From assembly GCA_963402885.1 (NCBI GenBank), contig OY727099.1, positions 15,016,001 through 15,080,000 on the forward strand: DNA of 64,000 nucleotides, in the 5' to 3' direction. This document shows positions 1 to 64,000 of this stretch, in pieces (within the stretch, counting starts at the first letter, position 1; every line of letters starts with the position of its first letter). A program made the translations under genes and the position numbers. This DNA comes from Antedon bifida (taxonomy: Eukaryota; Echinodermata; Crinoidea; Comatulida; Antedonidae). A model generated the notes under the pieces. The model worked only from the letters and a program-made list of their open reading frames with translations. It was not told where the DNA came from and ran no database searches.

Positions 1-450
1 AATCTATACCATTGTGAACCCGGTCCGAGGCGTCGGGGTTTAGTCATATCGCCACTTTAAAAGTGGTGTTTTTTAAATTAATTAATTAATTAATTAATAT
101 AATTTTAAATTGCTTTAAACACGTACTTTTCCCCACTGGGCCTGGGCAAGTGGGACATTTCTGGAATGCCAGGACCATACTAGCCTAGATCAATCTGTAT
201 TATTGTGAACCCGGCCCGAGGCGTCGGGGTGTGGTCATATTGTCACTTTAAAAGTGGTACTAGTATTAACACTTAGTAAAATAACACTAAAAATACGCAT
301 TTTTTAATTGCTTTAAAACACGTACTTGCCCGCACTGGGCCGGGACAACTGGCACATTTCTAGTATGCCAGGACCATACTACGTCAATCTATACTATTGT
401 GAACCCGGCCCGAGGCGTCGGATGTGGTCGTATTGCCACTTTAATACACT
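1..450. repeat. Tandem repeat, about 190-bp unit, 2.3 copies
   Basis: Three copies of one unit begin near 1, 190 and 385, each opening with a block like ATTGTGAACCCGG followed by CGAGGCGTCGG. Each copy carries a small hairpin, CCACTTT/AAAGTGG around a single base, complete in the first two. The array starts before the window, so its true length is unknown. No coding potential is visible. It could be a satellite edge or tandemly repeated MITE pieces. Confidence 0.75.
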
Positions 451-499
451 ACTACTACTACCTAACTTAAACCTAGTGTCATAGTGGGCTATGAGTGGA

Positions 500-660
500 A
501 CCACACGACATTCCAGGGCCAAGCAAGGTGTACTCGGTGGAGACTTCCCACCGGCTGGAAGTACTGTAAATCATTGTGCTGAGCTAGGCCTAGGCCTAGC
601 CCCTAAAAACTATTATAAGTTACCAGGCCTAGGCCTAGCTAGTAAGTAGGCTGATTGTTT
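500..660. repeat. Dispersed repeat, related copy near 63545-63650
   Basis: The stretch holding GGTGGAGACTTCCCACCGGCT, then a gap, then TGTGCTGAGCTAGGCCTAG is clearly related to sequence near 63560-63630 (GTGGAGACTTTCCACGACCGGCT ... TGTGCTGAGCTAGGCCTAG). Both copies are in the same orientation. Multiple AGGCCTAG/CTAGGCCT palindromes follow. Family unknown. It has no open frame of interest. Confidence 0.55.
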
Positions 661-779
661 AGGGACATTAATTGTTACAATGTTAAAAGTATACTGCTGT
701 ACATACTTGAAAACCTTCCGGAATTTATTGGAAAAGAACAAGTTGAATCAACATGGCGGCAGTCCTGGTTTGTTCTCAT

Positions 780-1811
780 TACCACCACACCTACTACTAG
801 GCTATAGTACAGGCTATATGTGACATTTATCCTATGTAACCTTAAAAAAATTCTAATAAAAGGTCTTTTGGTATTCCCCTTGGGCGCTACTGCAGTTTCG
901 CACCACACTGTTATTTCTTCGATTTCTCACCTAATTTTCTTTTCACACTCACATCATACAATTTTGGGCCATTATGTAATGTTCCCATGATTTAGCCACC
1001 GTTAAATTACATTTATCACAATAAAAAATGCCTTTGAAAACCGTTCCTTTTCCATGAATACTTCGATCGAACTGTTGCCATTTTAGAATTAGAAAATTGC
1101 CAGAAATCAATGTATGTTTTATTTTCTGTTTTTATTTTTAAACTGCAGAGAGTGGTTTTTATAAAGAACCAGCTGTACATCAAAACGGCGACGATATGAG
1201 TCCGTACATAAAACCATCCGTTAAAAAACAATTCACAGTTTTAAAAATCATAAACCATATTTCAATTTCAATATGTAAAACACATCATGGATTAATCCAT
1301 GATCATAGCAAATATTGCTATCTCACTCACTGTATTAAAACATAGAAAATTATTGTTTTTGTTTTAGTGAATGTATTGATTAGTGACCGAGATTGATAGG
1401 AGTCAGACCTATTAATATGAATAATAATACTAATAATGAAATATTAATTTAACCTCTATTTCGCCAGCTGAAAACATTTCTTGCCTTTCAAAACTAAATA
1501 GGCCTAATATATGAGTAATCGGATTTTATAACACTGCCCTCTATAGTTTCTACATTTTTTGGGAAAATGAAGCATACATTCTGGCAATTAAGTGATAAAT
1601 ATAAGATGGCGAACATTTCGCAGTGTGTTGACAGCGAGTTCAGTATCGTTTAAAATGTTTTGAAAAGTATTGTTATTTAAAAAAAATGACTTTGTAAGTG
1701 GTCGAATCGTATAAACATGTTACATAATATTTATGTTGTGAGTGTGAAAAGGAAAGTTTAGGTAAGAAATCGAAGATATAACGGTGTGGTGCGAAACTGC
1801 AGTAGCGCCTT
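780..1811. mobile_element. Inverted-repeat element E (MITE-like), main part
   Basis: The block near 840-935 (AAAGGTCTTTTGGTA ... GCGCTACTGCAGTTTCGCACCACAC ... TTCTTCGATTTCTCACCTA) recurs as its reverse complement at 1757-1811 and, after a long interruption, from 12818 to about 12885 (TACCAAAAGACCTTTTATT ... ATATAGCCT). The right arm of E is therefore split by element D. About 820 bp of noncoding spacer lies between the arms and includes a 20-bp perfect palindrome at 1284-1303. Outer ends and target duplication could not be fixed. Confidence 0.6.
1284..1303. other. 20-bp perfect palindrome with GGATTAATCC core
   Basis: The reverse complement is identical across all 20 bases. The core GGATTAATCC is two face-to-face TAATCC sites, the site bound by K50 homeodomains such as Otx. 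A second near-palindrome, ATAGCAA..TTGCTAT, lies a few bases downstream. It sits in the spacer of element E. Function is inferred only from the motif and could be coincidental. Confidence 0.4.
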
Positions 1812-1890
1812 TTCTTGTTGCTTTAGGTGTGAATAAATACCAAAAAATTTTTGCAGCCTTCTAGAAGTTGCTGCGTTAGTGAGATATTGA

Positions 1891-1910
1891 GGGTCAAAGG
1901 TCAGTGACCT
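1891..1910 (+). promoter_or_regulatory. AGGTCA DR1 plus IR1 cluster in element D
   Basis: GGGTCA-A-AGGTCA (1891-1903) overlaps AGGTCA-G-TGACCT (1898-1910): a direct repeat with 1-bp spacing and an inverted repeat with 1-bp spacing. A further IR1 lies at 2062-2074. The mirrored cluster in the right arm is at 12733-12752. These match nuclear receptor half-site geometry (RXR/HNF4/COUP-TF type). Binding is inferred from motif only. Confidence 0.45.
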
Positions 1911-2529
1911 TTTTGTGGCATTTGATGGCTCATAACTCCTCAACTCCTGGGTTTAAAAAGACAAATGTGGTGTCTACATCTATGTTTTAGTGGTCAAACA
2001 ACAAAATAAAGTTTTTGCAAATTTCGGATTACTTGTGCCATTGGTCAGATAGTCGGATCAAAGGTCATTGACCTTTTTTCATTAATAACTACTGCTAGTC
2101 TAGGACCTTGGTAAGATTTGTATGCATTCAATTTAGGAGAGAATATCTTAACTGTTATAGGATAATTAGACCCCAAGGAACAACATGGGATATGCGCCAA
2201 ATTCGTTATCTGGGGCGAACATGCCCAAAATCGGGGTCAAAGGTTAGAAATGTGTGGTTCTTATATCTCGACAACCACTTGTCATACAGATTTGCTTTTG
2301 GTGTCAAATTGTTCAGAATATACATATTTATATTCAGTCTAAGACAACTTTTACCCCAAAAAATGACAGGAAATGCTTTTACTGACCTTTGACCAAAAAA
2401 CACATTTTCGGGTTAAATTATTCTTTAAAATGTCAATGGACACACTGTATGGTATAAAATGAAAGCATATACAATATGCTACCCATTGCTACCCAACTTG
2501 TATTGAAAATTTTTAATTAGGAATATAAC

Positions 2530-2776
2530 TGTGATGTTATGTCTTTGTTTGTACACAACAATATAATATATAAATGAACGAAGACGTTAGTTTGGTTTGG
2601 TAGATGTTTATTGTAGCTCAGCAATATAGCAAGTGGTTATGAAACATTAGTTATCATTACTAATACGTCTGGTATGTGGTTGTCATGGCTATGAGGATAG
2701 CTAACCTAGATACCTGTAAGGTGTGTGGACCTGTTGAACCTGTAAGTTCAGTCACTTGTAATGTAATATCATTACA
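2530..2776 (-). repeat. LTR of retrotransposon 1 (3' LTR)
   Basis: 247 bp, begins TGTGATGTTATG and ends ATCATTACA. Near-identical to 7098-7344. The adjoining AAAAGAGGGAAGA on the minus strand is a good polypurine tract. Confidence 0.92.
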
Positions 2777-2981
2777 TCTTCCCTCTTTTGAAAGTTAAAA
2801 TATTTTTCTTAGTATTCTTTTAAATCCGTTATTTATGTATCCATAGTTCATGCATAAGATTTCAAGAGTATTATACTTAGATTTTTTTTTTTTTTTTTTT
2901 AATATTTTTATCTTGTTATTTAAATTTATTTATGTACATGCTAGCATTATTCATAAGTCGTTGCATAATTATCTATATACA

Positions 2982-5660
2982 TTATATTTTGTCTGTAACA
3001 TAGTCGTCTAAGTATGCTGGTCGTCGGGCTTGACGTCGTGGTCGGCTTTTATCGGTAGTTTGACCATTTCTGTCATTTGTAACCGGTACGTCGTCATCCG
3101 AGTCATAGTCGTCATTGTCATATCTGTCAATGGATGGTATTGGCATGATGTGCCTTCTGTTCCGTCTATAGATATCATTTCCACATTTCACAAGATAAGA
3201 TTTATGAGGTAGTGATTTGTGAATTGTTCCAACTTTGTTCCACAACTTAGATGTTGTATCATATACTCTAACTTTCTGTCCGTATTGTATGGTTTCTAGA
3301 GTTTTTGAATGTTTGTTATAGTTCCGCGCTTGTTTTTGCTTTAGCTCATCCTTCTTTTCCTTTAATTCAATAAGTTTTGGTTTTAGCGCTGACTCATTAA
3401 CTGGGAGGTTTGATCTGATTTTCCTTGAGAACATCATTTCTGCTGGACTAAGTCCATGCTCGAGTGGTGTAGCACGATATATCTGTAGTGCTAAGTATAT
3501 ATCTTCCTTTGTCTCTGTACATTTCTTGATAATTCGTTTGACTATCTTTACTGCATTTTCAGCTTGTCCATTTGACTGCGCAAAATATGGACTGGAAGTT
3601 GTATGTTCAATGTTCCATTCGTTGGTGAATTTCCGAAATTCTTCACTGACGAATTGTGGACCATTATCAGAAAAGAGTACAAATGGTGTACCATGTATCG
3701 CAAACCATGATTTCAGTATGTTGATTATAGCTGCTGAAGATGAACTTGTTAGTTGACGAACTTCAATGTATTGAGAATAATAGTCAACACATGTGATATA
3801 ATTGTTATTGTTTACCGTGAAAAGATCAACCCCAATTTTTTGCCATGGTTGGGTGTTATTGGCTGCATATATCATTGGTTCCTTTGGTTGCATTGGTTGG
3901 TGTTTCTGGCATGTCGGACAAGATTTTACTTTGTCATCTATGTCCTTGTTGATGTTTGGCCAGAATATTACTTGTCTAGCCCGTCTCCTGCATTTTTCGA
4001 TACCCAAGTGTCCAGTATGGATTTGCTTAAGCATGTCCTTTGTCATTTTAGCAGGTATTACAATTCGATCACCTTTGAATACGAGATCGCCTTTTATTGA
4101 TAGCTCATCACGATAATTCCAGTAATCTCGTGTTGCTGGGTGGCATTTGTTTCGCTTGTTAGGCCATCCTTGTTGAATTGTGCGATTCAGTTCTCTTATC
4201 GCTTCATCGTTGCCTGATTCAACTTCAATTTCATTGAGTTTTTTGTCAGTAGTAGGTAGCGCTGCAATTATTGATTGTACATACATATCAATTTCATCAT
4301 TAAATTGTTGCTCTAACGACAGTTGGTATGTCGAGTCAACTGCTCGTGAAAGAGTATCCGCTGTTTGGAGTGATTTTCCAGGTACATAGATTATCTTTAT
4401 GTCGTACTTTTGCAGACGCAATCGCATTCTTTGTAGACGCAGAGGTCCATCCGCTAGCGGTTTCGAGAAAATTGATACAAGTGGCTTGTGATCAGTCTCG
4501 CATATAACTGATTGTCCATAAAGAAATTGGTGGAATCTTTCACATGCAAACATTGTGGCTAGGCACTCTTTTTCAATTTGTGCGTACCTTGTTTCTGCTG
4601 AGGTCATTGCTCTTGAGGCATATGCTATTGGCGCCCATCTATCATTGTGCTGTTGGAGTAGAACAGCTCCGATGCCATCCTTTGATGCATCCGCACTGAC
4701 TTTGCATTGCTTGTTTGGATCATATAATTGCAAAACTGGCGCAGTTGTCAGCAGCTTGTTAACTTCTCTCCAAGCATTATCTTGGGATGTTTGCCATACC
4801 CAGACTACGTTATCTTTCGTCAACTCTCTTAGCGGAGCAGTTATGTTTGATAAGTCTGGTACGAACTTTGCTAGGTATGTGACCATGCCTAAGTATCGTT
4901 GCATCTCGAGCTTGGTTGAGGGTTGTGGCATATTTGTTATTTCCTTAATTTTCTCTGGATCTGGCTTTATGCCTTTATCTGTCAGTAAATCACCAAGGAA
5001 TACAACTTGCTTGACACAGAACTCACATTTTCGTTTGTTTAGCTTTATGCCGTTCTTCTCTATGATGTCAAGTACTTGGCTTAATGTGTCTCTATGTTCT
5101 TCAATTGTTTTAGATGATATTATGATGTCATCTTGCATTGAGTTTACTCGTGGTATGTTTTCCAACAAGTTGCTAATTGCCACTTGGAACCCTTTGCTTG
5201 CGCAGTTAATTCCAAATGGTAAACGTTTGAAGATGTAACGTCCCACAGGTGTAATAAAGCATGTTAGTTGAGCACTTTCGTCATCGAGAGGTTGCTGCCA
5301 ATATCCTGATGTGAAATCTAGTTTTGTAAAAAATTTAGCATCAGCGAATTCGGCCATAATTTCTTCCCTCGACGGTAGCTTGAAGTGTTCACGCTTTATG
5401 GCTTTATTGAGATTTCTAGGGTCAAGGCATAGGCGAATGTCACCATTCCGTTTGTTCACGGTAACTATGTTGCTTACCCATTCAGTTGGTTCCTGAATTT
5501 TTTCTATCACACCAAGCTGTTCCATGCGGTCAAGTTCCATTTTAACTTTATCTCTTATCTTGAAAGGGTATTTTCCGACAAGGACTTTGAACTGGTGGAA
5601 TCGATTTGTCAGTGTGTATGTGATACTTCCTTGGTAAGCACCCAAGACCTTTGAAGACAA
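2982..5660 (-). CDS. pol: pol of LTR element 1: RT, RNase H, integrase
   Basis: An 892-residue frame of an old virus-like element. Near the N-terminus it shows Ty3-type RT signatures (LDFTSGYWQQPL, RLPFGINCASKGFQ, DDIIISS), then RNase H (residues about 290-410, VSADASKDGIGAVLLQ, YAQIEKECLA, ETDHKPL), then integrase with an H2C2 zinc finger (HTGHLG ... CPTCQ) and a D,D-35-E core (GVDLFTV, FSDNGPQF, YFAQSNGQAEN). The C-terminus is acidic then basic. The product would copy element RNA and insert it. It follows the protease block at 5548-6378 and overlaps it in another frame, as in many Ty3 elements. Confidence 0.92.
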   Translation of the reverse strand: MSSKVLGAYQGSITYTLTNRFHQFKVLVGKYPFKIRDKVKMELDRMEQLGVIEKIQEPTEWVSNIVTVNKRNGDIRLCLDPRNLNKAIKREHFKLPSREEIMAEFADAKFFTKLDFTSGYWQQPLDDESAQLTCFITPVGRYIFKRLPFGINCASKGFQVAISNLLENIPRVNSMQDDIIISSKTIEEHRDTLSQVLDIIEKNGIKLNKRKCEFCVKQVVFLGDLLTDKGIKPDPEKIKEITNMPQPSTKLEMQRYLGMVTYLAKFVPDLSNITAPLRELTKDNVVWVWQTSQDNAWREVNKLLTTAPVLQLYDPNKQCKVSADASKDGIGAVLLQQHNDRWAPIAYASRAMTSAETRYAQIEKECLATMFACERFHQFLYGQSVICETDHKPLVSIFSKPLADGPLRLQRMRLRLQKYDIKIIYVPGKSLQTADTLSRAVDSTYQLSLEQQFNDEIDMYVQSIIAALPTTDKKLNEIEVESGNDEAIRELNRTIQQGWPNKRNKCHPATRDYWNYRDELSIKGDLVFKGDRIVIPAKMTKDMLKQIHTGHLGIEKCRRRARQVIFWPNINKDIDDKVKSCPTCQKHQPMQPKEPMIYAANNTQPWQKIGVDLFTVNNNNYITCVDYYSQYIEVRQLTSSSSAAIINILKSWFAIHGTPFVLFSDNGPQFVSEEFRKFTNEWNIEHTTSSPYFAQSNGQAENAVKIVKRIIKKCTETKEDIYLALQIYRATPLEHGLSPAEMMFSRKIRSNLPVNESALKPKLIELKEKKDELKQKQARNYNKHSKTLETIQYGQKVRVYDTTSKLWNKVGTIHKSLPHKSYLVKCGNDIYRRNRRHIMPIPSIDRYDNDDYDSDDDVPVTNDRNGQTTDKSRPRRQARRPAYLDDYVTDKI

Positions 5661-6378
5661 CGTTAGTTGTGTTTCGTTCCACTGTATTCAGTGACGCTTC
5701 CTCAAAGTTTGGTATTATTAGTTGTAGCTGCAAACATGTATCGGCACTTAATAGTGGTTTATAATTTGTCAATTTGTCATCAACTATGTATACTGCAAAT
5801 GTTCCTTTACGATCCTTACTGTACGCTATGTCCAGGTTGCATTTCCCTGAAATTGGGATAGCAGCATCAGAGTAGCTTTTGACTGGCGTACTTACGGGAA
5901 TGAGGAGTGGTTTGCTGTTCAGTTTGCTGTATTCCGTGTATGGCAATATGTTAACTTTTGCCCCACTGTCAAGTAGAAATACAACTTTGTTGTTGTTTAT
6001 GTCAAGTTGACAGAAAAATCCATGGGAGGGTTTTGAAATGGCGTTACACTCTATTTCAATTGTGTTCAATAGAAAGGTTTCCTCCTCAGATTCCGATTCC
6101 GATGCCACAACCACATTCGCTCTTTTAAAGCTTTTGCTGTGATATTTGTGTTTATCATCTTTTGCGTGTTTCTTTGCGTAGCTTGTTTTCGTTGTGCAGC
6201 ATTTTCCGAAGTGATTGCGCCCGTTGAATTTGTCACATATTTTACCAAATGCTGGACATGATTTTGGTCCATGTTTTGTGGCACACCTTCTGCAGTCAAA
6301 GTGTTTAGTAGTGCTCCTTTTTGAGTTACTATGATTATTCATGCTCAATGCATTTAGTTGACTTGCCGATGCTTGCAA
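5548..6378 (-). CDS. Zinc knuckle and aspartic protease block of LTR element 1
   Basis: A 276-residue frame. An N-terminal Cys/His cluster (CRRCATKHGPKSCPAFGKIC) is the nucleocapsid-type knuckle of mag elements. A retropepsin motif FLLDSGAKVNILP follows around residues 130-143. The C-terminal part runs into the RT N-terminal region. It lies between gag and pol and would process the polyprotein. Assignment rests on motif and order. Confidence 0.85.
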   Translation of the reverse strand: MQASASQLNALSMNNHSNSKRSTTKHFDCRRCATKHGPKSCPAFGKICDKFNGRNHFGKCCTTKTSYAKKHAKDDKHKYHSKSFKRANVVVASESESEEETFLLNTIEIECNAISKPSHGFFCQLDINNNKVVFLLDSGAKVNILPYTEYSKLNSKPLLIPVSTPVKSYSDAAIPISGKCNLDIAYSKDRKGTFAVYIVDDKLTNYKPLLSADTCLQLQLIIPNFEEASLNTVERNTTNVVFKGLGCLPRKYHIHTDKSIPPVQSPCRKIPFQDKR

Positions 6379-6393
6379 CGTGTCATCACTAAC

Positions 6394-6933
6394 TTATTGA
6401 TTTTGTGCAATGCTGATTGCCTTATCCAGGGTTAGATTGTCCCCTTCATCCATACACTTTTCCTTGACTCTGGGATGAATGGCTCTCAGTACAATAGCAT
6501 CGCGCAACATCCTTTCCTCTAGATCGCCATAGTCGCACAATTTTACAAGAATTCTAATGTCCGTCAAAAAGTCATTAAAATTTTCACTTTTGTGCTGGCA
6601 TCTTTTGTGGAAGTCTATTGTTGCTTTGATCACGTTTCGCTTGGGTTTTAGGTAATTTTCAAACTTATTTAAAACCCCACTCAGCATCTCGTTTTCTGCA
6701 GGTATTGCTGCTTGGTCACCATTTTCGGGCTGAGCTGCGGCCCATACAAATGTCCCATATATTTCTCGTCCACGGTCCCCAATATAAGTCATTAAATAGT
6801 TAACTTTTTGTATTTCCGTCTTTGCGCCTAAAGGACCATCAAACGTGAATTGACAGTGTTGTTTGAACCGTTTAAATTCTCTCAACAAATCTGGTGATGC
6901 CCAGTCCATTGCTGGTTTATTCTTGTCGGCCAT
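6394..6933 (-). CDS. gag: gag capsid-like region of LTR element 1
   Basis: A 179-residue frame starting MADKNKP with the retrotransposon gag pattern (FKRFKQHCQFTF, YLMTYIGDRGREIYGTF, KRNVIKATIDFHKRCQ, FNDFLTDIRILVKLCDYGD, MLRDAIVLRAIHP). It is the first frame after the 7098-7344 LTR, which fits a gag role: capsid assembly of the element's particles. The zinc knuckle lies in the next frame, starting right after. Confidence 0.88.
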   Translation of the reverse strand: MADKNKPAMDWASPDLLREFKRFKQHCQFTFDGPLGAKTEIQKVNYLMTYIGDRGREIYGTFVWAAAQPENGDQAAIPAENEMLSGVLNKFENYLKPKRNVIKATIDFHKRCQHKSENFNDFLTDIRILVKLCDYGDLEERMLRDAIVLRAIHPRVKEKCMDEGDNLTLDKAISIAQNQ

Positions 6934-7097
6934 TGTTAATGTGTTATAAAATAAAGTTACTCACAGACCTTGATATTATCCACTGAAGCAAGAAGAGTCC
7001 AAAGATCGAGGTCTAACTTCAATATGCCAATGAAAAAATTAATCCGATGATAACATAAAATATATCCACATTAAATTGGTTCGAATTTCTGACACCA

Positions 7098-7344
7098 TGT
7101 GATGTTATGTCTTTGTTTGTACACAACAATATAATATATAAATGAACGAAGACGTTAATTTGGTTTGGTAGATGTTTATTGTAGCTCAGCAATATAGCAA
7201 GTGGTTATGAAACATTAGTTATCATTACTAATACGTCTGGTATGTGGTTGTCATGGCTATGAGGATAGCTAACCTAGATACCAGTAAGGTGTGTGGACCT
7301 GTTGAACCTGTAAGTTCAGTCACTTGTAATGTAATATCATTACA
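7098..7344 (-). repeat. LTR of retrotransposon 1 (5' LTR)
   Basis: 247 bp, same ends as 2530-2776, about two mismatches between the two. Followed inward by a primer-binding-site-like TGGTGTCAGAA on the minus strand, and outward by the ATAAC target duplication. Confidence 0.92.
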
Positions 7345-7404
7345 ATAACTTTATGGAAAATGTGCATAATTGACTTCAGTATTTAGAATTATTATTTATT
7401 ATTA

Positions 7405-8412
7405 ATTTATCTTTATCAACTGGTACGACCTTTCCTGATGATTTGAAGTTGGGTCTAGTTACACTTATTTTAAAGAAGCCTTCACTGGATCATACTTGCA
7501 TGGCAAATTTTTGATCTATTTCTAATGTCGCTTTCTTATCTAAGATCCTTGAGAAATGCGTTGCTTTAGATCTCATACATTTTCTTGACGACAATAATCT
7601 GTTCGACCCTCTTCAATCAGCATATAGAAAGCACCACAGTACAGAGTCAGCCATTCTCAAGGTGCATAGATATTATTTTAGCTCTGGATAAAGGTACAGT
7701 AATTGTCTTTTTTCTGTGTACCTAGACCTGTCGGCAGCTTCTGATACCATGGACTATTCCATTATTATTGCATCCGTGGATCTGCTATAAATTAGTTCAA
7801 GTCATATTTGTCTTCTAGGAAGCAGCAGGTCCAGATTGGTAATGTCAAATCCACCTCTATCGACCTGAAATGCGGTGTTCCTCAAGGATCAATACTGTCC
7901 AGTATTGTTTTTAGTTTACATCTCGCCCATGAGTGATATCATTAAGAGACATTGTGTCCAATATCATGTGTACGCAGATGATACACAACTGTACATCAGC
8001 TTTAATTCAGCAGAGTTTAATGAGGCGAAGTCGGTTATCGAAGTGTTGTTGATGTTCAGGATTGGTTAACTAAAAACATGCTCTTTTTAACCCTGGTAAA
8101 ACAGAAATCTTATTTCTTCATTCAAAACACTTTAAGAAATTGGCCATTGCTAGAAACAACAATCACATCATCGTTGGAGGTTAGATATATCGGAGTTGTA
8201 TTTGATTCAGCAATGATTATGTCCAGACATATCAACAACATTAGTAAATCTGATACCTACCACCTTCGTAACATAAGATCAATTCGCAAATCCTTAACCC
8301 ACTCCTCGCTTATTAAACTTGTCCATGCACTAATAACATCACGGTTAGACTACTGCAATGCCATTTTGTTTGGTCTACCAAATAAAGAACTTAATAAACT
8401 ACAACTAAGTCT
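7405..8412 (+). pseudogene. Degraded L2/CR1-type LINE reverse transcriptase fragment
   Basis: Conceptual translation in shifting frames gives recognisable L2-type RT blocks: PDDLKLGLVTLILKKPSLD, FLSKILEKCVALDLIHFL, QSAYRKHHSTESAILKVH, YHVYADDTQLYISF and ITSRLDYCNAILFGLP. Stops and frameshifts are numerous (for example a stop within the MANF*SISN block). Endonuclease and 3' tail are absent, so this is an internal piece. It forms the spacer of long-TIR element D, so D either captured it or received it as an old insertion. Confidence 0.8.
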
Positions 8413-8449
8413 TTTCTTTTTTATACCAAATATTTCATTACAACGCTAG

Positions 8450-9104
8450 AATTATTTCACCCAAAATAAACTTACATTAATTTATACTCATTTTTGTCTA
8501 AATTTAATAAAATATATGCATATTTTCCAAAAATAACATCACATAATTTAATACAAGTTAGGTAGCTATGGATAGCATATTGTATGTGCTTTCCTTTGAT
8601 ACCAAATATGTCTTTTCAAACATTTGAATTATTTAATATCATAAATAAACCAAAATAAATTATCTGGTAATGTATACCCATTTTTGTCAAAAAGCAATAA
8701 AATATGCACATTTTTCACCAAAGTAGCATCGTAATTACAGATTTTTATTACAAGTTAGATAGCAATGGATAGAATATTGTATGGGCTTTTATTTGATACC
8801 AAATAGTTCTTCCAAACACTTATTTAAAATTATTTAATATTATATAAATAAGCACAACAATTACGCTACTAAATATTCATTTTTTGTATAAAAGTAATCA
8901 AATTAGGCACATTTTCCATAAGATTAGATTCCTAATTAAAAAATGTTCAATACAAGTTGGGTAGCAATGGGTAGCATATTGTATATGCTTTCATTTGATA
9001 CCATACAGTGTGTCCATTGACATTTTAAATAATAATTTAACCCAAAAATGTGTTTTTTGGTCAAAGGTCAGTAAAAGCATTTCCGGTCATTTTTTTGTAA
9101 ATAT
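8450..9104. repeat. Sub-repeats in right arm of element D
   Basis: Three copies of a roughly 200-bp unit, each with a TACAAGTT(A/G)G(G/A)TAGC(A/T)ATGG(A/G)TAG core followed by CATATTGTAT/GATACCA, near 8550, 8750 and 8950. The last unit is the reverse complement of 2430-2530 and runs on into GGTCAAAGGTCAGTAAAAGC, matching 2370-2400. No gene is seen. Confidence 0.7.
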
Positions 9105-12100
9105 AATAATATAAATATATATGTAAATCGCTTATTACAGTAACCATACGGCATGTTTTAGTATTGATATCTTGTCTGCTGGTGATATTGAAACAAATCC
9201 AGGTCCAATGAATTCCAGAATGAAAGATTTAAACGAAATCCACCGACCCAACAACATAAAAATCGCTATGTTCAACGCCCGAAGTATTGCTAATAAAATC
9301 CAGGATCTTCAAGTACGGATAGAAAATAATGTTGATATAGTGTTGTTGACTGAAACATGGTTGGATCCAACGATTAAGAGTGCAGAGATTTTCCCGTTAG
9401 ATTACTGTGTTCATAGAAACGACAGAAAAAGACACGGTGGTGGTGTTCTGATAGCATGCAAAAATTCTATAGATGTATTACCTGTGGACATTGACACTAA
9501 TATTGAGGTTCAACTGGCTGAAATCCATGTATCTGGAGAGAGTATTCTGCTTGGCTGTGTTTATAGACCCCCGAGTTCATCAAGAGAATGGTTAACCAAT
9601 TTTCAAGAACTCTCAGACAATATACTCTCCATCATGCACAAATATACTGCTGTGATCATCGCTGGTGATTTCAATTATGACTTTAGTTCGAACTCGAACT
9701 GTAATATTGAGTTTGAAAATATAATGTCATCTCTTAATCTTGTTCAACTTGTAAATTTTCCTACCAGATATGCAAATAATGGATCACATTCTATGTTAGA
9801 CCTTGTGTTCTGTAATAATAATGACATTATTCATAATGTCACAGGTGAACCTGGAATTAGTACAAGTGATCATATAGGTATCTTCTTTGACTTAGCTGGA
9901 CGGTTGGTCTGTCCTAAACAAGTTCCTAGATATTTTTATCAATATAAAAAGGTTAATCATGATGATTTTTTCCAAACTCTTAATTCAGTCCCGTGGGATC
10001 TCTGCTTTACGCAGCTTAACTTAGATTCCACTTGGGCTTGTTTTAAAGACCTTTTTCTAGCCGCAATTGATGATTGCATACCCAAAGCTAAAAGCAAACC
10101 TCGCAGAAAATCAATCTGGATAACAACTGAAATTATTAAAATGTCTCGTAAAAAGAGACGCCTTTATCGAGATGCAAAGAAACATCCGAATAACATGTAT
10201 AAGTGGGAAAAATACAGAAAATTTAGTAACGCATTGCGTGAAACTACGAGAAAGTCTCATTATGATTACCTCCATAATCTTAGTTTAGGCTGTAAATCTA
10301 ATCCTAAACGATTTTGGTCATATGTTAAGAAAAAACGAAAATGTGCAACAGAAAGAAAGTATACTTTAAACGGCAATATCATAGACTCAGATTTAAATGC
10401 TACTAAAGCATTTTCGACATATTTTCATTCTAATTTTACTGAAGATAATGATGATTTCAATGTAACAAACGAAACATCTTATTGTAATCACAGTGAAACT
10501 GTCTTACCTTTAACTAGTATTGTCATCAATAGGGATCAAATTTTCCGTGCTCTGTTATCTTTAGATACTAATAAATCCCCTGGGCCCGACGGGATTACCC
10601 CTATGATGTTGAGTATGGCTGCACCTGTTATATCCCCAATTTTGCTCAAAATTTTTCAAATGTCCCTTGACCAAGGCATTGTGGTGAAGGAATGGAAATT
10701 GGCCAATGTTGTACCAATTTTTAAATCTGGTAGTAGAAATGATATAAGTAATTATAGACCAATATCACTTTGTTCAGTTGTTGGCAAAGTTCTAGAACGT
10801 ATAGTGGCTGATAATTTTTTATTTCATCTTCAATGTAATGCGTTTGTTAGTCCTGTACAGCACGGGTTCTATCCTGGAAGATCTTGTGTTACACAAGCTT
10901 CATCCATATACCACGAATGGTCCAAAATATTAGATGGTACGAACCCACCAGTCGTCGATGCTATATTCCTTGATTGGGAAAAAGCATTTGACCGTGTGAG
11001 TCACCCTAAACTATTACGTAAGCTCCACAATTTTGGTCTATGTGGTCCAATTTTGAAATGGATGGGCTCATTTCTTACTGATCGTTGCCAACAGATTGTC
11101 CTTAATGGACTGATATCTGACCGTACACCTGTTGTTTCAGGTGTACCTCAAGGGTCGGTACCTGGCCCATTACTTTTCAACTCGTTCGTTTTTGACCTCC
11201 CTATGTCGATCACCTCTCAAATTAGACAATATGCCGACGATACGGTGGTGTTTAGGCCAATTAGATGTGAATATGATGCGATATTACTTCAAAAAGATCT
11301 AGATAACATCGATGAATGGTGTCAAAATAACATGATGAGACTTAATGCTAAAAAATGCAAAGTTCTCCATATTACTCGCAAACGTAATCCCATTCATGCT
11401 CGTTATCATATTCACACTAATGACCTTCAAGCAGTTACCTCCTACAAATATCTTGGTATTCACTTTGAAAGCAATCTCTCTTGGTCAACGCATGTGTCCG
11501 CAATTACCACAAAATCTCTCCAAATTGTCGGATTCAGAAAGCGTTTTGTGATATTTAACGACCCTGTAATTTTGATGAGGCTTTTTAACGGTTTATGTAG
11601 GCCCATACTTGAGTATGCTGCCCCTGTTTGGGTGCCTCATCAAAAACAACATATTACTAGCATAAATAAACCTCTTCGAAGGATCACAAAATTGTGTGCT
11701 AAGGGCGATTACGAGCAACGACTCGAACATTTAAATTTGACATCTATGGACCAGAGAGTGTGTTTTCTCAGTATACTTTTTATTATGAAATGTTTGTATG
11801 GTCGAATTGATCTTAATATTCACGAGTTTGTTGATTTTAATCCAAGGTATTCCGAATCAGTTATTTTTAAACACAAATATGCCAGAACCAATTCTTTTAA
11901 ATATTCATTGTACACTAATTTTCCCCGTGTATGGCAAGAGATTCCTAATTATATTAGAGAACATTCTTTATTTAGTTTTAACACATTTGTGACAGCTCTC
12001 CGGTCTTATGTCAGGCAACTTTAAACTTTTTATCTTTTTTTTATCTTTAAACAATCATTTTTATCTGTACATAATATTTATATATATATATTTTTTAGAT

Positions 12101-12300
12101 TCAATTTTAATGATTGTTCAACTTGATGCCTCGCAGTTTTAAAATTTTTATATCTTTGTTTTTTTATGGTTTACTTATATGTTCAAGTGCAGTATATGGA
12201 GAGCCATCTCGATAGTGCTTTGCACTCATGGCAATCCTCAGGGTGCTGCACCGCTGTCTTGTTGTTATGTATTTTTGTGCCTGAAAATTGAATAAAATAA
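9105..12300 (+). mobile_element. CR1-like LINE with N-terminal 2A-like motif (LINE 2)
   Basis: A non-LTR retrotransposon inserted into the right arm of element D: sequence on each side (to about 9104 and from about 12305) continues the arm. The 3' end is an AATAAAATAAA-type simple tail (12288-12320), as in L2/CR1 elements. The 5' end appears truncated: the open frame begins at 9127 after a stop, with no ATG before the 2A-like motif. The EN-RT frame itself has no interruption, so the copy is fairly young. Confidence 0.85.
9172..12024 (+). CDS. LINE 2 endonuclease-reverse transcriptase, 2A-like N-terminus
   Basis: About 950 residues in one frame, open back to 9127. The N-terminus reads SAGDIETNPGP, an exact match to the 2A ribosome-skipping consensus D(V/I)ExNPGP. 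AP endonuclease follows (FNARSIANK near 34, TETWLD near 62, AGDFNYD near 165, TSDHIGIFFD near 232), then RT (SPGPDGITP near 470, NYRPISLCSV, HGFYPGRSCVTQ, GVPQGSV, YADDT near 686) and a C-terminal region. It nicks DNA and copies LINE RNA at the target. The start is uncertain: the first in-frame ATG follows the 2A proline directly (PGPMNS). In family members 2A sits after an N-terminal leader that is missing here. A nearby oddity is GSVPGPLLF where GSVLGPLLF is usual. Confidence 0.9.
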   Translation: MSAGDIETNPGPMNSRMKDLNEIHRPNNIKIAMFNARSIANKIQDLQVRIENNVDIVLLTETWLDPTIKSAEIFPLDYCVHRNDRKRHGGGVLIACKNSIDVLPVDIDTNIEVQLAEIHVSGESILLGCVYRPPSSSREWLTNFQELSDNILSIMHKYTAVIIAGDFNYDFSSNSNCNIEFENIMSSLNLVQLVNFPTRYANNGSHSMLDLVFCNNNDIIHNVTGEPGISTSDHIGIFFDLAGRLVCPKQVPRYFYQYKKVNHDDFFQTLNSVPWDLCFTQLNLDSTWACFKDLFLAAIDDCIPKAKSKPRRKSIWITTEIIKMSRKKRRLYRDAKKHPNNMYKWEKYRKFSNALRETTRKSHYDYLHNLSLGCKSNPKRFWSYVKKKRKCATERKYTLNGNIIDSDLNATKAFSTYFHSNFTEDNDDFNVTNETSYCNHSETVLPLTSIVINRDQIFRALLSLDTNKSPGPDGITPMMLSMAAPVISPILLKIFQMSLDQGIVVKEWKLANVVPIFKSGSRNDISNYRPISLCSVVGKVLERIVADNFLFHLQCNAFVSPVQHGFYPGRSCVTQASSIYHEWSKILDGTNPPVVDAIFLDWEKAFDRVSHPKLLRKLHNFGLCGPILKWMGSFLTDRCQQIVLNGLISDRTPVVSGVPQGSVPGPLLFNSFVFDLPMSITSQIRQYADDTVVFRPIRCEYDAILLQKDLDNIDEWCQNNMMRLNAKKCKVLHITRKRNPIHARYHIHTNDLQAVTSYKYLGIHFESNLSWSTHVSAITTKSLQIVGFRKRFVIFNDPVILMRLFNGLCRPILEYAAPVWVPHQKQHITSINKPLRRITKLCAKGDYEQRLEHLNLTSMDQRVCFLSILFIMKCLYGRIDLNIHEFVDFNPRYSESVIFKHKYARTNSFKYSLYTNFPRVWQEIPNYIREHSLFSFNTFVTALRSYVRQL

Positions 12301-12304
12301 AAAT

Positions 12305-12817
12305 AAAATAAATAAATATGTATATTCTGAACAATTTGACACCAAAAGCAAATCTGTATGACAAGTGGTTGTCGAGATATAAGAACCACACATTTCTAAC
12401 CCTTGACCCCGATTTTGGGCATGTTCGCCCCAGATAATGAATTTGACACATATCCCATGTTGTTCCTTGGGGTCAAATTATCCTATAACAGTTGAGATAT
12501 TCTCTCCTAAATTGAATGCATACAAATCTTACTCAGGTCCTACTCTAGCAGTAGTTATTAATGAATAAAGGTCAATGACCTTGGACCCGACTATCTGACC
12601 AATGGCACAAGTAACCCGAAATTTGCAAAAACTTTATTTTGTTGTTTGACCACTAAAACATAGATGTAGAAACCACATTTGTCTTTTTAAACCCAGGAGT
12701 TGAGGAGTTATGAGCCATCAAATGCCACAAAAAGGTCACTGACCTTTGACCCTCAATATCTCACTAACGCAGCAACTATTATTATTAGAATTATTGACAC
12801 CTAAAGCTACAAGAAAA
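12305..12817. repeat. Distal right arm of element D
   Basis: Reverse complement of 1812-2330, including the blocks GAACCACACATTTCTAACC, TGAATGCATACAAATCTTAC, GTTGTTTGACCACTAAAACAT and CTCACTAACGCAGCAAC. Identity looks high (well over 85 percent by eye). It carries the mirrored GGTCA cluster at 12733-12752. Short open frames here are shadows. Confidence 0.8.
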
Positions 12818-12885
12818 TACCAAAAGACCTTTTATTTGAATTTTTTCAAGGTCAAACCATATATAGCCTCTACTACTAGTCAGGC
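12818..12885. repeat. Remnant of right arm of element E
   Basis: TACCAAAAGACCTTTTATT ... AATTTTTTCAAGGT ... ATATAGCCTCTACTAC is the reverse complement of about 795-875. It continues the arm interrupted at 1811 by element D, and ends where the DIRS element begins. Confidence 0.55.
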
Positions 12886-13057
12886 AGCATTTGTATTTTA
12901 TTTCGCTATGGTGGTCGTTCGAGATCACATGAGATCCCGTTGCGCACGCGCACGTCAGTTCGTTGCATACGCACAAAATCAGAAGTCTTCGACATCCGAT
13001 ATCTAAAGAAAAATTGATTATTTTGTAAGAAATACACGTCATATTATCTATCAAGCA

Positions 13058-13977
13058 TTGTTTGTTATGGACAACTTATCACTTGGTAAGAGGGATAACG
13101 AACAATCAAGAAAAATAGTAGAAGTAGGGCTTGAGAGCTCAGAAACTTCGACAGGTTTCGCCGACCCTGCGGGGCCAGACGTGCTAATTAATAGCGGGAA
13201 TAATACCGCGCCCGCTGGGCCGGTAACTATGAAGCATAGTACTAGTAGTGGAAAGCGTAGGAAGGTTGCCCCGTCCGGGCCGGCTGCTCCCGCTGATGTA
13301 TCAGTAGCTTCCCAGCAGGGGAAACTGATTGATTGATTGATTCTAAACATAAATCCACTAAATCAAAACAAAAACCTGTCTCAGAAACACCTACGGTTGA
13401 TAACCGTCTTGACAAAATTGAGCATTTTATGACAGAGTCTCGTCAGGAAAACAGTGAACTACGGGAGATTTTAGAAACAGTATTGCTAGAACGTACCAGG
13501 CCTAGTGATGAATATGATGATGATCAAGGTCAATACATAGAATCAGAATATCAAACTCACCAACAGAATGATGTTGCAAGTGGGTACATCAATAACAATA
13601 TATCTGACTCTGAAGAAGCGGTTGACCTAGAGAGTTTGGCCCAGTGCCAAGAAAAGGATAAACAAACCGAAAAGTTAGAGTTTGCTAAACGTTTTGCCAC
13701 TCTTATTGAGGAGGGAAAACCTCTGCAAGAATGTCACGACTCCGCTCGAAGAGAAATACATGACAGAAATTTGTCAAAAGTATCCCAAACCAATAAACTG
13801 TCAGAATCTTCTTGTACCAAAGGTAAACCCATTGATATGGGAAAACTTAACACCAAATGTACGAAATCTGGATTTGAAGATTCAGAAATGCCAGAAACCC
13901 CTTGTCAAAGGACTTGTGGCCTTTTGAGATCAGCTGATGAATTGCCAACTTTCACTAAGGCGCACACTTTGAACTAA
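13058..13977 (+). pseudogene. DIRS gag-like region
   Basis: Two adjoining reading frames form the first coding region of the DIRS element. The first is Pro/Ala/Gly-rich; the second contains a coiled-coil-like stretch (DNRLDKIEHFMTESRQENSE) and the acidic, Gln-rich profile common in DIRS ORF1. No strong domain is recognised. The gag role is inferred from position before RT. Confidence 0.55.
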
Positions 13978-13982
13978 ATCAG

Positions 13983-15083
13983 TTGCGAAAGGAGCTGATC
14001 AAACCTGATCTCAATGCTCGATACACTCATCTCTGTAAAACACGAGTAAAGACAACTGAATGGTTGTTTGGCAATGACCTTCACAAGGCAGTAAAAGAAT
14101 TAGAGGAAGAACAGAAAACCAGGGGCGTTATGAAAAACCGCCAGGGGCAATATAGGTCACATCGGTTCACACCATATCAGAATTCGGGCTCTATTGCTAA
14201 TAGGAGGTCTTATCAAAACCGTTCGATAAACACAGGCGGGTCAGCAAGCCGTAGTAGATCTCACCTGTCTTTTTTAGGGCAAGGTTACAAAAATCAGTAT
14301 CCCCAACACCAAAAACCTGCACTGTCGATGAGAAATCCCAGGTACAAACGGGGAAGATATGCTTCCTCCACTGCCGTTGGGAAAGCGGCAGTTCAATCAG
14401 AACTAAACCAATCTTCTCCAGTATCAAATCTAAACCAAGTTAGTAACGGTTTCTCCTCTCGATTAAATGTTACTGAAACTAAACATACAGAAGGTCGATT
14501 GGTACACAATAAAGCAGTTTGGCTCCGTATTACCAGAGATATTAATATCCTGAGTATTGTAAATGGTTATGAATTAGAATTTGAATCATCAGAACCACCA
14601 ATCCCAGCCTATATACCAAGGCCTTACAAACTCAATCATGAGGAAACAAAGGCAGTCCCCAATGAAATCAATCGCCTTTTGCAAATTGGTGTGATTGAAC
14701 ACTCCAATCATGAGAATGGTGAATTTTTATCAAATATTTTTACCAGGCGAAATAAAGATGGCGGATATCGTATGATCCTCGACCTATCTCAATTAAACAA
14801 ATTCATAAAATATTACCATTTCAAGATGGACTGTTTTGATACAGCCATGACATTCATAACAAAAGACTGCTTTATGGCATCAATTGATCTCCGAGATGCA
14901 TATTATTCAATTTCTATTGCAAAACACCATAGAAAATATTTAAAGTTTAGATGGAATGATGATCTATGGCAATTCTGTTGTTTGCCCAACAGACTCTCTT
15001 CAGGTCCACGCATATTCACTAAACTCCTAAAACCGCCATTAGCAACTATGAATTTGTGGACATACTGTTATTGCCTACATTGA
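13983..15083 (+). pseudogene. DIRS reverse transcriptase region
   Basis: The first third is basic and continues the gag-like region. From about residue 200 DIRS-type RT blocks appear: IPAYIPRPYKLNHEE, ILDLSQLNKFIKYYHFKMD, MASIDLRDAYYSISIAKHHRKYLKFRW. RT continues past 15083 into the next block. In the intact family this makes DNA from element RNA. It is part of a broken fossil, so no product is claimed. Confidence 0.8.
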
Positions 15084-15084
15084 T

Positions 15085-16300
15085 GATACAATTATAATTG
15101 CTAAGAATAAAAAAGCTGCCCACGAAGCAGTTAAACAAACAGCAGAACTATTTTCTAACTTAGGGTTTGCCATACACTCATCTAAATCTGTAATTGAGCC
15201 AGTGAGGGAAATCAAATTTATTGGATTTGTAATAAACTCTCGCACCATGAAAATAAGCCTCACAAAAGAAAAGGCCCAAGAAATATGTAATCAATGTATA
15301 TCGCTAAATACAAAAATTAGGCCCACTATTCGTTCTGTATCATCAGTTATAGGTAAGCTCGTTGCGGCTTTTCCGGGTTTTCAATATTGACCATTACATT
15401 ACCGTAGGCTTGAAAAAGACAAAATCTATGCACTGAGACTAAACAAGGGCCACTTTGATAGAAAAATGGCCATCACACAAACCGCTAAAAGGGAACTCAA
15501 ATGGTGGATTGAAAATTCTAAATCGGCAACAAAGAAAATAGATCATGGGGTACCCTCTGTGAACCTAACTAGTGATGCTTCGGGCCTCGGATGGAATTCC
15601 AAGGAAATAGAAAAAATCAAGTCAAATGAAATAAACTATCTAGAAATGAAGGCTGCCTTGTTTGCACTAAAAGCCTTTTGTGTAAATAGTTCAAATAGCC
15701 ATGTTTTGATAAAAATTGGCAATACCACTGCAGTGGTGTATATAAATAACATGGGGGGAATAAAATCACAGGCTTGCAATGCTATGGCAAAAGAGATTTG
15801 GGAATGGTGCATACCCAGAGACATATTTGTCACTGCTCAATACATACCTGGAATTCTAAATGTTATTGCTGATACAAAATCTAGGAAGTTTAATGACCAA
15901 ATAGAATGGGAACTTGATGGGGCAGTTTTCCAAAAACTGTGTATACAGTATGTAAAACCCGACATAGATTTGTTTGCATCTCGCCTCAATGCTCAAGTGA
16001 GAACATTTGTATCATGGAAACCAGACCCAAACGCAATTGCTATTGATGCGTTTACACTTCATTGGGGAAAAACGTTTTTCTATGCATTTCCCCTATTTTG
16101 CCTCATTGCAAGGTGCCTTCGAAAAATAGAGGTGGAAGAATCGGATGGGTTTATGATAGTACCACGATGGCCTTCACAACCCTGGTTTGCTAAGCTACTC
16201 TCATTATTAATTGAAGAGCTAATAATACTTCCATCTGGGAAAAATATAATTACTCAACCGGTTTCCGGTCGAGAACACCCACTTTACAAACGATTATATC
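15085..16300 (+). pseudogene. DIRS RT C-terminus, RNase H and methylase-like region
   Basis: Holds the end of RT (IHSSKSVIEPVREIKFIGFVI), an RNase H-type segment (NLTSDASGLGWNS, EMKAALFALKAF, YIPGILNVIADTKSR) and the DIRS family downstream domain usually called methylase-like (DIDLFASRLNAQVRTFVSW, AIDAFTLHWG). Order and motifs are characteristic of DIRS pol. It is part of the broken fossil. Confidence 0.75.
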
Positions 16301-16304
16301 TTAT

Positions 16305-17216
16305 GTGTTGCAGGTTGTCGGGGAAATCTTCAAAGACAATGGCTTTTCAGCAGAGACTACCAACATCTTATTATCATCATGGCGAGAATCAACCAGAAAA
16401 CAATACTCCATATTTGTTAACAAATGGCTGGAATTTTCGCATCAACGACAGATTAATTCTATGCAGACCACTGTCGGAAACATTCTGGATTTTTTTACTG
16501 CACTATATCCTACGTTAGGATATAGTGCTCTCAACACCGCAAAAGCTGCGTTGTCATCGTTTGTGACCCTCAAAGATGGCACTCCGTTAGGCACTCATCC
16601 TTTAATTTGCAAATTTATGAAAGGCGTATTTAACCTGAAACCACCTGCACCTCGCTATAACACTACATGGGATATAAAACCAGTAATTAACCTTATAAGG
16701 AAACAGTCTCCAGTTGAATCTCTCAACCTTCGAGATTTGACCATAAAAACATACATGCTGGTAGCTCTAGTCACTGCACAACGTCAACAAACACTACATT
16801 TGCTAAACATAGACACAATGCAAGTGACGTCGTCGTCGGTAAATTTCAAAATAAATGAATTATTGAAACAGAACAGACCAGGGAAGCCGACGGGTTGCTA
16901 TCTCAATATCAAGAAATATCTACCAGACCCTAATATTTGTGTTTACACCTCGTTGGTAGAATACATTGACCGCACGAAAGACCTTCGCAATGGTGAAGAG
17001 TATTTATTTATAAGCTATAAAAAACCTTATAAGAAAGTTTCAACTGACACTATAGCACGATGGATTAAATGCGATATGCAAATTGCAGGAATTGATGTTA
17101 CACAATTTAAACCTCACTCAACTAGGTCGGCAGCAGTTTCAAAAGTAAAACGATCTATGCTTCCAGTCTCTGATATTTTGCAATATGTGAGTTGGAACAG
17201 TGAAAAAACATTTTGA
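16305..17216 (+). CDS. DIRS tyrosine recombinase
   Basis: A 303-residue frame with an N-terminal SAM-like segment (TRKQYSIFVNKWLEFSHQ) and a C-terminal catalytic domain. Family catalytic residues visible are the first Arg in the block VTAQRQQTL and the HxxR motif in KPHSTRSAAVSK; a Trp-containing block (YVSWNSEKTF) sits where the catalytic tyrosine region is expected. In DIRS elements this enzyme integrates a circular DNA copy by site-specific recombination without a target duplication. It overlaps the end of the upstream pol block. Confidence 0.8.
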   Translation: MLQVVGEIFKDNGFSAETTNILLSSWRESTRKQYSIFVNKWLEFSHQRQINSMQTTVGNILDFFTALYPTLGYSALNTAKAALSSFVTLKDGTPLGTHPLICKFMKGVFNLKPPAPRYNTTWDIKPVINLIRKQSPVESLNLRDLTIKTYMLVALVTAQRQQTLHLLNIDTMQVTSSSVNFKINELLKQNRPGKPTGCYLNIKKYLPDPNICVYTSLVEYIDRTKDLRNGEEYLFISYKKPYKKVSTDTIARWIKCDMQIAGIDVTQFKPHSTRSAAVSKVKRSMLPVSDILQYVSWNSEKTF

Positions 17217-17744
17217 TCATATTACGATAAACCCATTCGAGAAGATGGTTGTAACTTTTCTCTCGCACTAATGAAATTGAAAGAATAAATGTTAATTACC
17301 ACAACTAACAAGCGAGGACACTTTATTGAGTTAGTTTGATAAAATGTTATAACTGTAGTACAGTTACATGTTGTGTTGAGTTTAATATCCCATGATGGGA
17401 ATGTTATACACAGAGAAATTGAAGTTGCTACAAAACGTTATATTTAAAATGGCATTCTAAATACTAAGGTACTTCAAAACAAGTTGAAGTATAGGTTGTT
17501 AAAAGTGTTTATGGCAATATACAAGTTATGTTTGGGATTAACTTTGAAATCCCACGTTGGGAAGTTATACCCAGCAATCAAAATGTTATTTAAATAATAA
17601 ATATCAATGTTATTTAATTACATGTGTCGTTATTATTTACCTAAACAAACTGGTCGTTGAGGCCAGAGTTTCTTTAAACTCTCATGTGATCTCGAACGAT
17701 CACCGTAGCGAAATAAAATAAGAAGATTAAACGAGAACTTACCT

Positions 17745-18022
17745 GTTCGAAGTTTGATCTTTATTTTATGAGGTAGGTGTAAGTGAGAGATAACATGCCC
17801 TCCACGCCCTACCCTAAAATTAACTGAGCTTTAATAAATGGAAGACAGCTCCAATATGTTATAAACTTGATTATTGAATTTCGCTCCACTTGGTCAGAAA
17901 TTCCATACGGATGCAACTCTGGCCTCATGTTGAAGACTGACGTGCGCGTGCGCAACGGGATCTCATGTTATCTCTCACTTACACCTACCTCATAAAATAA
18001 AGATCAAACTTCGAACAGGTAA
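17745..18022. repeat. Palindromic terminal repeat next to the DIRS element
   Basis: About 65 bp at 17745-17808 (ACTTACCTGTTCGAAG ... GAGAGATAACATG) is repeated as its reverse complement at 17962-18022, with about 150 bp between. The inner flank 17938-17966 (GACGTGCGCGTGCGCAACGG) is the complement of the DIRS left end. It is probably a second set of DIRS termini or the internal complementary region. An LTR element begins directly after it. Confidence 0.6.
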
Positions 18023-18023
18023 G

Positions 18024-18203
18024 TGTTTCGTGTGTCATACCCATATGAAAGAAACGAGAATAGACTCTAGTACTTGTGATTACTCAAGTGTTTATTAAAG
18101 CAAATATAATAACACGTTCGCTAACATCTACGATCATCTAGAGAGAGCGAGCCATGTGTACATTAGATATGGTAGTGCGCCCTCAGGCGTAGCATCACGT
18201 AAC
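18024..18203 (-). repeat. LTR of retrotransposon 2 (3' LTR)
   Basis: Begins TGTTTCGTG and ends near ACGTAACA. The first 125 or so bases match 22507-22650 with few differences. Next to it lies a long T-run (18240-18262). Confidence 0.8.
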
Positions 18204-18922
18204 ATCTTTTTTTCTTTAATAAAGTTAATGTTTATCTCATTTTTTTTTTTTTTTTTTTTTTTAACTTTAGCTAACGTAAGAAAAAAAAACTAACGTAAAA
18301 CACAACATTTTGATTTATGTGAGTTGTTTCGCTTAAATAGGCTAGCATTTAGTTTGGTGAGTTGCCTTAACTTATGACGTAGTTTAGTAATTATTTACAG
18401 TGTATCTATATCCAATACAGTATATACATTCTTTGTCTGATTTCTGTCTAAAAGTGTTGCGTATTTATAAAGTTTTGTAAGTGTTCAAGTATTATAGTTC
18501 ATTTTGGAAATTCAAGAGACTTATAGATCCAGTTTTGTTGCTTTCTTGCTGATTCTGCCTGAGCGGGTAACATAATGTTCGCCTTTTACTGTTGGTTGCG
18601 TGATTGGTTGTTGGTTAGGTAGTTGTTGAGGTTCTGGATCTTTTGCTGTTTTGGTTATTGTTGGAGTTGGTGTCATTGTTTTCTTTGTGATTTTCCCTTG
18701 TGTTTCATTTGCGCTTTCATTTCTTGATTTTCTTAGGAATCTCCGTCCTCTCTGGTAGCTTTTCCCATTTTCAGCAACAACTTCATATGAGCGTGAACTC
18801 GTTTAGCTACTGTCGCTTGTTTCCATTCTTTTTTTCCTGAGTTGATAGGTTGCATTCTTACAGTGTCACCTGGTTCTAAAGGTTTCAAGTTTCGTTTGTG
18901 TTTAATTGCAATCTTTAGTTGT

Positions 18923-21900
18923 TTATCTTCCAGTTTCCTTTTTTATGATGGTGTTGTTGCTTATGCCTGGTTTGAGTACATTCTGCGTTGTTGGTATTGA
19001 TGTTCTCGTTTGTCGTCCCATTAGTCGCTGTGCTTGACTAGCACCTATTCCTTCTGTTGGGGTGTTTCTAATGTTAAGAAGACCTAGATAGGGATCTTCT
19101 CCTGCTGCTATTGACTTCCGTAGTAATCGCTTTGCTGTTTTTACTGCTGCTTCAGCAGCTCCATTGGATCTGCTGTTTCCTGGGCTGGATCTTGTGTGTT
19201 GAAATCCCCATTTGTCACTGAAGCGTTTGAATTTTTCTGATGTGTATTGTGGGCCTCCATCACTGATTACGGTGTCTGGTATTCCGTGTCTTGCGAAGTG
19301 ATGTTTCATCTTCGTTATGACAGTTTCAGATGTTGTTTCTTGTAAGCAATCTATCTCAAAGAAGTTACTGAAATAGTCTACTGTTATAAGGTAATTCTTA
19401 TCTTGAATTGTGAACAGGTCTGTTCCTACTTTCTCCCATGGTCTATCTGGTACTGGGTGTTGGCATAATGGTTCGTGTGATTGTTTGTCGCTGAATGTTG
19501 CACATGTGTCGCAGCTTTCTACATACTGTCTAATTTCTGCAGACATTTTCGGCCAGAAGACCAGTTGCCTTGCTCTGCTGAGACATTAGTTAATTCCCAT
19601 GTGACCTGCGTGGATCTTTTTCTTGATTTCAGGTCTCATTTTTGCTGGTATTACAATTCGGTCTCCACGTAGGATTACACCATCTTGTACCGTTAGTTCA
19701 TCTTGGTAGCTGAAGTATGGTGTCAGTGCAATGTTAAGTGTTTGTTTGTCATTTGGCCAGCCTTCCATGATTGTGGTTTTTAGTTTAACAAGCCCTTCGT
19801 CTTGTTTTGTCATTTCTTTGATTTCGTAAAGTCTTTCTTTATTTATTGAGATGAGTGTTACATTGCTGATAGTGTCAATATCTGCGTGTTGATGGTCTTG
19901 CCTTGGGGCCCTGGAAAGTGTATCTGATAATGTCATTTGTGTTCCCGGTCGGTATGTAAGGTTAAAGTTGTACTCTTGTGTGCGGAGCAAAAGTGACTGT
20001 AGTCTTTTTGGTGCCTTGGACAAGGGTTTTAATTGACACTAGTGGTTTGTGGTCCGTAATTACATGTGTGTGTCGGCCGTATGTGTAGTGGTGAAATTTG
20101 GTGAGACCATAGCACACCGCCAGCATTTCCTTTTCAATTTGGGCATACCGGCGTTCAGTTTCAGTGAGAGTTCTGCTTGCAAAAGCCACAGGTCTCCCTT
20201 CTTGTAGCAATGCTGATCCTATGCCATATTCACTGGCGTCGTTTTCCAATTCTACGTCTTTTTCCATTCTGTCCATAGCCACTCTTTTTCGTTAAGTCCT
20301 GTAGGGGCTTCATTACGTCATGTAGTTTGGGCAAGAATTTTGATAGATAGTTTACCATGCCCATGTATCGGCGTAATTCACTTACATCTTTTGGTTCCTG
20401 CATGTCTGTTATGGCTTTGATTTTCTCAGGGTCTGCTTGAAGACCGAGTTTCGTTATTCTGTGGCCCATGAATGTGACCTCTTCTAGCCGTGTTTCTAGT
20501 TTCTTTCTATTGAGTTTTATTCCCTTTTGTTCGCATCTTTCTAGGAATTTGTTCAGGTTTTCATCATGTTCCAATGTAGTTTTTCCATGTATGATAGCAT
20601 CATCTGCTATGCACACCTTCTAGACCATCCAGTGCTTCAAGTAGTTTCCGTTGGAAGATTTCTGATGATACATTTAATCCAAATGGTAGACGTTTCCATC
20701 TGTATCTTCCATATGTGGTTTGGAATGTTGTCAATAGACTTGATTTGTGATCTAGCTGCACATGCCCGTATCCTGACGACAAGTCTGCCTTGGTAAACAC
20801 TCTTGATTGTCCCAATGTGGGTACAGTATCTTCCAGTATTGGTAACGTGTATCGTTCTCTGATCAAGGCTTTATTCAACTCCTTAGGGTCAATACATATC
20901 CTTAGGTCATCGGAGTTCTTTTTTGGTGTTACCACTAAAGCACTCACCCATGGTGTCGGTTCCTTTACTGGCATAATGACATCCATTTTAACTAGCTTCT
21001 CCAGTTCTGCTTTGAGTTTTGGCCTAACTGCAACTTGTATTCTGCGTGTTGCCATGATAGTGGGTTGTATGGTTTGGTTTGTGTGCAAGGTAACAAGTCC
21101 TGGTAACTTTCCTAGTCCACCATTGAACACTTTGTGGTCTTGAGTATCTTGTCTTGCTACTGCTATTCTATCCATCATGTCGGTGTTGACCTTTATCAGT
21201 TTCATTTGATGCGCTGCTCTGTATCCTAATAGTGGGGTGAAGTTATTGTCTGTGACTACAAATTCGACTGAGTACTTCTTCCTATTGGCAGGGTTGCGTA
21301 TCGTGCATCTGCACATCCCAATCGATTCTACTTTTGTGTCGTTCCACATTGTCAACATCTTTGTTTTTCTTGTGATGTTCGTAGCATATTTTTCTGGTAA
21401 TGTGTTTACTGATGCTCCGGTGTCAACTTGGAAAATGATATTTTCTCCATTTATCTTCATTCTGCACTTCAAATCTTTATTGGTGTTTATGCTTTTTATC
21501 CATTCTTCTTCATCTGTTGTATATTCATTATCGGTTTCGGTTTCAGTATCGGTGTCCGTATCAGTATCATTTTCTATGCTCTTTTAGGTGCATACTTCTT
21601 TGTTTTGGCTTTGCATTTCTTAGCAAAATGATTACTTTTCTGGCATTTACTGCATGTTTTCCCCCATGCTGGACACTTTTCCTTCTTTCGGGTGTGATTG
21701 TATCCACAGTATTTACAATCAATTGTCTTCTCATCCTCATGTTTGGCTGTTGGTTCTTTGGTATGTTTCTTTTTCTTCTCTTTACTTATTTTCTTTATTG
21801 TTCCTGGCTCTAAGTCTTTCAATTGACTTGATGTTGCTTCTGCAGTTTTACAGATTATTATTGCATCTTGCAATGATAGGTTTTACTTTTGCAGTAAGGT

Positions 21901-22393
21901 TTTTCTTGTTTCACTATCTTGTATACCTATAACAATTCTATCTCTAAGGAGAGATTCTTCGATTGTTCCAAAATTGCATGTTTTGGCTAAGGAGCGTAGT
22001 GCTGCACCATATGCTTCCATAGACTCTCCTGTCTTTTGGTCTCTTTTATTGAAAATGTACCTTTCATAGGTTTTTCGCATTTTTTTCGCCTATGATGTAT
22101 TCATCTAGTTTCTTTGTAATGACTTCTACGTCATTTTCGTCTCCTCCCTCTGTGAATGTGAGACTGTTATAGATCTTTACACCATTGGTGCCAATAGCAT
22201 TTAAAAAGACTGCTTTATGATATTCTTTATTATGTTTTGACAGTTCTGTTATCACTGCATAGTTTTTATACATCTGCTTAAACATTTTCCATTCCTCTAC
22301 ACTGTCCTCTTTTAGTTTAAGTGGGGCTGGAGGATGGATGTTTGTTAGCGGTTTTGCCTGGCGGCGCTGTTGCTCTTCTCCTTCTCCTTCCAT
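18923..22393 (-). pseudogene. Broken gag-pol of LTR element 2
   Basis: Minus-strand blocks in order: gag (22393-21880, start MEGEGEEQQRRQAKP), zinc knuckle (CKYCGYNHTRKKEKC, CSKCQKSNHFAKKC), protease (FQVDTGASVNTLP), RT (FTKADLSSGYGHVQL, RLPFGLNVSSEIFQ), RNase H (YAQIEKEMLAVCYGL, ITDHKPLVS) and integrase (CDTCATFS, VGTDLFTI, VISDGGPQYTS, PGNSRSNGAAEAAVK). All belong to the mag branch of Ty3 elements. The region is a fossil with several frame breaks and no product is proposed. Confidence 0.88.
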
Positions 22394-22506
22394 TGTCTAT
22401 TCTATCTAGGCCTAGCTTCTTTTTCTTTGGGTATGTTGACGTGAGTACTTACACAACGTTTTCTTTATCATTAGTTGTCTAATTTTGTTTCACGCCGCTG
22501 CCACCA

Positions 22507-22650
22507 TGTTTCGTGTGTCATACCCATATAAAAGAAACGAGAATAGACTCTAGTACTTGTGATTACTTAAGTGTTTATTAAAGCACATATAATAACACGT
22601 TCGCTAACATCTACGATCATCTAGAGAGAGCGAGCCATGTGTACATTAGA
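22507..22650 (-). repeat. LTR of retrotransposon 2 (5' LTR), partly visible
   Basis: Matches 18024-18150. Its visible part ends with ACATTAGA, which became the 8-bp target duplication of the adjoining MITEs. Confidence 0.75.
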
Positions 22651-23448
22651 CAGAGCCATATCTATAAAGAGTTACGACATTGGATTTTAGTCACGTGATA
22701 TGCAAATCAATTTGTGTCAAACTTGTCTCCGTTAATGCATGTAAAGTGTAGGAGCAAGAAAATACTTTAAACTTTTCCTTATATTTAAAAAAATGTAATT
22801 GCACATTTTACGGTGAAATATCGATGTGCACAGCGTACAGAAGTACTTGCAGCAAAGAATATTGCGCGCGCGTGCGCTAGTACATTATAAAGTTCGATTG
22901 ATTGATTTTGGAACGAATAACTACGTCCTATTACTAACAATTATGTAATATTTTCAATCCATAATGCATGCTTTGATGACTAAATAAAATAATAAAGTGT
23001 CGTGGATATATTTGTTAATATATTGAATAGGGTATGAACAATATTAAAATAATAAAGGCAAATTATTAAAAATAAAACGAGTCTCTGAAAGTTTGTGTCA
23101 AAAACACACAGAGAGCCATATACTGTATAAAAAGAGGGGTGAATTTGTGTGTTTTTTGTATTGGTTCATGCTTTGATGTATCCTGACTTGCATGTAGGCT
23201 CTAGCATTTATTCTTTTGTTATTATAGTCACAATATGTTACCAAATTAATACCATTAATAAAATTAATTACTAAAATAAAAACGGAATATAATTGCGTTA
23301 TTTCATAGACAAAAAAATCTAAAAATAACGCATGAACTACAGGAAAACGCTATACAAAATAGACGCGCGCGCCCTCAGCGTGCGAATTCTTTGACACAAA
23401 AATGGCTTCTAATTTTCAATGTCGTAACTCTTTATATATATGGCTCTG
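22651..23448. mobile_element. hAT-like MITE 1 with 8-bp duplication ACATTAGA
   Basis: Ends CAGAGCCATAT...ATATGGCTCTG with terminal homology of about 35 bp (AAGAGTTACGACATTG / CAATGTCGTAACTCTTT). ACATTAGA flanks both sides (22643-22650 and 23449-23456). CAG ends and an 8-bp duplication fit the hAT superfamily. It is 798 bp and noncoding. It inserted into the 22507 LTR. Confidence 0.85.
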
Positions 23449-23456
23449 ACATTAGA

Positions 23457-24045
23457 CAGAGCCATATATAGAGAGAGTTACGTCATTGAATGGATTAGAA
23501 GCCGTGTTTGTGTCCAACTATTCCTATGTAGCGTATGAAGTTGAGTCTTTTGTTTTGAAAATGTATAACGTTCAAAAGGCTTTAATTATCGAATTTAATA
23601 TCAAAACAATCAATTTGATTAAAGGTTTTTGTTAAAATAATAAACAAATTATAAAGTTACTGCGAACATGATTTAAAACAACAAAAATAGCAATTTCGGA
23701 ACGGCTCTGGTTGTGCGCTCCATGCACGCTCTACGCGTGCGCGTTTAGTTTGTACAGCGATTCTCTATAGTAATGCATTGTTTTTACAATTTGTTGTTTA
23801 AAATCATGTTCGCAGTAACTTTATGATTTCGTTATTATCTTAACAAAAACCTTTAAACAAATTGATTGTTTGATATTAAATTCGATATTTAAAGCCTTGT
23901 GAATGTTATACAATTTTTAAGCAAATGACTCGACTCCATACGCTACATAGGCATAGTTGGACACAAACATGGCCGGCATGCACACCACGTGACTTTTCTA
24001 AAATCCGTGAACGCAAAGTCGTAACTCTCTCTATATATGGCTCTG
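23457..24045. mobile_element. hAT-like MITE 2, near-complete palindrome
   Basis: Same ends as MITE 1 (CAGAGCCATATATAGAGAGAGTTACG / reverse complement at 24020-24045). Internal arms continue the inverted repeat for about 240 bp (AAAGTTACTGCGAACATGATTT at 23655-23680 against 23800-23825), so nearly the whole 589 bp can fold on itself. The left flank is ACATTAGA; the right flank ACATTTGT is only a partial match. It directly abuts the duplication of MITE 1. Confidence 0.8.
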
Positions 24046-24053
24046 ACATTTGT

Positions 24054-25754
24054 TGATTACTAATGTAATGCATTCAAAGGGAGGAGATGTAGTTTGGTTT
24101 AAGTTGTTCTGTTGCTCAACAGATCTATTGGGCAAGTTCAGATTTGACTAAAAACTAGGTATGACTGCAGTTTAAAAAAAAATAAATACCAACATTTTAA
24201 AAATATGAATACAAATACATTCAAATAGTATACTGTATATAAGAATTAAACACAAAATGGAAGATACAAATTTGAAAACACCAATATAATAAACATAAAG
24301 AAAGACTATTATATTTGAATCTACATCTATATATAAATTATGGTTAATTCTGACATAGGCGAGCACAATGCAAAAACTTCGGTACAAATCTCCGCCTTGG
24401 ATACCTACCTTATCTATCTCAGATGTACCGCGAAACGTAGATTTGATAACATTAATGTGCAGTTCGACGCTATTTTTCCATATTTCTATCTTAGCAAGAT
24501 ATTATAAAGAGTTTTTTAACAACATTTATGATTTCAACAGTAGATTTTCTACTCAATTTCAATTCTTGGCGGTCAAGTTATTTCCGGCTTTATGATAAGT
24601 TCACCTTGCAGAAACTTGGTTTCAACTATTTTCTCTCTTTTATACACAAGGGAGCAGTTAAAATAATAGATTTGACCCTAAAGGTGACTGGAAACAGGCA
24701 CTTTCCATCAATCAATACAGTGTCCCTTTGGAAGACGGAATAAAAAAACAGATACTATAGTAGGACTGGAGCTGGCCATTAGTCATAGCCATTTTAGTTT
24801 TTTGTTTATTTTAGGAACGGACCGCGCGTGTGAAAGGTACAGTAGTTAAAAAATAAAAATTATACTGTAAATTAATAAAGATCAAATCAAATATACGCCA
24901 TAAAGAATCGGAATATATTGTGGGGAATAGTATTATAAAATTACATAGGGAGATTTGATGATAAGACATTAATCGAGTGAAATCCCGATAGCTGAGTTTT
25001 ATTAAGTAAGCTGACAGGAATAACTGTAGGCTATCTGTGTCCTGTTAGGACCGAGATGTCTGCCCATGTTGCAAGCCGTAATGTCTTCTTTCTTGGGCCG
25101 AAATGGCCCACTCTGTCACGGCAGAATAAATAATGTATTAATACTTATTAGGATGATATTTATTTGAATAAACGCCTCTCCAATAAAACATCACTTTAAA
25201 TAATAATAACATCGCACTGTTATCTACAATTTACCAAGCATTTGTTATTCTTTTTTACCACTTTTCATAGTATTAGATAGAGGATTTCATTTGATTATAA
25301 ATGTTACCATATTATTAAAACTAAAAAAATTAACATATATCCCTCGAATAAGCCCCTCCCTCGAGTCAAATGAACTCCGCCTCCCCACCTCCGCCCTATA
25401 AGGGCCCTACCAAATAATAAAGACTATACTTTAAAATGTTATTAATCATCTAAGACACTGTGAAACAGAATAGTTTAGTTTTACGAATGTCAAGCATTTT
25501 CAATAATGGTAACCGACAGAAAACGTAAAAGAAGAACATTATCATTCCGAGAACCATCGTCTACACTTCCTAGAGGGGGAGCGAGCGAAGCGAGCTCACC
25601 CTCTAGCTTAACTAATTCTTCGACAATTTGTTGAACAATGAAACATTTACTAACTTCAATTCATCATAAACTAAATTATATAACATGTAGAGAAAACAAG
25701 AATACAAATTTAAAAGAAATTCCAACGAGCTTTTAAATATTCTCTTATACGTAC
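24054..25754. other. AT-rich stretch without a recognised gene
   Basis: No open frame here resembles a known protein. The longest plus-strand frames (24368-24595, 24528-24743) have AT-biased composition and no motif. A GC-rich hairpin, CTAGAGGG...CCCTCTAG around GAGCGAGCGAAGCGAGC, lies at 25569-25605. A short basic frame (25505, MVTDRKRKRRT) has no other support. Confidence 0.5.
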
Positions 25755-26302
25755 CTTTTTTTAGTAATATATTCTTTGCACATTGTCCAAGGCAACCTGC
25801 AAACCTTCAAATTTTTTCTGGTTTATTGATTAACAGTTGATTAACCTCTAGGTGAAGTACTACCTCCCAAATATTGTCAAATTGTAATTGTTTAAGTTGA
25901 TAATTAGCAGTAACATCACTAAACCCTTTTGGGTCAACTTCTCTCAATGCAGTAAACAGTGTTATCCTATACGATGACAACTGTTTATAATTCTCAGTAC
26001 TTTGTTCAACGTCTTTCATATACTGAATGATAAGATTTTCAGCAGCATTCAATTTTGATAGTTTACAGATATCGAGTAAAAGTTGGACATTAGTAGGAGA
26101 AATATGACCTTTGGCATCTAGAGCATTTAGTAAATCTTGTGCAGTGTAATCTTGTCTGGTGATGTCCCCTACATGTAAATTATCAAACAGTAAGCACTGC
26201 AACCAAGCATATGTGTCACCAACATAGTGTTTACTAACATCAGCTTTTAATTTTGTGAATTTTTCCATTTTATATTCAATTTCAGCCATTTTACTACCAA
26301 AT
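25755..26302 (-). pseudogene. Host death-fold-like exon (DED-like), paralogue of 54587-55122
   Basis: One exon bounded by an acceptor (TTTATTGCAG) at 26302 and a donor (AAAG/GTACGT) at 25755. The start codon is probably ATG at 26289 (MAEIEYKMEKFTKLK). It shares a helix-rich pattern with the 54.6-kb exon: KHY.G near residue 25, LLLDICKLSKLNAAENLI.QYMKD near 80-100, YR..LF.ALREVD near 112-125, NIW.VV.HLE near 140-150. After PEKI an in-frame TGA (25815-25817) interrupts the conserved continuation RFAGCLGQCAKNILL, which runs to the donor. It is either a decayed copy or a truncated allele. The fold is inferred to be DED/death-like; partners are unknown. Confidence 0.6.
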
Positions 26303-27190
26303 CTGCAATAAATGTACATTTGACATTATGTTAGGAATCAGGATTCAATAACTGTGGATTAACTATAGTAGGCCTGTTAAGTGAACCAATCCTTCAAATT
26401 GTGATAACATTCTGAAACTTTGCACAGTTATTCATTAGGGTGTCAAAAATATGAAATGGAAGGGTTGCACAAAATTTGGTCAGGGGAAAGCCGCCATTTT
26501 GGATTTCAAAATGGCGAACCCCAAATGTTCACTTTTCAGGTATATCTCTGCTAAAGAGGCACCTAGAGTTCTGATTTTAGTTGCAAATTATATGGTAATG
26601 GGGTCACCAAACATATTGGTATTTAACTAACATTTTGATTGCATGGGGGCCATTTTGGATTTCAAAATGGCGGACTTTAAATTTTTACTTTTCATGTATA
26701 TCTCTGTTAAAAAGGCACCTAGAGTTCTGATTTTAGGTGCAAATTATATGGTAATGGGGTCACCAAACATATTGGTATAACTAACATTTTGATTGCATGG
26801 CGGCCATGTTGGATTTCAAAATGGCGGACTTCAAATTTTCACTTTTCATGTATATCTATGCTAAAAAGGCACCTAGAGTTCTGATTTTAGGTGCAAATGA
26901 TATGGTAATGGGGTCACCAAACATATTGGTATAACTAACATTTTGATTGAATGGTGGCCATTTTGGATTTCAAAATGGCGGAATCCAAATTTTCACTTTT
27001 CAGGTATATCTGCTAAAAAGGTACACAGAGTTCTGATTTTAGGTGCAAATTATATGGTAATGGGTCACCAAACATATTGGTATTTAACTAACATTTTGAT
27101 TGCATGGCGGCCATTTTGAATTTCAAAATGGCGAACTGGGAGACAGAGCTGTAACAAACCAGTCTGTAAATATAACTGCTGATGCCATGT

Positions 27191-27265
27191 AACATAGAGG
27201 CAGATGAACGTATGTTTGTTCATGTTAAACATGCCTCTGAAATTTTTCCGCGCATTCTTGTCAAG
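27191..27265 (+). pseudogene. Fragment 1 of PIN-like HEEADTR-family gene in element A
   Basis: Codes NIEADERMFVHVKHASEIF and PRILVK. This matches the HEEADTR...H.KHA....I.I motif of a widespread, poorly characterised metazoan family with which fragment 2 (35502 onward) also agrees. The fragment ends exactly where the LTR element begins. From memory of the family, the EEAD and DTDVVVLA motifs resemble the XPG/FEN-type PIN nuclease signature; that function is inference. Confidence 0.6.
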
Positions 27266-27342
27266 CGCCAGTAACAACAATAACATAACAACCAGCGGCC
27301 ATGATATGTGAGTCATACCAGGTAGGGGGTGCTAGACTGGCG
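27266..27342 (-). repeat. LTR of retrotransposon 3 (3' side)
   Basis: Starts CGCCAGTA and ends AGACTGGCG. About 70 bp match the distal part of 35338-35498 closely (CAACAATAACATAACAACC ... CATACCAGGTAGGGGG). Confidence 0.7.
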
Positions 27343-27464
27343 TAATCATTTTTTTTTCTCCTCTTCTCATAAAACACCAAAGTTAAAAACAAAACAAAGC
27401 AAGCAAAAGCACTCAAAATCTACATTGAATGGTCGAAACTTAACTATAAAATACGTATGAAACA

Positions 27465-29285
27465 TTATAAATCAAGAACGTAGTCAGAGAGATGACTAGG
27501 GAATCTGCGTGAACGTGTGGATGTGCGATGAGACAACTGTGCTGGAACTTCCATTGGTGATTCTTCCGGGGTCTGTATGGATGATGACTTGTCGTTCACC
27601 TCATTAGGAGAGGCTGAAAGAGTTGATGGTACCTCAGGTGGAGGAAATGGAGACGGATCAACTGTGAAATCAGGTTCTTCATCAGAGGTGTCGCAGTGGC
27701 GTTGTGAGGTTGGTGTGGGAGAATGATGAACGTCAGTCGGTACAGTAAAACACTCTGATTTCTTTACACGATACGTAGCGCTTCTCAATTGTGAGTGCGT
27801 AAACTTTCGGACGTTGCACCACTTTCCATCTACAGAAACAACGAGATAGCGATCTCGTGCACAGGTCTTGCGACGATCTGTCCACAGGTAGACTAAATCA
27901 CCAACCGTAATAGAAACGTCAGGTGCTGCACACGCGACGGGTGCCTTAGACTTTTCACTGTGCGCGTGATTAGAGGCTCTGAGGTGCTGTTGGCTGATAA
28001 TCAAGTTGCGGTCAGAAATAGGGATTTGGTCATGAGTGAACTGATCTCGCTGTGTCCACATTTCGCGAGACGACAATCCTCGTGTTCGGATACGGGAGTT
28101 AAGACGAGATGTGGCGACAGCAAGCACTGTCGGTGAGATGGGACCGCCACCAGGCTCTTGCCGAAGTAACTCTTCTGACAGTTTGCGTACAGCTTTCTCT
28201 CCAACCGGGTTTTTGTTGATGTTCTTAACTCTGCCAATTTCGATCGAAATCCTATGTTTCAGTAAGACGGGATCGTGGACGAGTGCCATGAAGCCCGGGG
28301 CAGGGTCTGTGCGGATGGTTGCTGAAGGGCCCTCCACGGGGCACATGCCAATGCATAAGCGAATTAAGGTATCACGGAGAGTATCGTGCTTCTCATCGCT
28401 GATTAAACACGAAAGGGTGTAAGACGTCACCGTCTCTCTGACAACAAGAATAAGTTGACGCTCGCGTTTTAGGACATCGGCGGCAAAGGTGACTCCGAGC
28501 TTCGACGGAGGATCATCAGTGGACTGTTCAATTGCGGTGGTGGGTACATTACGGATCGAGGCACAGTGATGACACGATTCTGACACCTGTTCGATGGTTT
28601 TGTCCAAGTCAAGCGCAAAGAAGTGGCGGCGAACGGATAACTTAAGTTGGTGGCTAGTTGGGTGATCTAGCCGGACGTGAAGTGATGTCAGCAGTCCGTT
28701 TAATACAGGGCGAGGGACAATGATACATTCATGCTTAAGTGAGAGTGGTTCAGTGCGGTTGACTACAAGGAGACCATCTCTTCCAATGGAACAACAGTTA
28801 AGGTACCGTTTAATGTCCCTGACATTGGTTAACTTTTTAGATGGACGCGTTCCTTGAATAAGATGAGCTTTTACACGCTGAAGGTCTGGACACTCGGATT
28901 GGATGGCTAGCCAAGCTGGCCGACTGGTGAACGGGAGTTTGGCGTCTCTAGTAATGAAATCACGTATCGATGAACGTAGTACCGTTGACTCTATCGCGCC
29001 GTTGACAAATGAGCAAACCTGACAGTTGTCAACTGAGCATGGTGGAGCGTTGCGACTAGCAAAGTCGGATGGGACATTGGCTGAGCCTGCCAGGTGCCGA
29101 ATAGAAATCTGGTACCTGCTAGCGGTGGACAGGAAGGTGGACACACGGGGACTGACGGAGAATTCTCCCCTGCATAGCTTTTCGAGCGCTTGGACGCATG
29201 GCTTACTGTCAGTTAGGACACATGTGTTATGTCGAGACTGGATAATAAAAGGACTAAAATGTTTAACGGCTGCCGCGATAGCCAA
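27465..29285 (-). CDS. RNase H and integrase region of LTR element 3
   Basis: A 606-residue frame of a fossil element. The N-terminal RNase H part shows VLTDSKPCVQALEKL and HLAGSANVPSDFASRN. The integrase zinc finger is HVRLDHPTSHQLK ... CHHCASI, followed by a divergent catalytic core (VTFAADVLKRERQLI) and a C-terminal chromatin-binding-like region (VGDLVYLWTDRRKT). The tail is Ser/Pro-rich. It continues the RT block at 29492-30037. Confidence 0.75.
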   Translation of the reverse strand: MAIAAAVKHFSPFIIQSRHNTCVLTDSKPCVQALEKLCRGEFSVSPRVSTFLSTASRYQISIRHLAGSANVPSDFASRNAPPCSVDNCQVCSFVNGAIESTVLRSSIRDFITRDAKLPFTSRPAWLAIQSECPDLQRVKAHLIQGTRPSKKLTNVRDIKRYLNCCSIGRDGLLVVNRTEPLSLKHECIIVPRPVLNGLLTSLHVRLDHPTSHQLKLSVRRHFFALDLDKTIEQVSESCHHCASIRNVPTTAIEQSTDDPPSKLGVTFAADVLKRERQLILVVRETVTSYTLSCLISDEKHDTLRDTLIRLCIGMCPVEGPSATIRTDPAPGFMALVHDPVLLKHRISIEIGRVKNINKNPVGEKAVRKLSEELLRQEPGGGPISPTVLAVATSRLNSRIRTRGLSSREMWTQRDQFTHDQIPISDRNLIISQQHLRASNHAHSEKSKAPVACAAPDVSITVGDLVYLWTDRRKTCARDRYLVVSVDGKWCNVRKFTHSQLRSATYRVKKSECFTVPTDVHHSPTPTSQRHCDTSDEEPDFTVDPSPFPPPEVPSTLSASPNEVNDKSSSIQTPEESPMEVPAQLSHRTSTRSRRFPSHLSDYVLDL

Positions 29286-29491
29286 AGCTTCGATCTCGCA
29301 GGGTAACCATGTGACCTGACGTGCACGGAGTTTGGCACTAAAAAAACCGGCTAACTGTGGTTTGGATTCACGAGTAACGTATAAGGTTGCGCCTAGACCA
29401 TGACTTTTAACAGCACCATCCGTAACGATCCACAGTTGGTCATCGGGATGAGGTAAAACTATGACCTTGTTTGAGTCAAGTGCGTTCTGTG

Positions 29492-30106
29492 CTATTTGAA
29501 TGCTTCATGTAAGGCATCGTACCAATGTATTGTTTTTTTGGACTGTAAGCCGGCTATTGCTTCTTCCAGTGGAGCGATGAGAGATGCGCACTGAGGTAAA
29601 ACGCGTGCTAGCACCTTATATGCCCCGATAAAGGAGCGTAAACCTCTTACCGTCGGTGGTGGAGTGCATGCCTTTAACGTTGAAATACGATGAGTATTTG
29701 CGCGAATAGACCCTAGGGACCAGGTCCACCCAAGAATGGTTGTAGTTTGTGGACAAATCACCGTTTTGCTAGCAGACAATCGCAGACCACACTTGTAAAT
29801 GCATTGGAGTAGACGCCGCCAATTGTAAATTAACTCCTCTAAGCTGTCCCCTTCACAATAAAGGTCATCCGCAAGCTTTGCTACTACTCCCTCCTTAATC
29901 AAATCCCCCAGTACCCGACAAGTCAGCTCTTCGAGGGCGGTCTCTGAACCAGGCATACCCATGGCACACCGGGCATAAACTCTGACACCTCGAAATTGTG
30001 TGGCAACGCCGCAGTACATCATAGAACCGCGAGACAAAGGAATCTGGTAAAAGGCCTTTGTGAGGTCAGTAGTGATTAAGTGCTTCCATTTTGCGATGTT
30101 ACGTAG
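29492..30106 (-). pseudogene. RT C-terminal part of LTR element 3
   Basis: RT blocks of a Ty3-like polymerase: [48 protein letters not shown] (catalytic Asp pair), [37 protein letters not shown]. Its upstream edge is the insertion of element B. It is part of a broken fossil. Confidence 0.75.
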
Positions 30107-32961
30107 TAGATGAGTGGAAATAGATGAAAAATAGGCGTTGAGTCAAACAAATTGCAACAGTTTGTTTTTTTGCTGAAACATGCTCAACTATATGTAGATA
30201 TTATCATATCCAAAATCTACCCTGATCTGCCCATTATAAATTACCTAATTTGCATAAAATCAAAATGGCTGCCATTTTACAACTTTGATCCCAATTATCT
30301 CTTAAACCATAAAGAATTTGGTATAAGAATGTATTGAACACAAATATAAACATGACCCCAAAGATTCAGAATAATATATTTGATTTGTCTTTGGGGTCAA
30401 GGTCAAAGGTCATTCCAGTTTGACATCTAAATTATGCTAATTATCTCTTAATCCATTAGGTATTTTGAATAAGAATGTATAAGTACAAATATAAACATGA
30501 CCCTTAAGATTCAGAATAGCACATTTGATTTTTCATCTTACCCTGGGGTCACTGGGTCAAAGGTCACAATATAAAAAAATTCAAATTATCCTTTAAATCA
30601 ATTTGCATAGTAGTCTTACTACTACTAAAAACATAGCATATACAGTACAGACATTGCAGCAGATTGATGTCTGCACACTGCGGCCACACCCCTCCCACCT
30701 AGAGATTACTAGGTCAATGATTTTACCTTAAACATTTTGAAAAAATTGTTTATTTATAAATATTATAACTACTAAATTTACATAGGATCAGTAGGTCATT
30801 TACTTTATACCATATAGTATAGCTTATTTTGACATTTAATTTTACATTTAGGCATACCTACTTTAGTAGGCCTACGAAGCTTATAACCTTACATTTCTGA
30901 AACATTGGTCACAAAAATGTCTAAATAATTCTTGGGTCAGACTCGATTGTCAATGGAGTTACTTTTTAAGATGTTTTTGCCATACTCTGGACAAATCTCG
31001 CTGCACTGAGAATTCAGTAAAATTACATCAGAGTAGACCAATAAACTTAGCTTTCTGATAATTAGTAATTTATAATTTATCATCTATAATTTTTTTTTAA
31101 ATCAAATTATCTACAGTTAAACTAAGCAACAACAGTTGCAAAGAACTAGTTTTGTTATAAAGTATACTTTAGTAAGTATCACAATGACTTACTGTCTTAC
31201 TGTATTCATTACATTCTCGATTGAAGCATCATTTTGCTAATAAAAGTATTAATAAATACTGTTACTTAATCCTAATATATACTGATACTTTAAAATGTTT
31301 GTGTTTAGATAAATTTTAACATACACTAAGGGTATTTAAATGTGAATACAAACTACACTTGTTTTTAATGGCTGGATTTTTTTTAATTTTCATCCATCTC
31401 AAACTTAAAAATTTAGGGTGTTACGAAAGATTCTATTTTTTTTTAATGTATCTCTATATTTTCTGTATTTGTGTCATTTGAGAGCAGAGGACTCGTTCTT
31501 ATACTAAAGTAAACTATAGACACTTGTTCTAAAGATTTTTAGTTCACATAATCTCTGTATTCTTAATACACAGAATATGTCATCTTTCACAACTGCACCC
31601 ACTTTGGTTAGTACAACTTAACTTTTCCCAATGTTAGGGTCAGGTTTTACTGTGTGGTTGGTTACTGTTTGAACCACATGACCTCCATTTTCACAGCTAC
31701 AAATTTTGTAAGGGTAAAGGTGTTTCCACACTTTTCCATAATTTCAGTTTAAACACTTCACACAACCAGCCAGGATTGACAGTTTTTGTGTGACATATTT
31801 TAGCATAGTGTACTATAATCTAAAAAAAAAAAACCAAATATAATAAATGTAATTCCCAACAATTAAAACACCTTTCCTAATAGTCTGATCCCTGAAATCA
31901 AAATAGATATGATTTGTTCATAGGTACATCATCCAAACTGAAATGAATTCACTTCATTATTAGAGTATTTTATATTGTAAGATAATTACATTTTATCTTG
32001 ACCCAATACAAATCAAATATTGTATAATACTGTATATTTCTATTAATACATTCTTGTTCAAAATACCTGATGTTTGAGATTTTATATGGCATAATTAGAT
32101 GACATTTGACTTTGACCCCATACAACTCAATTTCATCTTTTTGAATATTTAGGGTCATATTTATATTAAATACATTCTTGTTAAAAATACCTGATGTTTT
32201 GAGAGATAATTAGCATATTTTATATGGCATAATTAGATGACATTTGACTTTGACCCCATATACAACTCAATTGCATCATTCTGAATATTTAGGGTCATAT
32301 TTATATTAAATACATTCTTGCTAAAAATACCTGATGTTTTGAGAGTTATTTTCAAATTTCATATAGTGTAATTAGATGACCTTTTGAACCTTGAACCCTA
32401 ATACAACTTAATTACTGTACATTATTCTAAACTGTTAGCGTCATGTTTAGGCCTATATTTGTACTTATAGTTAGTAGTAAAAATACCTAATGGATTAAGA
32501 GATAATTAGCATATTTTAGAGGCCATACTGGAATGACCTTTGACCTTGACCCCAATGACAAATCAAATACAATATTTTAAATCTTTAGGGTCACATTTAT
32601 ATTTGTACTTATACATTCTTATTCAAAATAGCTAATGGATTAAGAGATAATTAGCATATTTTAGATGTCAAACTGGAATGACCCCAAAGACAAATCAAAT
32701 ATATTATTCTGAATCTTTGGGGTCATGTTTATATTTGTGTTCAATACATTCTTACACCAAATTCTTTATGGTTTAAGAGATAATTGGGATCAAAGTTGTA
32801 AAATGGCAGCCATTTTGATTTTATGCAAATTAGGTAATTTATAATGGGCAGATCAGGGTAGATTTTGGATATGATAATATCTACATATAGTTGAGCATGT
32901 TTCAGCAAAAAAACAAACTGTTGCAATTTGTTTGACTGAAAAGTCTATTTCCACTCATCTA
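30107..32961. mobile_element. Long-TIR element B, 2.86 kb, nested in LTR element 3
   Basis: The left end TAGATGAGTGGAAATAGA (30107) and right end TCTATTTCCACTCATCTA (32961) are inverted, and TAG is duplicated on each side (30104-30106, 32962-32964). The arms are near-identical for about 250 bp (TCAAACAAATTGCAACAG ... ATTCTTA), then break into 150-bp sub-repeats (four to six at 32000-32740, about two at 30340-30600) with GGTCA half-site clusters. The middle (30650-31960) is AT-rich and noncoding. A 3-bp duplication is compatible with PIF/Harbinger-like or related TIR elements. No transposase. Confidence 0.8.
30394..30412 (+). promoter_or_regulatory. Triple AGGTCA-type half-site in element B
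   Basis: GGGTCA, AGGTCA, A, AGGTCA in a row (direct repeats with 0 and 1 bp spacing). Another DR1 is at 30554-30566, and the mirrored triple, TGACCT-T-TGACCT-TGACCC, is at 32534-32552. Nuclear-receptor type by sequence only. Confidence 0.45.
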
Positions 32962-32964
32962 TAG

Positions 32965-35139
32965 AACGGAGTTGACATCCGGCATAAGGGAGGGTTGGGG
33001 TTTCGCATATCGTCCGACCTCGGCGAATGCTGTAACCAGACGGTAACCACCACTCTCTTTTTTGACAAGGAAAGATGGGTTAAGATATTCGACTTGGACA
33101 CCGACGTCCTCGGGGCGAACAAATACTCCCACTTCCTCAAGCTCATCAAATTTGTCCTGTAGCTCAACCAGTTTATCTCTGGAGTACTGAGGAACTCGAC
33201 CCTTCCTCTGAGGAGGCTGTACAGGTCCCATGTTAACAACAGCCTGGAATGGGCCAACAGAGCCGTTGTAGGCTTTAATCATAGGATCGAAAACAACATC
33301 GTATTCAGTAAGAATGGATTGGAATTGGGATTTCACATTCTGTGGGAGGATATGGTCTGGATCAAGCTTGACATAATCAGAAAACGCGACAGAGGAAGGA
33401 GGCTTACAGGGCTTAGATGGCGACTTTTGGGGAATAGCATTTTGGCCGACAATGGCACAAAGGTGGGTCGGACTTGGCAAAAATGTTCGTGTCGTTTAAT
33501 GACCTGAGATGTGTCGGTGGAGTTTGGGATACGTACCCTTCCCGCAACACTAGAGACCAAGTCAAACTTTGGCCAGGTTCGAGGAAACGTACCCTTACTA
33601 TGTGGTTCGAGAGCAAACACGTCATCTTGTTGGATAACGTCAGACGGAATGGCTACCTCGATAAATTCTCCCGGCCATATAGTGGTCTCCCCTTCAGGAG
33701 CACGAAGCACACAAGCACGACGAACCGTGTTATGGTGAAGGCCCTGTACCTGGGAACCATAGATGTACGTGGTACCGTCACCCAATTTAATTTCCCGCTT
33801 CGCGGGTCGGAGGGCGATATCATTTAGCTCCATAAAAGGAGTTCCGGCAAGAATGTCGACGTCAAGTTTTTCGACAACGAGACCCTCAAATTTGAATTCC
33901 CTGTCGTCCCTTGTGAAAATAATTGTTGTTTCGCCTACGACCGAAAGTGGGGAAGATCCGTCAGCCTGATGGGCAGACTGAGAGCTACTTTTAATGGTGG
34001 CGCCAAGGGCAGTGGCAGCAGTAAAGGCAATCATGTTTCCTGTAGCCCCACTGTCGAGTGTGATTCTGACTGTGTGGTGTTGGTGAAATGTGTCAAGGTA
34101 TGGGGACTGGCGAACTTGGACTCGTAAAGCTGTCGACGGTGCACTATTATCACCAGGCTCATCCGAGGTGTTATCATCATCGATGATGCCAACGATTTGT
34201 CTGGCCTTAGCCATGTATTTCCTGTCTGACTCGGGCAAATGAGGGCATTCACTGAGGAAATGCTTGTCGTCCGATCGGCCGCTCTGTTTACAGATAGGAC
34301 AGGACTTGTGTTGGAAAAACTGTGGTCGGGAGAATGACTGCCGAGGGTTGGAATTTCGGCGTGAATCAGTGGAGCGGGGTGTGAAAGCTGAAGGAGAGCG
34401 AAATGTGGATGACCGAAAAACACGCGCGTCATCCGCAGTTCGTAACTCTTCTAAGAGAGAGTCTAAAGCCTGAGAAATCTCCGGTTTCACTGACGCCAGA
34501 GTTCGAGTGCGGAGCTCAGTACCATACCTTTGCTTAACTAACTTAGGAAGGCCTTTGTGGATGAGAGAGAGCCAAGTAAGAACTACCAAATTTTTCAACG
34601 AGGGTGAAAGTTCTTCGTCCTCCTGTATTTGGGCATCATGGTGGGAAATGCCCCCGTCTTGACGTAGTAAATTATCATGGACGAAAGCAACTAAGCGCTG
34701 ATAGAGAGCTTCCGGCCTTTCATTATCTTGTAAATGTATATCAGCAAAATCAATAAAATAGGCGCCGGTTGACTGGAATCCATAATGCAGTCGGACAGTT
34801 TGCCAAATTTGTGAAAGTGAGGAGGAGCTTTTAACAATGGTATTCCGGGAAATTATAGGGCAAAAATTAGCGATCTGACCGAGCATGAGTTCAAGGATAG
34901 TGAGTTTTTGTTGGGCGGTATGACGACGTGCAACAGGTACCTCCTCATTGTCGTCAGTTAAGCCGCGAAGGAGGGATGCCCTGGTTTTGGAACGCCAAAC
35001 AGAACCATCTAGGAGAAAATGGTTCAAAATTTGCATCAAGAGAGAGTGTGTAGATAAGGTTTTGCTTCCAGTTTTCGAAGGTATTTATAGTTTCATTATT
35101 GGTTAAGCACCATTGCTTGGGTGCTCTAGTACCGGCCAT
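32965..35139 (-). pseudogene. gag, protease and RT N-terminus of LTR element 3
   Basis: Minus-strand blocks: gag starting [14 protein letters not shown] and running through YFIDFADIHLQDNERPEALYQRL; zinc knuckle CPICKQSGRSDDKHFLSECPH; protease ITLDSGATGNMIAFTAATALG; RT N-terminus ([25 protein letters not shown]). The last ends at the insertion point of element B. The order supports one element from 27266 to 35498. Part of a broken fossil. Confidence 0.78.
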
Positions 35140-35337
35140 GGTAAGAAATGTATACAGAAGTCTAGGTGTTGTCAGTTGCACGTGTGAAGCAACAGCCGAT
35201 CGGCGCCTGTGAAAGCGTAGAGTATGTGATGATATGCTAGCTCGATTTGTTGGGCTAGGCCTACTAGATTGAGTAGGCTACTCACCAGTACTAGTCGAAT
35301 AATGGTGGATGGGCTCGTAATCGTATAGCTGCCACCA

Positions 35338-35498
35338 CGCCAGTAAGGCAAAAGGCACACCACAATAAAGACGACCGGACACGTAAGACTCAAGTGTAAT
35401 AAGATCTTTATTCGTCAAAACCAAATATCACAACAATAACATAACAACCAGCGGCCATGATATGTGAGTCATACCAGGTAGGGGGCGCTAGACTGGCG
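35338..35498 (-). repeat. LTR of retrotransposon 3 (5' side)
   Basis: 161 bp, CGCCAGTAAGGC...GACTGGCG, followed on the minus strand by TGGTGGCAGCTATACG (primer-binding-like). It shares its outer half with 27266-27342. Confidence 0.7.
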
Positions 35499-35501
35499 AA
35501 G

Positions 35502-35784
35502 ACTGTAGACAGTGATGTTATTGTTATTGCATTGTCAGCTTTCCACAGAATACCTGGCATCCACGATGATCGAGTTTGGAGTGGGGAAGCACATCCCAAT
35601 ACACAAGACTGTTTCTTCTCTTGGACCACAAGCATCAGCCGCTTACTTGTTCTTTCATTCCTTTAGCGGTTGTGATACAACTTCATCTGTTCAAGGAAAA
35701 GGTAAAGCTACATTTAACGAGACTTGGAAAAAGATGCAATGTATGACTTCAGTTTTCGATAGGATGTCATTGTCTGTAAGGTAA
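35502..35784 (+). pseudogene. Fragment 2 of PIN-like HEEADTR-family gene in element A
   Basis: Directly after the AAG duplication of LTR element 3 the frame reads TVDSDVIVIALSAFHRIPGI, then in a second frame EFGVGKHIPIHKTVSSLGPQ, FFHSFSGCDTTSS and GKGKATFNETWKKM. These are the DTDVVVLA, F..GKH...H and HA.TGCDT blocks of the family seen in fragment 1. At least one frameshift separates the two parts near 35565-35580. The fragment ends at the SINE insertion. It is a decayed copy enclosed by the arms of element A. Confidence 0.65.
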
Positions 35785-36092
35785 AGTGTCGAGACCTAAG
35801 CTAATGCTAATGGCCGTGGTGCCCATCTCCATTTCTTTAGCGTTTGAGCCAGACTCCACTAAGTGTGTATGTTTGTGGGGGTACGCCACTCCTCCCGCAC
35901 AAACGAGTCTGATTTACCTTCCCAGTACTTTTTACATACCGGTACCCATTTCTATCATCTGGGTGGGGAGGAACAATATGGATAAAGAATCTTGCTCAAG
36001 GACTCAACACTGCAGTGACCGTCCGGGCTTCAACCAGCAACCTTGATTGCAAGTCCAATGCTCTAACCACTGCGCCACAGTGCTCCACACTC
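35782..36092 (-). mobile_element. tRNA-derived SINE with about 14-bp target duplication
   Basis: On the minus strand it begins GTGGAGCACTGTGGCGCAGTGG and runs TTAGAGCATTGGACTTGC, a tRNA-like head with an A-box, and has TTGAGCAAGATTCTTTATCC further in, a block common in deuterostome SINEs. CATTGTCTGTAAGG (35768-35781) and CATTGTCTGTAGGG (36093-36106) are the target duplication. It interrupts the HEEADTR-family gene fragment. Confidence 0.78.
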
Positions 36093-36106
36093 CATTGTCT
36101 GTAGGG

Positions 36107-36245
36107 GATGTTAGTGAAACAGTTCATTGCCGAAACTTTCAGATGTCACAAAGGTTTTAATTCGCTGTGGACACACCGACTGTGATCTTGGACGCTGCAA
36201 ATGCAGAAAGAGTGATTTACAATGTACAGAGCTGTGTGGTTGCCA
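36107..36245 (+). pseudogene. Fragment 3 of PIN-like HEEADTR-family gene (Cys-rich tail)
   Basis: After the SINE, translation gives RCGHTDCDLGRCKCRKSDL and QCTELCGCQGKCD, the Cys-rich tail (CxC...C.CKK..L.C..LC.C.G.C) that ends this family's proteins. It is out of frame with fragment 2 in places. This shows the gene copy spans all of element A's spacer. Confidence 0.6.
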
Positions 36246-37070
36246 GGGAAAATGTGACCTACAATAAGTGTCCATGTTAAATGCATGTAACTATAAACAT
36301 AACCAAATAGTGTAAAGCCAGTACAGTTTGAGCTACGTTCAAAATGGCCGCCATGCAATCAAAGAAGTTATCCCAATATGTTTGTTGACCTCAATACCAT
36401 ATTATACTTTGTACCTAAAATTATAACTGTAGGTACCGTACTGAAACATTTTGAGTTCGCCATTTTGAAAACAATCAATATGTTAGTTAAATATCAATAT
36501 TTACCATATGGTAATGGTGACCCATTACCATATAATTTGCACCTAAAATCAGAACTCTGTGTATCTTTTTAGCAGAGATATACCTGAAAAGTGAAAATTT
36601 GGGGTCCGCCATTTTGAAATCCAAAATGGCCACCATTCAATAAAAATGTTAGTTATACTAATATGTTTGGTGACCACATTACCATATAATTTGCACCTAA
36701 AATCAGAACTCTAGTAGGTGCCTTTTTAGCAGCGATATACCTGAAAAGTGAAAATTTGAAGTCCGCCATTTTGAAATCCAACATGGCCGCCATGCAATCA
36801 AATGTTAGTTATACCAATATGTTTGGTGACCCCATTACCATATAATTTGCACCTAAAATCAGAACTCCAGGTGCCTTTTTAGCAGAGATATACCTGAAAA
36901 GTGAAAATTTGGGGTCCAAAAGCCAAAATGGCGGCTTTCCCCTGACCAAATTTTGTGCAACCCTTCCATTTCATGTTTTTGACACCCTAATGAATAACTG
37001 TGCAAAGTTTTAAAATATTATCACAATTTGAAGGATTTGCCTAAAATATGCACCTTAACATGCCTACTAT

Positions 37071-38590
37071 GTACTTCATTTACAACCACCCTGCCCCCAA
37101 TTAACACAAGTATATGCTATTGACTGAAAATGCACAGTAACAACCACTGTACTTCATTTACAACCCCCCTGCCCAAATTAACACAAGTATATGCTATTGA
37201 CTGAAAATGCACAGTAACAACCACTGTACTTCATTTACAACCCCCCTGCCCCAATTAACACAAGTATATGCTATTGACTGAAAATGCACAGTAACAACCA
37301 CTGTACTTCATTTACAACCCCCCTGCCCCAATTAACACAAGTATATGCTATTGACTGAAAATGCACAGTAACAACCACTGTACTTCATTTACACCCCCCT
37401 GCCCCAATTACCCCAAGTATATGCTATTTTGACTGAAAATACACAGTAACAACCACTGTACTTTATTTACACCCCCCTGCCCCAATTAACACAAGTATAT
37501 GCTATAGACTGAAAATGCACAGTAACAACCACTGTACTTCATTTACAACCCTCCTGCCCCAATTAACACAAGTATATGCTATTGACTGAAAATGCACAGT
37601 AACAACCACTGTACTTCATTTACAACCCCCCTGCCCCAATTAACACATGTATATGCTATTGACTGAAAATGCACAGTAACAACCACTGTACTTCATTTAC
37701 AACCCCCCTGCCTCAATTAACACAAGTATATGCTATTGACTGAAAATGCACAGTAACAACCACTGTACTTCATTTACAATCCCCTGCCCCAATTAACACA
37801 AGTATATACTATTGACTTAAAATGCACAGTAACAACCACTGTACTTCATTTAGAACTCCCTGCCCCAATTAACACAAGTATATACTATTGACTTAAAATG
37901 CACAGTAACAACCACTGTACTTCATTTACAACCCCCCTGCCCCAATTAACACAAGTATATACTATTGACTTAAAATGCACAGTAACAACCACTGTACTTC
38001 ATTTAGAACTCCCTGCCCCAATTAACACAAGTATATGCTATTGGCTGAAAATGCACAGTAACAACCACTGTACTTCATTTACAACCCCCCTGCCCCAATT
38101 AACACAAGTATATGCTATTGACTAAAAATGCACAGTAACAACCACTATACTTCATTTACAACCCCCTGCCCCAATTAACACAAGTATATACTATTGACTT
38201 AAAATACACAGTAACAACCACTGTACTTCATTTAGAACTCCCTGCCCCAATTAACACAAGTATATGCTATTGACTGAAAATGCACAGTAACAACCACTGT
38301 ACTTCATTTACAACCCCCCTGCCCCAATTAACACAAGTATATACTATTGACTTAAAATACACAGTAACAACCACTGTACTTCATTTATAACCCCCCTGCC
38401 CCAATTAACACAAGTATATGCTATTGACTGAAAATGCACAGTAACAACCACTGTACTTCATTTACAACTCCCTGCCCCAATTAACACAAGTATATGCTAT
38501 TGACTGAAAATGCACAGTAACAACCACTGTACTTCATTTACAACTTCCCTGCCCCAATTAACACAAGTATATGCTGTTGAGTGAAAATTC
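37071..38590. repeat. Minisatellite, 77-bp unit, about 20 copies
   Basis: Unit GTACTTCATTTACAACCCCC / CTGCCCCAATTAACACAAG / TATATGCTATTGACTGAAAA / TGCACAGTAACAACCACT; successive copies start 77 bp apart. Variants (TTTAGAACTCCCTGCC with ACTATTGACTTAAAAT) recur together from 37800 on, suggesting a higher-order unit. The 77-bp period is not a multiple of 3, so the open frame at 37898-38125 is a by-product. Confidence 0.92.
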
Positions 38591-39134
38591 ACAATATAAT
38601 AATAAAACATATTGTTTAGAAATATTATAATAATAATATACATAATTTGTATAATATTCACTCAATCACAATGAATAAAGCATTTACATTTATATTACCA
38701 AAGATTATAGCAAACAAATATTAGTATTAAAGTAAAAACATATCCCATCCATTTGTAACAACCTGATTTTATTAAGTTTAAAACTTTTGCGAAAGTTTCA
38801 CATTATTACAGTATTAAGAAACGACAACTTTAAATAACCAAACATTATCATAAATAAATCAAAATGATGTACAGTTACTATGAAAGCACATTTTTCCCCC
38901 AAAAAAATCAGGCATTTTCTCGTCAGTATAAAAATAATAATTTTTCATATACGAGATATATTGAGGTAATGTCAGTTAATTTGTGTTGGTTTTTTTTGGC
39001 TGCCATATGCATCCGTAATTTACAATTTATATTTTTTTAAATGGTATCAAGTCAAAAATGAAAATGCCTCTAAAGTACCTGAATCATGCAGTTTAATGAA
39101 TGTCAAATTAAGCTGCACTTAAATAACATAGCAG
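38591..39134. other. AT-rich spacer, no gene seen
   Basis: AT-rich DNA between the minisatellite and the 3' end of the LRR gene. It would hold that gene's 3' UTR. No clear structure was found. Confidence 0.5.
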
Positions 39135-40774
39135 TTATACATAGTAAAATACACCATTTATACTCTGGAAGTGTTGCCTCATATCCTGCACTATATTATT
39201 AGGTAAATAACACCACTGCATATTAAGCTTTTTCAGTTTAGGAGAAATAGCCAGTAATGTGCCCAGTACAGAACCTGTGATATTACTGAGAGTATTCTCA
39301 TGGATATCAAGATTATCTAATTCCAACACTAGGTTCCTATTGACACATTCCCTCACCATAGCATCTATGATAACACCTGACAGTAGCTTATGTTAAGTGT
39401 TTTCAATTTAGGACAAATATCCAGTAATGTGCCAAGTGAAGAACATGTGATATCATTGAGTGTATTCCCAACGATATTAAGATTATCTAATTCCAACACT
39501 AGGTTCCTATTGACACATTCCCTCACCATAGCATTTATAATAACTCCCGACAGCCAGCAGTTCTACTGTATATGTTAGGTGTTTTCAGTTTAGGAGAAAT
39601 AGCCAGTAATGTGCCAAGAGAAGAACCTGTGATGTCACTGAAATTATGCTCACGGATATCAAGACTATTTAATTCCAACATTAGGTTCCTATTGACACAT
39701 TCTCTCACCATAGCATCTATGGTAACAACTGACAGATTGCAGTAGCTTATGTTAAGTGTTTTCAGTTTAGGACAAATAGCCAGTAATGTGCCAAGTACAG
39801 AACCTGTGATATCACTGAGAGTATTCTCATGGATATCAAGACTATCTAATTCCAACACTAGGTTCCTATTGACACATTCCCTCACCATAGCACCTATGAT
39901 AACACCTGACAGATCGCATCTGTACATATTAAGTGTTTTCAGTTTAGGAGAAATAGCCAGTAATGTGCCAAGTGAAGAACCTGTGATATAATTGAGAAAA
40001 TTCCCATGGATATCAAGATTATTTAATTCCAAAACCAGGTTCCTATTGACACATTCCCTCACCATAGCATCTATGGTAACACCTGAAAGCCTGCAGTAGC
40101 TTATGTTTAAGTGTTTCAGTTTAGGACAAATAGCCAGTAATGTGCCAAGTGAAGAATCTGTGATATCATTGAGAGTATTCTCATGGATATCAAGGTTCTC
40201 TAATTCCAACACTACTCCTTTCTTTGATAGTGCATCAACAGTATCATTCAAAGTTACACCTGTTAATTTACGTAATTGAAGCATTTGGAGTCGTGGTGCA
40301 TTAATCAACAAATGAATTAAAAATGATGTAGACAAATCTGTATCAATTTCATAATACTGGTACATGTATTGCATGCTTTGAAAAGCTTCTATATTGTATT
40401 TAAATCTGTATTTACTACATTCAGTAGACAGACATTTCACCACATCATCAGTACATGATTGACTGATTTTAAGCAACACAATCCCTTCATCTTTTACAGC
40501 AATCAAAACATGAGCTAGCATTCTACCAATGTCTTTTGATGGTTCCAGTCGAATCCATTCCCATCTATACCTATATTTCCATTTTTCATCATCTTTCAGA
40601 CTATTTATCATCTTTATGATACCCTGATCTGTTTTTAAGCTCTTACCACGTCTCATGTAAGTGCAAAATCTCCTTACAGAGTTACATATCTCATCTACAG
40701 CATGTTCATCTGTCATTGTGTCTTGACTTAGTAGCTGTTGATGTGAAGTTGAGGTCTCACTATCATCAATACCT
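39135..40774 (-). pseudogene. Leucine-rich-repeat exon of a host gene (3' terminal exon)
   Basis: The acceptor TTTTACAG at 40775 opens a frame GIDDSETSTSHQQ. About 190 residues of non-repeat sequence (ICNSVRRFCTYM, WEWIRLEPSKDIGRMLAHVL) precede six to seven copies of a 57-58-residue unit containing two LRRs (LGTLLAI.PKLKTLN...LSGV.I.AMVRECVNRNLVLEL..LDIHEN.L.DITGS). Frame is lost near 39555 and near 39385 by small indels, yet LRR coding continues to a natural-looking end (QHFQSINGVFYYV, stop at 39135). Such LRRs resemble ribonuclease-inhibitor-like repeats of animal NLRs, but no NACHT P-loop is present. Calling it a pseudogene is tentative: sequencing error in the repeats is possible. Confidence 0.65.
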
Positions 40775-41038
40775 GTAAAAGACAATGGGTGTGCAGAAAT
40801 TTGATATATATATATTTACCGGATCTCATGTCAACTTTTACAATATTAACTGTATAATAGGTTTAAAAAATATAAACACACAATTCTTAAATTGTATTTT
40901 TAGATGTAAACAATTTTTAATTATATGTAATTAAATGTTTAATAAAAAGCAAAATATGAATAAAAACATTATATTTTCCTTTAAAAAATAAATAATAATA
41001 ATAACAATACATATATTACATTTACTTTTTTTTATTAC

Positions 41039-41140
41039 CTTTAAATAGTTTCATTTCTTTTGGTGATGTCTCAGAATCTGTTTTAACAGAAAATTTTTTC
41101 TCTACAAACATTTCTCTTACATAGTCTCTTATTGTTGTCT
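41039..41140 (-). CDS. Small linker exon upstream of the LRR exon
   Basis: Acceptor TTTGATAG at 41141 and donor AAAG/GTAATA at 41038. Phase-1 reading gives TTIRDYVREMFVEKKFSV and KTDSETSPKEMKLFK, joining in frame to the LRR exon at 40774. No domain recognised. Support is splice signals plus matching phase. Confidence 0.5.
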
Positions 41141-41273
41141 CTATCAAAGATATCAAATATCAAATTATGTATTATATAAAAAGTATTTATATTTTGTTTT
41201 AATACGTAAAAATAGTAAAATAATTTTTGTTTTTCATTTAAAATTAAAATACATGATGTATTGTCTGTCTTAC

Positions 41274-41324
41274 TCTTTTTTGATTTTCTTGGTTTCTTTG
41301 CTTTAACTTGATCTTCTGACTCAT
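41274..41324 (-). CDS. Small basic linker exon (Ser-Glu-Asp/Lys-rich), copy 2
   Basis: Acceptor TTATTAG and donor AAGA/GTAAGA bound 51 nt reading ESEDQVKAKKPRKSKK in phase 1. It is clearly a paralogue of the exon at 41565-41633 (SEDPFKAK...KKPRKSRK), so a linker exon was duplicated. The Lys/Arg run could act as a nuclear localisation signal; that is inference. Confidence 0.5.
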
Positions 41325-41564
41325 CTAATAAAACAAGAGGAAATTCTACAAATTAACTTTAATTCTTTAAATGTCCCTTTTATTTCCATTTTCTCATATA
41401 AGGTTTCAGTAAATGGTGTTTCCAGTGTTTTTCAAGCTTTGGTTTAGATTGACTAATTGTTGCTAGAGATACTGCTGCTCCTGGTAATTTTCCAGTTTAA
41501 TTTAAAAAGACTCAGCTCCCAAAACAATTTACTTTCACACACTTCATGGTTACAGTATACTTAC

Positions 41565-41633
41565 TCTTTCTTGATTTTCTTGGTTTCTTTGAATCGTCTG
41601 ACCTCTTTGCTTTAAATGGATCTTCTGACGCAC
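41565..41633 (-). CDS. Small basic linker exon, copy 1
   Basis: Acceptor TTTTAATAG and donor AAGA/GTAAGTATAC bound 69 nt reading ASEDPFKAKRSDDSKKPRKS in phase 1. It fits in phase between the DED gene (if a donor TTTAT/GTAATG near 42550 is used) and the following linker exons. No domain. Confidence 0.5.
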
Positions 41634-41640
41634 CTATTAA

Positions 41641-42532
41641 AAAACAAGAGAAAATGTGAAATGATGTATTATCCATATCTTCTATAATTAAATTTAAAAT
41701 ATTACGATTTTTAAATCATTGATTGTAGCACAAATATGTTTACAGGATCACAAACAATGAGGTTTGTTGTTTTAGAAATCTCTCATTGTAAGTTTTTTTT
41801 TCATTTCATTTATTTTGTCTCATAAAAATACAATATAAAAAAACATGGACATGAACAAGAAGACATCACACAAAACCAGGAAGAGACAGGATTCCTCAAA
41901 AGCGAAATTAATAACTACTGTATATAGTAGGTCTTCTATTGCACTCACCGAGTGACAGATATTGCTCTCACATGCCCTGAGATATCAAACAATAAATGGT
42001 GCTGAAATGTAATTTTTTTTTTAAATAAATGGTATGGAGTGGTTTTAAATACTAATTAATAGATTTTACTTAAAGATGTATTGTCCCCCAAAATCATGAA
42101 AAATAAAGATTTTTAAAATCGGACTTTGAATAGGCCATTTTGCAGTTTTAATGAAGTTGTTCACTTTCATAAGAAAAAAAACGGGGGAAAAAATTATTTC
42201 ACCTATAAAAAGACAAAATAAACAGTTAAATTAACCAAAAACAATTTGACCATTTTTTGCTTTAAATTACATTTTTTTCAGGTAAATAAATTTTTTTCAG
42301 ACCCAATTTTTTGTGAGAGTGAATAACTATTATGTGACATTAAAATAACATATTCAACAAAAAAATTTTAAAAAATATTTTTTTAGGGGGACAATATATC
42401 TTTAATTATTTCTCCTCTTTTTTTATCTTATGTATAATAAAGAATTTGTAAAATGTGGAATGCTGTAGATATTTTGGTTTGATTAACTAGTAATGAATAA
42501 AATATTGATAATATAATAAATTATTATCCTAA
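41641..42532. other. AT-rich intron-like stretch
   Basis: Noncoding in all frames. Lies between the first basic linker exon and the tandem DED gene. No mobile element recognised. Confidence 0.45.
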
Positions 42533-43089
42533 TTACAAACTGCCATTACATAAAATATGCATACATTTTGATACTTCTTCAGGTTCACCAAGCTTCAAGA
42601 TACCCAATTTCTCGATAAATAGTTGCATCTTTCCTTCACTGATGATCTGTCTTTTTTCAAGATCATTAATCAGACACCATTTATCTTCATAAGATGTTGG
42701 TGCCTCATTAACAAGATCACTGATGGATTCCACATTTTTTGTGGTCAGCTTATTTCCAAATTCTACCAACACGCATCTGTGACGACTGAATTTTGAAGCC
42801 GAAATCTCCTTGACATTTGGGAAAGTTACAACTTCCTCTTGAATTTTTCTTACTAATTTAAATTCTCCTGTTGCATTGATGGTGTCGAAAAACAACGTGA
42901 AATCTTTGCTCGTCAGATGATTAGATTCAATTAAGAATTCCAGCAGGTCTATTGTGCTAGATGCCTTTTCTAGCATATGAGGGAGCAGAAGGTCTTTGTA
43001 CAAGGTTTTCAGCAAACTGAGTAAATCCTTCTTGTCATACCAGCGAGAAAATTCTGCTTTAATGTAGATAAAAATAAAATCTCGTAATC
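42533..43089 (-). CDS. Tandem death-effector-domain-like protein, main exon
   Basis: The acceptor TTTCAATCTAG at 43090 opens a 185-codon exon ending in a stop. Two helix-rich segments of about 75 residues resemble tandem DEDs as in caspase-8/FLIP/DEDD-type adaptors: LLSLLKTLYKDLL...DLLEFLIESNHLTSKDFTLFFDTI and FGNKLTTKNVESISDLV...LINDLEKRQIISEGKMQLFIEKL. The LxxLExRxxIS pattern is typical of DED helices 3-5. Such adaptors work in cytosolic apoptosis and immune signalling. The exon may end at the stop (42533) or use the donor at about 42550 to join the basic linker and LRR exons. The RxDL signature is weak. Confidence 0.6.
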
Positions 43090-43182
43090 CTAGATTGAAA
43101 AGAAAAGTTGTAGTAAAAATTATTTCAACGTATTTGTTTTCAGAAAAAGAACAACTATGAAAGACGCATACTACTGTACTAC

Positions 43183-43231
43183 GTAACAAATATTTGGCTT
43201 CTTCCGTTAAAATCATGCTCTCAATTGACAT
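43183..43231 (-). CDS. Tandem DED-like gene, first coding exon
   Basis: ATG at 43231 gives MSIESMILTEEAKYLL; a GTAGTA donor follows after 49 nt (phase 1), and removing a roughly 93-bp intron joins cleanly to LRDFIFIYIKAEF in the next exon. The uninterrupted frame reading through this intron is less likely because the intron part is hydrophobic and unlike the domain. Confidence 0.5.
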
Positions 43232-44163
43232 TGTCTATAACTATTTAAAGTACCTTGCTTTGATGAGATGTGAACTAATAATAATTTCAAAGGAAAAAAT
43301 AGAAATATTATAATCACTGACATTAATATTTAGTTGCACAGTACTGTATGCATACTTTATTATGTAAGTATATCAATAGAAAAATATTCAATGTAAATTA
43401 TATCCATGACAGAACTGGTAATAAACCCTGCCAGGCATCATTGTAAAATGGTCTCCTAACACAAACATTACCCACTGTCCAAGAGCACCACAGCACAACC
43501 ACTCATCATACAATAAACTCATTTATATAGCGTAACTTTCAACATGCCAGTACATTAGTCAAAGTTTTTGAATAATCCAGTCATTGTGTACCATGATGAT
43601 CACCAAATGTCAAATTGGTTTCATAAACCGCCTATTATACCTAATGCAAACTATAGTCGCACTTTTATTTTTATCATCTGTTTATATCATTTAAAATGAC
43701 CTGAAACGTGTAGAAAGTTTAGAAATTTATTTTGAGCGAAAATACCAATGTTCAATATGTTTCTGATGATATAGAAAGATGACCCTTGACATGCAGTATA
43801 CGTGTGTCAAGTGGTATTTAAAAATATCTACGCGACCATATTTTCATTAAATCAAAGTTACGTGCACAAACAACTACATATATACGTGCATCTGCTGACT
43901 AAGTTACAACATAACTGCTTTCACTGTTTCAGAGATCTGACAAAAAATTTTTTACAAAAAATTATTATCTACTGAGAGCCATATCCTAATAATTTTTGGG
44001 TTGCTTAAAATTGTTGTAAGAGATTAGATGTTAAAGTTTTTTCAATTAGTCTCATAGGCTATGGGATAAGTGAACATTAGACATTAATATACATAAGTAT
44101 AATTGTAAGATCTGGAGTTTTGTTTGAAAACCAACCTTATTGGCCACAAAGAATACAACTTAC
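43232..44163. other. Spacer without recognised gene
   Basis: AT-rich DNA between the DED-like gene and the small exon at 44164. It could hold the promoter of the 43231 gene, but no clear core-promoter pattern was identified. Nothing else supported. Confidence 0.4.
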
Positions 44164-44214
44164 CTAGATGTGGACTTAAAGACCTCTTAAATTGTTCTGA
44201 TATTCCAACCTTAT
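44164..44214 (-). CDS. Small exon downstream of the TRADD-N-like exon
   Basis: Acceptor TATTTTACAG at 44215 and donor CTAG/GTAAGT at 44163 bound 51 nt. In phase 1, matching the upstream exon's end, it reads DKVGISEQFKRSLSPHL. No domain. The following exon was not identified. Confidence 0.5.
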
Positions 44215-44739
44215 CTGTAAAATATAGTTGTTTTAACATCAAATAGCTATGAATTTATTGCCAATAATACTTTAAAAAACTCACAAATTCTCTTCAATAC
44301 ACAGTATTGATAAAGTATACAGCAACACAGTACAATCCAAATCAAAGTTAGCCACTGTTAAAAACTGGGTGAATCTAGACATTTTCAAGAGGGCGTCCAA
44401 CAAGAAACGGCCACTACTGGAAATTGGATTATACTTTGATATATGAAACAAAATTATAAGTCTCCACAACCAGCCCACCATGGTTGGGGCTGTAAATTTC
44501 ATTTATATCTTAAAAGACCGCCCAGGATTGACAAAGTGGAAAATTTATATTTTCGTTTTTGTTGTTGTGTAAAAAAGGGCACCTGTACAATTTAGGGCCT
44601 TCCTCTTGGATCCGCCCTTGAAAATATATTGTCATTGCTATAATATTAACAAATACCCTGTTTACATGGTTAAGTCATTCTTACTCATATAAAATGTTCA
44701 ATTTCAATTAAAAAAAATTAAAGCAAAATAATTTCTCAC

Positions 44740-45129
44740 CTATTTCCTTTATCTTTGTCATTGCAGATTTTAAATCCTGTTCTTCAATTTTAACACCAAG
44801 CAATTGGTGTTGAAATTCTTGCTGGAATTCCCCTGCTACTATTTTTGCTAAATCTTTGAGCAGCTTCTCACTAGAATACGCTTCCCAGAGGTTTTCTAAT
44901 GATTTAGAGTCATATGCAGTTAGATATAACACCAAAGATCCTGTTCCTACGTGTGTGAAATATAAATGAATACTCTTAAAGTAGGTAGCAAGAGTTTTCA
45001 GAATACTATCAAAGTGTCCAATAAATGCATTCTTTTGTTTTTCCATGTTGGTAAAGAAGACCTCCAGAGCATGTGGCCGTTCCTTGTCATCAATTGATGA
45101 TAGGTTCTTCATCAATAATAATTGAACAC
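44740..45129 (-). CDS. TRADD-N-like domain exon, copy 2
   Basis: Acceptor TATCTTTTAAG at 45130 and donor ATAG/GTGAGA at 44739. The 130-codon exon reads LEVFFTNMEKQKNAFIGHFD... then TGSLVLYLTAYDSKSLENLW / EAYSSEKLLKDLAKIVAGEF, and VKIEEQDLK near its end. The hydrophobic strand followed by a [LV]..L...Y.S..L...L helix matches the TRADD N-terminal domain pattern (LIVQLRF...FLRAYREGALRAALQ), also found next to death folds in deuterostome immune proteins. Role: adaptor or TRAF-type binding, inferred. No break is seen in this copy; it joins in phase to neighbouring exons. Confidence 0.55.
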
Positions 45130-45310
45130 CTTAAAAGATAACAGTATTAACATTATATTAATTAAGAAAATGTTATTTTAGAATTTTGAACTTGTTTCAT
45201 TTATAAAACATGAAAATAAAACAGTCAATCGTTTTTCTCAATATTTATGACTTGATGTATAAAATTCTGTATTACTTTATTTATTTTTAATTTTAATAAA
45301 CAAATATTAC

Positions 45311-45328
45311 CTTGTACTTTATCATTAA
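45311..45328 (-). pseudogene. Displaced 3' end of the split TRADD-N-like exon
   Basis: TTAATGATAAAGTACAAG followed by the donor GTAATATTTG. Its TTA is the minus-strand view of the TAA duplication shared with 54010-54012. Phase 1 at the donor matches the phase-1 acceptor of the next exon (45129). Confidence 0.5.
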
Positions 45329-46024
45329 TAGTCCATGGGCCAGACATTTTTTCGGTATCAAATTGGTGGCAAATGCTACCATACATTTTTGGAAAGCTTA
45401 ATATGTCTACTTTTCAGAAATCCATGATAGCAATGCCAATTGTACAGCTTAATAGTCATTTTTGAGGATTATATAACACCGCCTACGGAAAATATGCAAC
45501 ACAAAATTTTGGGGTAGGGGGTAACACTTTTGCTATAACTCGGGATTTAATGAACGGACTTGCATTTTCTTGGTATCAATATGTAGTGTATAGACTGCTT
45601 AAGTGTAATATATTTTTCTAAGTAAATCCAACAATTATTGACGCCATTAGAGGTCAGAAGGTCATTGAACTTTAATAAAAAATGATTTTTTGTCTAATAT
45701 TAACTTATAAATTTCAGTTTTTAACAAAAAAAATACAATAGATGTTATGCAAACTGATGTTTTCATGAACATATAGACCCAATAAACAAGAAAATTGAAG
45801 TTAAAGATTAACAAAATATGAATATGCTGTGTATTATGAAGAAATTTGTTGTTTTTAGTAATTTGTAATCAGTTACAATTATGGGGTAGGGGGTAACATT
45901 TTTGCGAATAACTTACAATTTAGTTAACAGATTTGCATTTTCTTGCTATCAGTATGTAGTGTATAGATTGCCTAATTGTAATATACTTTTTAAAAATGAA
46001 TCCCGCATTTGTTGACATCTTTAG

Positions 46025-46045
46025 AGGTCAAAAGGTCACTGACCT
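46025..46045 (+). promoter_or_regulatory. AGGTCA half-site cluster in element C
   Basis: AGGTCA-AA-AGGTCA-C-TGACCT (a DR2 followed by an IR1). Similar clusters recur in other units: 45648-45668, 52915-52934 and 53281-53301 (AGGTCA-G-TGACCT-TT-TGACCT). Interpretation as nuclear-receptor sites is from motif only. Confidence 0.45.
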
Positions 46046-47394
46046 TTAATAAAAAATGCAATTTCTTCTAAATTAGCTTATAAATTTCAATTTTAAACAC
46101 AAAAATACAGGAAATCTTATGCAAACTAATGTTTTCTTAAACCTATAGACACAATAAATAAGAAAATTGAATTTAACATTTTTTCAAAATTGAATATGCT
46201 GTGCATTATAAAGAAACTTGTTCGTCATTAGTAATTTGTGACAATTATGGGGTAGGGGGTAACGTTTTTGCAAATAACTTAAGATTTAGTGAACAGATTT
46301 ACATTTTCATGTTATCATTATGTAGTGTATGGATTTCATTATTGTAATATACTTTTTAAAAATGAATCCAGCATCTATTGATGTCTTTAGAGGTCAAAAG
46401 GTCAATCAAAAATCTTCTAAATTAACTTATACATTTCAATTTTAAACACAAACTTACAAGAGATCTTATGTTGATGTTTTCCTAAACATATAGACACAAT
46501 GAATAAGAAAATTGAAATTAAACAAACAAATATTCTATGAATTTATGAAGACATTTTGTCCGTTAATAATAATTTGTTATTAACAATTATAGGGTAAGGG
46601 GTAACATTTTTTCTAATAACTTTGTATTTAGTGATCAAATTTGCATTTTTTTGTATTAATATGTACTGTGTAGGTTGCCTAATTGTTATATTCATGTTGA
46701 AAAAATAAAACGTAACATATTGACATCATTGTAGGTCAAAGGATCATTGAACATTAACAAAAATACAATTTCGTCCAAATTTAACATTAATCAAGTTTCA
46801 ATTTTAAACACAAAAATACAACAAATCTATTACAAACTGGGTTTTTTTTTTCAAACCTATAAAGACAATGTACAAATACAAATTAAAGTTAAAGATTACA
46901 CAAATAAACATGTATAGGCCCTAACAATATGAAAAATTTTGACCGTATTAGTAATTTGTAATCCTTAAAAATTATGGGGTAAAGGGTAACATTTTTGCTA
47001 ATAACTTTGAATTTATTATTATTTTATATTATTATTTATTTTTGCATTTCTTGGTAACAATAAGTAGGGTACTGTATAAACTGTTTAATTAAAAATTGTT
47101 ATATCAAAAAATTATGCAACATTTTGATCTCAAATAATATTACCAATAGTGGTTGTGTAGTTTTATTTAAAGCCTGTAGACAAAATTGTAGTATTTAGTG
47201 TTGTTGTGGGGTACAAAATAACATTATGCATGACTTGTTGGAGGGTATACATTATTGAAAAAAAAGTAATGATTTTGTTTTAATATGAGGATAGGAGCTT
47301 TATAAAAACATTTATTTCATCATGAAATTACAGGGTGGATAAACTATTTTAATATTTATCGTGATTATAAACTAAGTCTCACTTAAGGCTTAAG

Positions 47395-47510
47395 GATTGG
47401 AGTTGAAAGAGTCGTGAGTTACAAGCCTGGCACTAGGTCAGGCACTCCCCGGACCTTGGGATTGGAAGACAAGCACGTTAACCACCAAGCTACAGCTCCA
47501 CTACTTTAGA
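47395..47510 (-). mobile_element. tRNA-derived SINE-like fragment in the spacer of element C
   Basis: On the minus strand GGAGCTGTAGCTTGGTGGTTAACGTGCTTGTC resembles a tRNA 5' half with an A box (GTAGCTTGGTGG) and a loose B-box region (AAGGTCCGGG). Boundaries are uncertain and no duplication was found. It is probably an old SINE. Confidence 0.4.
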
Positions 47511-47519
47511 TAGGGTATT

Positions 47520-48905
47520 TGGTTATTTTTTAAAATACATATCCTCCGGCTACTGTTTTTAGACTATACTGTATAAATTGTTATTATTTTACAGATTGTA
47601 CTTTAAATCAATTAATCGACTTATATAGTAATTTTTAAAATGACACTAGGGCCTACCAATTAAATTTGTATTTAAAAGATATTCTTTTTCTATAAATGTT
47701 CATCTGACATTTTCCTGTATCTTGGTTTACAAAAAAGAACTCAGTAACAATATGTAAATGTTTCAGATCTGCATATCAGCTGCAGTTTAGCAATTCACAC
47801 TTTCTAGAAAAATTAATTCTATTATATTACATCGTCAAATTCCAGTAAAGCCTACATCATTTAAAACAACTGGGTATATATAGAAATCTTAAAAAGACAT
47901 GATTTTGTTATCGCAAACTGAATCTTGTGCAATGTTCCTTGACATTTTGGAATGTGATACTTTGCAAGTTTCCCGATTTTGATCAACTTTGATCAAATAA
48001 TATCTTTTAAAATGTTATGAAAAAGCTGACGAAAATACTATAACCAAGTACACTGGTACAGCACGTTATAGTCTTCAGTCTGTATTCTCTAGAGATGTGA
48101 AGGGCATCCAACAATGGATAGAAACACTATTTGGCTCAGTGGCGTCTGTGAGTAAAGAGGAAAATGTAAAGTATGCATGACAGTCTCTTCTGAAGATGTA
48201 CCAGATATGATTTTTCCTTCCTGTGTAAATTGTATTGACTGGACCTTCTCACCTAACTTTAGGTGGTTGTGTCGGAGTTATCCTCCAATATAATTAATTT
48301 CCATGTCAATGTCTCTCTCGACACAATATTTTGGGTCCTTTCCAGGAGTCCAGAAAATACAAAGAGACTGAAGACCGTAACATGTTGCACCAGTGTTCTT
48401 GCTTAAAACATTGGTTAATAGATATTAATGGTAACCTTGATCAAACTTACAACCACCTTCGACCATGCCAAGATACATGGCACATACTTCAAACTGCGAT
48501 ATGAAAACATAGAGATACCCAGTTCTTTCAAACGTATGTGGAAGATGTGGAACTGCAGCTAATATGAAAATCTAAAAAATTGACATATTAATGAGTTTGA
48601 ATAAACTTACTGTTTTCTTTAAATCAAGATGAAGTAAAATGTAATTGTCCTGTAATATTACAATACCATAACAGTTTTGTTTAGAAAACTATCTCATTTG
48701 CATTTGCAAACCAGATGAACACTTAGAATATCTTATCAGTTACAAATAAAAGATATAATTGGTAATCTAAACAATTTCTATGATTACTATAGACAATTGA
48801 ATGTTTAGAATATGTAAATTATAAAAAACAATTTACAACACAGAAGCTGGATGTTTATTATTATCAATATGTAATAACAATAAAACATCAAAGATATATT
48901 TATTA
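47520..48905. other. Spacer of element C, unidentified
   Basis: No long open frame. A short plus-strand stretch (48046-48175, translation includes YTGTARYSLQSVFSRDVK and GIQQWIETLFGS) has protein-like composition and may be a decayed exon captured by the element. I do not recognise it. Confidence 0.3.
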
Positions 48906-50639
48906 TCCTCATACGGTATTTAAAATTCATTTATTTTAATTAATAATAAATCAAATAATGTATACCTTCCAAAAAGTCATGCATTTTGTTATTTCGTACC
49001 CCATAACAATACTAAACGGTGAATTTTTTTCTATAGGTTTAATAAGTTAAAAACCACATCAATCTATTGGTAATAACATTTTGATAATTTTTTAATATAG
49101 CAATTAAACAGTTTATATACTACTTACTGGTTCCTAGAAATGCAAAATATGTTGACTAAATTCAAAATTATTAGCAAAAATGTTACCCCTTACCCCATAA
49201 TTTTTAATAATTACAAATTACTATTACGGTCACAATTCCTAATATTATTACACATGTTTATTTGTTTTTAATCTTTAACTTCAATTTCTTGTCCATTGTC
49301 TTTATAGGTTTTAAAAAAAAGTTAGATTTGGTGTATTTTTGCGTTAAATATTGAAACTTTATTAAGGTTACATTTGGACAAAATTGCATTTCTTTAAATG
49401 TTCAATGACCATTTGACCTACAAAGATGTCAATATATGTTACGTTTTATTTTTTCACAATAAATATAACAATTAGGCAACCTACGCAGTACATATTAATA
49501 CCAAAAATATGCAAATGTGATCACTAAATACAAAGTTATTAGGGAAAATGTAACCCCTTACCCTATAATTGTTAATAATACATTACTATTAACAGACAGA
49601 ATGTCCTCATAAATTCACAGAATATTTGTTTGTTAAATTCAATTCATTAGGCGCAGGAGCCCCGGATAGCGTTACGTTTGAAAACCCCAAAAAGTGAGGT
49701 TTTCAACCATTAGCGGCATGACTGATGTGAGTGATTAATGTGTTTTACGGACGGTTTCAAGGACTATCCTACCAGTGGGCTGTTCACTGGTCAAATGATT
49801 GACACTTTGTATCACCGTTTGTAACTGGAGCTGTGACGACCTTTGTAACTGGAGCTGTGACGACCTTGCAAGAATACTAGGCCAGAATTTTTAATTGAAA
49901 AGTGCCTTGGTATTAACATGGAGATGGAAACAAATTTTTCTATCTTTCTTTCTAAAATAAATGGTTACTATAGTTTCAAACTAGGCTTAGTCCACCACCG
50001 TAGTAATTACGAATCGAATTAAAATTGTTGGTATTCTTTGGCCGTTGTTTGATTAATTACATCTTCATGCCATGTTTTCTTTCTAATGATTTGGCGATAC
50101 GCTCCTATATTAATTAGGCCTACTAGCAGAGGGTTCGATGAGTTTTGAAAAGTTATGGAAATGTGGTCTAACATATAGAAATTCAGTTTTTAAGGCCCTT
50201 CTTCCATGTCCGAGCCTTTGGAAATATTAAAAAGTTATATTAATATAATATATTCTGTGTTTTCATGTTTTAAGAAATTATATATCATTTCAGATGTTTC
50301 GCGCTGCGTTTTATTTGTTTCGCGCTTCGTCTTCTTGGCAAAAGTAACCCTCGACTTCCGCTCGAGCTTTCTCCGTACATACCGATAATTAATATGATTA
50401 TTCATTTTTTGTACATTATTAAAAAATAGCATACAGAACCCCATACGGAACATACCCTGGAATAGCTTTGGAGACTTTGACTTTAGAGTAAATCGAAACG
50501 TCGGGCAACTCAACAGTTCTTTTCAGAACTAATATATGTGGTGTACCGCAAACTTCTATTAACAAATATGTAACTTGTTTAGCACGTTTAAAATGGATAG
50601 CAAAACATATTCAAAACAAAAAAACTTGAATTATTTCAA

Positions 50640-51250
50640 ACAGACAGCACATTAGTTTAAATGGATAGCACAATAGGTAGCACAATCAAATAGATATAAC
50701 TGTACTGTACATTCTATACGGATTATCGGGTAGCACATTCTTTCAAATGGATAGCACATTCTTTCAAATGGATAGCACATTGGGTAGCACAATCAAATGG
50801 ATATAGTACTGTACATTATTCTATAAGGATTATCGGGTAGCACATTCTTTCAAATGGATAGCACATTGGGCAGCACAATCAAATGGATATAGTACTGTAC
50901 ATTATTCTATAAGGATTATCGGGTAGCACATTATTTCAAATGGATAGTCACATTATTTCAAATGGATAGCACATTATTAGGTAGCACAATCAAATGGATA
51001 TAGTACTGTACATTATTCTATAAGGATTATCGGGTAGCACATTCTTTCAAATGGATAGCACATTATTTCAAAGGGATAGCACATTAGGTAGCACAATCAA
51101 ATGGATATAATTGTACTGTACATTATTCTATATGGATTATCGGGTAGCACATTCTTTCAAATGGGTAGCACATTATTTCAAATGGATAGCATGGATTGGG
51201 TAGCACAATCAAATTGAGCACATTGGGTAACACATTGTATCAAATGGGAG
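50640..51250. repeat. Tandem repeat of about 90-110 bp inside element F
   Basis: Five to six copies of a unit containing ATCGGGTAGCACATTCTTTC, AAATGGATAGCACATT, GGGTAGCACAATCAAATGG and GTACTGTACATTATTCTATA. Copy length varies through internal duplication of the AAATGGATAGCAC piece. Noncoding. Confidence 0.8.
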
Positions 51251-51284
51251 CCTAGTTATTCTATTGAATTGAATTGAAATATAT

Positions 51285-51450
51285 ATTTATACTGGGTAAC
51301 CTCTTCAGTCAAAGACTGGTCTCCCAAAGGGCCCAGCTGGTGATCAGTGGCTGCGATGTACTAATACACCGGGGTAACCCCCTACTCGTCTCGAAAGATG
51401 TACTAGGTTCTTTAAAGTGCACACGAGCTAGATGTGTATTCTATTATCGG
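51285..51450 (+). mobile_element. SINE-like block in element F
   Basis: Contains CTCTTCAGTCAAAGACTGGT, a GGGTAACCCCCTACT block and TTCTTTAAAGTGCACACGAG/CTAGATGTGTA, the latter being a motif I know from dispersed repeats in invertebrate deuterostomes. Ends and duplications were not found. Family uncertain. Confidence 0.35.
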
Positions 51451-54009
51451 GTGTAGCACATTAAAATTGAGAGGACATAAGATGGACACAATCATTTATT
51501 ATTAAGGGGCGAAACAGCCAATCCTTACTGAGGGGACACTCCTATAAAGGGGACATTAAGGGGACGGGGAACATTTAAGCTCAGTGCCAATGTTCACTCA
51601 ATATTTTTTCCATCACAAAATAACAAAAAAGACGAAATATTTATATCCATTTATCGCTATTAAATAAAAATGGATATTATAATAATTATGATACTTTGTC
51701 TGTCTTTGGTTTTCATTGGTGAAACGTTGCCTGCTACATTTTTAATTTCCGAGTCCAGATCAGTATTGGTATTGGTTTTTTTCTGCGAAACCTCTATGAA
51801 GAGGACATGTTTTTTTAGGAATTGTTCCAGGGGCAGTAGAACCCCTATTAAGGGGACACTTTCTACTGTATTTTTAACGGAGGATATCACAAATCAAGTA
51901 CGTGTTTCCAAGTACAGTACAGTGTTTAAAAAGAATTATTTCATTTAAATCTTGTTTAAAACAGAAATAGGTCTGTTTTGAATGGTTTTTGTTTTTTATT
52001 TGTTCTTTTCCCATGTGTTACTTGGCAATACAGAGATGTATTAGAAGGACAATTTTGGCGGGATGTTTGCATTGTCGCCCCTGAAACTTGTGACCTGAAC
52101 TGAAGAATATGGTATGTTGTTAGTGCTGAATTCTGTAAATTTTGTGTCATATCAACTGAGAATTTGTATCATTTCTGTAGGCCCAACAGTAAACATCATC
52201 GTTTTGGGCCGCCAATATAATTGACTATTTTTTCAATCACATTGTCAGAAAATGAAAATGTGATGTGAATATAACAATGGAGAAACTTTCATGGAGAAAT
52301 AACTTACTTATTTATAACTAACTTATTTTTCCGATCCGTGATATAACTAATGAAACAATGTTTAGAAAATGATATATCTGATAGATATCATCTAAGTGAT
52401 GTTTTACATATAACGTTTAACTTTTTTTTTTCATGTTCCATACATTCAATTCTTTTAATATAGTTCTTGTATAACACCATATCAAGTAGTAGTAAATATT
52501 ATTGTAGGGTTTTCTTATTATTTAGTCAATTCAGTGTTTCTATACAGAAAAGAGTAGTCAGTGGCCTTAACATCAATTAATTGTATAATTTGCACCCAAG
52601 GTCGAATAGCAAGAAACTCAGGTCCAGTTACATTGGTGTTCATTGGTCAATAGAAAATGAACAGCACACTTATGGGTGGTGACAAAGTTTAGTTATTGAT
52701 AAATTGTCCTTGGGAAAAACACATTAGTTGGGCTGACCATGGGCTGACAGAGTTAACGACTTCGTAACGCTATCCGGGGCTCCTGCGCCTAATGTTTCTT
52801 ATTTATTGTGTCTATAGGTTTAAGAAAACATTAGTTTGCATAAGATATCTTGTATTTTTGTGTTTAAAATTGAAATTTATAAGCTAATTTAGAAAAAATT
52901 GCATTTTTGATTAAAGGTCATTGACCTTTGACCTCTACAAGACATCAATAGATGTTCGATTCATTTTTTAAAAGCATATTACAATAAAGAAATCCATACA
53001 CTACATACTGATAACAAGAAAATGTAAATCTGTTCACTAAATCTTAAGTTATTTGCAAAAACGTTACCCCCTACCCCATTATTGTCAAAGATTACTAATG
53101 ACGAAAACATTTCTTTATAATGCACAGCATATTCAATTTTGAAAAAAAGTTAAATTCAATTTTCTTATTTATTGTGTCTATAGGTTTAAGAAAACATTAG
53201 TTTGCATAAGATATCTTGTATTTTTGTGTTTAAAATTGAAATTTATAAGCTAATTTAGAAGAAATTGCATTTTTTATTAAAGGTCAGTGACCTTTTGACC
53301 TCTAAAGATGTCAATAAATGCGGGATTCAATTTTAAAAAGTATATTACAATTAGGCAATCTATACACTACATACTGATAGCAAGAAAATGCAAATCTGTT
53401 AACTAAATTGTAAGTTATTCGCAAAAATGTTACCCCCTACCCCATAATTGTAACTGATTACAAATTACTAAAAACAACAAATTTCTTCATAATACACAGC
53501 ATATTCATATTTTGTTAATCTTTAACTTCAATTTTCTTGTTTATTGGGTCTATATGTTCATGAAAACATCAGTTTGCATAACATCTATTGTATTTTTTTG
53601 TGTTAAAAACTGAAAGTTATAAGTTAATATTAGACAAAAAATCATTTTTTATTAAAGTTCAATGACCTTCTGACCTCTAATGGCGTCAATAATTGTTGGA
53701 TTTACTTAGAAAAATATATTACACTTAAGCAGTCTATACACTACATATTGATACCAAGAAAATGCAAATCTGTTCATTAAATCCCGAGTTATTAGCAAAA
53801 GTGTTACCCCCTACCCCAAAATTTTGTGTTGCATATTTTCCGTAGGCGGTGTTATATAATCCTAAAAAATGACTATTAAGCTGTACAATTGGCATTGCTA
53901 TCATGGATTTCTAAAAAGTAGACATATTAAGCTTTCCAAAAATGTATGGTAGCATTTGCCACCAATTTGATACTGCTTTCGCAAAAAAATGGACCTGGCC
54001 CATGGACTA

Positions 54010-54335
54010 TAATGATTGTCTCCCAGTTTTCTACAAAGTTTTGCTGACTTTCAATAACAAATATTTTTGCTAAATCTTGATAAGCTTAATAAGCTGTCCA
54101 TTCAACTGTATGTCTTTTAATTCGGATAAGGCAGATCGACTATCTGAATCTAGAGAAAACCCTAGCGACGTATTTGGATTCACTGCAGTTATCAAGTCAC
54201 TTAAACTGAGAGAGGGATTCACATTTTTGAAATGTTCACTTAATTTTGTGAACATATCCTTGCAATATTTATTAACTTCCACAACCAAGTCTCCATCTAC
54301 TTCTTCTTGATTAAATTTGATCTTTAGCTTAATTT
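54010..54335 (-). pseudogene. TRADD-N-like domain exon, copy 1, split by element C
   Basis: Acceptor AAATGCAG at 54336, phase 1, in phase with the upstream DED-like exon. Translation EIKLKIKFNQEEVDGD...FTKLSEHFKNVNPSL...LNGQLIKL, then in a second frame YQDLAKIFVIESQQNF, aligns with SSEKLLKDLAKIVAGEFQQEF of the 44740-45129 exon, so there is a frameshift near 54082-54090. The exon stops at the TAA duplication of element C; its last 18 nt and donor (ACAAG/GTAATA) lie beyond the element at 45311-45328. Host gene copy, inactivated unless the element is spliced out. Confidence 0.6.
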
Positions 54336-54586
54336 CTGCATTTTTGAACAACATTTTTTTATTTCATTAAAAATGTTTTTAAAAACAAATTTACAAGTCA
54401 ACAATAACAACATCTGCAGATTATTTGTGGGGTTGTTTTGGCCATTGGGCCTCAACTGCATAATGTATGCATATAGTAGTCGTGTAAGTTATAAATAGGA
54501 AACCATAAGCTGCGATGAATTTTTGCTTGATATTGGCCGGGGATCATCGCAATATAGCAATGTAGAAAAAAATTGAAAATAATTAC

Positions 54587-55122
54587 CATTATCAAGTAGT
54601 ATATTTCTTGCTTTTTCCGGAAGAAGTTTTGCAAAGCGCTTTATTTTTTTTTTTCATCTTCTAAACGTAACTCTCTTTCCAGATAAAAAACCACTGCCCA
54701 AATATTTGGTAAATTATCGGCAACGTTTCTCAATTTATAGCAAGAAATTATCTCATCTAACGTATCTTCTCTAACTTCCTTTAATGCCTTGAACAGTCGT
54801 TTTCGGTATGGCGACAACATTTGTGTATTAGTATTTTGAATACCATGGTCTTTCATATACTGACTTACAAGATCAACAGCGTTCTGTAACTTTAAAAGCT
54901 TTGATATGTCTAATAAAAGGCAAACATTATCAGTTGAGACACCATTTTCTTCAAGTGTATTAAATATATCGTTCGCTATAAAGTGTGGTTTAATATATGA
55001 GGGAGGATATTCAAAAGGCAGAATTTTAACATATCATACTTTTCACCTTACCTTTATAGTGTTTACCAAGTTCATACTTTAAGTCGTCAAACTCATCATG
55101 CCTTTCAAGAGATGCCATTTTC
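54587..55122 (-). pseudogene. Host death-fold-like exon (DED-like), paralogue of 25755-26302
   Basis: Acceptor TATTTTGCAG at 55123, ATG at 55118 (MASLERHDEFDDLKYELGKHYKG), donor AATG/GTAATT at 54586. Conserved blocks: LLLDISKLLKLQNAVDLVSQYM, SPYRKRLFKALKEVREDTLDE, NIWAVVFYLERELRLED, then RFAKLLPEKARNILL. Frame is broken twice: a TAA stop after KSMIC (near 55035) and a shift in an 11-A run at about 54641-54651. The second break falls at almost the same place as the TGA in the 26-kb copy. A decayed or variable innate-immunity-type gene whose next exons are the TRADD-N-like ones. Confidence 0.6.
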
Positions 55123-55555
55123 CTGCAAAATAACAAATAGTATCATTCTATACATTTTTACACTGAAACATTAATAAATAAAGCTTTTTTATGGTAGTAC
55201 AGTAGTAGCAGTACGGATCTAGACCTGTTGCCACTTAAAGATGTTGTTGCCACCCAGTCTCTATCCAGTAGCAATACCAACAAAATAAAATAAAAAATAA
55301 ATGCTACGGTAGTACAGGAATACAATAACATTGTTATTTCACCAGATTGTATTCAATATACTTTAGGATTTATTTCACACATCAGAAATGTGATTTGAAA
55401 ACTGGCAAAATACAAAAATATAAAATACAATTTACAAAAACACACACAAAAAGTTAAGAGGCTAAAAATTGTTAAAATTAGATAAAAATTATTATTATTT
55501 AATTATATTATATGATTTATTATAATATTGCACTAACGATGATTTAAAGTTTATA
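55123..55555. other. AT-rich stretch without gene
   Basis: Upstream flank of the DED-like exon and downstream flank of LINE 3. No open frame or clear repeat. Upstream exons of the DED-like gene may have been displaced by the LINE. Confidence 0.4.
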
Positions 55556-55611
55556 TAAAAGCATTAAAAATACATGCGTGAGCTATAAAAATAAACAAAA
55601 GCGGTTACATT

Positions 55612-56985
55612 TTACCTTTGTACTCTTGAGTTATATAAGTGTATAGCATTAGGTACAAACGAGCACCTAAACCGTTTTGTTTTGGTATTAAGTGCACGTA
55701 GTCTTATGCCAGAATTCATGAGAGCAAATTGTTTGTGAAGAGGATGTGTTTCATCATCAATGATACTTTTTACTTTTTTTAACACATTTTCTTTATACAA
55801 GGATTCAACATCAGGTAAGTGCTCTCCTACTAGTCTAATTGCTCTATTTCCTATTCGATTAAGTTTAATTTTATCTTTTTGCATTGTATTACCATAAAAA
55901 CAAACATTACAAAAAAGTATTACACTGAGAATTACAGAGTTATAAAACAATTTAAGTATAGTTTTGTCAATTTGTAGGTACTTCATTTTTCTTAAAATAA
56001 ACATCCTTTGGTTGGCTTTGCATGTGGCTTTATTTACATTATTTATCCAATTTAGCTTATTGTCAATTATACAACCCAGATATTTGTACTCATTTACTAC
56101 TTCAATCTCATTTTCATTTATAATCAGAGGTTCTAAGGGTTCTTTAATTTTCCTAAAAACAATTTGCATTTCTTTTGTTTTCTTTATGTTTAGTTTCAGG
56201 TTGTTATTGCAGCACCAGTGATAAAAATCACATCCTAGTTGTCTATAGCTTGTTTCATCATTGCCAGTAATGTATCCAGTGATGCCTGTGTCATCTGCAT
56301 ATTTTACTATACAACATTCATTTGAATTGGCTCTGAAACTGCTGGTGAACAGTGAAAACAACATTGGGGAGATAACAGACCCTTGTGGCGTGCCAATGCT
56401 AACAGTTCTTTTATCAGATAAAATACCGTTTAGTTTAACATACTGGAACCTTTTTGTTAAGAAATTATATATCCATGAAGTCAATGTGTCGTTTACGTTC
56501 ATTTCTTTAAGTTTGCGTACTAATGAACCAGGTTCAACGGTATTAAAAGCACTAGAAAAATCTATATACAAACATCTTACATATGATTTAGGCACATCTA
56601 AATGTTGGTAAATATTATGTAAGTGGAAGAGCACAGCATCTTCAACACTTCTATTACTCTGATAGGCAAATTGGAGAGGATCGAGAAACAATTTGGTCTG
56701 ATCAAGCAACTGCCTAAGTACAATCTTTTCTAGGCACTTACCAACATTGGATGTGATAGCTATTGGCCTATAGTCATTAAGTTCCTTGGGATTTTTTATC
56801 TTAGGAATAGGTGAGATACAGGCCGTTTTCCATTGATTGGGCACTGTACCACTTGCTAAACTCTCATTAAAAAGTTTGGTATATATCGGTGCTAACTCTT
56901 GGTTGCAGTATTTAATAACACGATTTCCAATTCCATCAGGGCCAGTACTTTTACCAGGCTTTACTTTGGCGAATACATTACGCAC
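55612..56985 (-). pseudogene. LINE 3 reverse transcriptase
   Basis: 457 residues open. Motifs: KPGKSTGPDGIGNRVI (near 11-26), NDYRPIAITSNVGKCLEKIVL, QFAYQSNRSVEDAVL, LYIDFSSAFNTV, GTPQGSVISPMLFSLF, VKYADDTGITGYI (catalytic Asp pair), YKYLGCIIDNKLNW, and a C-terminal LYNSRVQR end. Typical of CR1/L2/Rex-group LINEs. Separated from its endonuclease by one frameshift. Confidence 0.85.
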
Positions 56986-57068
56986 ATTAACTACATTTAT
57001 GACTGCATTGTTTACTAATGAAGTCTCATTTTCGCGGATTTCTGTGTCTTCATTTTCATTTTTGGTAA

Positions 57069-58223
57069 CTAATATCTCGGATTCAAAACGACAGAAAAGT
57101 TGTTTAAGTCATTAGCGAAGTTCTCACTTCCATTTACACGCAATATGGTTTCTTTGTAGCCGGTTAGTGTTTTAATTGCTTTCCATGCTGCTTTAGGATT
57201 TTTGTCTTTGAATTTATTTTCTAGTGTTTTTTTGTATTTCAGTTTACTATTTTTTATACACTTGTTTATTTCCTTTTGAATTTCCTTGACTTTAGGAGTA
57301 TCTTTTCCTCTATGCGCTATACGCTTATCTTGTAACAGTTTCCTTAGTTGGTTAGAGATCCATGGTTTTTCATTTGCATATATCTTTTTTGTTACTTTAG
57401 GTATAACCATATCAACACAAAAGGATATGTATGCTGAGATTGTAGATACCCTTACATCAAGAGTATCATCATCATCGAGCATAATATCCCAATCAGTACA
57501 TGCTAGACAGCCACGCAACTTTTCAACCACCTCTGTACTCCACAACTGCTGTTGTATAACTATAACTGGTTTTGACTGTTTTAATTTTGTCTTGTATTTT
57601 GGTATAATATGTATATTGTTATGATCAGAATTTCCAAGTTTTGAACAGATTTTGCTTGTGTATGCTTTTTTCACATTGCAGTAGCATAAGTCCAGTGTAG
57701 CACTGCCTCTTGTTTCTACAGAGATTGCTTGTTCATAAGTAGGTAGCACATCCTTCAAAGTGCATTTGTTGAAGTCTCCTAGAATTATTTGTGGAGCGTC
57801 CGGTGCCATTGTTTCATACCGGTGAACAGTACTGGAAATAGTCTCACTCGCATTATCAATATTTGCATTTGGGTGTATGTAGCACACTGTAAGAAACATT
57901 TGAGAAAATTCTCGTGGTAGATAGAAGGGTCTTGCACTTATGGTCAGTAATTCTATATCCGGCGTACAGAGTTGTTCACGTAGCCTCCAGTTACTACACC
58001 ATGCTTTATTTATATAAAAACATACTCCTCCTCCTCGTTTTTTCCCCGACTCTACAGTTCTATCCGCTCTAGCTAATTCAAAATTACTTAGTACTAATTC
58101 GCTGTCAATAATATTATTATTAAGCCATGTCTCTGTGAAACACATCACTGAAGCTTCTCTGTATTCAAACATGTGTTTAGAACATGCTCGGAGTTCGTCG
58201 ATTTTATTTGACAGAGATCTCAC
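57069..58223 (-). pseudogene. LINE 3 AP endonuclease
   Basis: 384 residues open. Motifs: VRSLSNKIDELRA (in the frame just upstream and here), MCFTETWLNNNI, RGGGVCFYIN, VCYIHPNAN, IILGDFNKCTL, GSATLDLCYCN, NSDHNNIHIIP. The enzyme nicks target DNA to prime reverse transcription. The linker region (KRIAHRGKDTPKVKEIQKEI) leads to RT after the frameshift. Confidence 0.85.
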
Positions 58224-58330
58224 ATTTCCTCAAATCATCGATGGAAGTGGAGGTTTAGACTTACGTTTTCTAAGGCGCTTTCGAATACCTCCACCTTTAC
58301 CCCTTTTCCTTAACTTGACTTCCCGTGGAA

Positions 58331-59020
58331 GGCTATAATGTACAGATTATGGTACTGTTTGAAATCAAGGTTATAATGTACAGATTATGGTACTGTTTGA
58401 AATCAAGGCTATAATGTACAGATAATGGTACTGTTTGAAATCAAGGCTATAATGTACAGATTATGGTACTGTTTGAAATCAAGGCTATAATGTACAGATT
58501 ATGGTACTGTTTGAAATCAAGGCTATATTGTACTGATTATGGTACTGTTTGAAATCAAGGCTATAATGTACAGATTATGGTACTGTTTGAAATCAAGGCT
58601 ATAATGTACAGATTATGGTACTGTTTGAAATCAAGGCTATAATGTACAGATTATGGTACTGTTTGAAATCAAGGCTATAATGTACAGATAATGGTACTGT
58701 TTGAAATCAAGGCTATAATGTACAGATTATGGTACTGTTTGAAATCAAGGCTATAATGTACAGATTATGGTACTGTTTAAAATCAAGGCTATAGTGTACA
58801 GATTATGGTACTGTTTGAAATCAAGGCTGTAATGTACAGATAATGGTACTGTTTGAAATCAAGGCTATAATGTACAGATTATGGTACTGTTTGAAATCAA
58901 GGCTATAATGTACAGATTATGGTACTGTTTGAAATCAAGGCTATAATGTACAGATTATGGTACTGTTTGAAATCAAGGCTATAATGTACAGATTATGGTA
59001 CTGTTTGAAATCAAGGCTAT
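58331..59020. repeat. Minisatellite, 38-bp unit, about 18 copies
   Basis: Unit GGCTATAATGTACAGATTAT / GGTACTGTTTGAAATCAA. Copies are very uniform; a few carry GATAATGG in place of GATTATGG. The same array resumes at 62922-63198, so LINE 4 split it. Confidence 0.95.
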
Positions 59021-59534
59021 CTGTTTGAAATCAACGACACACAGATTCACTGCGAGCGGTTGTGTTCTGGAAGAGCTCCCTAGGCCCGAATTTCACCTGA
59101 TTGACTATTCTTGTTACCCGGGAATTTCAAACGTTCCCGGCGACGACAGTGTGAAGGCAGGGCGCACCCCTAGCCTAGGCATAGTGCAATATATTTTCAA
59201 CTTGTATAAAGCGTTGGACTTCCATTTTAACTTTTATACTATATGGAGTACATTTTTTAATCATATATAAGAACCGACCCACAGTTTTATAGTCGCTGAT
59301 TTTAAGCAATTTTACGCAGTGTTCAAATATTTTTCCGTTGTTGTCGTCCATCTTGATTGGTCGAGGGCTGTTGGTGACCTTTTTAATTCTCTACCGTATC
59401 AAGATTATTTTACCAGTTATTTTCCAATTTTTGATGTTTGTTGACGATTTTTATGATAATAACTGTTTTTTAAATACTTAAACTGTGCTGTGATGTCCTG
59501 TAAAAGTCGATTGTGATCATTTGCCTGTCAATGC

Positions 59535-59843
59535 TTGGACTCATCATCATTGTACATAGGATTCTTATTTCGCTTGGATTTGTTTGCATTCAAGATGGTG
59601 AGCATAACTATTATTTATATTTCTAATGTCTTTTTATCGCTCTTTTGGAGTCATAGTGTTGAGCAGCATGCCTACTTATCGCACAATTACTGTTCAAACA
59701 ATCCGAGTATTATCAAGCGCAAATTTCAAGGCCCTCCTCAGGTCCTTTACTCTAACTCAACTGCAACACGACACTATTGTAGTTTATCATGTGATGGTGA
59801 CATACACCCTAACCCAGGCCCTGTAAATCAGCATCAGGCATAG
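59535..59843 (+). pseudogene. LINE 4 N-terminal leader with 2A-like GDIHPNPGP
   Basis: Reading from an in-frame TTG at 59535 (possible ATG at 59595, MVSITIIYISN) gives a hydrophobic stretch then HYCSLSCDGDIHPNPGPVNQ. The motif keeps NPGP and the preceding Asp-Ile but has His-Pro where the strict 2A consensus has Glu-x. Related LINEs commonly carry GDVxPNPGP here, and in sea urchin elements such N-terminal 2A sequences act as both skipping and signal sequences. A TAG follows seven codons after the final Pro; the endonuclease frame continues in register behind it. Confidence 0.65.
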
Positions 59844-59891
59844 GAGCAGCAGCTGCGTTCATCGAGTTCATCTATCAGTACTGCGTCAACT

Positions 59892-61184
59892 TTGAATTGT
59901 CTTAACATGAATGCCCGCAGTCTTCGAAACAAGACCATTCAATTACAAGCGTTTCTCTCTATTCAAAACATTGATATTTTAGCAATAACTGAATCCTGGC
60001 TTACATCAGAAGATTTGACATCTTCACTGGGCATTCCTCAAGATTATATGGTGATCAGAAAGGACAGACCCAACAAGAAAGGAGGCGGTGTATTTGCAGC
60101 AATAAAGAACGAACTGAATCCAATTCATTGTCATTTGCTGGACTCTGGTCCTCATGAAGTTATATGTTTTTCTATTTCGATTGACAATTATAAGATGCTT
60201 TTCGCTGTTTGTTACTGCCTACCGAACTCTCCAGTCTCCTTCTGGAATGACTTTAGTAACAATTTTCTTCTGCCTTTATTACCTCACTTACCAAAGTATG
60301 ATGATATTTATATTGTTGGGGATTTTAATTTAAATTGGAATCTTAAACATACGATACCTACCATTTTTCTTGACACTATGAATGCTTTAAATTGTACTCA
60401 GCTTGTTGAGGAAATCACTAGGCCTAATCATTTGGTCCCAGCATCTGGTACAATAATTGATCTTGTTTTTTCAAACAGGCCAGACCGTTTAATTTCACTT
60501 GATGTCATTGATAACCCAGTGATCAGTGATCACCATGCAGTTTCCTTTAACGTATTACTTACCAAACCGTATTCTAAATTGTTGGTACGTAATTTTCTTG
60601 CTTACCACAAAACTGATATTGACCATCTAAAAAAACTTGTCCACCTTGCCCCATGGAATGTCTTCATGGATGAAAACTCAGTTGACAACTCATGGGATGG
60701 ATTTCTGGATATTTTTACAGCTATTGTCCGTGACTCAGTTCCGTTGAAATCCTGCAAGCAGCGGAAACATTCCCCATGGGTTACCAATGACATCAAGCAA
60801 TTTATCAATATAAAGCATAGACTGTTCAGAAAAGCCAAACGTATTGGTTCTGTATCTGCATGGGATGACTATAAGTCTATTCGTAATAAGGTTAAGCGTC
60901 TATGCAATAAGTCGTATTATTCATATGTCAACAAATTATTTACAAGTGACTCTACTCGTAAAGCTTTCTGGCGTTTTGTTAGAGAACGTAGAAGATCACC
61001 AGCACCGTTATCTTTTAATATTAACGGTGTGAATGTTTCGTCACACCCTGTAATTGCTAGTTCATTTAATGATTTTTTTGTTTCTGTTTTTAACCCACCC
61101 ATAATTCCCAGCTGTGAACCTCCGGTTTGTAATGTCCTGAACTTTCTCAACTTAACTTTAACGTCTACAATGTTGAGAAGGTGA
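59892..61184 (+). pseudogene. LINE 4 AP endonuclease and linker
   Basis: Same frame as the leader. Motifs: MNARSLRNKTIQLQAFL, AITESWLTSEDL, KKGGGVFAAIKNE, VCYCLPNSP, IVGDFNLNWN, IIDLVFSNRPDRL, VISDHHAVSFNV, and a basic linker RKAKRIGSV...ERRRSPAPLSF. The frame is lost near 61150, just before the RT block VINGLSSNKSPGPDS. Confidence 0.85.
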
Positions 61185-62677
61185 TTAATGGACTTTCATC
61201 TAATAAATCTCCAGGTCCTGATTCCGTGCATCCATACATATTGAAATCTGCTTCCGAATTTTTTGCTCCACCATTATTTAATTTGTTTAACTTGTCCCTG
61301 CGTATGGGGGAAATCCCCGCTAAGTGGAAAATGTCCCATATCACTCCTATATTTAAATCTGGTGATAAAAATGCAATTTGTAATTACAGACCAATATCTC
61401 TTACCCCTATTTGTTCGAAACTGCTTGAAAAAATACTGTTTTCAAGTATATCTGATCACGTTGCTTATAATTGTCCAATTACTGAAGTCCAGCACGGTTT
61501 TTTCCCCTCCTGTTCCTGTGTTACCCAACTTACCAACCTAACTCATTCCTGGGCATCTTCGCTAGATAAAACTAAAGCCCCCAGAATTGATGTTATCTTT
61601 CTCGACTACGCCAAAGCGTTTGATAAACTGCCTCACCATATTATTTTAAATAAGCTGGCTAGTCACTTTAATATCAGAGGCAATGTCTGGAAATGGATCA
61701 AGTCATTTCTATTGGGACGTTCCCAAAGAGTCTTGTATCAAGGATCCATTAGCCCATCATCCCCAGTTACCTCTGGCATACCACAGGGCAGCGTACTTGG
61801 ACCCCTTATTTTTAACTTATTTATAAATGACCTTCCCTCATCTATTATTTCTCCATGTGCATTGTTTGCCGATGACACGATAATTTATAGAAATATATTT
61901 ACTGTAGACGATGAAGTTGTTCTTCAGTGCGATCTGATCAGGCTTTCCTCTTGGTGTGATCTAAATGAAATGGAGCTTAACTTAAATAAAACCAAGGTTC
62001 TCCACATTACAAGATCAAGGAAAGAGTATAGACCTGTTTATCGTATAAATGACTTGCCTATTAAATCCGTATCAAGTCATTGTCATCTGGGGGTCACGAT
62101 TAATAGTGAACTTACTTGGGATGACCATGTAAACTTAATTATTTCTCGTTCAAATCGAATGTTGGGTTTTATTACTAGTATTGCAGGAGGATCATCCCCT
62201 TCAGCTATTTTCTCACTCTATAAAGCTCTCATTGTCCCCATCCTTGAATATGGTGTCCCAGCGTGGTTGCCTCGAACCAAAAAACTTACAGAACGTATCG
62301 AGGCAGTCCAGCGAAGGGCTACTAGGCTTGTCCTTAAACAAACATGAGGTGAAATGGAATACGAGGAACGTCTCACTAAGCTAAATTGGCCTACACTATC
62401 TAATCGAAGAAATTATCTTCTGTTATCCTTTGTTTGTAAATCATTTATTGGAACGGTTGATTGTAGTAGTGTTCGTCAATCTATAGTTGTTAATGGCCGT
62501 CACCTTGATACACTTAAGTTCATTCATCACTATGCTCGAACCAATTGTCTTCATCATTCCGCTATTAACATATTCCCTAGGTTGTGGGAAGAATTACCGG
62601 AAATGATTAAAAATTCTTTAATTTTAGACAGTTTTCCAACATTTTTAAATTCACTTAAATCACATGTTTTATATTGA
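61181..62677 (+). pseudogene. LINE 4 reverse transcriptase and C-terminus
   Basis: RT motifs: LSSNKSPGPDSVHPYI, ICNYRPISLTPICSKLLEKI, QHGFFPSCSCVTQ, VIFLDYAKAFDKLPH, SGIPQGSVLGPLIFNLF, CALFADDTIIYRN. An in-frame TGA at 62345-62347 (KQT*GEMEYEERL, probably a decayed CGA codon) splits off the conserved C-terminal region, which runs to 62677 (FPTFLNSLKSHVLY). Confidence 0.85.
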
Positions 62678-62921
62678 CTTTGTTGAATCGACTATTATGT
62701 ATTTTATCCGTTTATTTTATATTGACACTGTTGATTCGTCTATTTGTTATTTAAATATTTTATATAGTTTAATTTATATCATTGTTGTTACTTTGGGAGT
62801 ACGGAACCTGAACTCTTGTTATAGTGATTAGGTTCACTTTTAGGTTCCTGCCTACTCCCTTAGTTTCTGTGTTTTTGTTTGTTTGTAACTGGTTTTTGGC
62901 AATAAATAATAATAATAATAA

Positions 62922-63198
62922 TGTACAGATAATGGTACTGTTTGAAATCAAGGCTATAATGTACAGATTATGGTACTGTTTGAAATCAAGGCTATAATGT
63001 ACAGATTATGGTACTGTTTGAAATCAAGGCTATAATGTACAGATTATGGTACTGTTTAAAATTAAGGCTATAATGTACAGATTATGGTACTGTTTGAAAT
63101 CAAGGCTATAATGTACAGATTATGGTACTGTTTGAAATCAAGGCTATAATGTACAGATTATGGTACTGTTTGAAATCAAGGCTATAATGTACAGAAAG
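62922..63198. repeat. 38-bp minisatellite, continuation after LINE 4
   Basis: About seven copies of the 58331-59020 unit. The last copy is partial (ACAGAAAGGTACTG). Confidence 0.95.
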
Positions 63199-63530
63199 GT
63201 ACTGTTTTGGTACTACTACTTTACTTTTAGTATCACTTTTCTAAAATCTAATTCAGTACACAGCATCTTGCTTGAACATCCCATGAAACAAAATTACATT
63301 CATAAAATTAATACAGTACACATATATTACATAATTATAAAAACAAATGTATTTATTTATTTCAACAATATTTTATGAGGGTGGTCCAGAATTAAATAAT
63401 TTATTGTAAGTAAAATAAATAACTAGACTACGAATTATAGGTGATCATTGATTGGGATTGAAGATAAAAACAGATTAATTAAACTAACGTGTACAAGTAA
63501 ATACACTAGTACTACCTATACCTAGTGCCA
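63199..63530. other. AT-rich stretch without gene
   Basis: No recognisable gene. Short open frame at 63160-63378 begins in the minisatellite and is a shadow. Confidence 0.45.
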
Positions 63531-63660
63531 GCGAGCCACGAGCTGAACAAACTTGGAATTTGTACTCTGTGGAGACTTTCCACGACCGGCTAGAGGTAAA
63601 TAACTGTGCTGAGCTAGGCCTAGCCCTTAACTTAAACTGTTAACTAGCCTAGGGCTAGTA
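63530..63660. repeat. Dispersed repeat related to 500-660
   Basis: Shares CTGTGGAGACTTTCCACGACC/GGCT and TGTGCTGAGCTAGGCCTAG with 530-600, same orientation, with intervening differences. Family unknown. Confidence 0.55.
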
Positions 63661-63761
63661 TTAAATATTATATTATATATCTTTTACTGTATGTTAAATA
63701 AAATATACTCAGTGTCAAGCATGCCATGTTTGTTTACCACTTTATAGTTGTGTAATGATAT

Positions 63762-63766
<5 letters not shown>

Positions 63767-63812
<46 letters not shown>
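63767..63812. repeat. (TA)n microsatellite
   Basis: About 23 uninterrupted TA units. Confidence 0.95.
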
Positions 63813-63815
<3 letters not shown>

Positions 63816-63923
63816 ACAAGAGGCAAAGAACATTAATTCTAAACCGCCCGGTGATATACTGAAATTTAATTAATTAATTTGAAACGATAAAGATGAGGAA
63901 ATCTGTGAGAATGAGAAAAAGTC

Positions 63924-63994
63924 GCCCCAACCGAGACTCGAACTCGGACCGCCTGCTTGATATGCAGATGTCCTAACCATTAGACCACTGGGGC
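63924..63994 (-). tRNA. tRNA-like gene, anticodon AUC (Asp-type), possible pseudogene or SINE head
   Basis: A full cloverleaf can be drawn on the minus strand: acceptor GCCCCAG/TTGGGGC (7 pairs, one G-U), D arm GTCTAATGGTTAGGAC, anticodon arm TCTGC-ATATCAA-GCAGG, short variable loop CGGT, T arm CCGAG-TTCGAGT-CTCGG. The loop gives anticodon AUC with U33 before it, which would read GAU (Asp). The body resembles tRNA-Glu/Asp. A34 is odd for a two-codon box, since inosine there would also read GAA, so decay or a SINE origin is possible. Confidence 0.65.
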
Positions 63995-64000
63995 TTTCAT

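Follow-up and report, generated by a model that had tools for sequence, protein, structure and literature searches.

Four mobile families with Foldback architecture in the crinoid Antedon bifida, most likely of the AcademX lineage

The window analysed here, 64 kb of the Antedon bifida genome, contains four large elements, A, B, C and D. They most likely (probability about 0.82) represent four non-autonomous families of AcademX transposons (Academ superfamily) with TAG...CTA ends, 3-bp target duplications (TSDs) and Foldback architecture. The arm pairs of all four were recovered by self-BLAST of the window (E = 0 or 1e-177), and genome-wide searches identified all four as repeat families in the 315.6-Mb genome. 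Complete copies fetched from the genome measure 2.3-5.8 kb across the families; A, C and D are longer than this in the window because of LTR, LINE and other insertions. The genome searches scored part of the candidates (for example 40 of 166, 150 of 188 and 77 of 225), so that counts are lower bounds.

Element A has a left arm at 26366-27137 (+), consisting of a 127-bp end segment followed by ~4.2 units of 154 bp, and a right arm at 36338-37069 (-) with ~157-bp units, where the window copy lacks a TSD (units of 154 and 157 bp by TRF). The arms align at 26365-27120/37070-36338 (83.5%). Decayed coding for the C-terminal part of a transposase lies at 35499-36258 (+), in two stretches (about 35499-35769 and 36118-36258). 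An LTR-type element at about 27266-35508 is inserted in A, and its pol frame is in turn split by the complete element B (30107-32961) with a clean 3-bp duplication (TSD TAG). B has ~140-bp units in both arms (TRF, right arm: 140 and 132 bp), which align at 30120-30624/32962-32472 (86.7%). The middle frames of B, suspected by eye of LINE origin, matched no Pfam family. An origin of the 77-bp satellite beside A (37070-38593) from A is not supported: among the loci examined, only the window contained it, and no link to the units of A was shown.

Element C occupies 45329-54009 (TSD TAA), with 366-bp units in both arms by TRF. Its left arm (45329-47256, +) was delimited by self-BLAST and alignment to other copies, and its right arm comprises an outer part at 52791-54009 (-) and an inner part at 48954-49644. 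The self-BLAST alignment is 45321-46510/54016-52795 (94.1%), and an insertion at 49645-52790 was identified against copies without it. The coordinates of A, B and C in the initial annotation were exact. Element D, placed there at 1812-12817, is real but longer, extending from 805 to 12875 with ends TAGTACAGGC.../TAGTAGAGGC..., TSD CTA and three insertions inside. An insert at 876-1809 separates its left end (805-875, +; 100% to copy L023) from the remainder of that arm. The inner part of the left arm (1810-2530, +) and the outer part of the right arm with its end (12312-12875, -) were defined by self-BLAST and alignment to other copies, and the inner part of the right arm (8411-9097, -) carries ~200-bp tandem units starting at 8406 (202 bp by TRF). 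Self-BLAST gave two blocks, 1810-2331/12817-12312 (92.7%) and 2358-2528/9095-8924 (95.9%). By comparison with copies lacking them, the other two inserts are an LTR element, Gypsy-type by domains (2531-7344), and a LINE (about 9098-12311). This LINE (frame 9127-12024) stops where the right arm of D had earlier been drawn to start, which might suggest that D is merely a pair of inverted LINE copies with LINE 3' ends as arms. This reading deserves almost no credence and was rejected: four other complete copies (L020-L023) measure 3.1-3.7 kb, alignment of L020, L022 and L023 across the site shows the LINE to be absent, and D has conserved TAG...CTA ends with a 3-bp TSD in five of six copies.

Units were mapped in 27 further copies (6 A, 7 B, 9 C and 5 D) and in the window, counting matches longer than half a unit. 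Those of A, B and C are present in both arms; those of D are confined to one side, in all five other copies as in the window copy. The long inverted arms of tandem sub-repeats noted at the outset, and the likeness to Foldback and Galileo elements drawn from them, are borne out by TRF and unit mapping for A, B and C, and half-supported for D, with units in one arm. The middle domain is variable, with reverse-transcriptase pieces in three D loci (L022, L024 and L025) and the decayed transposase in A. The initial annotation had denied any transposase to the four elements; this agrees with the copies of B, C and D retrieved from the genome, in which none was detected, but not with A.

The four families have TAG...CTA ends in common. 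Their description as unrelated is correct for the arm sequences but misses these ends and the common transposase type. An exact genome-wide search found 58 C ends against none in a reversed-pattern control; with one mismatch allowed, 44 B ends (control 0), 34 D ends (control 1) and 71 A ends (24 exact; control 6) were found. End pairs within 18 kb, distributed over many contigs, are exclusively inward: 18 inward and 0 outward for C, and 13 and 0 for B. Independent solo arms had been named as a possible refutation, and solo C ends do exist, but alongside the pairs: 36 of the 58 exact C ends make up the 18 inward pairs, and for the other 22 no exact partner lies within 18 kb. Of the 36 copies in which both ends were recognised, 25 are flanked by a 3-bp TSD (3 of 9 in A, 7 of 10 in B, 10 of 11 in C, 5 of 6 in D), where 0.56-0.72 are expected by chance, and 11, six of them in A, have none; one of the 25, L029, is ambiguous and hinges on the choice between two left ends 30 bp apart. 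This count leaves out eight of the loci fetched (A 4, B 1, D 3), in which at most one end was recognised. With lengths of 1-10 bp tested, no flank match longer than 3 bp occurs in the 36 copies.

The inward end pairs and the 3-bp TSDs support the view that A, B, C and D are true mobile families and not the product of inversions. Local inversions, also named beforehand as a possible refutation, or palindromic segmental duplications could in principle produce such arm pairs, and some A copies do have flanks in common through segmental duplication (L009, L010 and L014 on the right; L019 and the window copy on the left), and the flanks of L017 and L029 are inverted. Neither process accounts for the strictly inward pairing, the TSDs or the coding frame split by B with a clean duplication. 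This explanation is refuted for B, C and D; for A it is countered by the TSDs in three of nine copies, and overall it is highly improbable.

Autonomous relatives with like ends had been proposed as a further check, and three coding elements with the same TAG...CTA ends, each with a 3-bp TSD, were found: L060 (1616-aa frame, TSD ATG), L061 (1524-aa frame, TSD TAA) and L062 (824 + 601 aa, TSD TAT; TIR of 481 bp at 94%, units about 149 bp apart). L063 combines a B end and three units with transposase coding, and another B end, facing inward, is located at a distance of 14.6 kb (C11:13613883-13628495). L064 joins a C end (132 bp, 97.7%) and the C array to transposase coding, with one end seen. Both are broken and are candidate coding partners of B and C. 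Every family is linked to coding kin: A retains decayed coding inside, B- and C-type ends adjoin coding, and the D arm is homologous to the repeated TIR of L062. In a comparison of arm arrays, only D with L062 (z=16.6) and A with L060 (z=8.7) stand out, the remaining pairs giving z<=3.4, and a common ancestry of all arrays is not supported.

The long proteins of L060-L062 have a cysteine-rich tail and an acid pattern resembling that of FEN/XPG nucleases. Seven acids, D-D-ExD-DxD-D, are invariant in all four proteins compared, in the FEN/XPG order, with FEN1 as reference. Foldseek placed Rad2 at ranks 1, 6 and 8 and FEN1 at 13, with a best E of 0.45, not significant, for a model of mean pLDDT 44.2. 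The AlphaFold model of the central region, in which a DDE core was sought, was poor (mean pLDDT 33.6). In hmmscan, DUF6589 gave a weak match below the cut-off (E 0.015), and no Pfam domain, the XPG-like nuclease included, exceeded it in the transposases. Solved-structure comparison, Pfam and AlphaFold gave nothing firm on their domains. AcademX elements are described as generating TSDs of 3 or 4 bp (PMC10045372), a length seen in the 25 of 36 long-armed copies and in all three coding elements. The long transposases are best explained as AcademX proteins, a placement by TSD and acid pattern; the hmmscans named no Academ protein or model. The elements appear to fit a known lineage, with a name given on indirect evidence, rather than the unrecognised class first proposed. 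Zator, according to the same source, likewise makes 3-bp TSDs (PMC10045372), and with the FEN/XPG-like assignment being indirect, Zator, CACTA/EnSpm or PIF/Harbinger might be considered instead. This is unlikely, as hmmscan of the L060, L061 and L062 proteins found no transposase domain of these superfamilies at E up to 1. Moreover, the TSDs are not limited to TWA, as a TWA target rule would require, but include ATT, TAC, CTG, GCT, CAC and others, and the ends are TAG...CTA rather than CACTA.

The two arms of one copy differ mostly by 3-8%. In 29 of 31 copies (28 and three window copies, the D window copy being left out), this distance exceeds that of both arms to the nearest arm elsewhere, although one value is here compared with a minimum over many and the A pairs include segmental duplicates; the exceptions are L012 (0.5%) and L037 (1.6%). 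Means over all between-copy arm pairs, 3.8-5.6%, are near the within-copy values. The 29 copies imply that each family spread as whole units, and for the same reason homogenisation of arms by conversion was rejected as a general rule.

In a plausible course of events for these probable AcademX families, the ends of A, B, C and D would be served in trans by the long transposase. B, C and D may go back to internal deletions, with other DNA now lying between the long TIRs, and A to an inverted copy of an element's C-terminal end. The tandem units, whose number would change through unequal exchange and gap repair, could serve as extra transposase-binding sites by analogy with Galileo, whose repeats are reported to bind the THAP domain of its transposase (PMC3688188). 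Alternatively, the arms may be passive by-products of slippage, unequal exchange and gap repair with no gain for transposition, a less favoured but serious possibility. Unit number differs between copies and between arms, arrays are oppositely oriented in related elements (C and L064; A and L060), and no conserved binding motif has been demonstrated, a search of the arm sequences for one common to the families having found none. Against such a passive origin stand the units in the ends of the coding elements L062 and L063, the Galileo precedent and, as an informal judgement, the presence of four families in one 64-kb window, many for a neutral accident. Besides A, the genome search gave at least six more cases in which C-terminal coding fragments form an inverted pair, with starts 1.0-1.2 kb apart; two of these pairs score equally and are perhaps duplicates. 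They hint that AcademX transposition itself repeatedly gives rise to Foldback architecture, with many independent hairpin-armed lineages in one genome, although this generalisation is doubtful. A transposase with a built-in flap or structure-specific nuclease might both make and tolerate palindromic, repeat-loaded ends.

Foldback-type arms are also known from Mutator-type elements. Foldback (FB) of D. melanogaster and TU of sea urchin have long inverted arms of sub-repeats as here, but differ in their TSDs (9 and 8 bp) and transposases. The target duplication of MULE and FB elements is about 9 bp, in contrast to the 36 copies without a flank match beyond 3 bp, and that of Galileo is 7 bp. Galileo (P superfamily, Drosophila) resembles the present families, in the accounts given of it, in its long, internally repetitive TIRs, its two-arm copies and solo arms, and its rearrangement and exchange between copies (PMC3573991, PMC3688188); it differs in its THAP-domain transposase, no THAP match being obtained by hmmscan in the L060-L062 proteins. 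Sea urchin is listed as a Foldback host in the description of Tetris, a Foldback-type element of Drosophila virilis in which an outer flanking domain is followed by ~220-bp tandem units and a variable noncoding middle (PMC4079207). This order is the same in B and C, but the authors of Tetris state that no autonomous copies were found (PMC4079207), whereas the present families have ends with linked transposase coding. AcademX shares the single very large protein, and A-D differ from it in their tandem-unit long arms and palindromic derivatives. A literature search for Academ together with foldback found no paper joining both words, and the combination appears new. If the Academ assignment is true, Foldback arms, already known from P-type elements, arose anew in a superfamily unrelated to these, and did so in several families of a single genome, and the long-standing question of whether such arms are selected as transposase-binding arrays or are accidents of repair becomes testable. 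The ends and the TSD rule allow such elements to be annotated instead of being left as unknown repeats. Apparently recent copies and long open transposase frames coexist in the Antedon bifida genome.

The four families of long-armed repeats, A (26366-37069), B (30107-32961), C (45329-54009) and D (805-12875), have ends of their own, duplicate their target sites, have spread through the genome as units and have transposase-coding kin, and the finding of such Foldback-type armed families is well supported as real. The inverted arms that the initial annotation described for all four were seen again in a self-comparison of the window, and tandem-repeat analysis recovered the units within them. The arms of D held, and its ends had to be moved outward: the end pattern of other D copies is found at 805 and 12875, where CTA flanks the element on both sides. 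Alignment to copies elsewhere located insertions in D (876-1809, 2531-7344 and ~9098-12311), in C (49645-52790) and in A (~27266-35508, with B nested inside), and the window copies are therefore swollen. Free of inserts, D (~3.1 kb) and C (~5.5 kb) fall within the range of their own families, and A (~2.5 kb) is similar to its nearest copy, L019 (2,276 bp). B interrupts an LTR-type pol gene, with one frame on either side (32959-33495 and 29492-30142); the pol reading frame stays in phase once B and one TAG are removed, the flanks being read by eye.

The LTR-type element around B (27266-35508) has unusually short terminal direct repeats of ~70-78 bp (core 27274-27342 / 35430-35498), starts with CGCCAGT and finishes with ACTGGCG; RNase H matches are above the cut-off, and integrase zinc-binding and aspartic-protease matches are below it. 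The ~930-bp insert in the left arm of D (876-1809) has 78-bp inverted ends (883-958 / 1809-1732) and is apparently a second, unrelated DNA element, in which no long reading frame was seen. Within the insertion in C lies a nested tandem array (50630-51247) with periods of ~21, 86 and 107 bp and a unit near TAGCACATTNTTTCAAATGGA. A 77-bp satellite of ~20 copies (37070-38593) begins exactly at the right end of A. L019 has the target site duplication (TSD) CTA and different DNA at its right end, from which it follows that the right flank has been lost from the window copy of A, with the break precisely where the element ends; aberrant transposition or later expansion of the array could be responsible.

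The window is the segment 15016001-15080000 of contig C12 in genome G000, which has 315.6 Mb in 27 contigs; eleven contigs of 19-37 Mb together make up about 314.7 Mb. Of the mitochondrial codes 9, 4 and 5, code 9 gave COX1 of contig C27 its highest score against solved COX1 chains (885.9 bits, against 872.9 for code 4 and 859.1 for code 5). This points to a code of the echinoderm type, which flatworms also use; a crinoid host would be compatible. Searches of this genome with the arms gave at least 75 matches for A, 92 for B, 78 for C and 41 for D, several per copy, and many had inverted partners. Forty loci with one or two arms were fetched (12 A, 10 B, 10 C, 8 D). After exclusion of eight with fewer than two recognised ends, 32 loci and the four window copies remained for the TSD count, and 25 of these 36 carry a 3-bp direct repeat directly outside the TAG...CTA ends, where chance predicts 0.56-0.72 (A 3/9, B 7/10, C 10/11, D 5/6). 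Among these is L029, whose two left ends are separated by 30 bp and whose TSD is present only if the outer one is taken. The duplicated sequences are varied (ATT, TAC, TAT, CTG, CAA, GCT, TTA, TAA, AAT, TTG, TAG, CTA, CAC, TCA, ATA), and flank matches of 4-10 bp were found in none of the 36. Genome pattern searches found 58 exact C ends (control 0) and, with up to one mismatch, 44 B ends (control 0), 34 D ends (22 exact; control 1) and 71 A ends (24 exact; control 6). Ends that pair within 18 kb always face inward, with 18 pairs in C (spacing 4.1-8.7 kb), 13 in B (2.7-17.7 kb) and no outward pair in either family; 22 of the 58 C ends lack an exact partner within that distance. Short MITE-like stretches lie between inward D ends at G000:C12:2377669-2377827 (159 bp) and C9:13218864-13219629 (766 bp).

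Each arm holds 3-7 units in A, 4-5 in C and 2-6 in B; D has 4-5, on one side only. The two arms of a copy differ by 3.4-8.1% in 28 of 31 copies (exceptions: L012 0.5%, L037 1.6%, L033 18.8%), and the nearest arm in another copy is 0.2-4.4% different, save for the left arm of L033 (15.2%). In 29 of 31 copies, all but L012 and L037, each arm has a closer counterpart in another copy than its own partner. This comparison sets a single within-copy value against the minimum of many between-copy values; averaged over every pair of arms from different copies, the difference is 3.8-5.6%. Segmental duplication relates L009 to L010 and L019 to the window copy of A. This pattern of sequence differences fits masters with already diverged arms that moved as units, and L012 and L037 would fit occasional arm-to-arm copying. 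The nearest C arms are only 0.6% apart at the least, so that movement appears to be recent.

The interior of A reads as a decayed protein. A 161-aa fragment of it gave at least 119 matches, and seven lie in frames that run for 1,148-1,700 aa without a stop. Three coding elements were delimited: L060 (ends TAGTGTAGGC, TSD ATG, a 1616-aa frame), L061 (ends TAGACTGTGGGCC, TSD TAA, 1524 aa) and L062 (ends TAGTAGAGCAG, TSD TAT, frames of 824 and 601 aa), whose proteins share 23-29% pairwise identity. The terminal inverted repeat (TIR) of L062 (481 bp, 94%) itself has units ~149 bp apart. At least 79 matches were obtained with the central part of the L061 protein, among them two equal-score sets of three G000 loci (C7:20482346, C11:26450921 and C12:2352299; C8:6767678, C9:14741669 and C12:12907817) with long open frames of 1,397 and 1,801 aa, which suggests very recent copies.

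The window copy of A and 11 of 11 loci from L009 to L019 contain decayed coding nearest to the L062 protein; at L028 no transposase coding was found at E 1e-4. The A array matches one end of L060 in opposite orientation (z 8.7, with 60 shuffles for each arm pair) and the A arm matches the other end (z 7.1); D arms match the L062 repeats (z 16.6), and z never exceeded 3.4 for the remaining pairs tested. Copies of B, C and D gave no transposase match. Two broken loci link B- and C-type ends to transposase coding. L063 has a B end, three units and transposase coding in this order, with a second, inward B end 14.6 kb from the first; L064 has 132 bp of C end at 97.7%, then the C array reversed, then part of the transposase coding.

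In a C-terminal alignment, seven acids are invariant in 4/4 sequences (D83, D126, E222, D224, D246, D248 and D304 in L060 alignment positions) and six further acidic columns are conserved. The seven follow the order and approximate spacing of the acids in FEN/XPG nucleases. A cysteine-rich tail closes the proteins of L060, L061 and L062, and a profile search matched the LIN54 CXC domain weakly (E 0.017); the frame of a further transposase locus, L065 (C12:2352299), stops ahead of this tail. Pfam and PDB sequence searches with the transposase proteins found nothing else. The model of the central region was useless, and Foldseek on a poor model placed Rad2 (yeast XPG) at ranks 1, 6 and 8 and FEN1 at rank 13, none significantly. 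The elements and their transposase are most likely AcademX, an assignment short of proof. One study gives TSDs of 3 or 4 bp for AcademX and 9 or 10 bp for AcademH, size classes tied to the encoded nuclease or helicase (PMC10045372).

Transposase would be provided in trans. B, C and D may have arisen by internal deletion, with other DNA placed between the long TIRs; reverse-transcriptase pieces occur in three D loci, and the middle frames of B, LINE-like by eye, matched no Pfam family. The A derivative probably arose when the C-terminal side was copied in inverted orientation; both of its arms run into C-terminal coding. Among the matches listed for the 161-aa fragment are six more inverted pairs of C-terminal coding fragments, with starts 1.0-1.2 kb apart; two of the pairs score equally and may be duplicates. 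They suggest palindromic derivatives in other lineages also. By analogy with Galileo, a Drosophila Foldback-type element (PMC3688188), the units are putative transposase-binding arrays. The array reversals (C relative to L064, A relative to L060) would fit orientation-free binding; motif search of the units demonstrated no binding motif. A partial literature search found no publication combining Academ with foldback or reporting Foldback-type Academ elements, and a bivalve survey with many Academ elements has no mention of foldback in its available sections (PMC10294476).

Between the transposons lie death-effector-domain-like frames and a leucine-rich-repeat frame (25807-26325, 39535-40815, 42533-43234), a combination as in NLR-type immune receptors; Pfam matches to the former are weak and below the cut-off, LRR_1 is above it, and the LRR region repeats in tandem with a 177-bp unit. 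One 38-bp satellite unit forms two arrays 3.9 kb apart (58329-59020 and 62918-63207), which flank open frames (59844-62347) that are LINE-like by eye.
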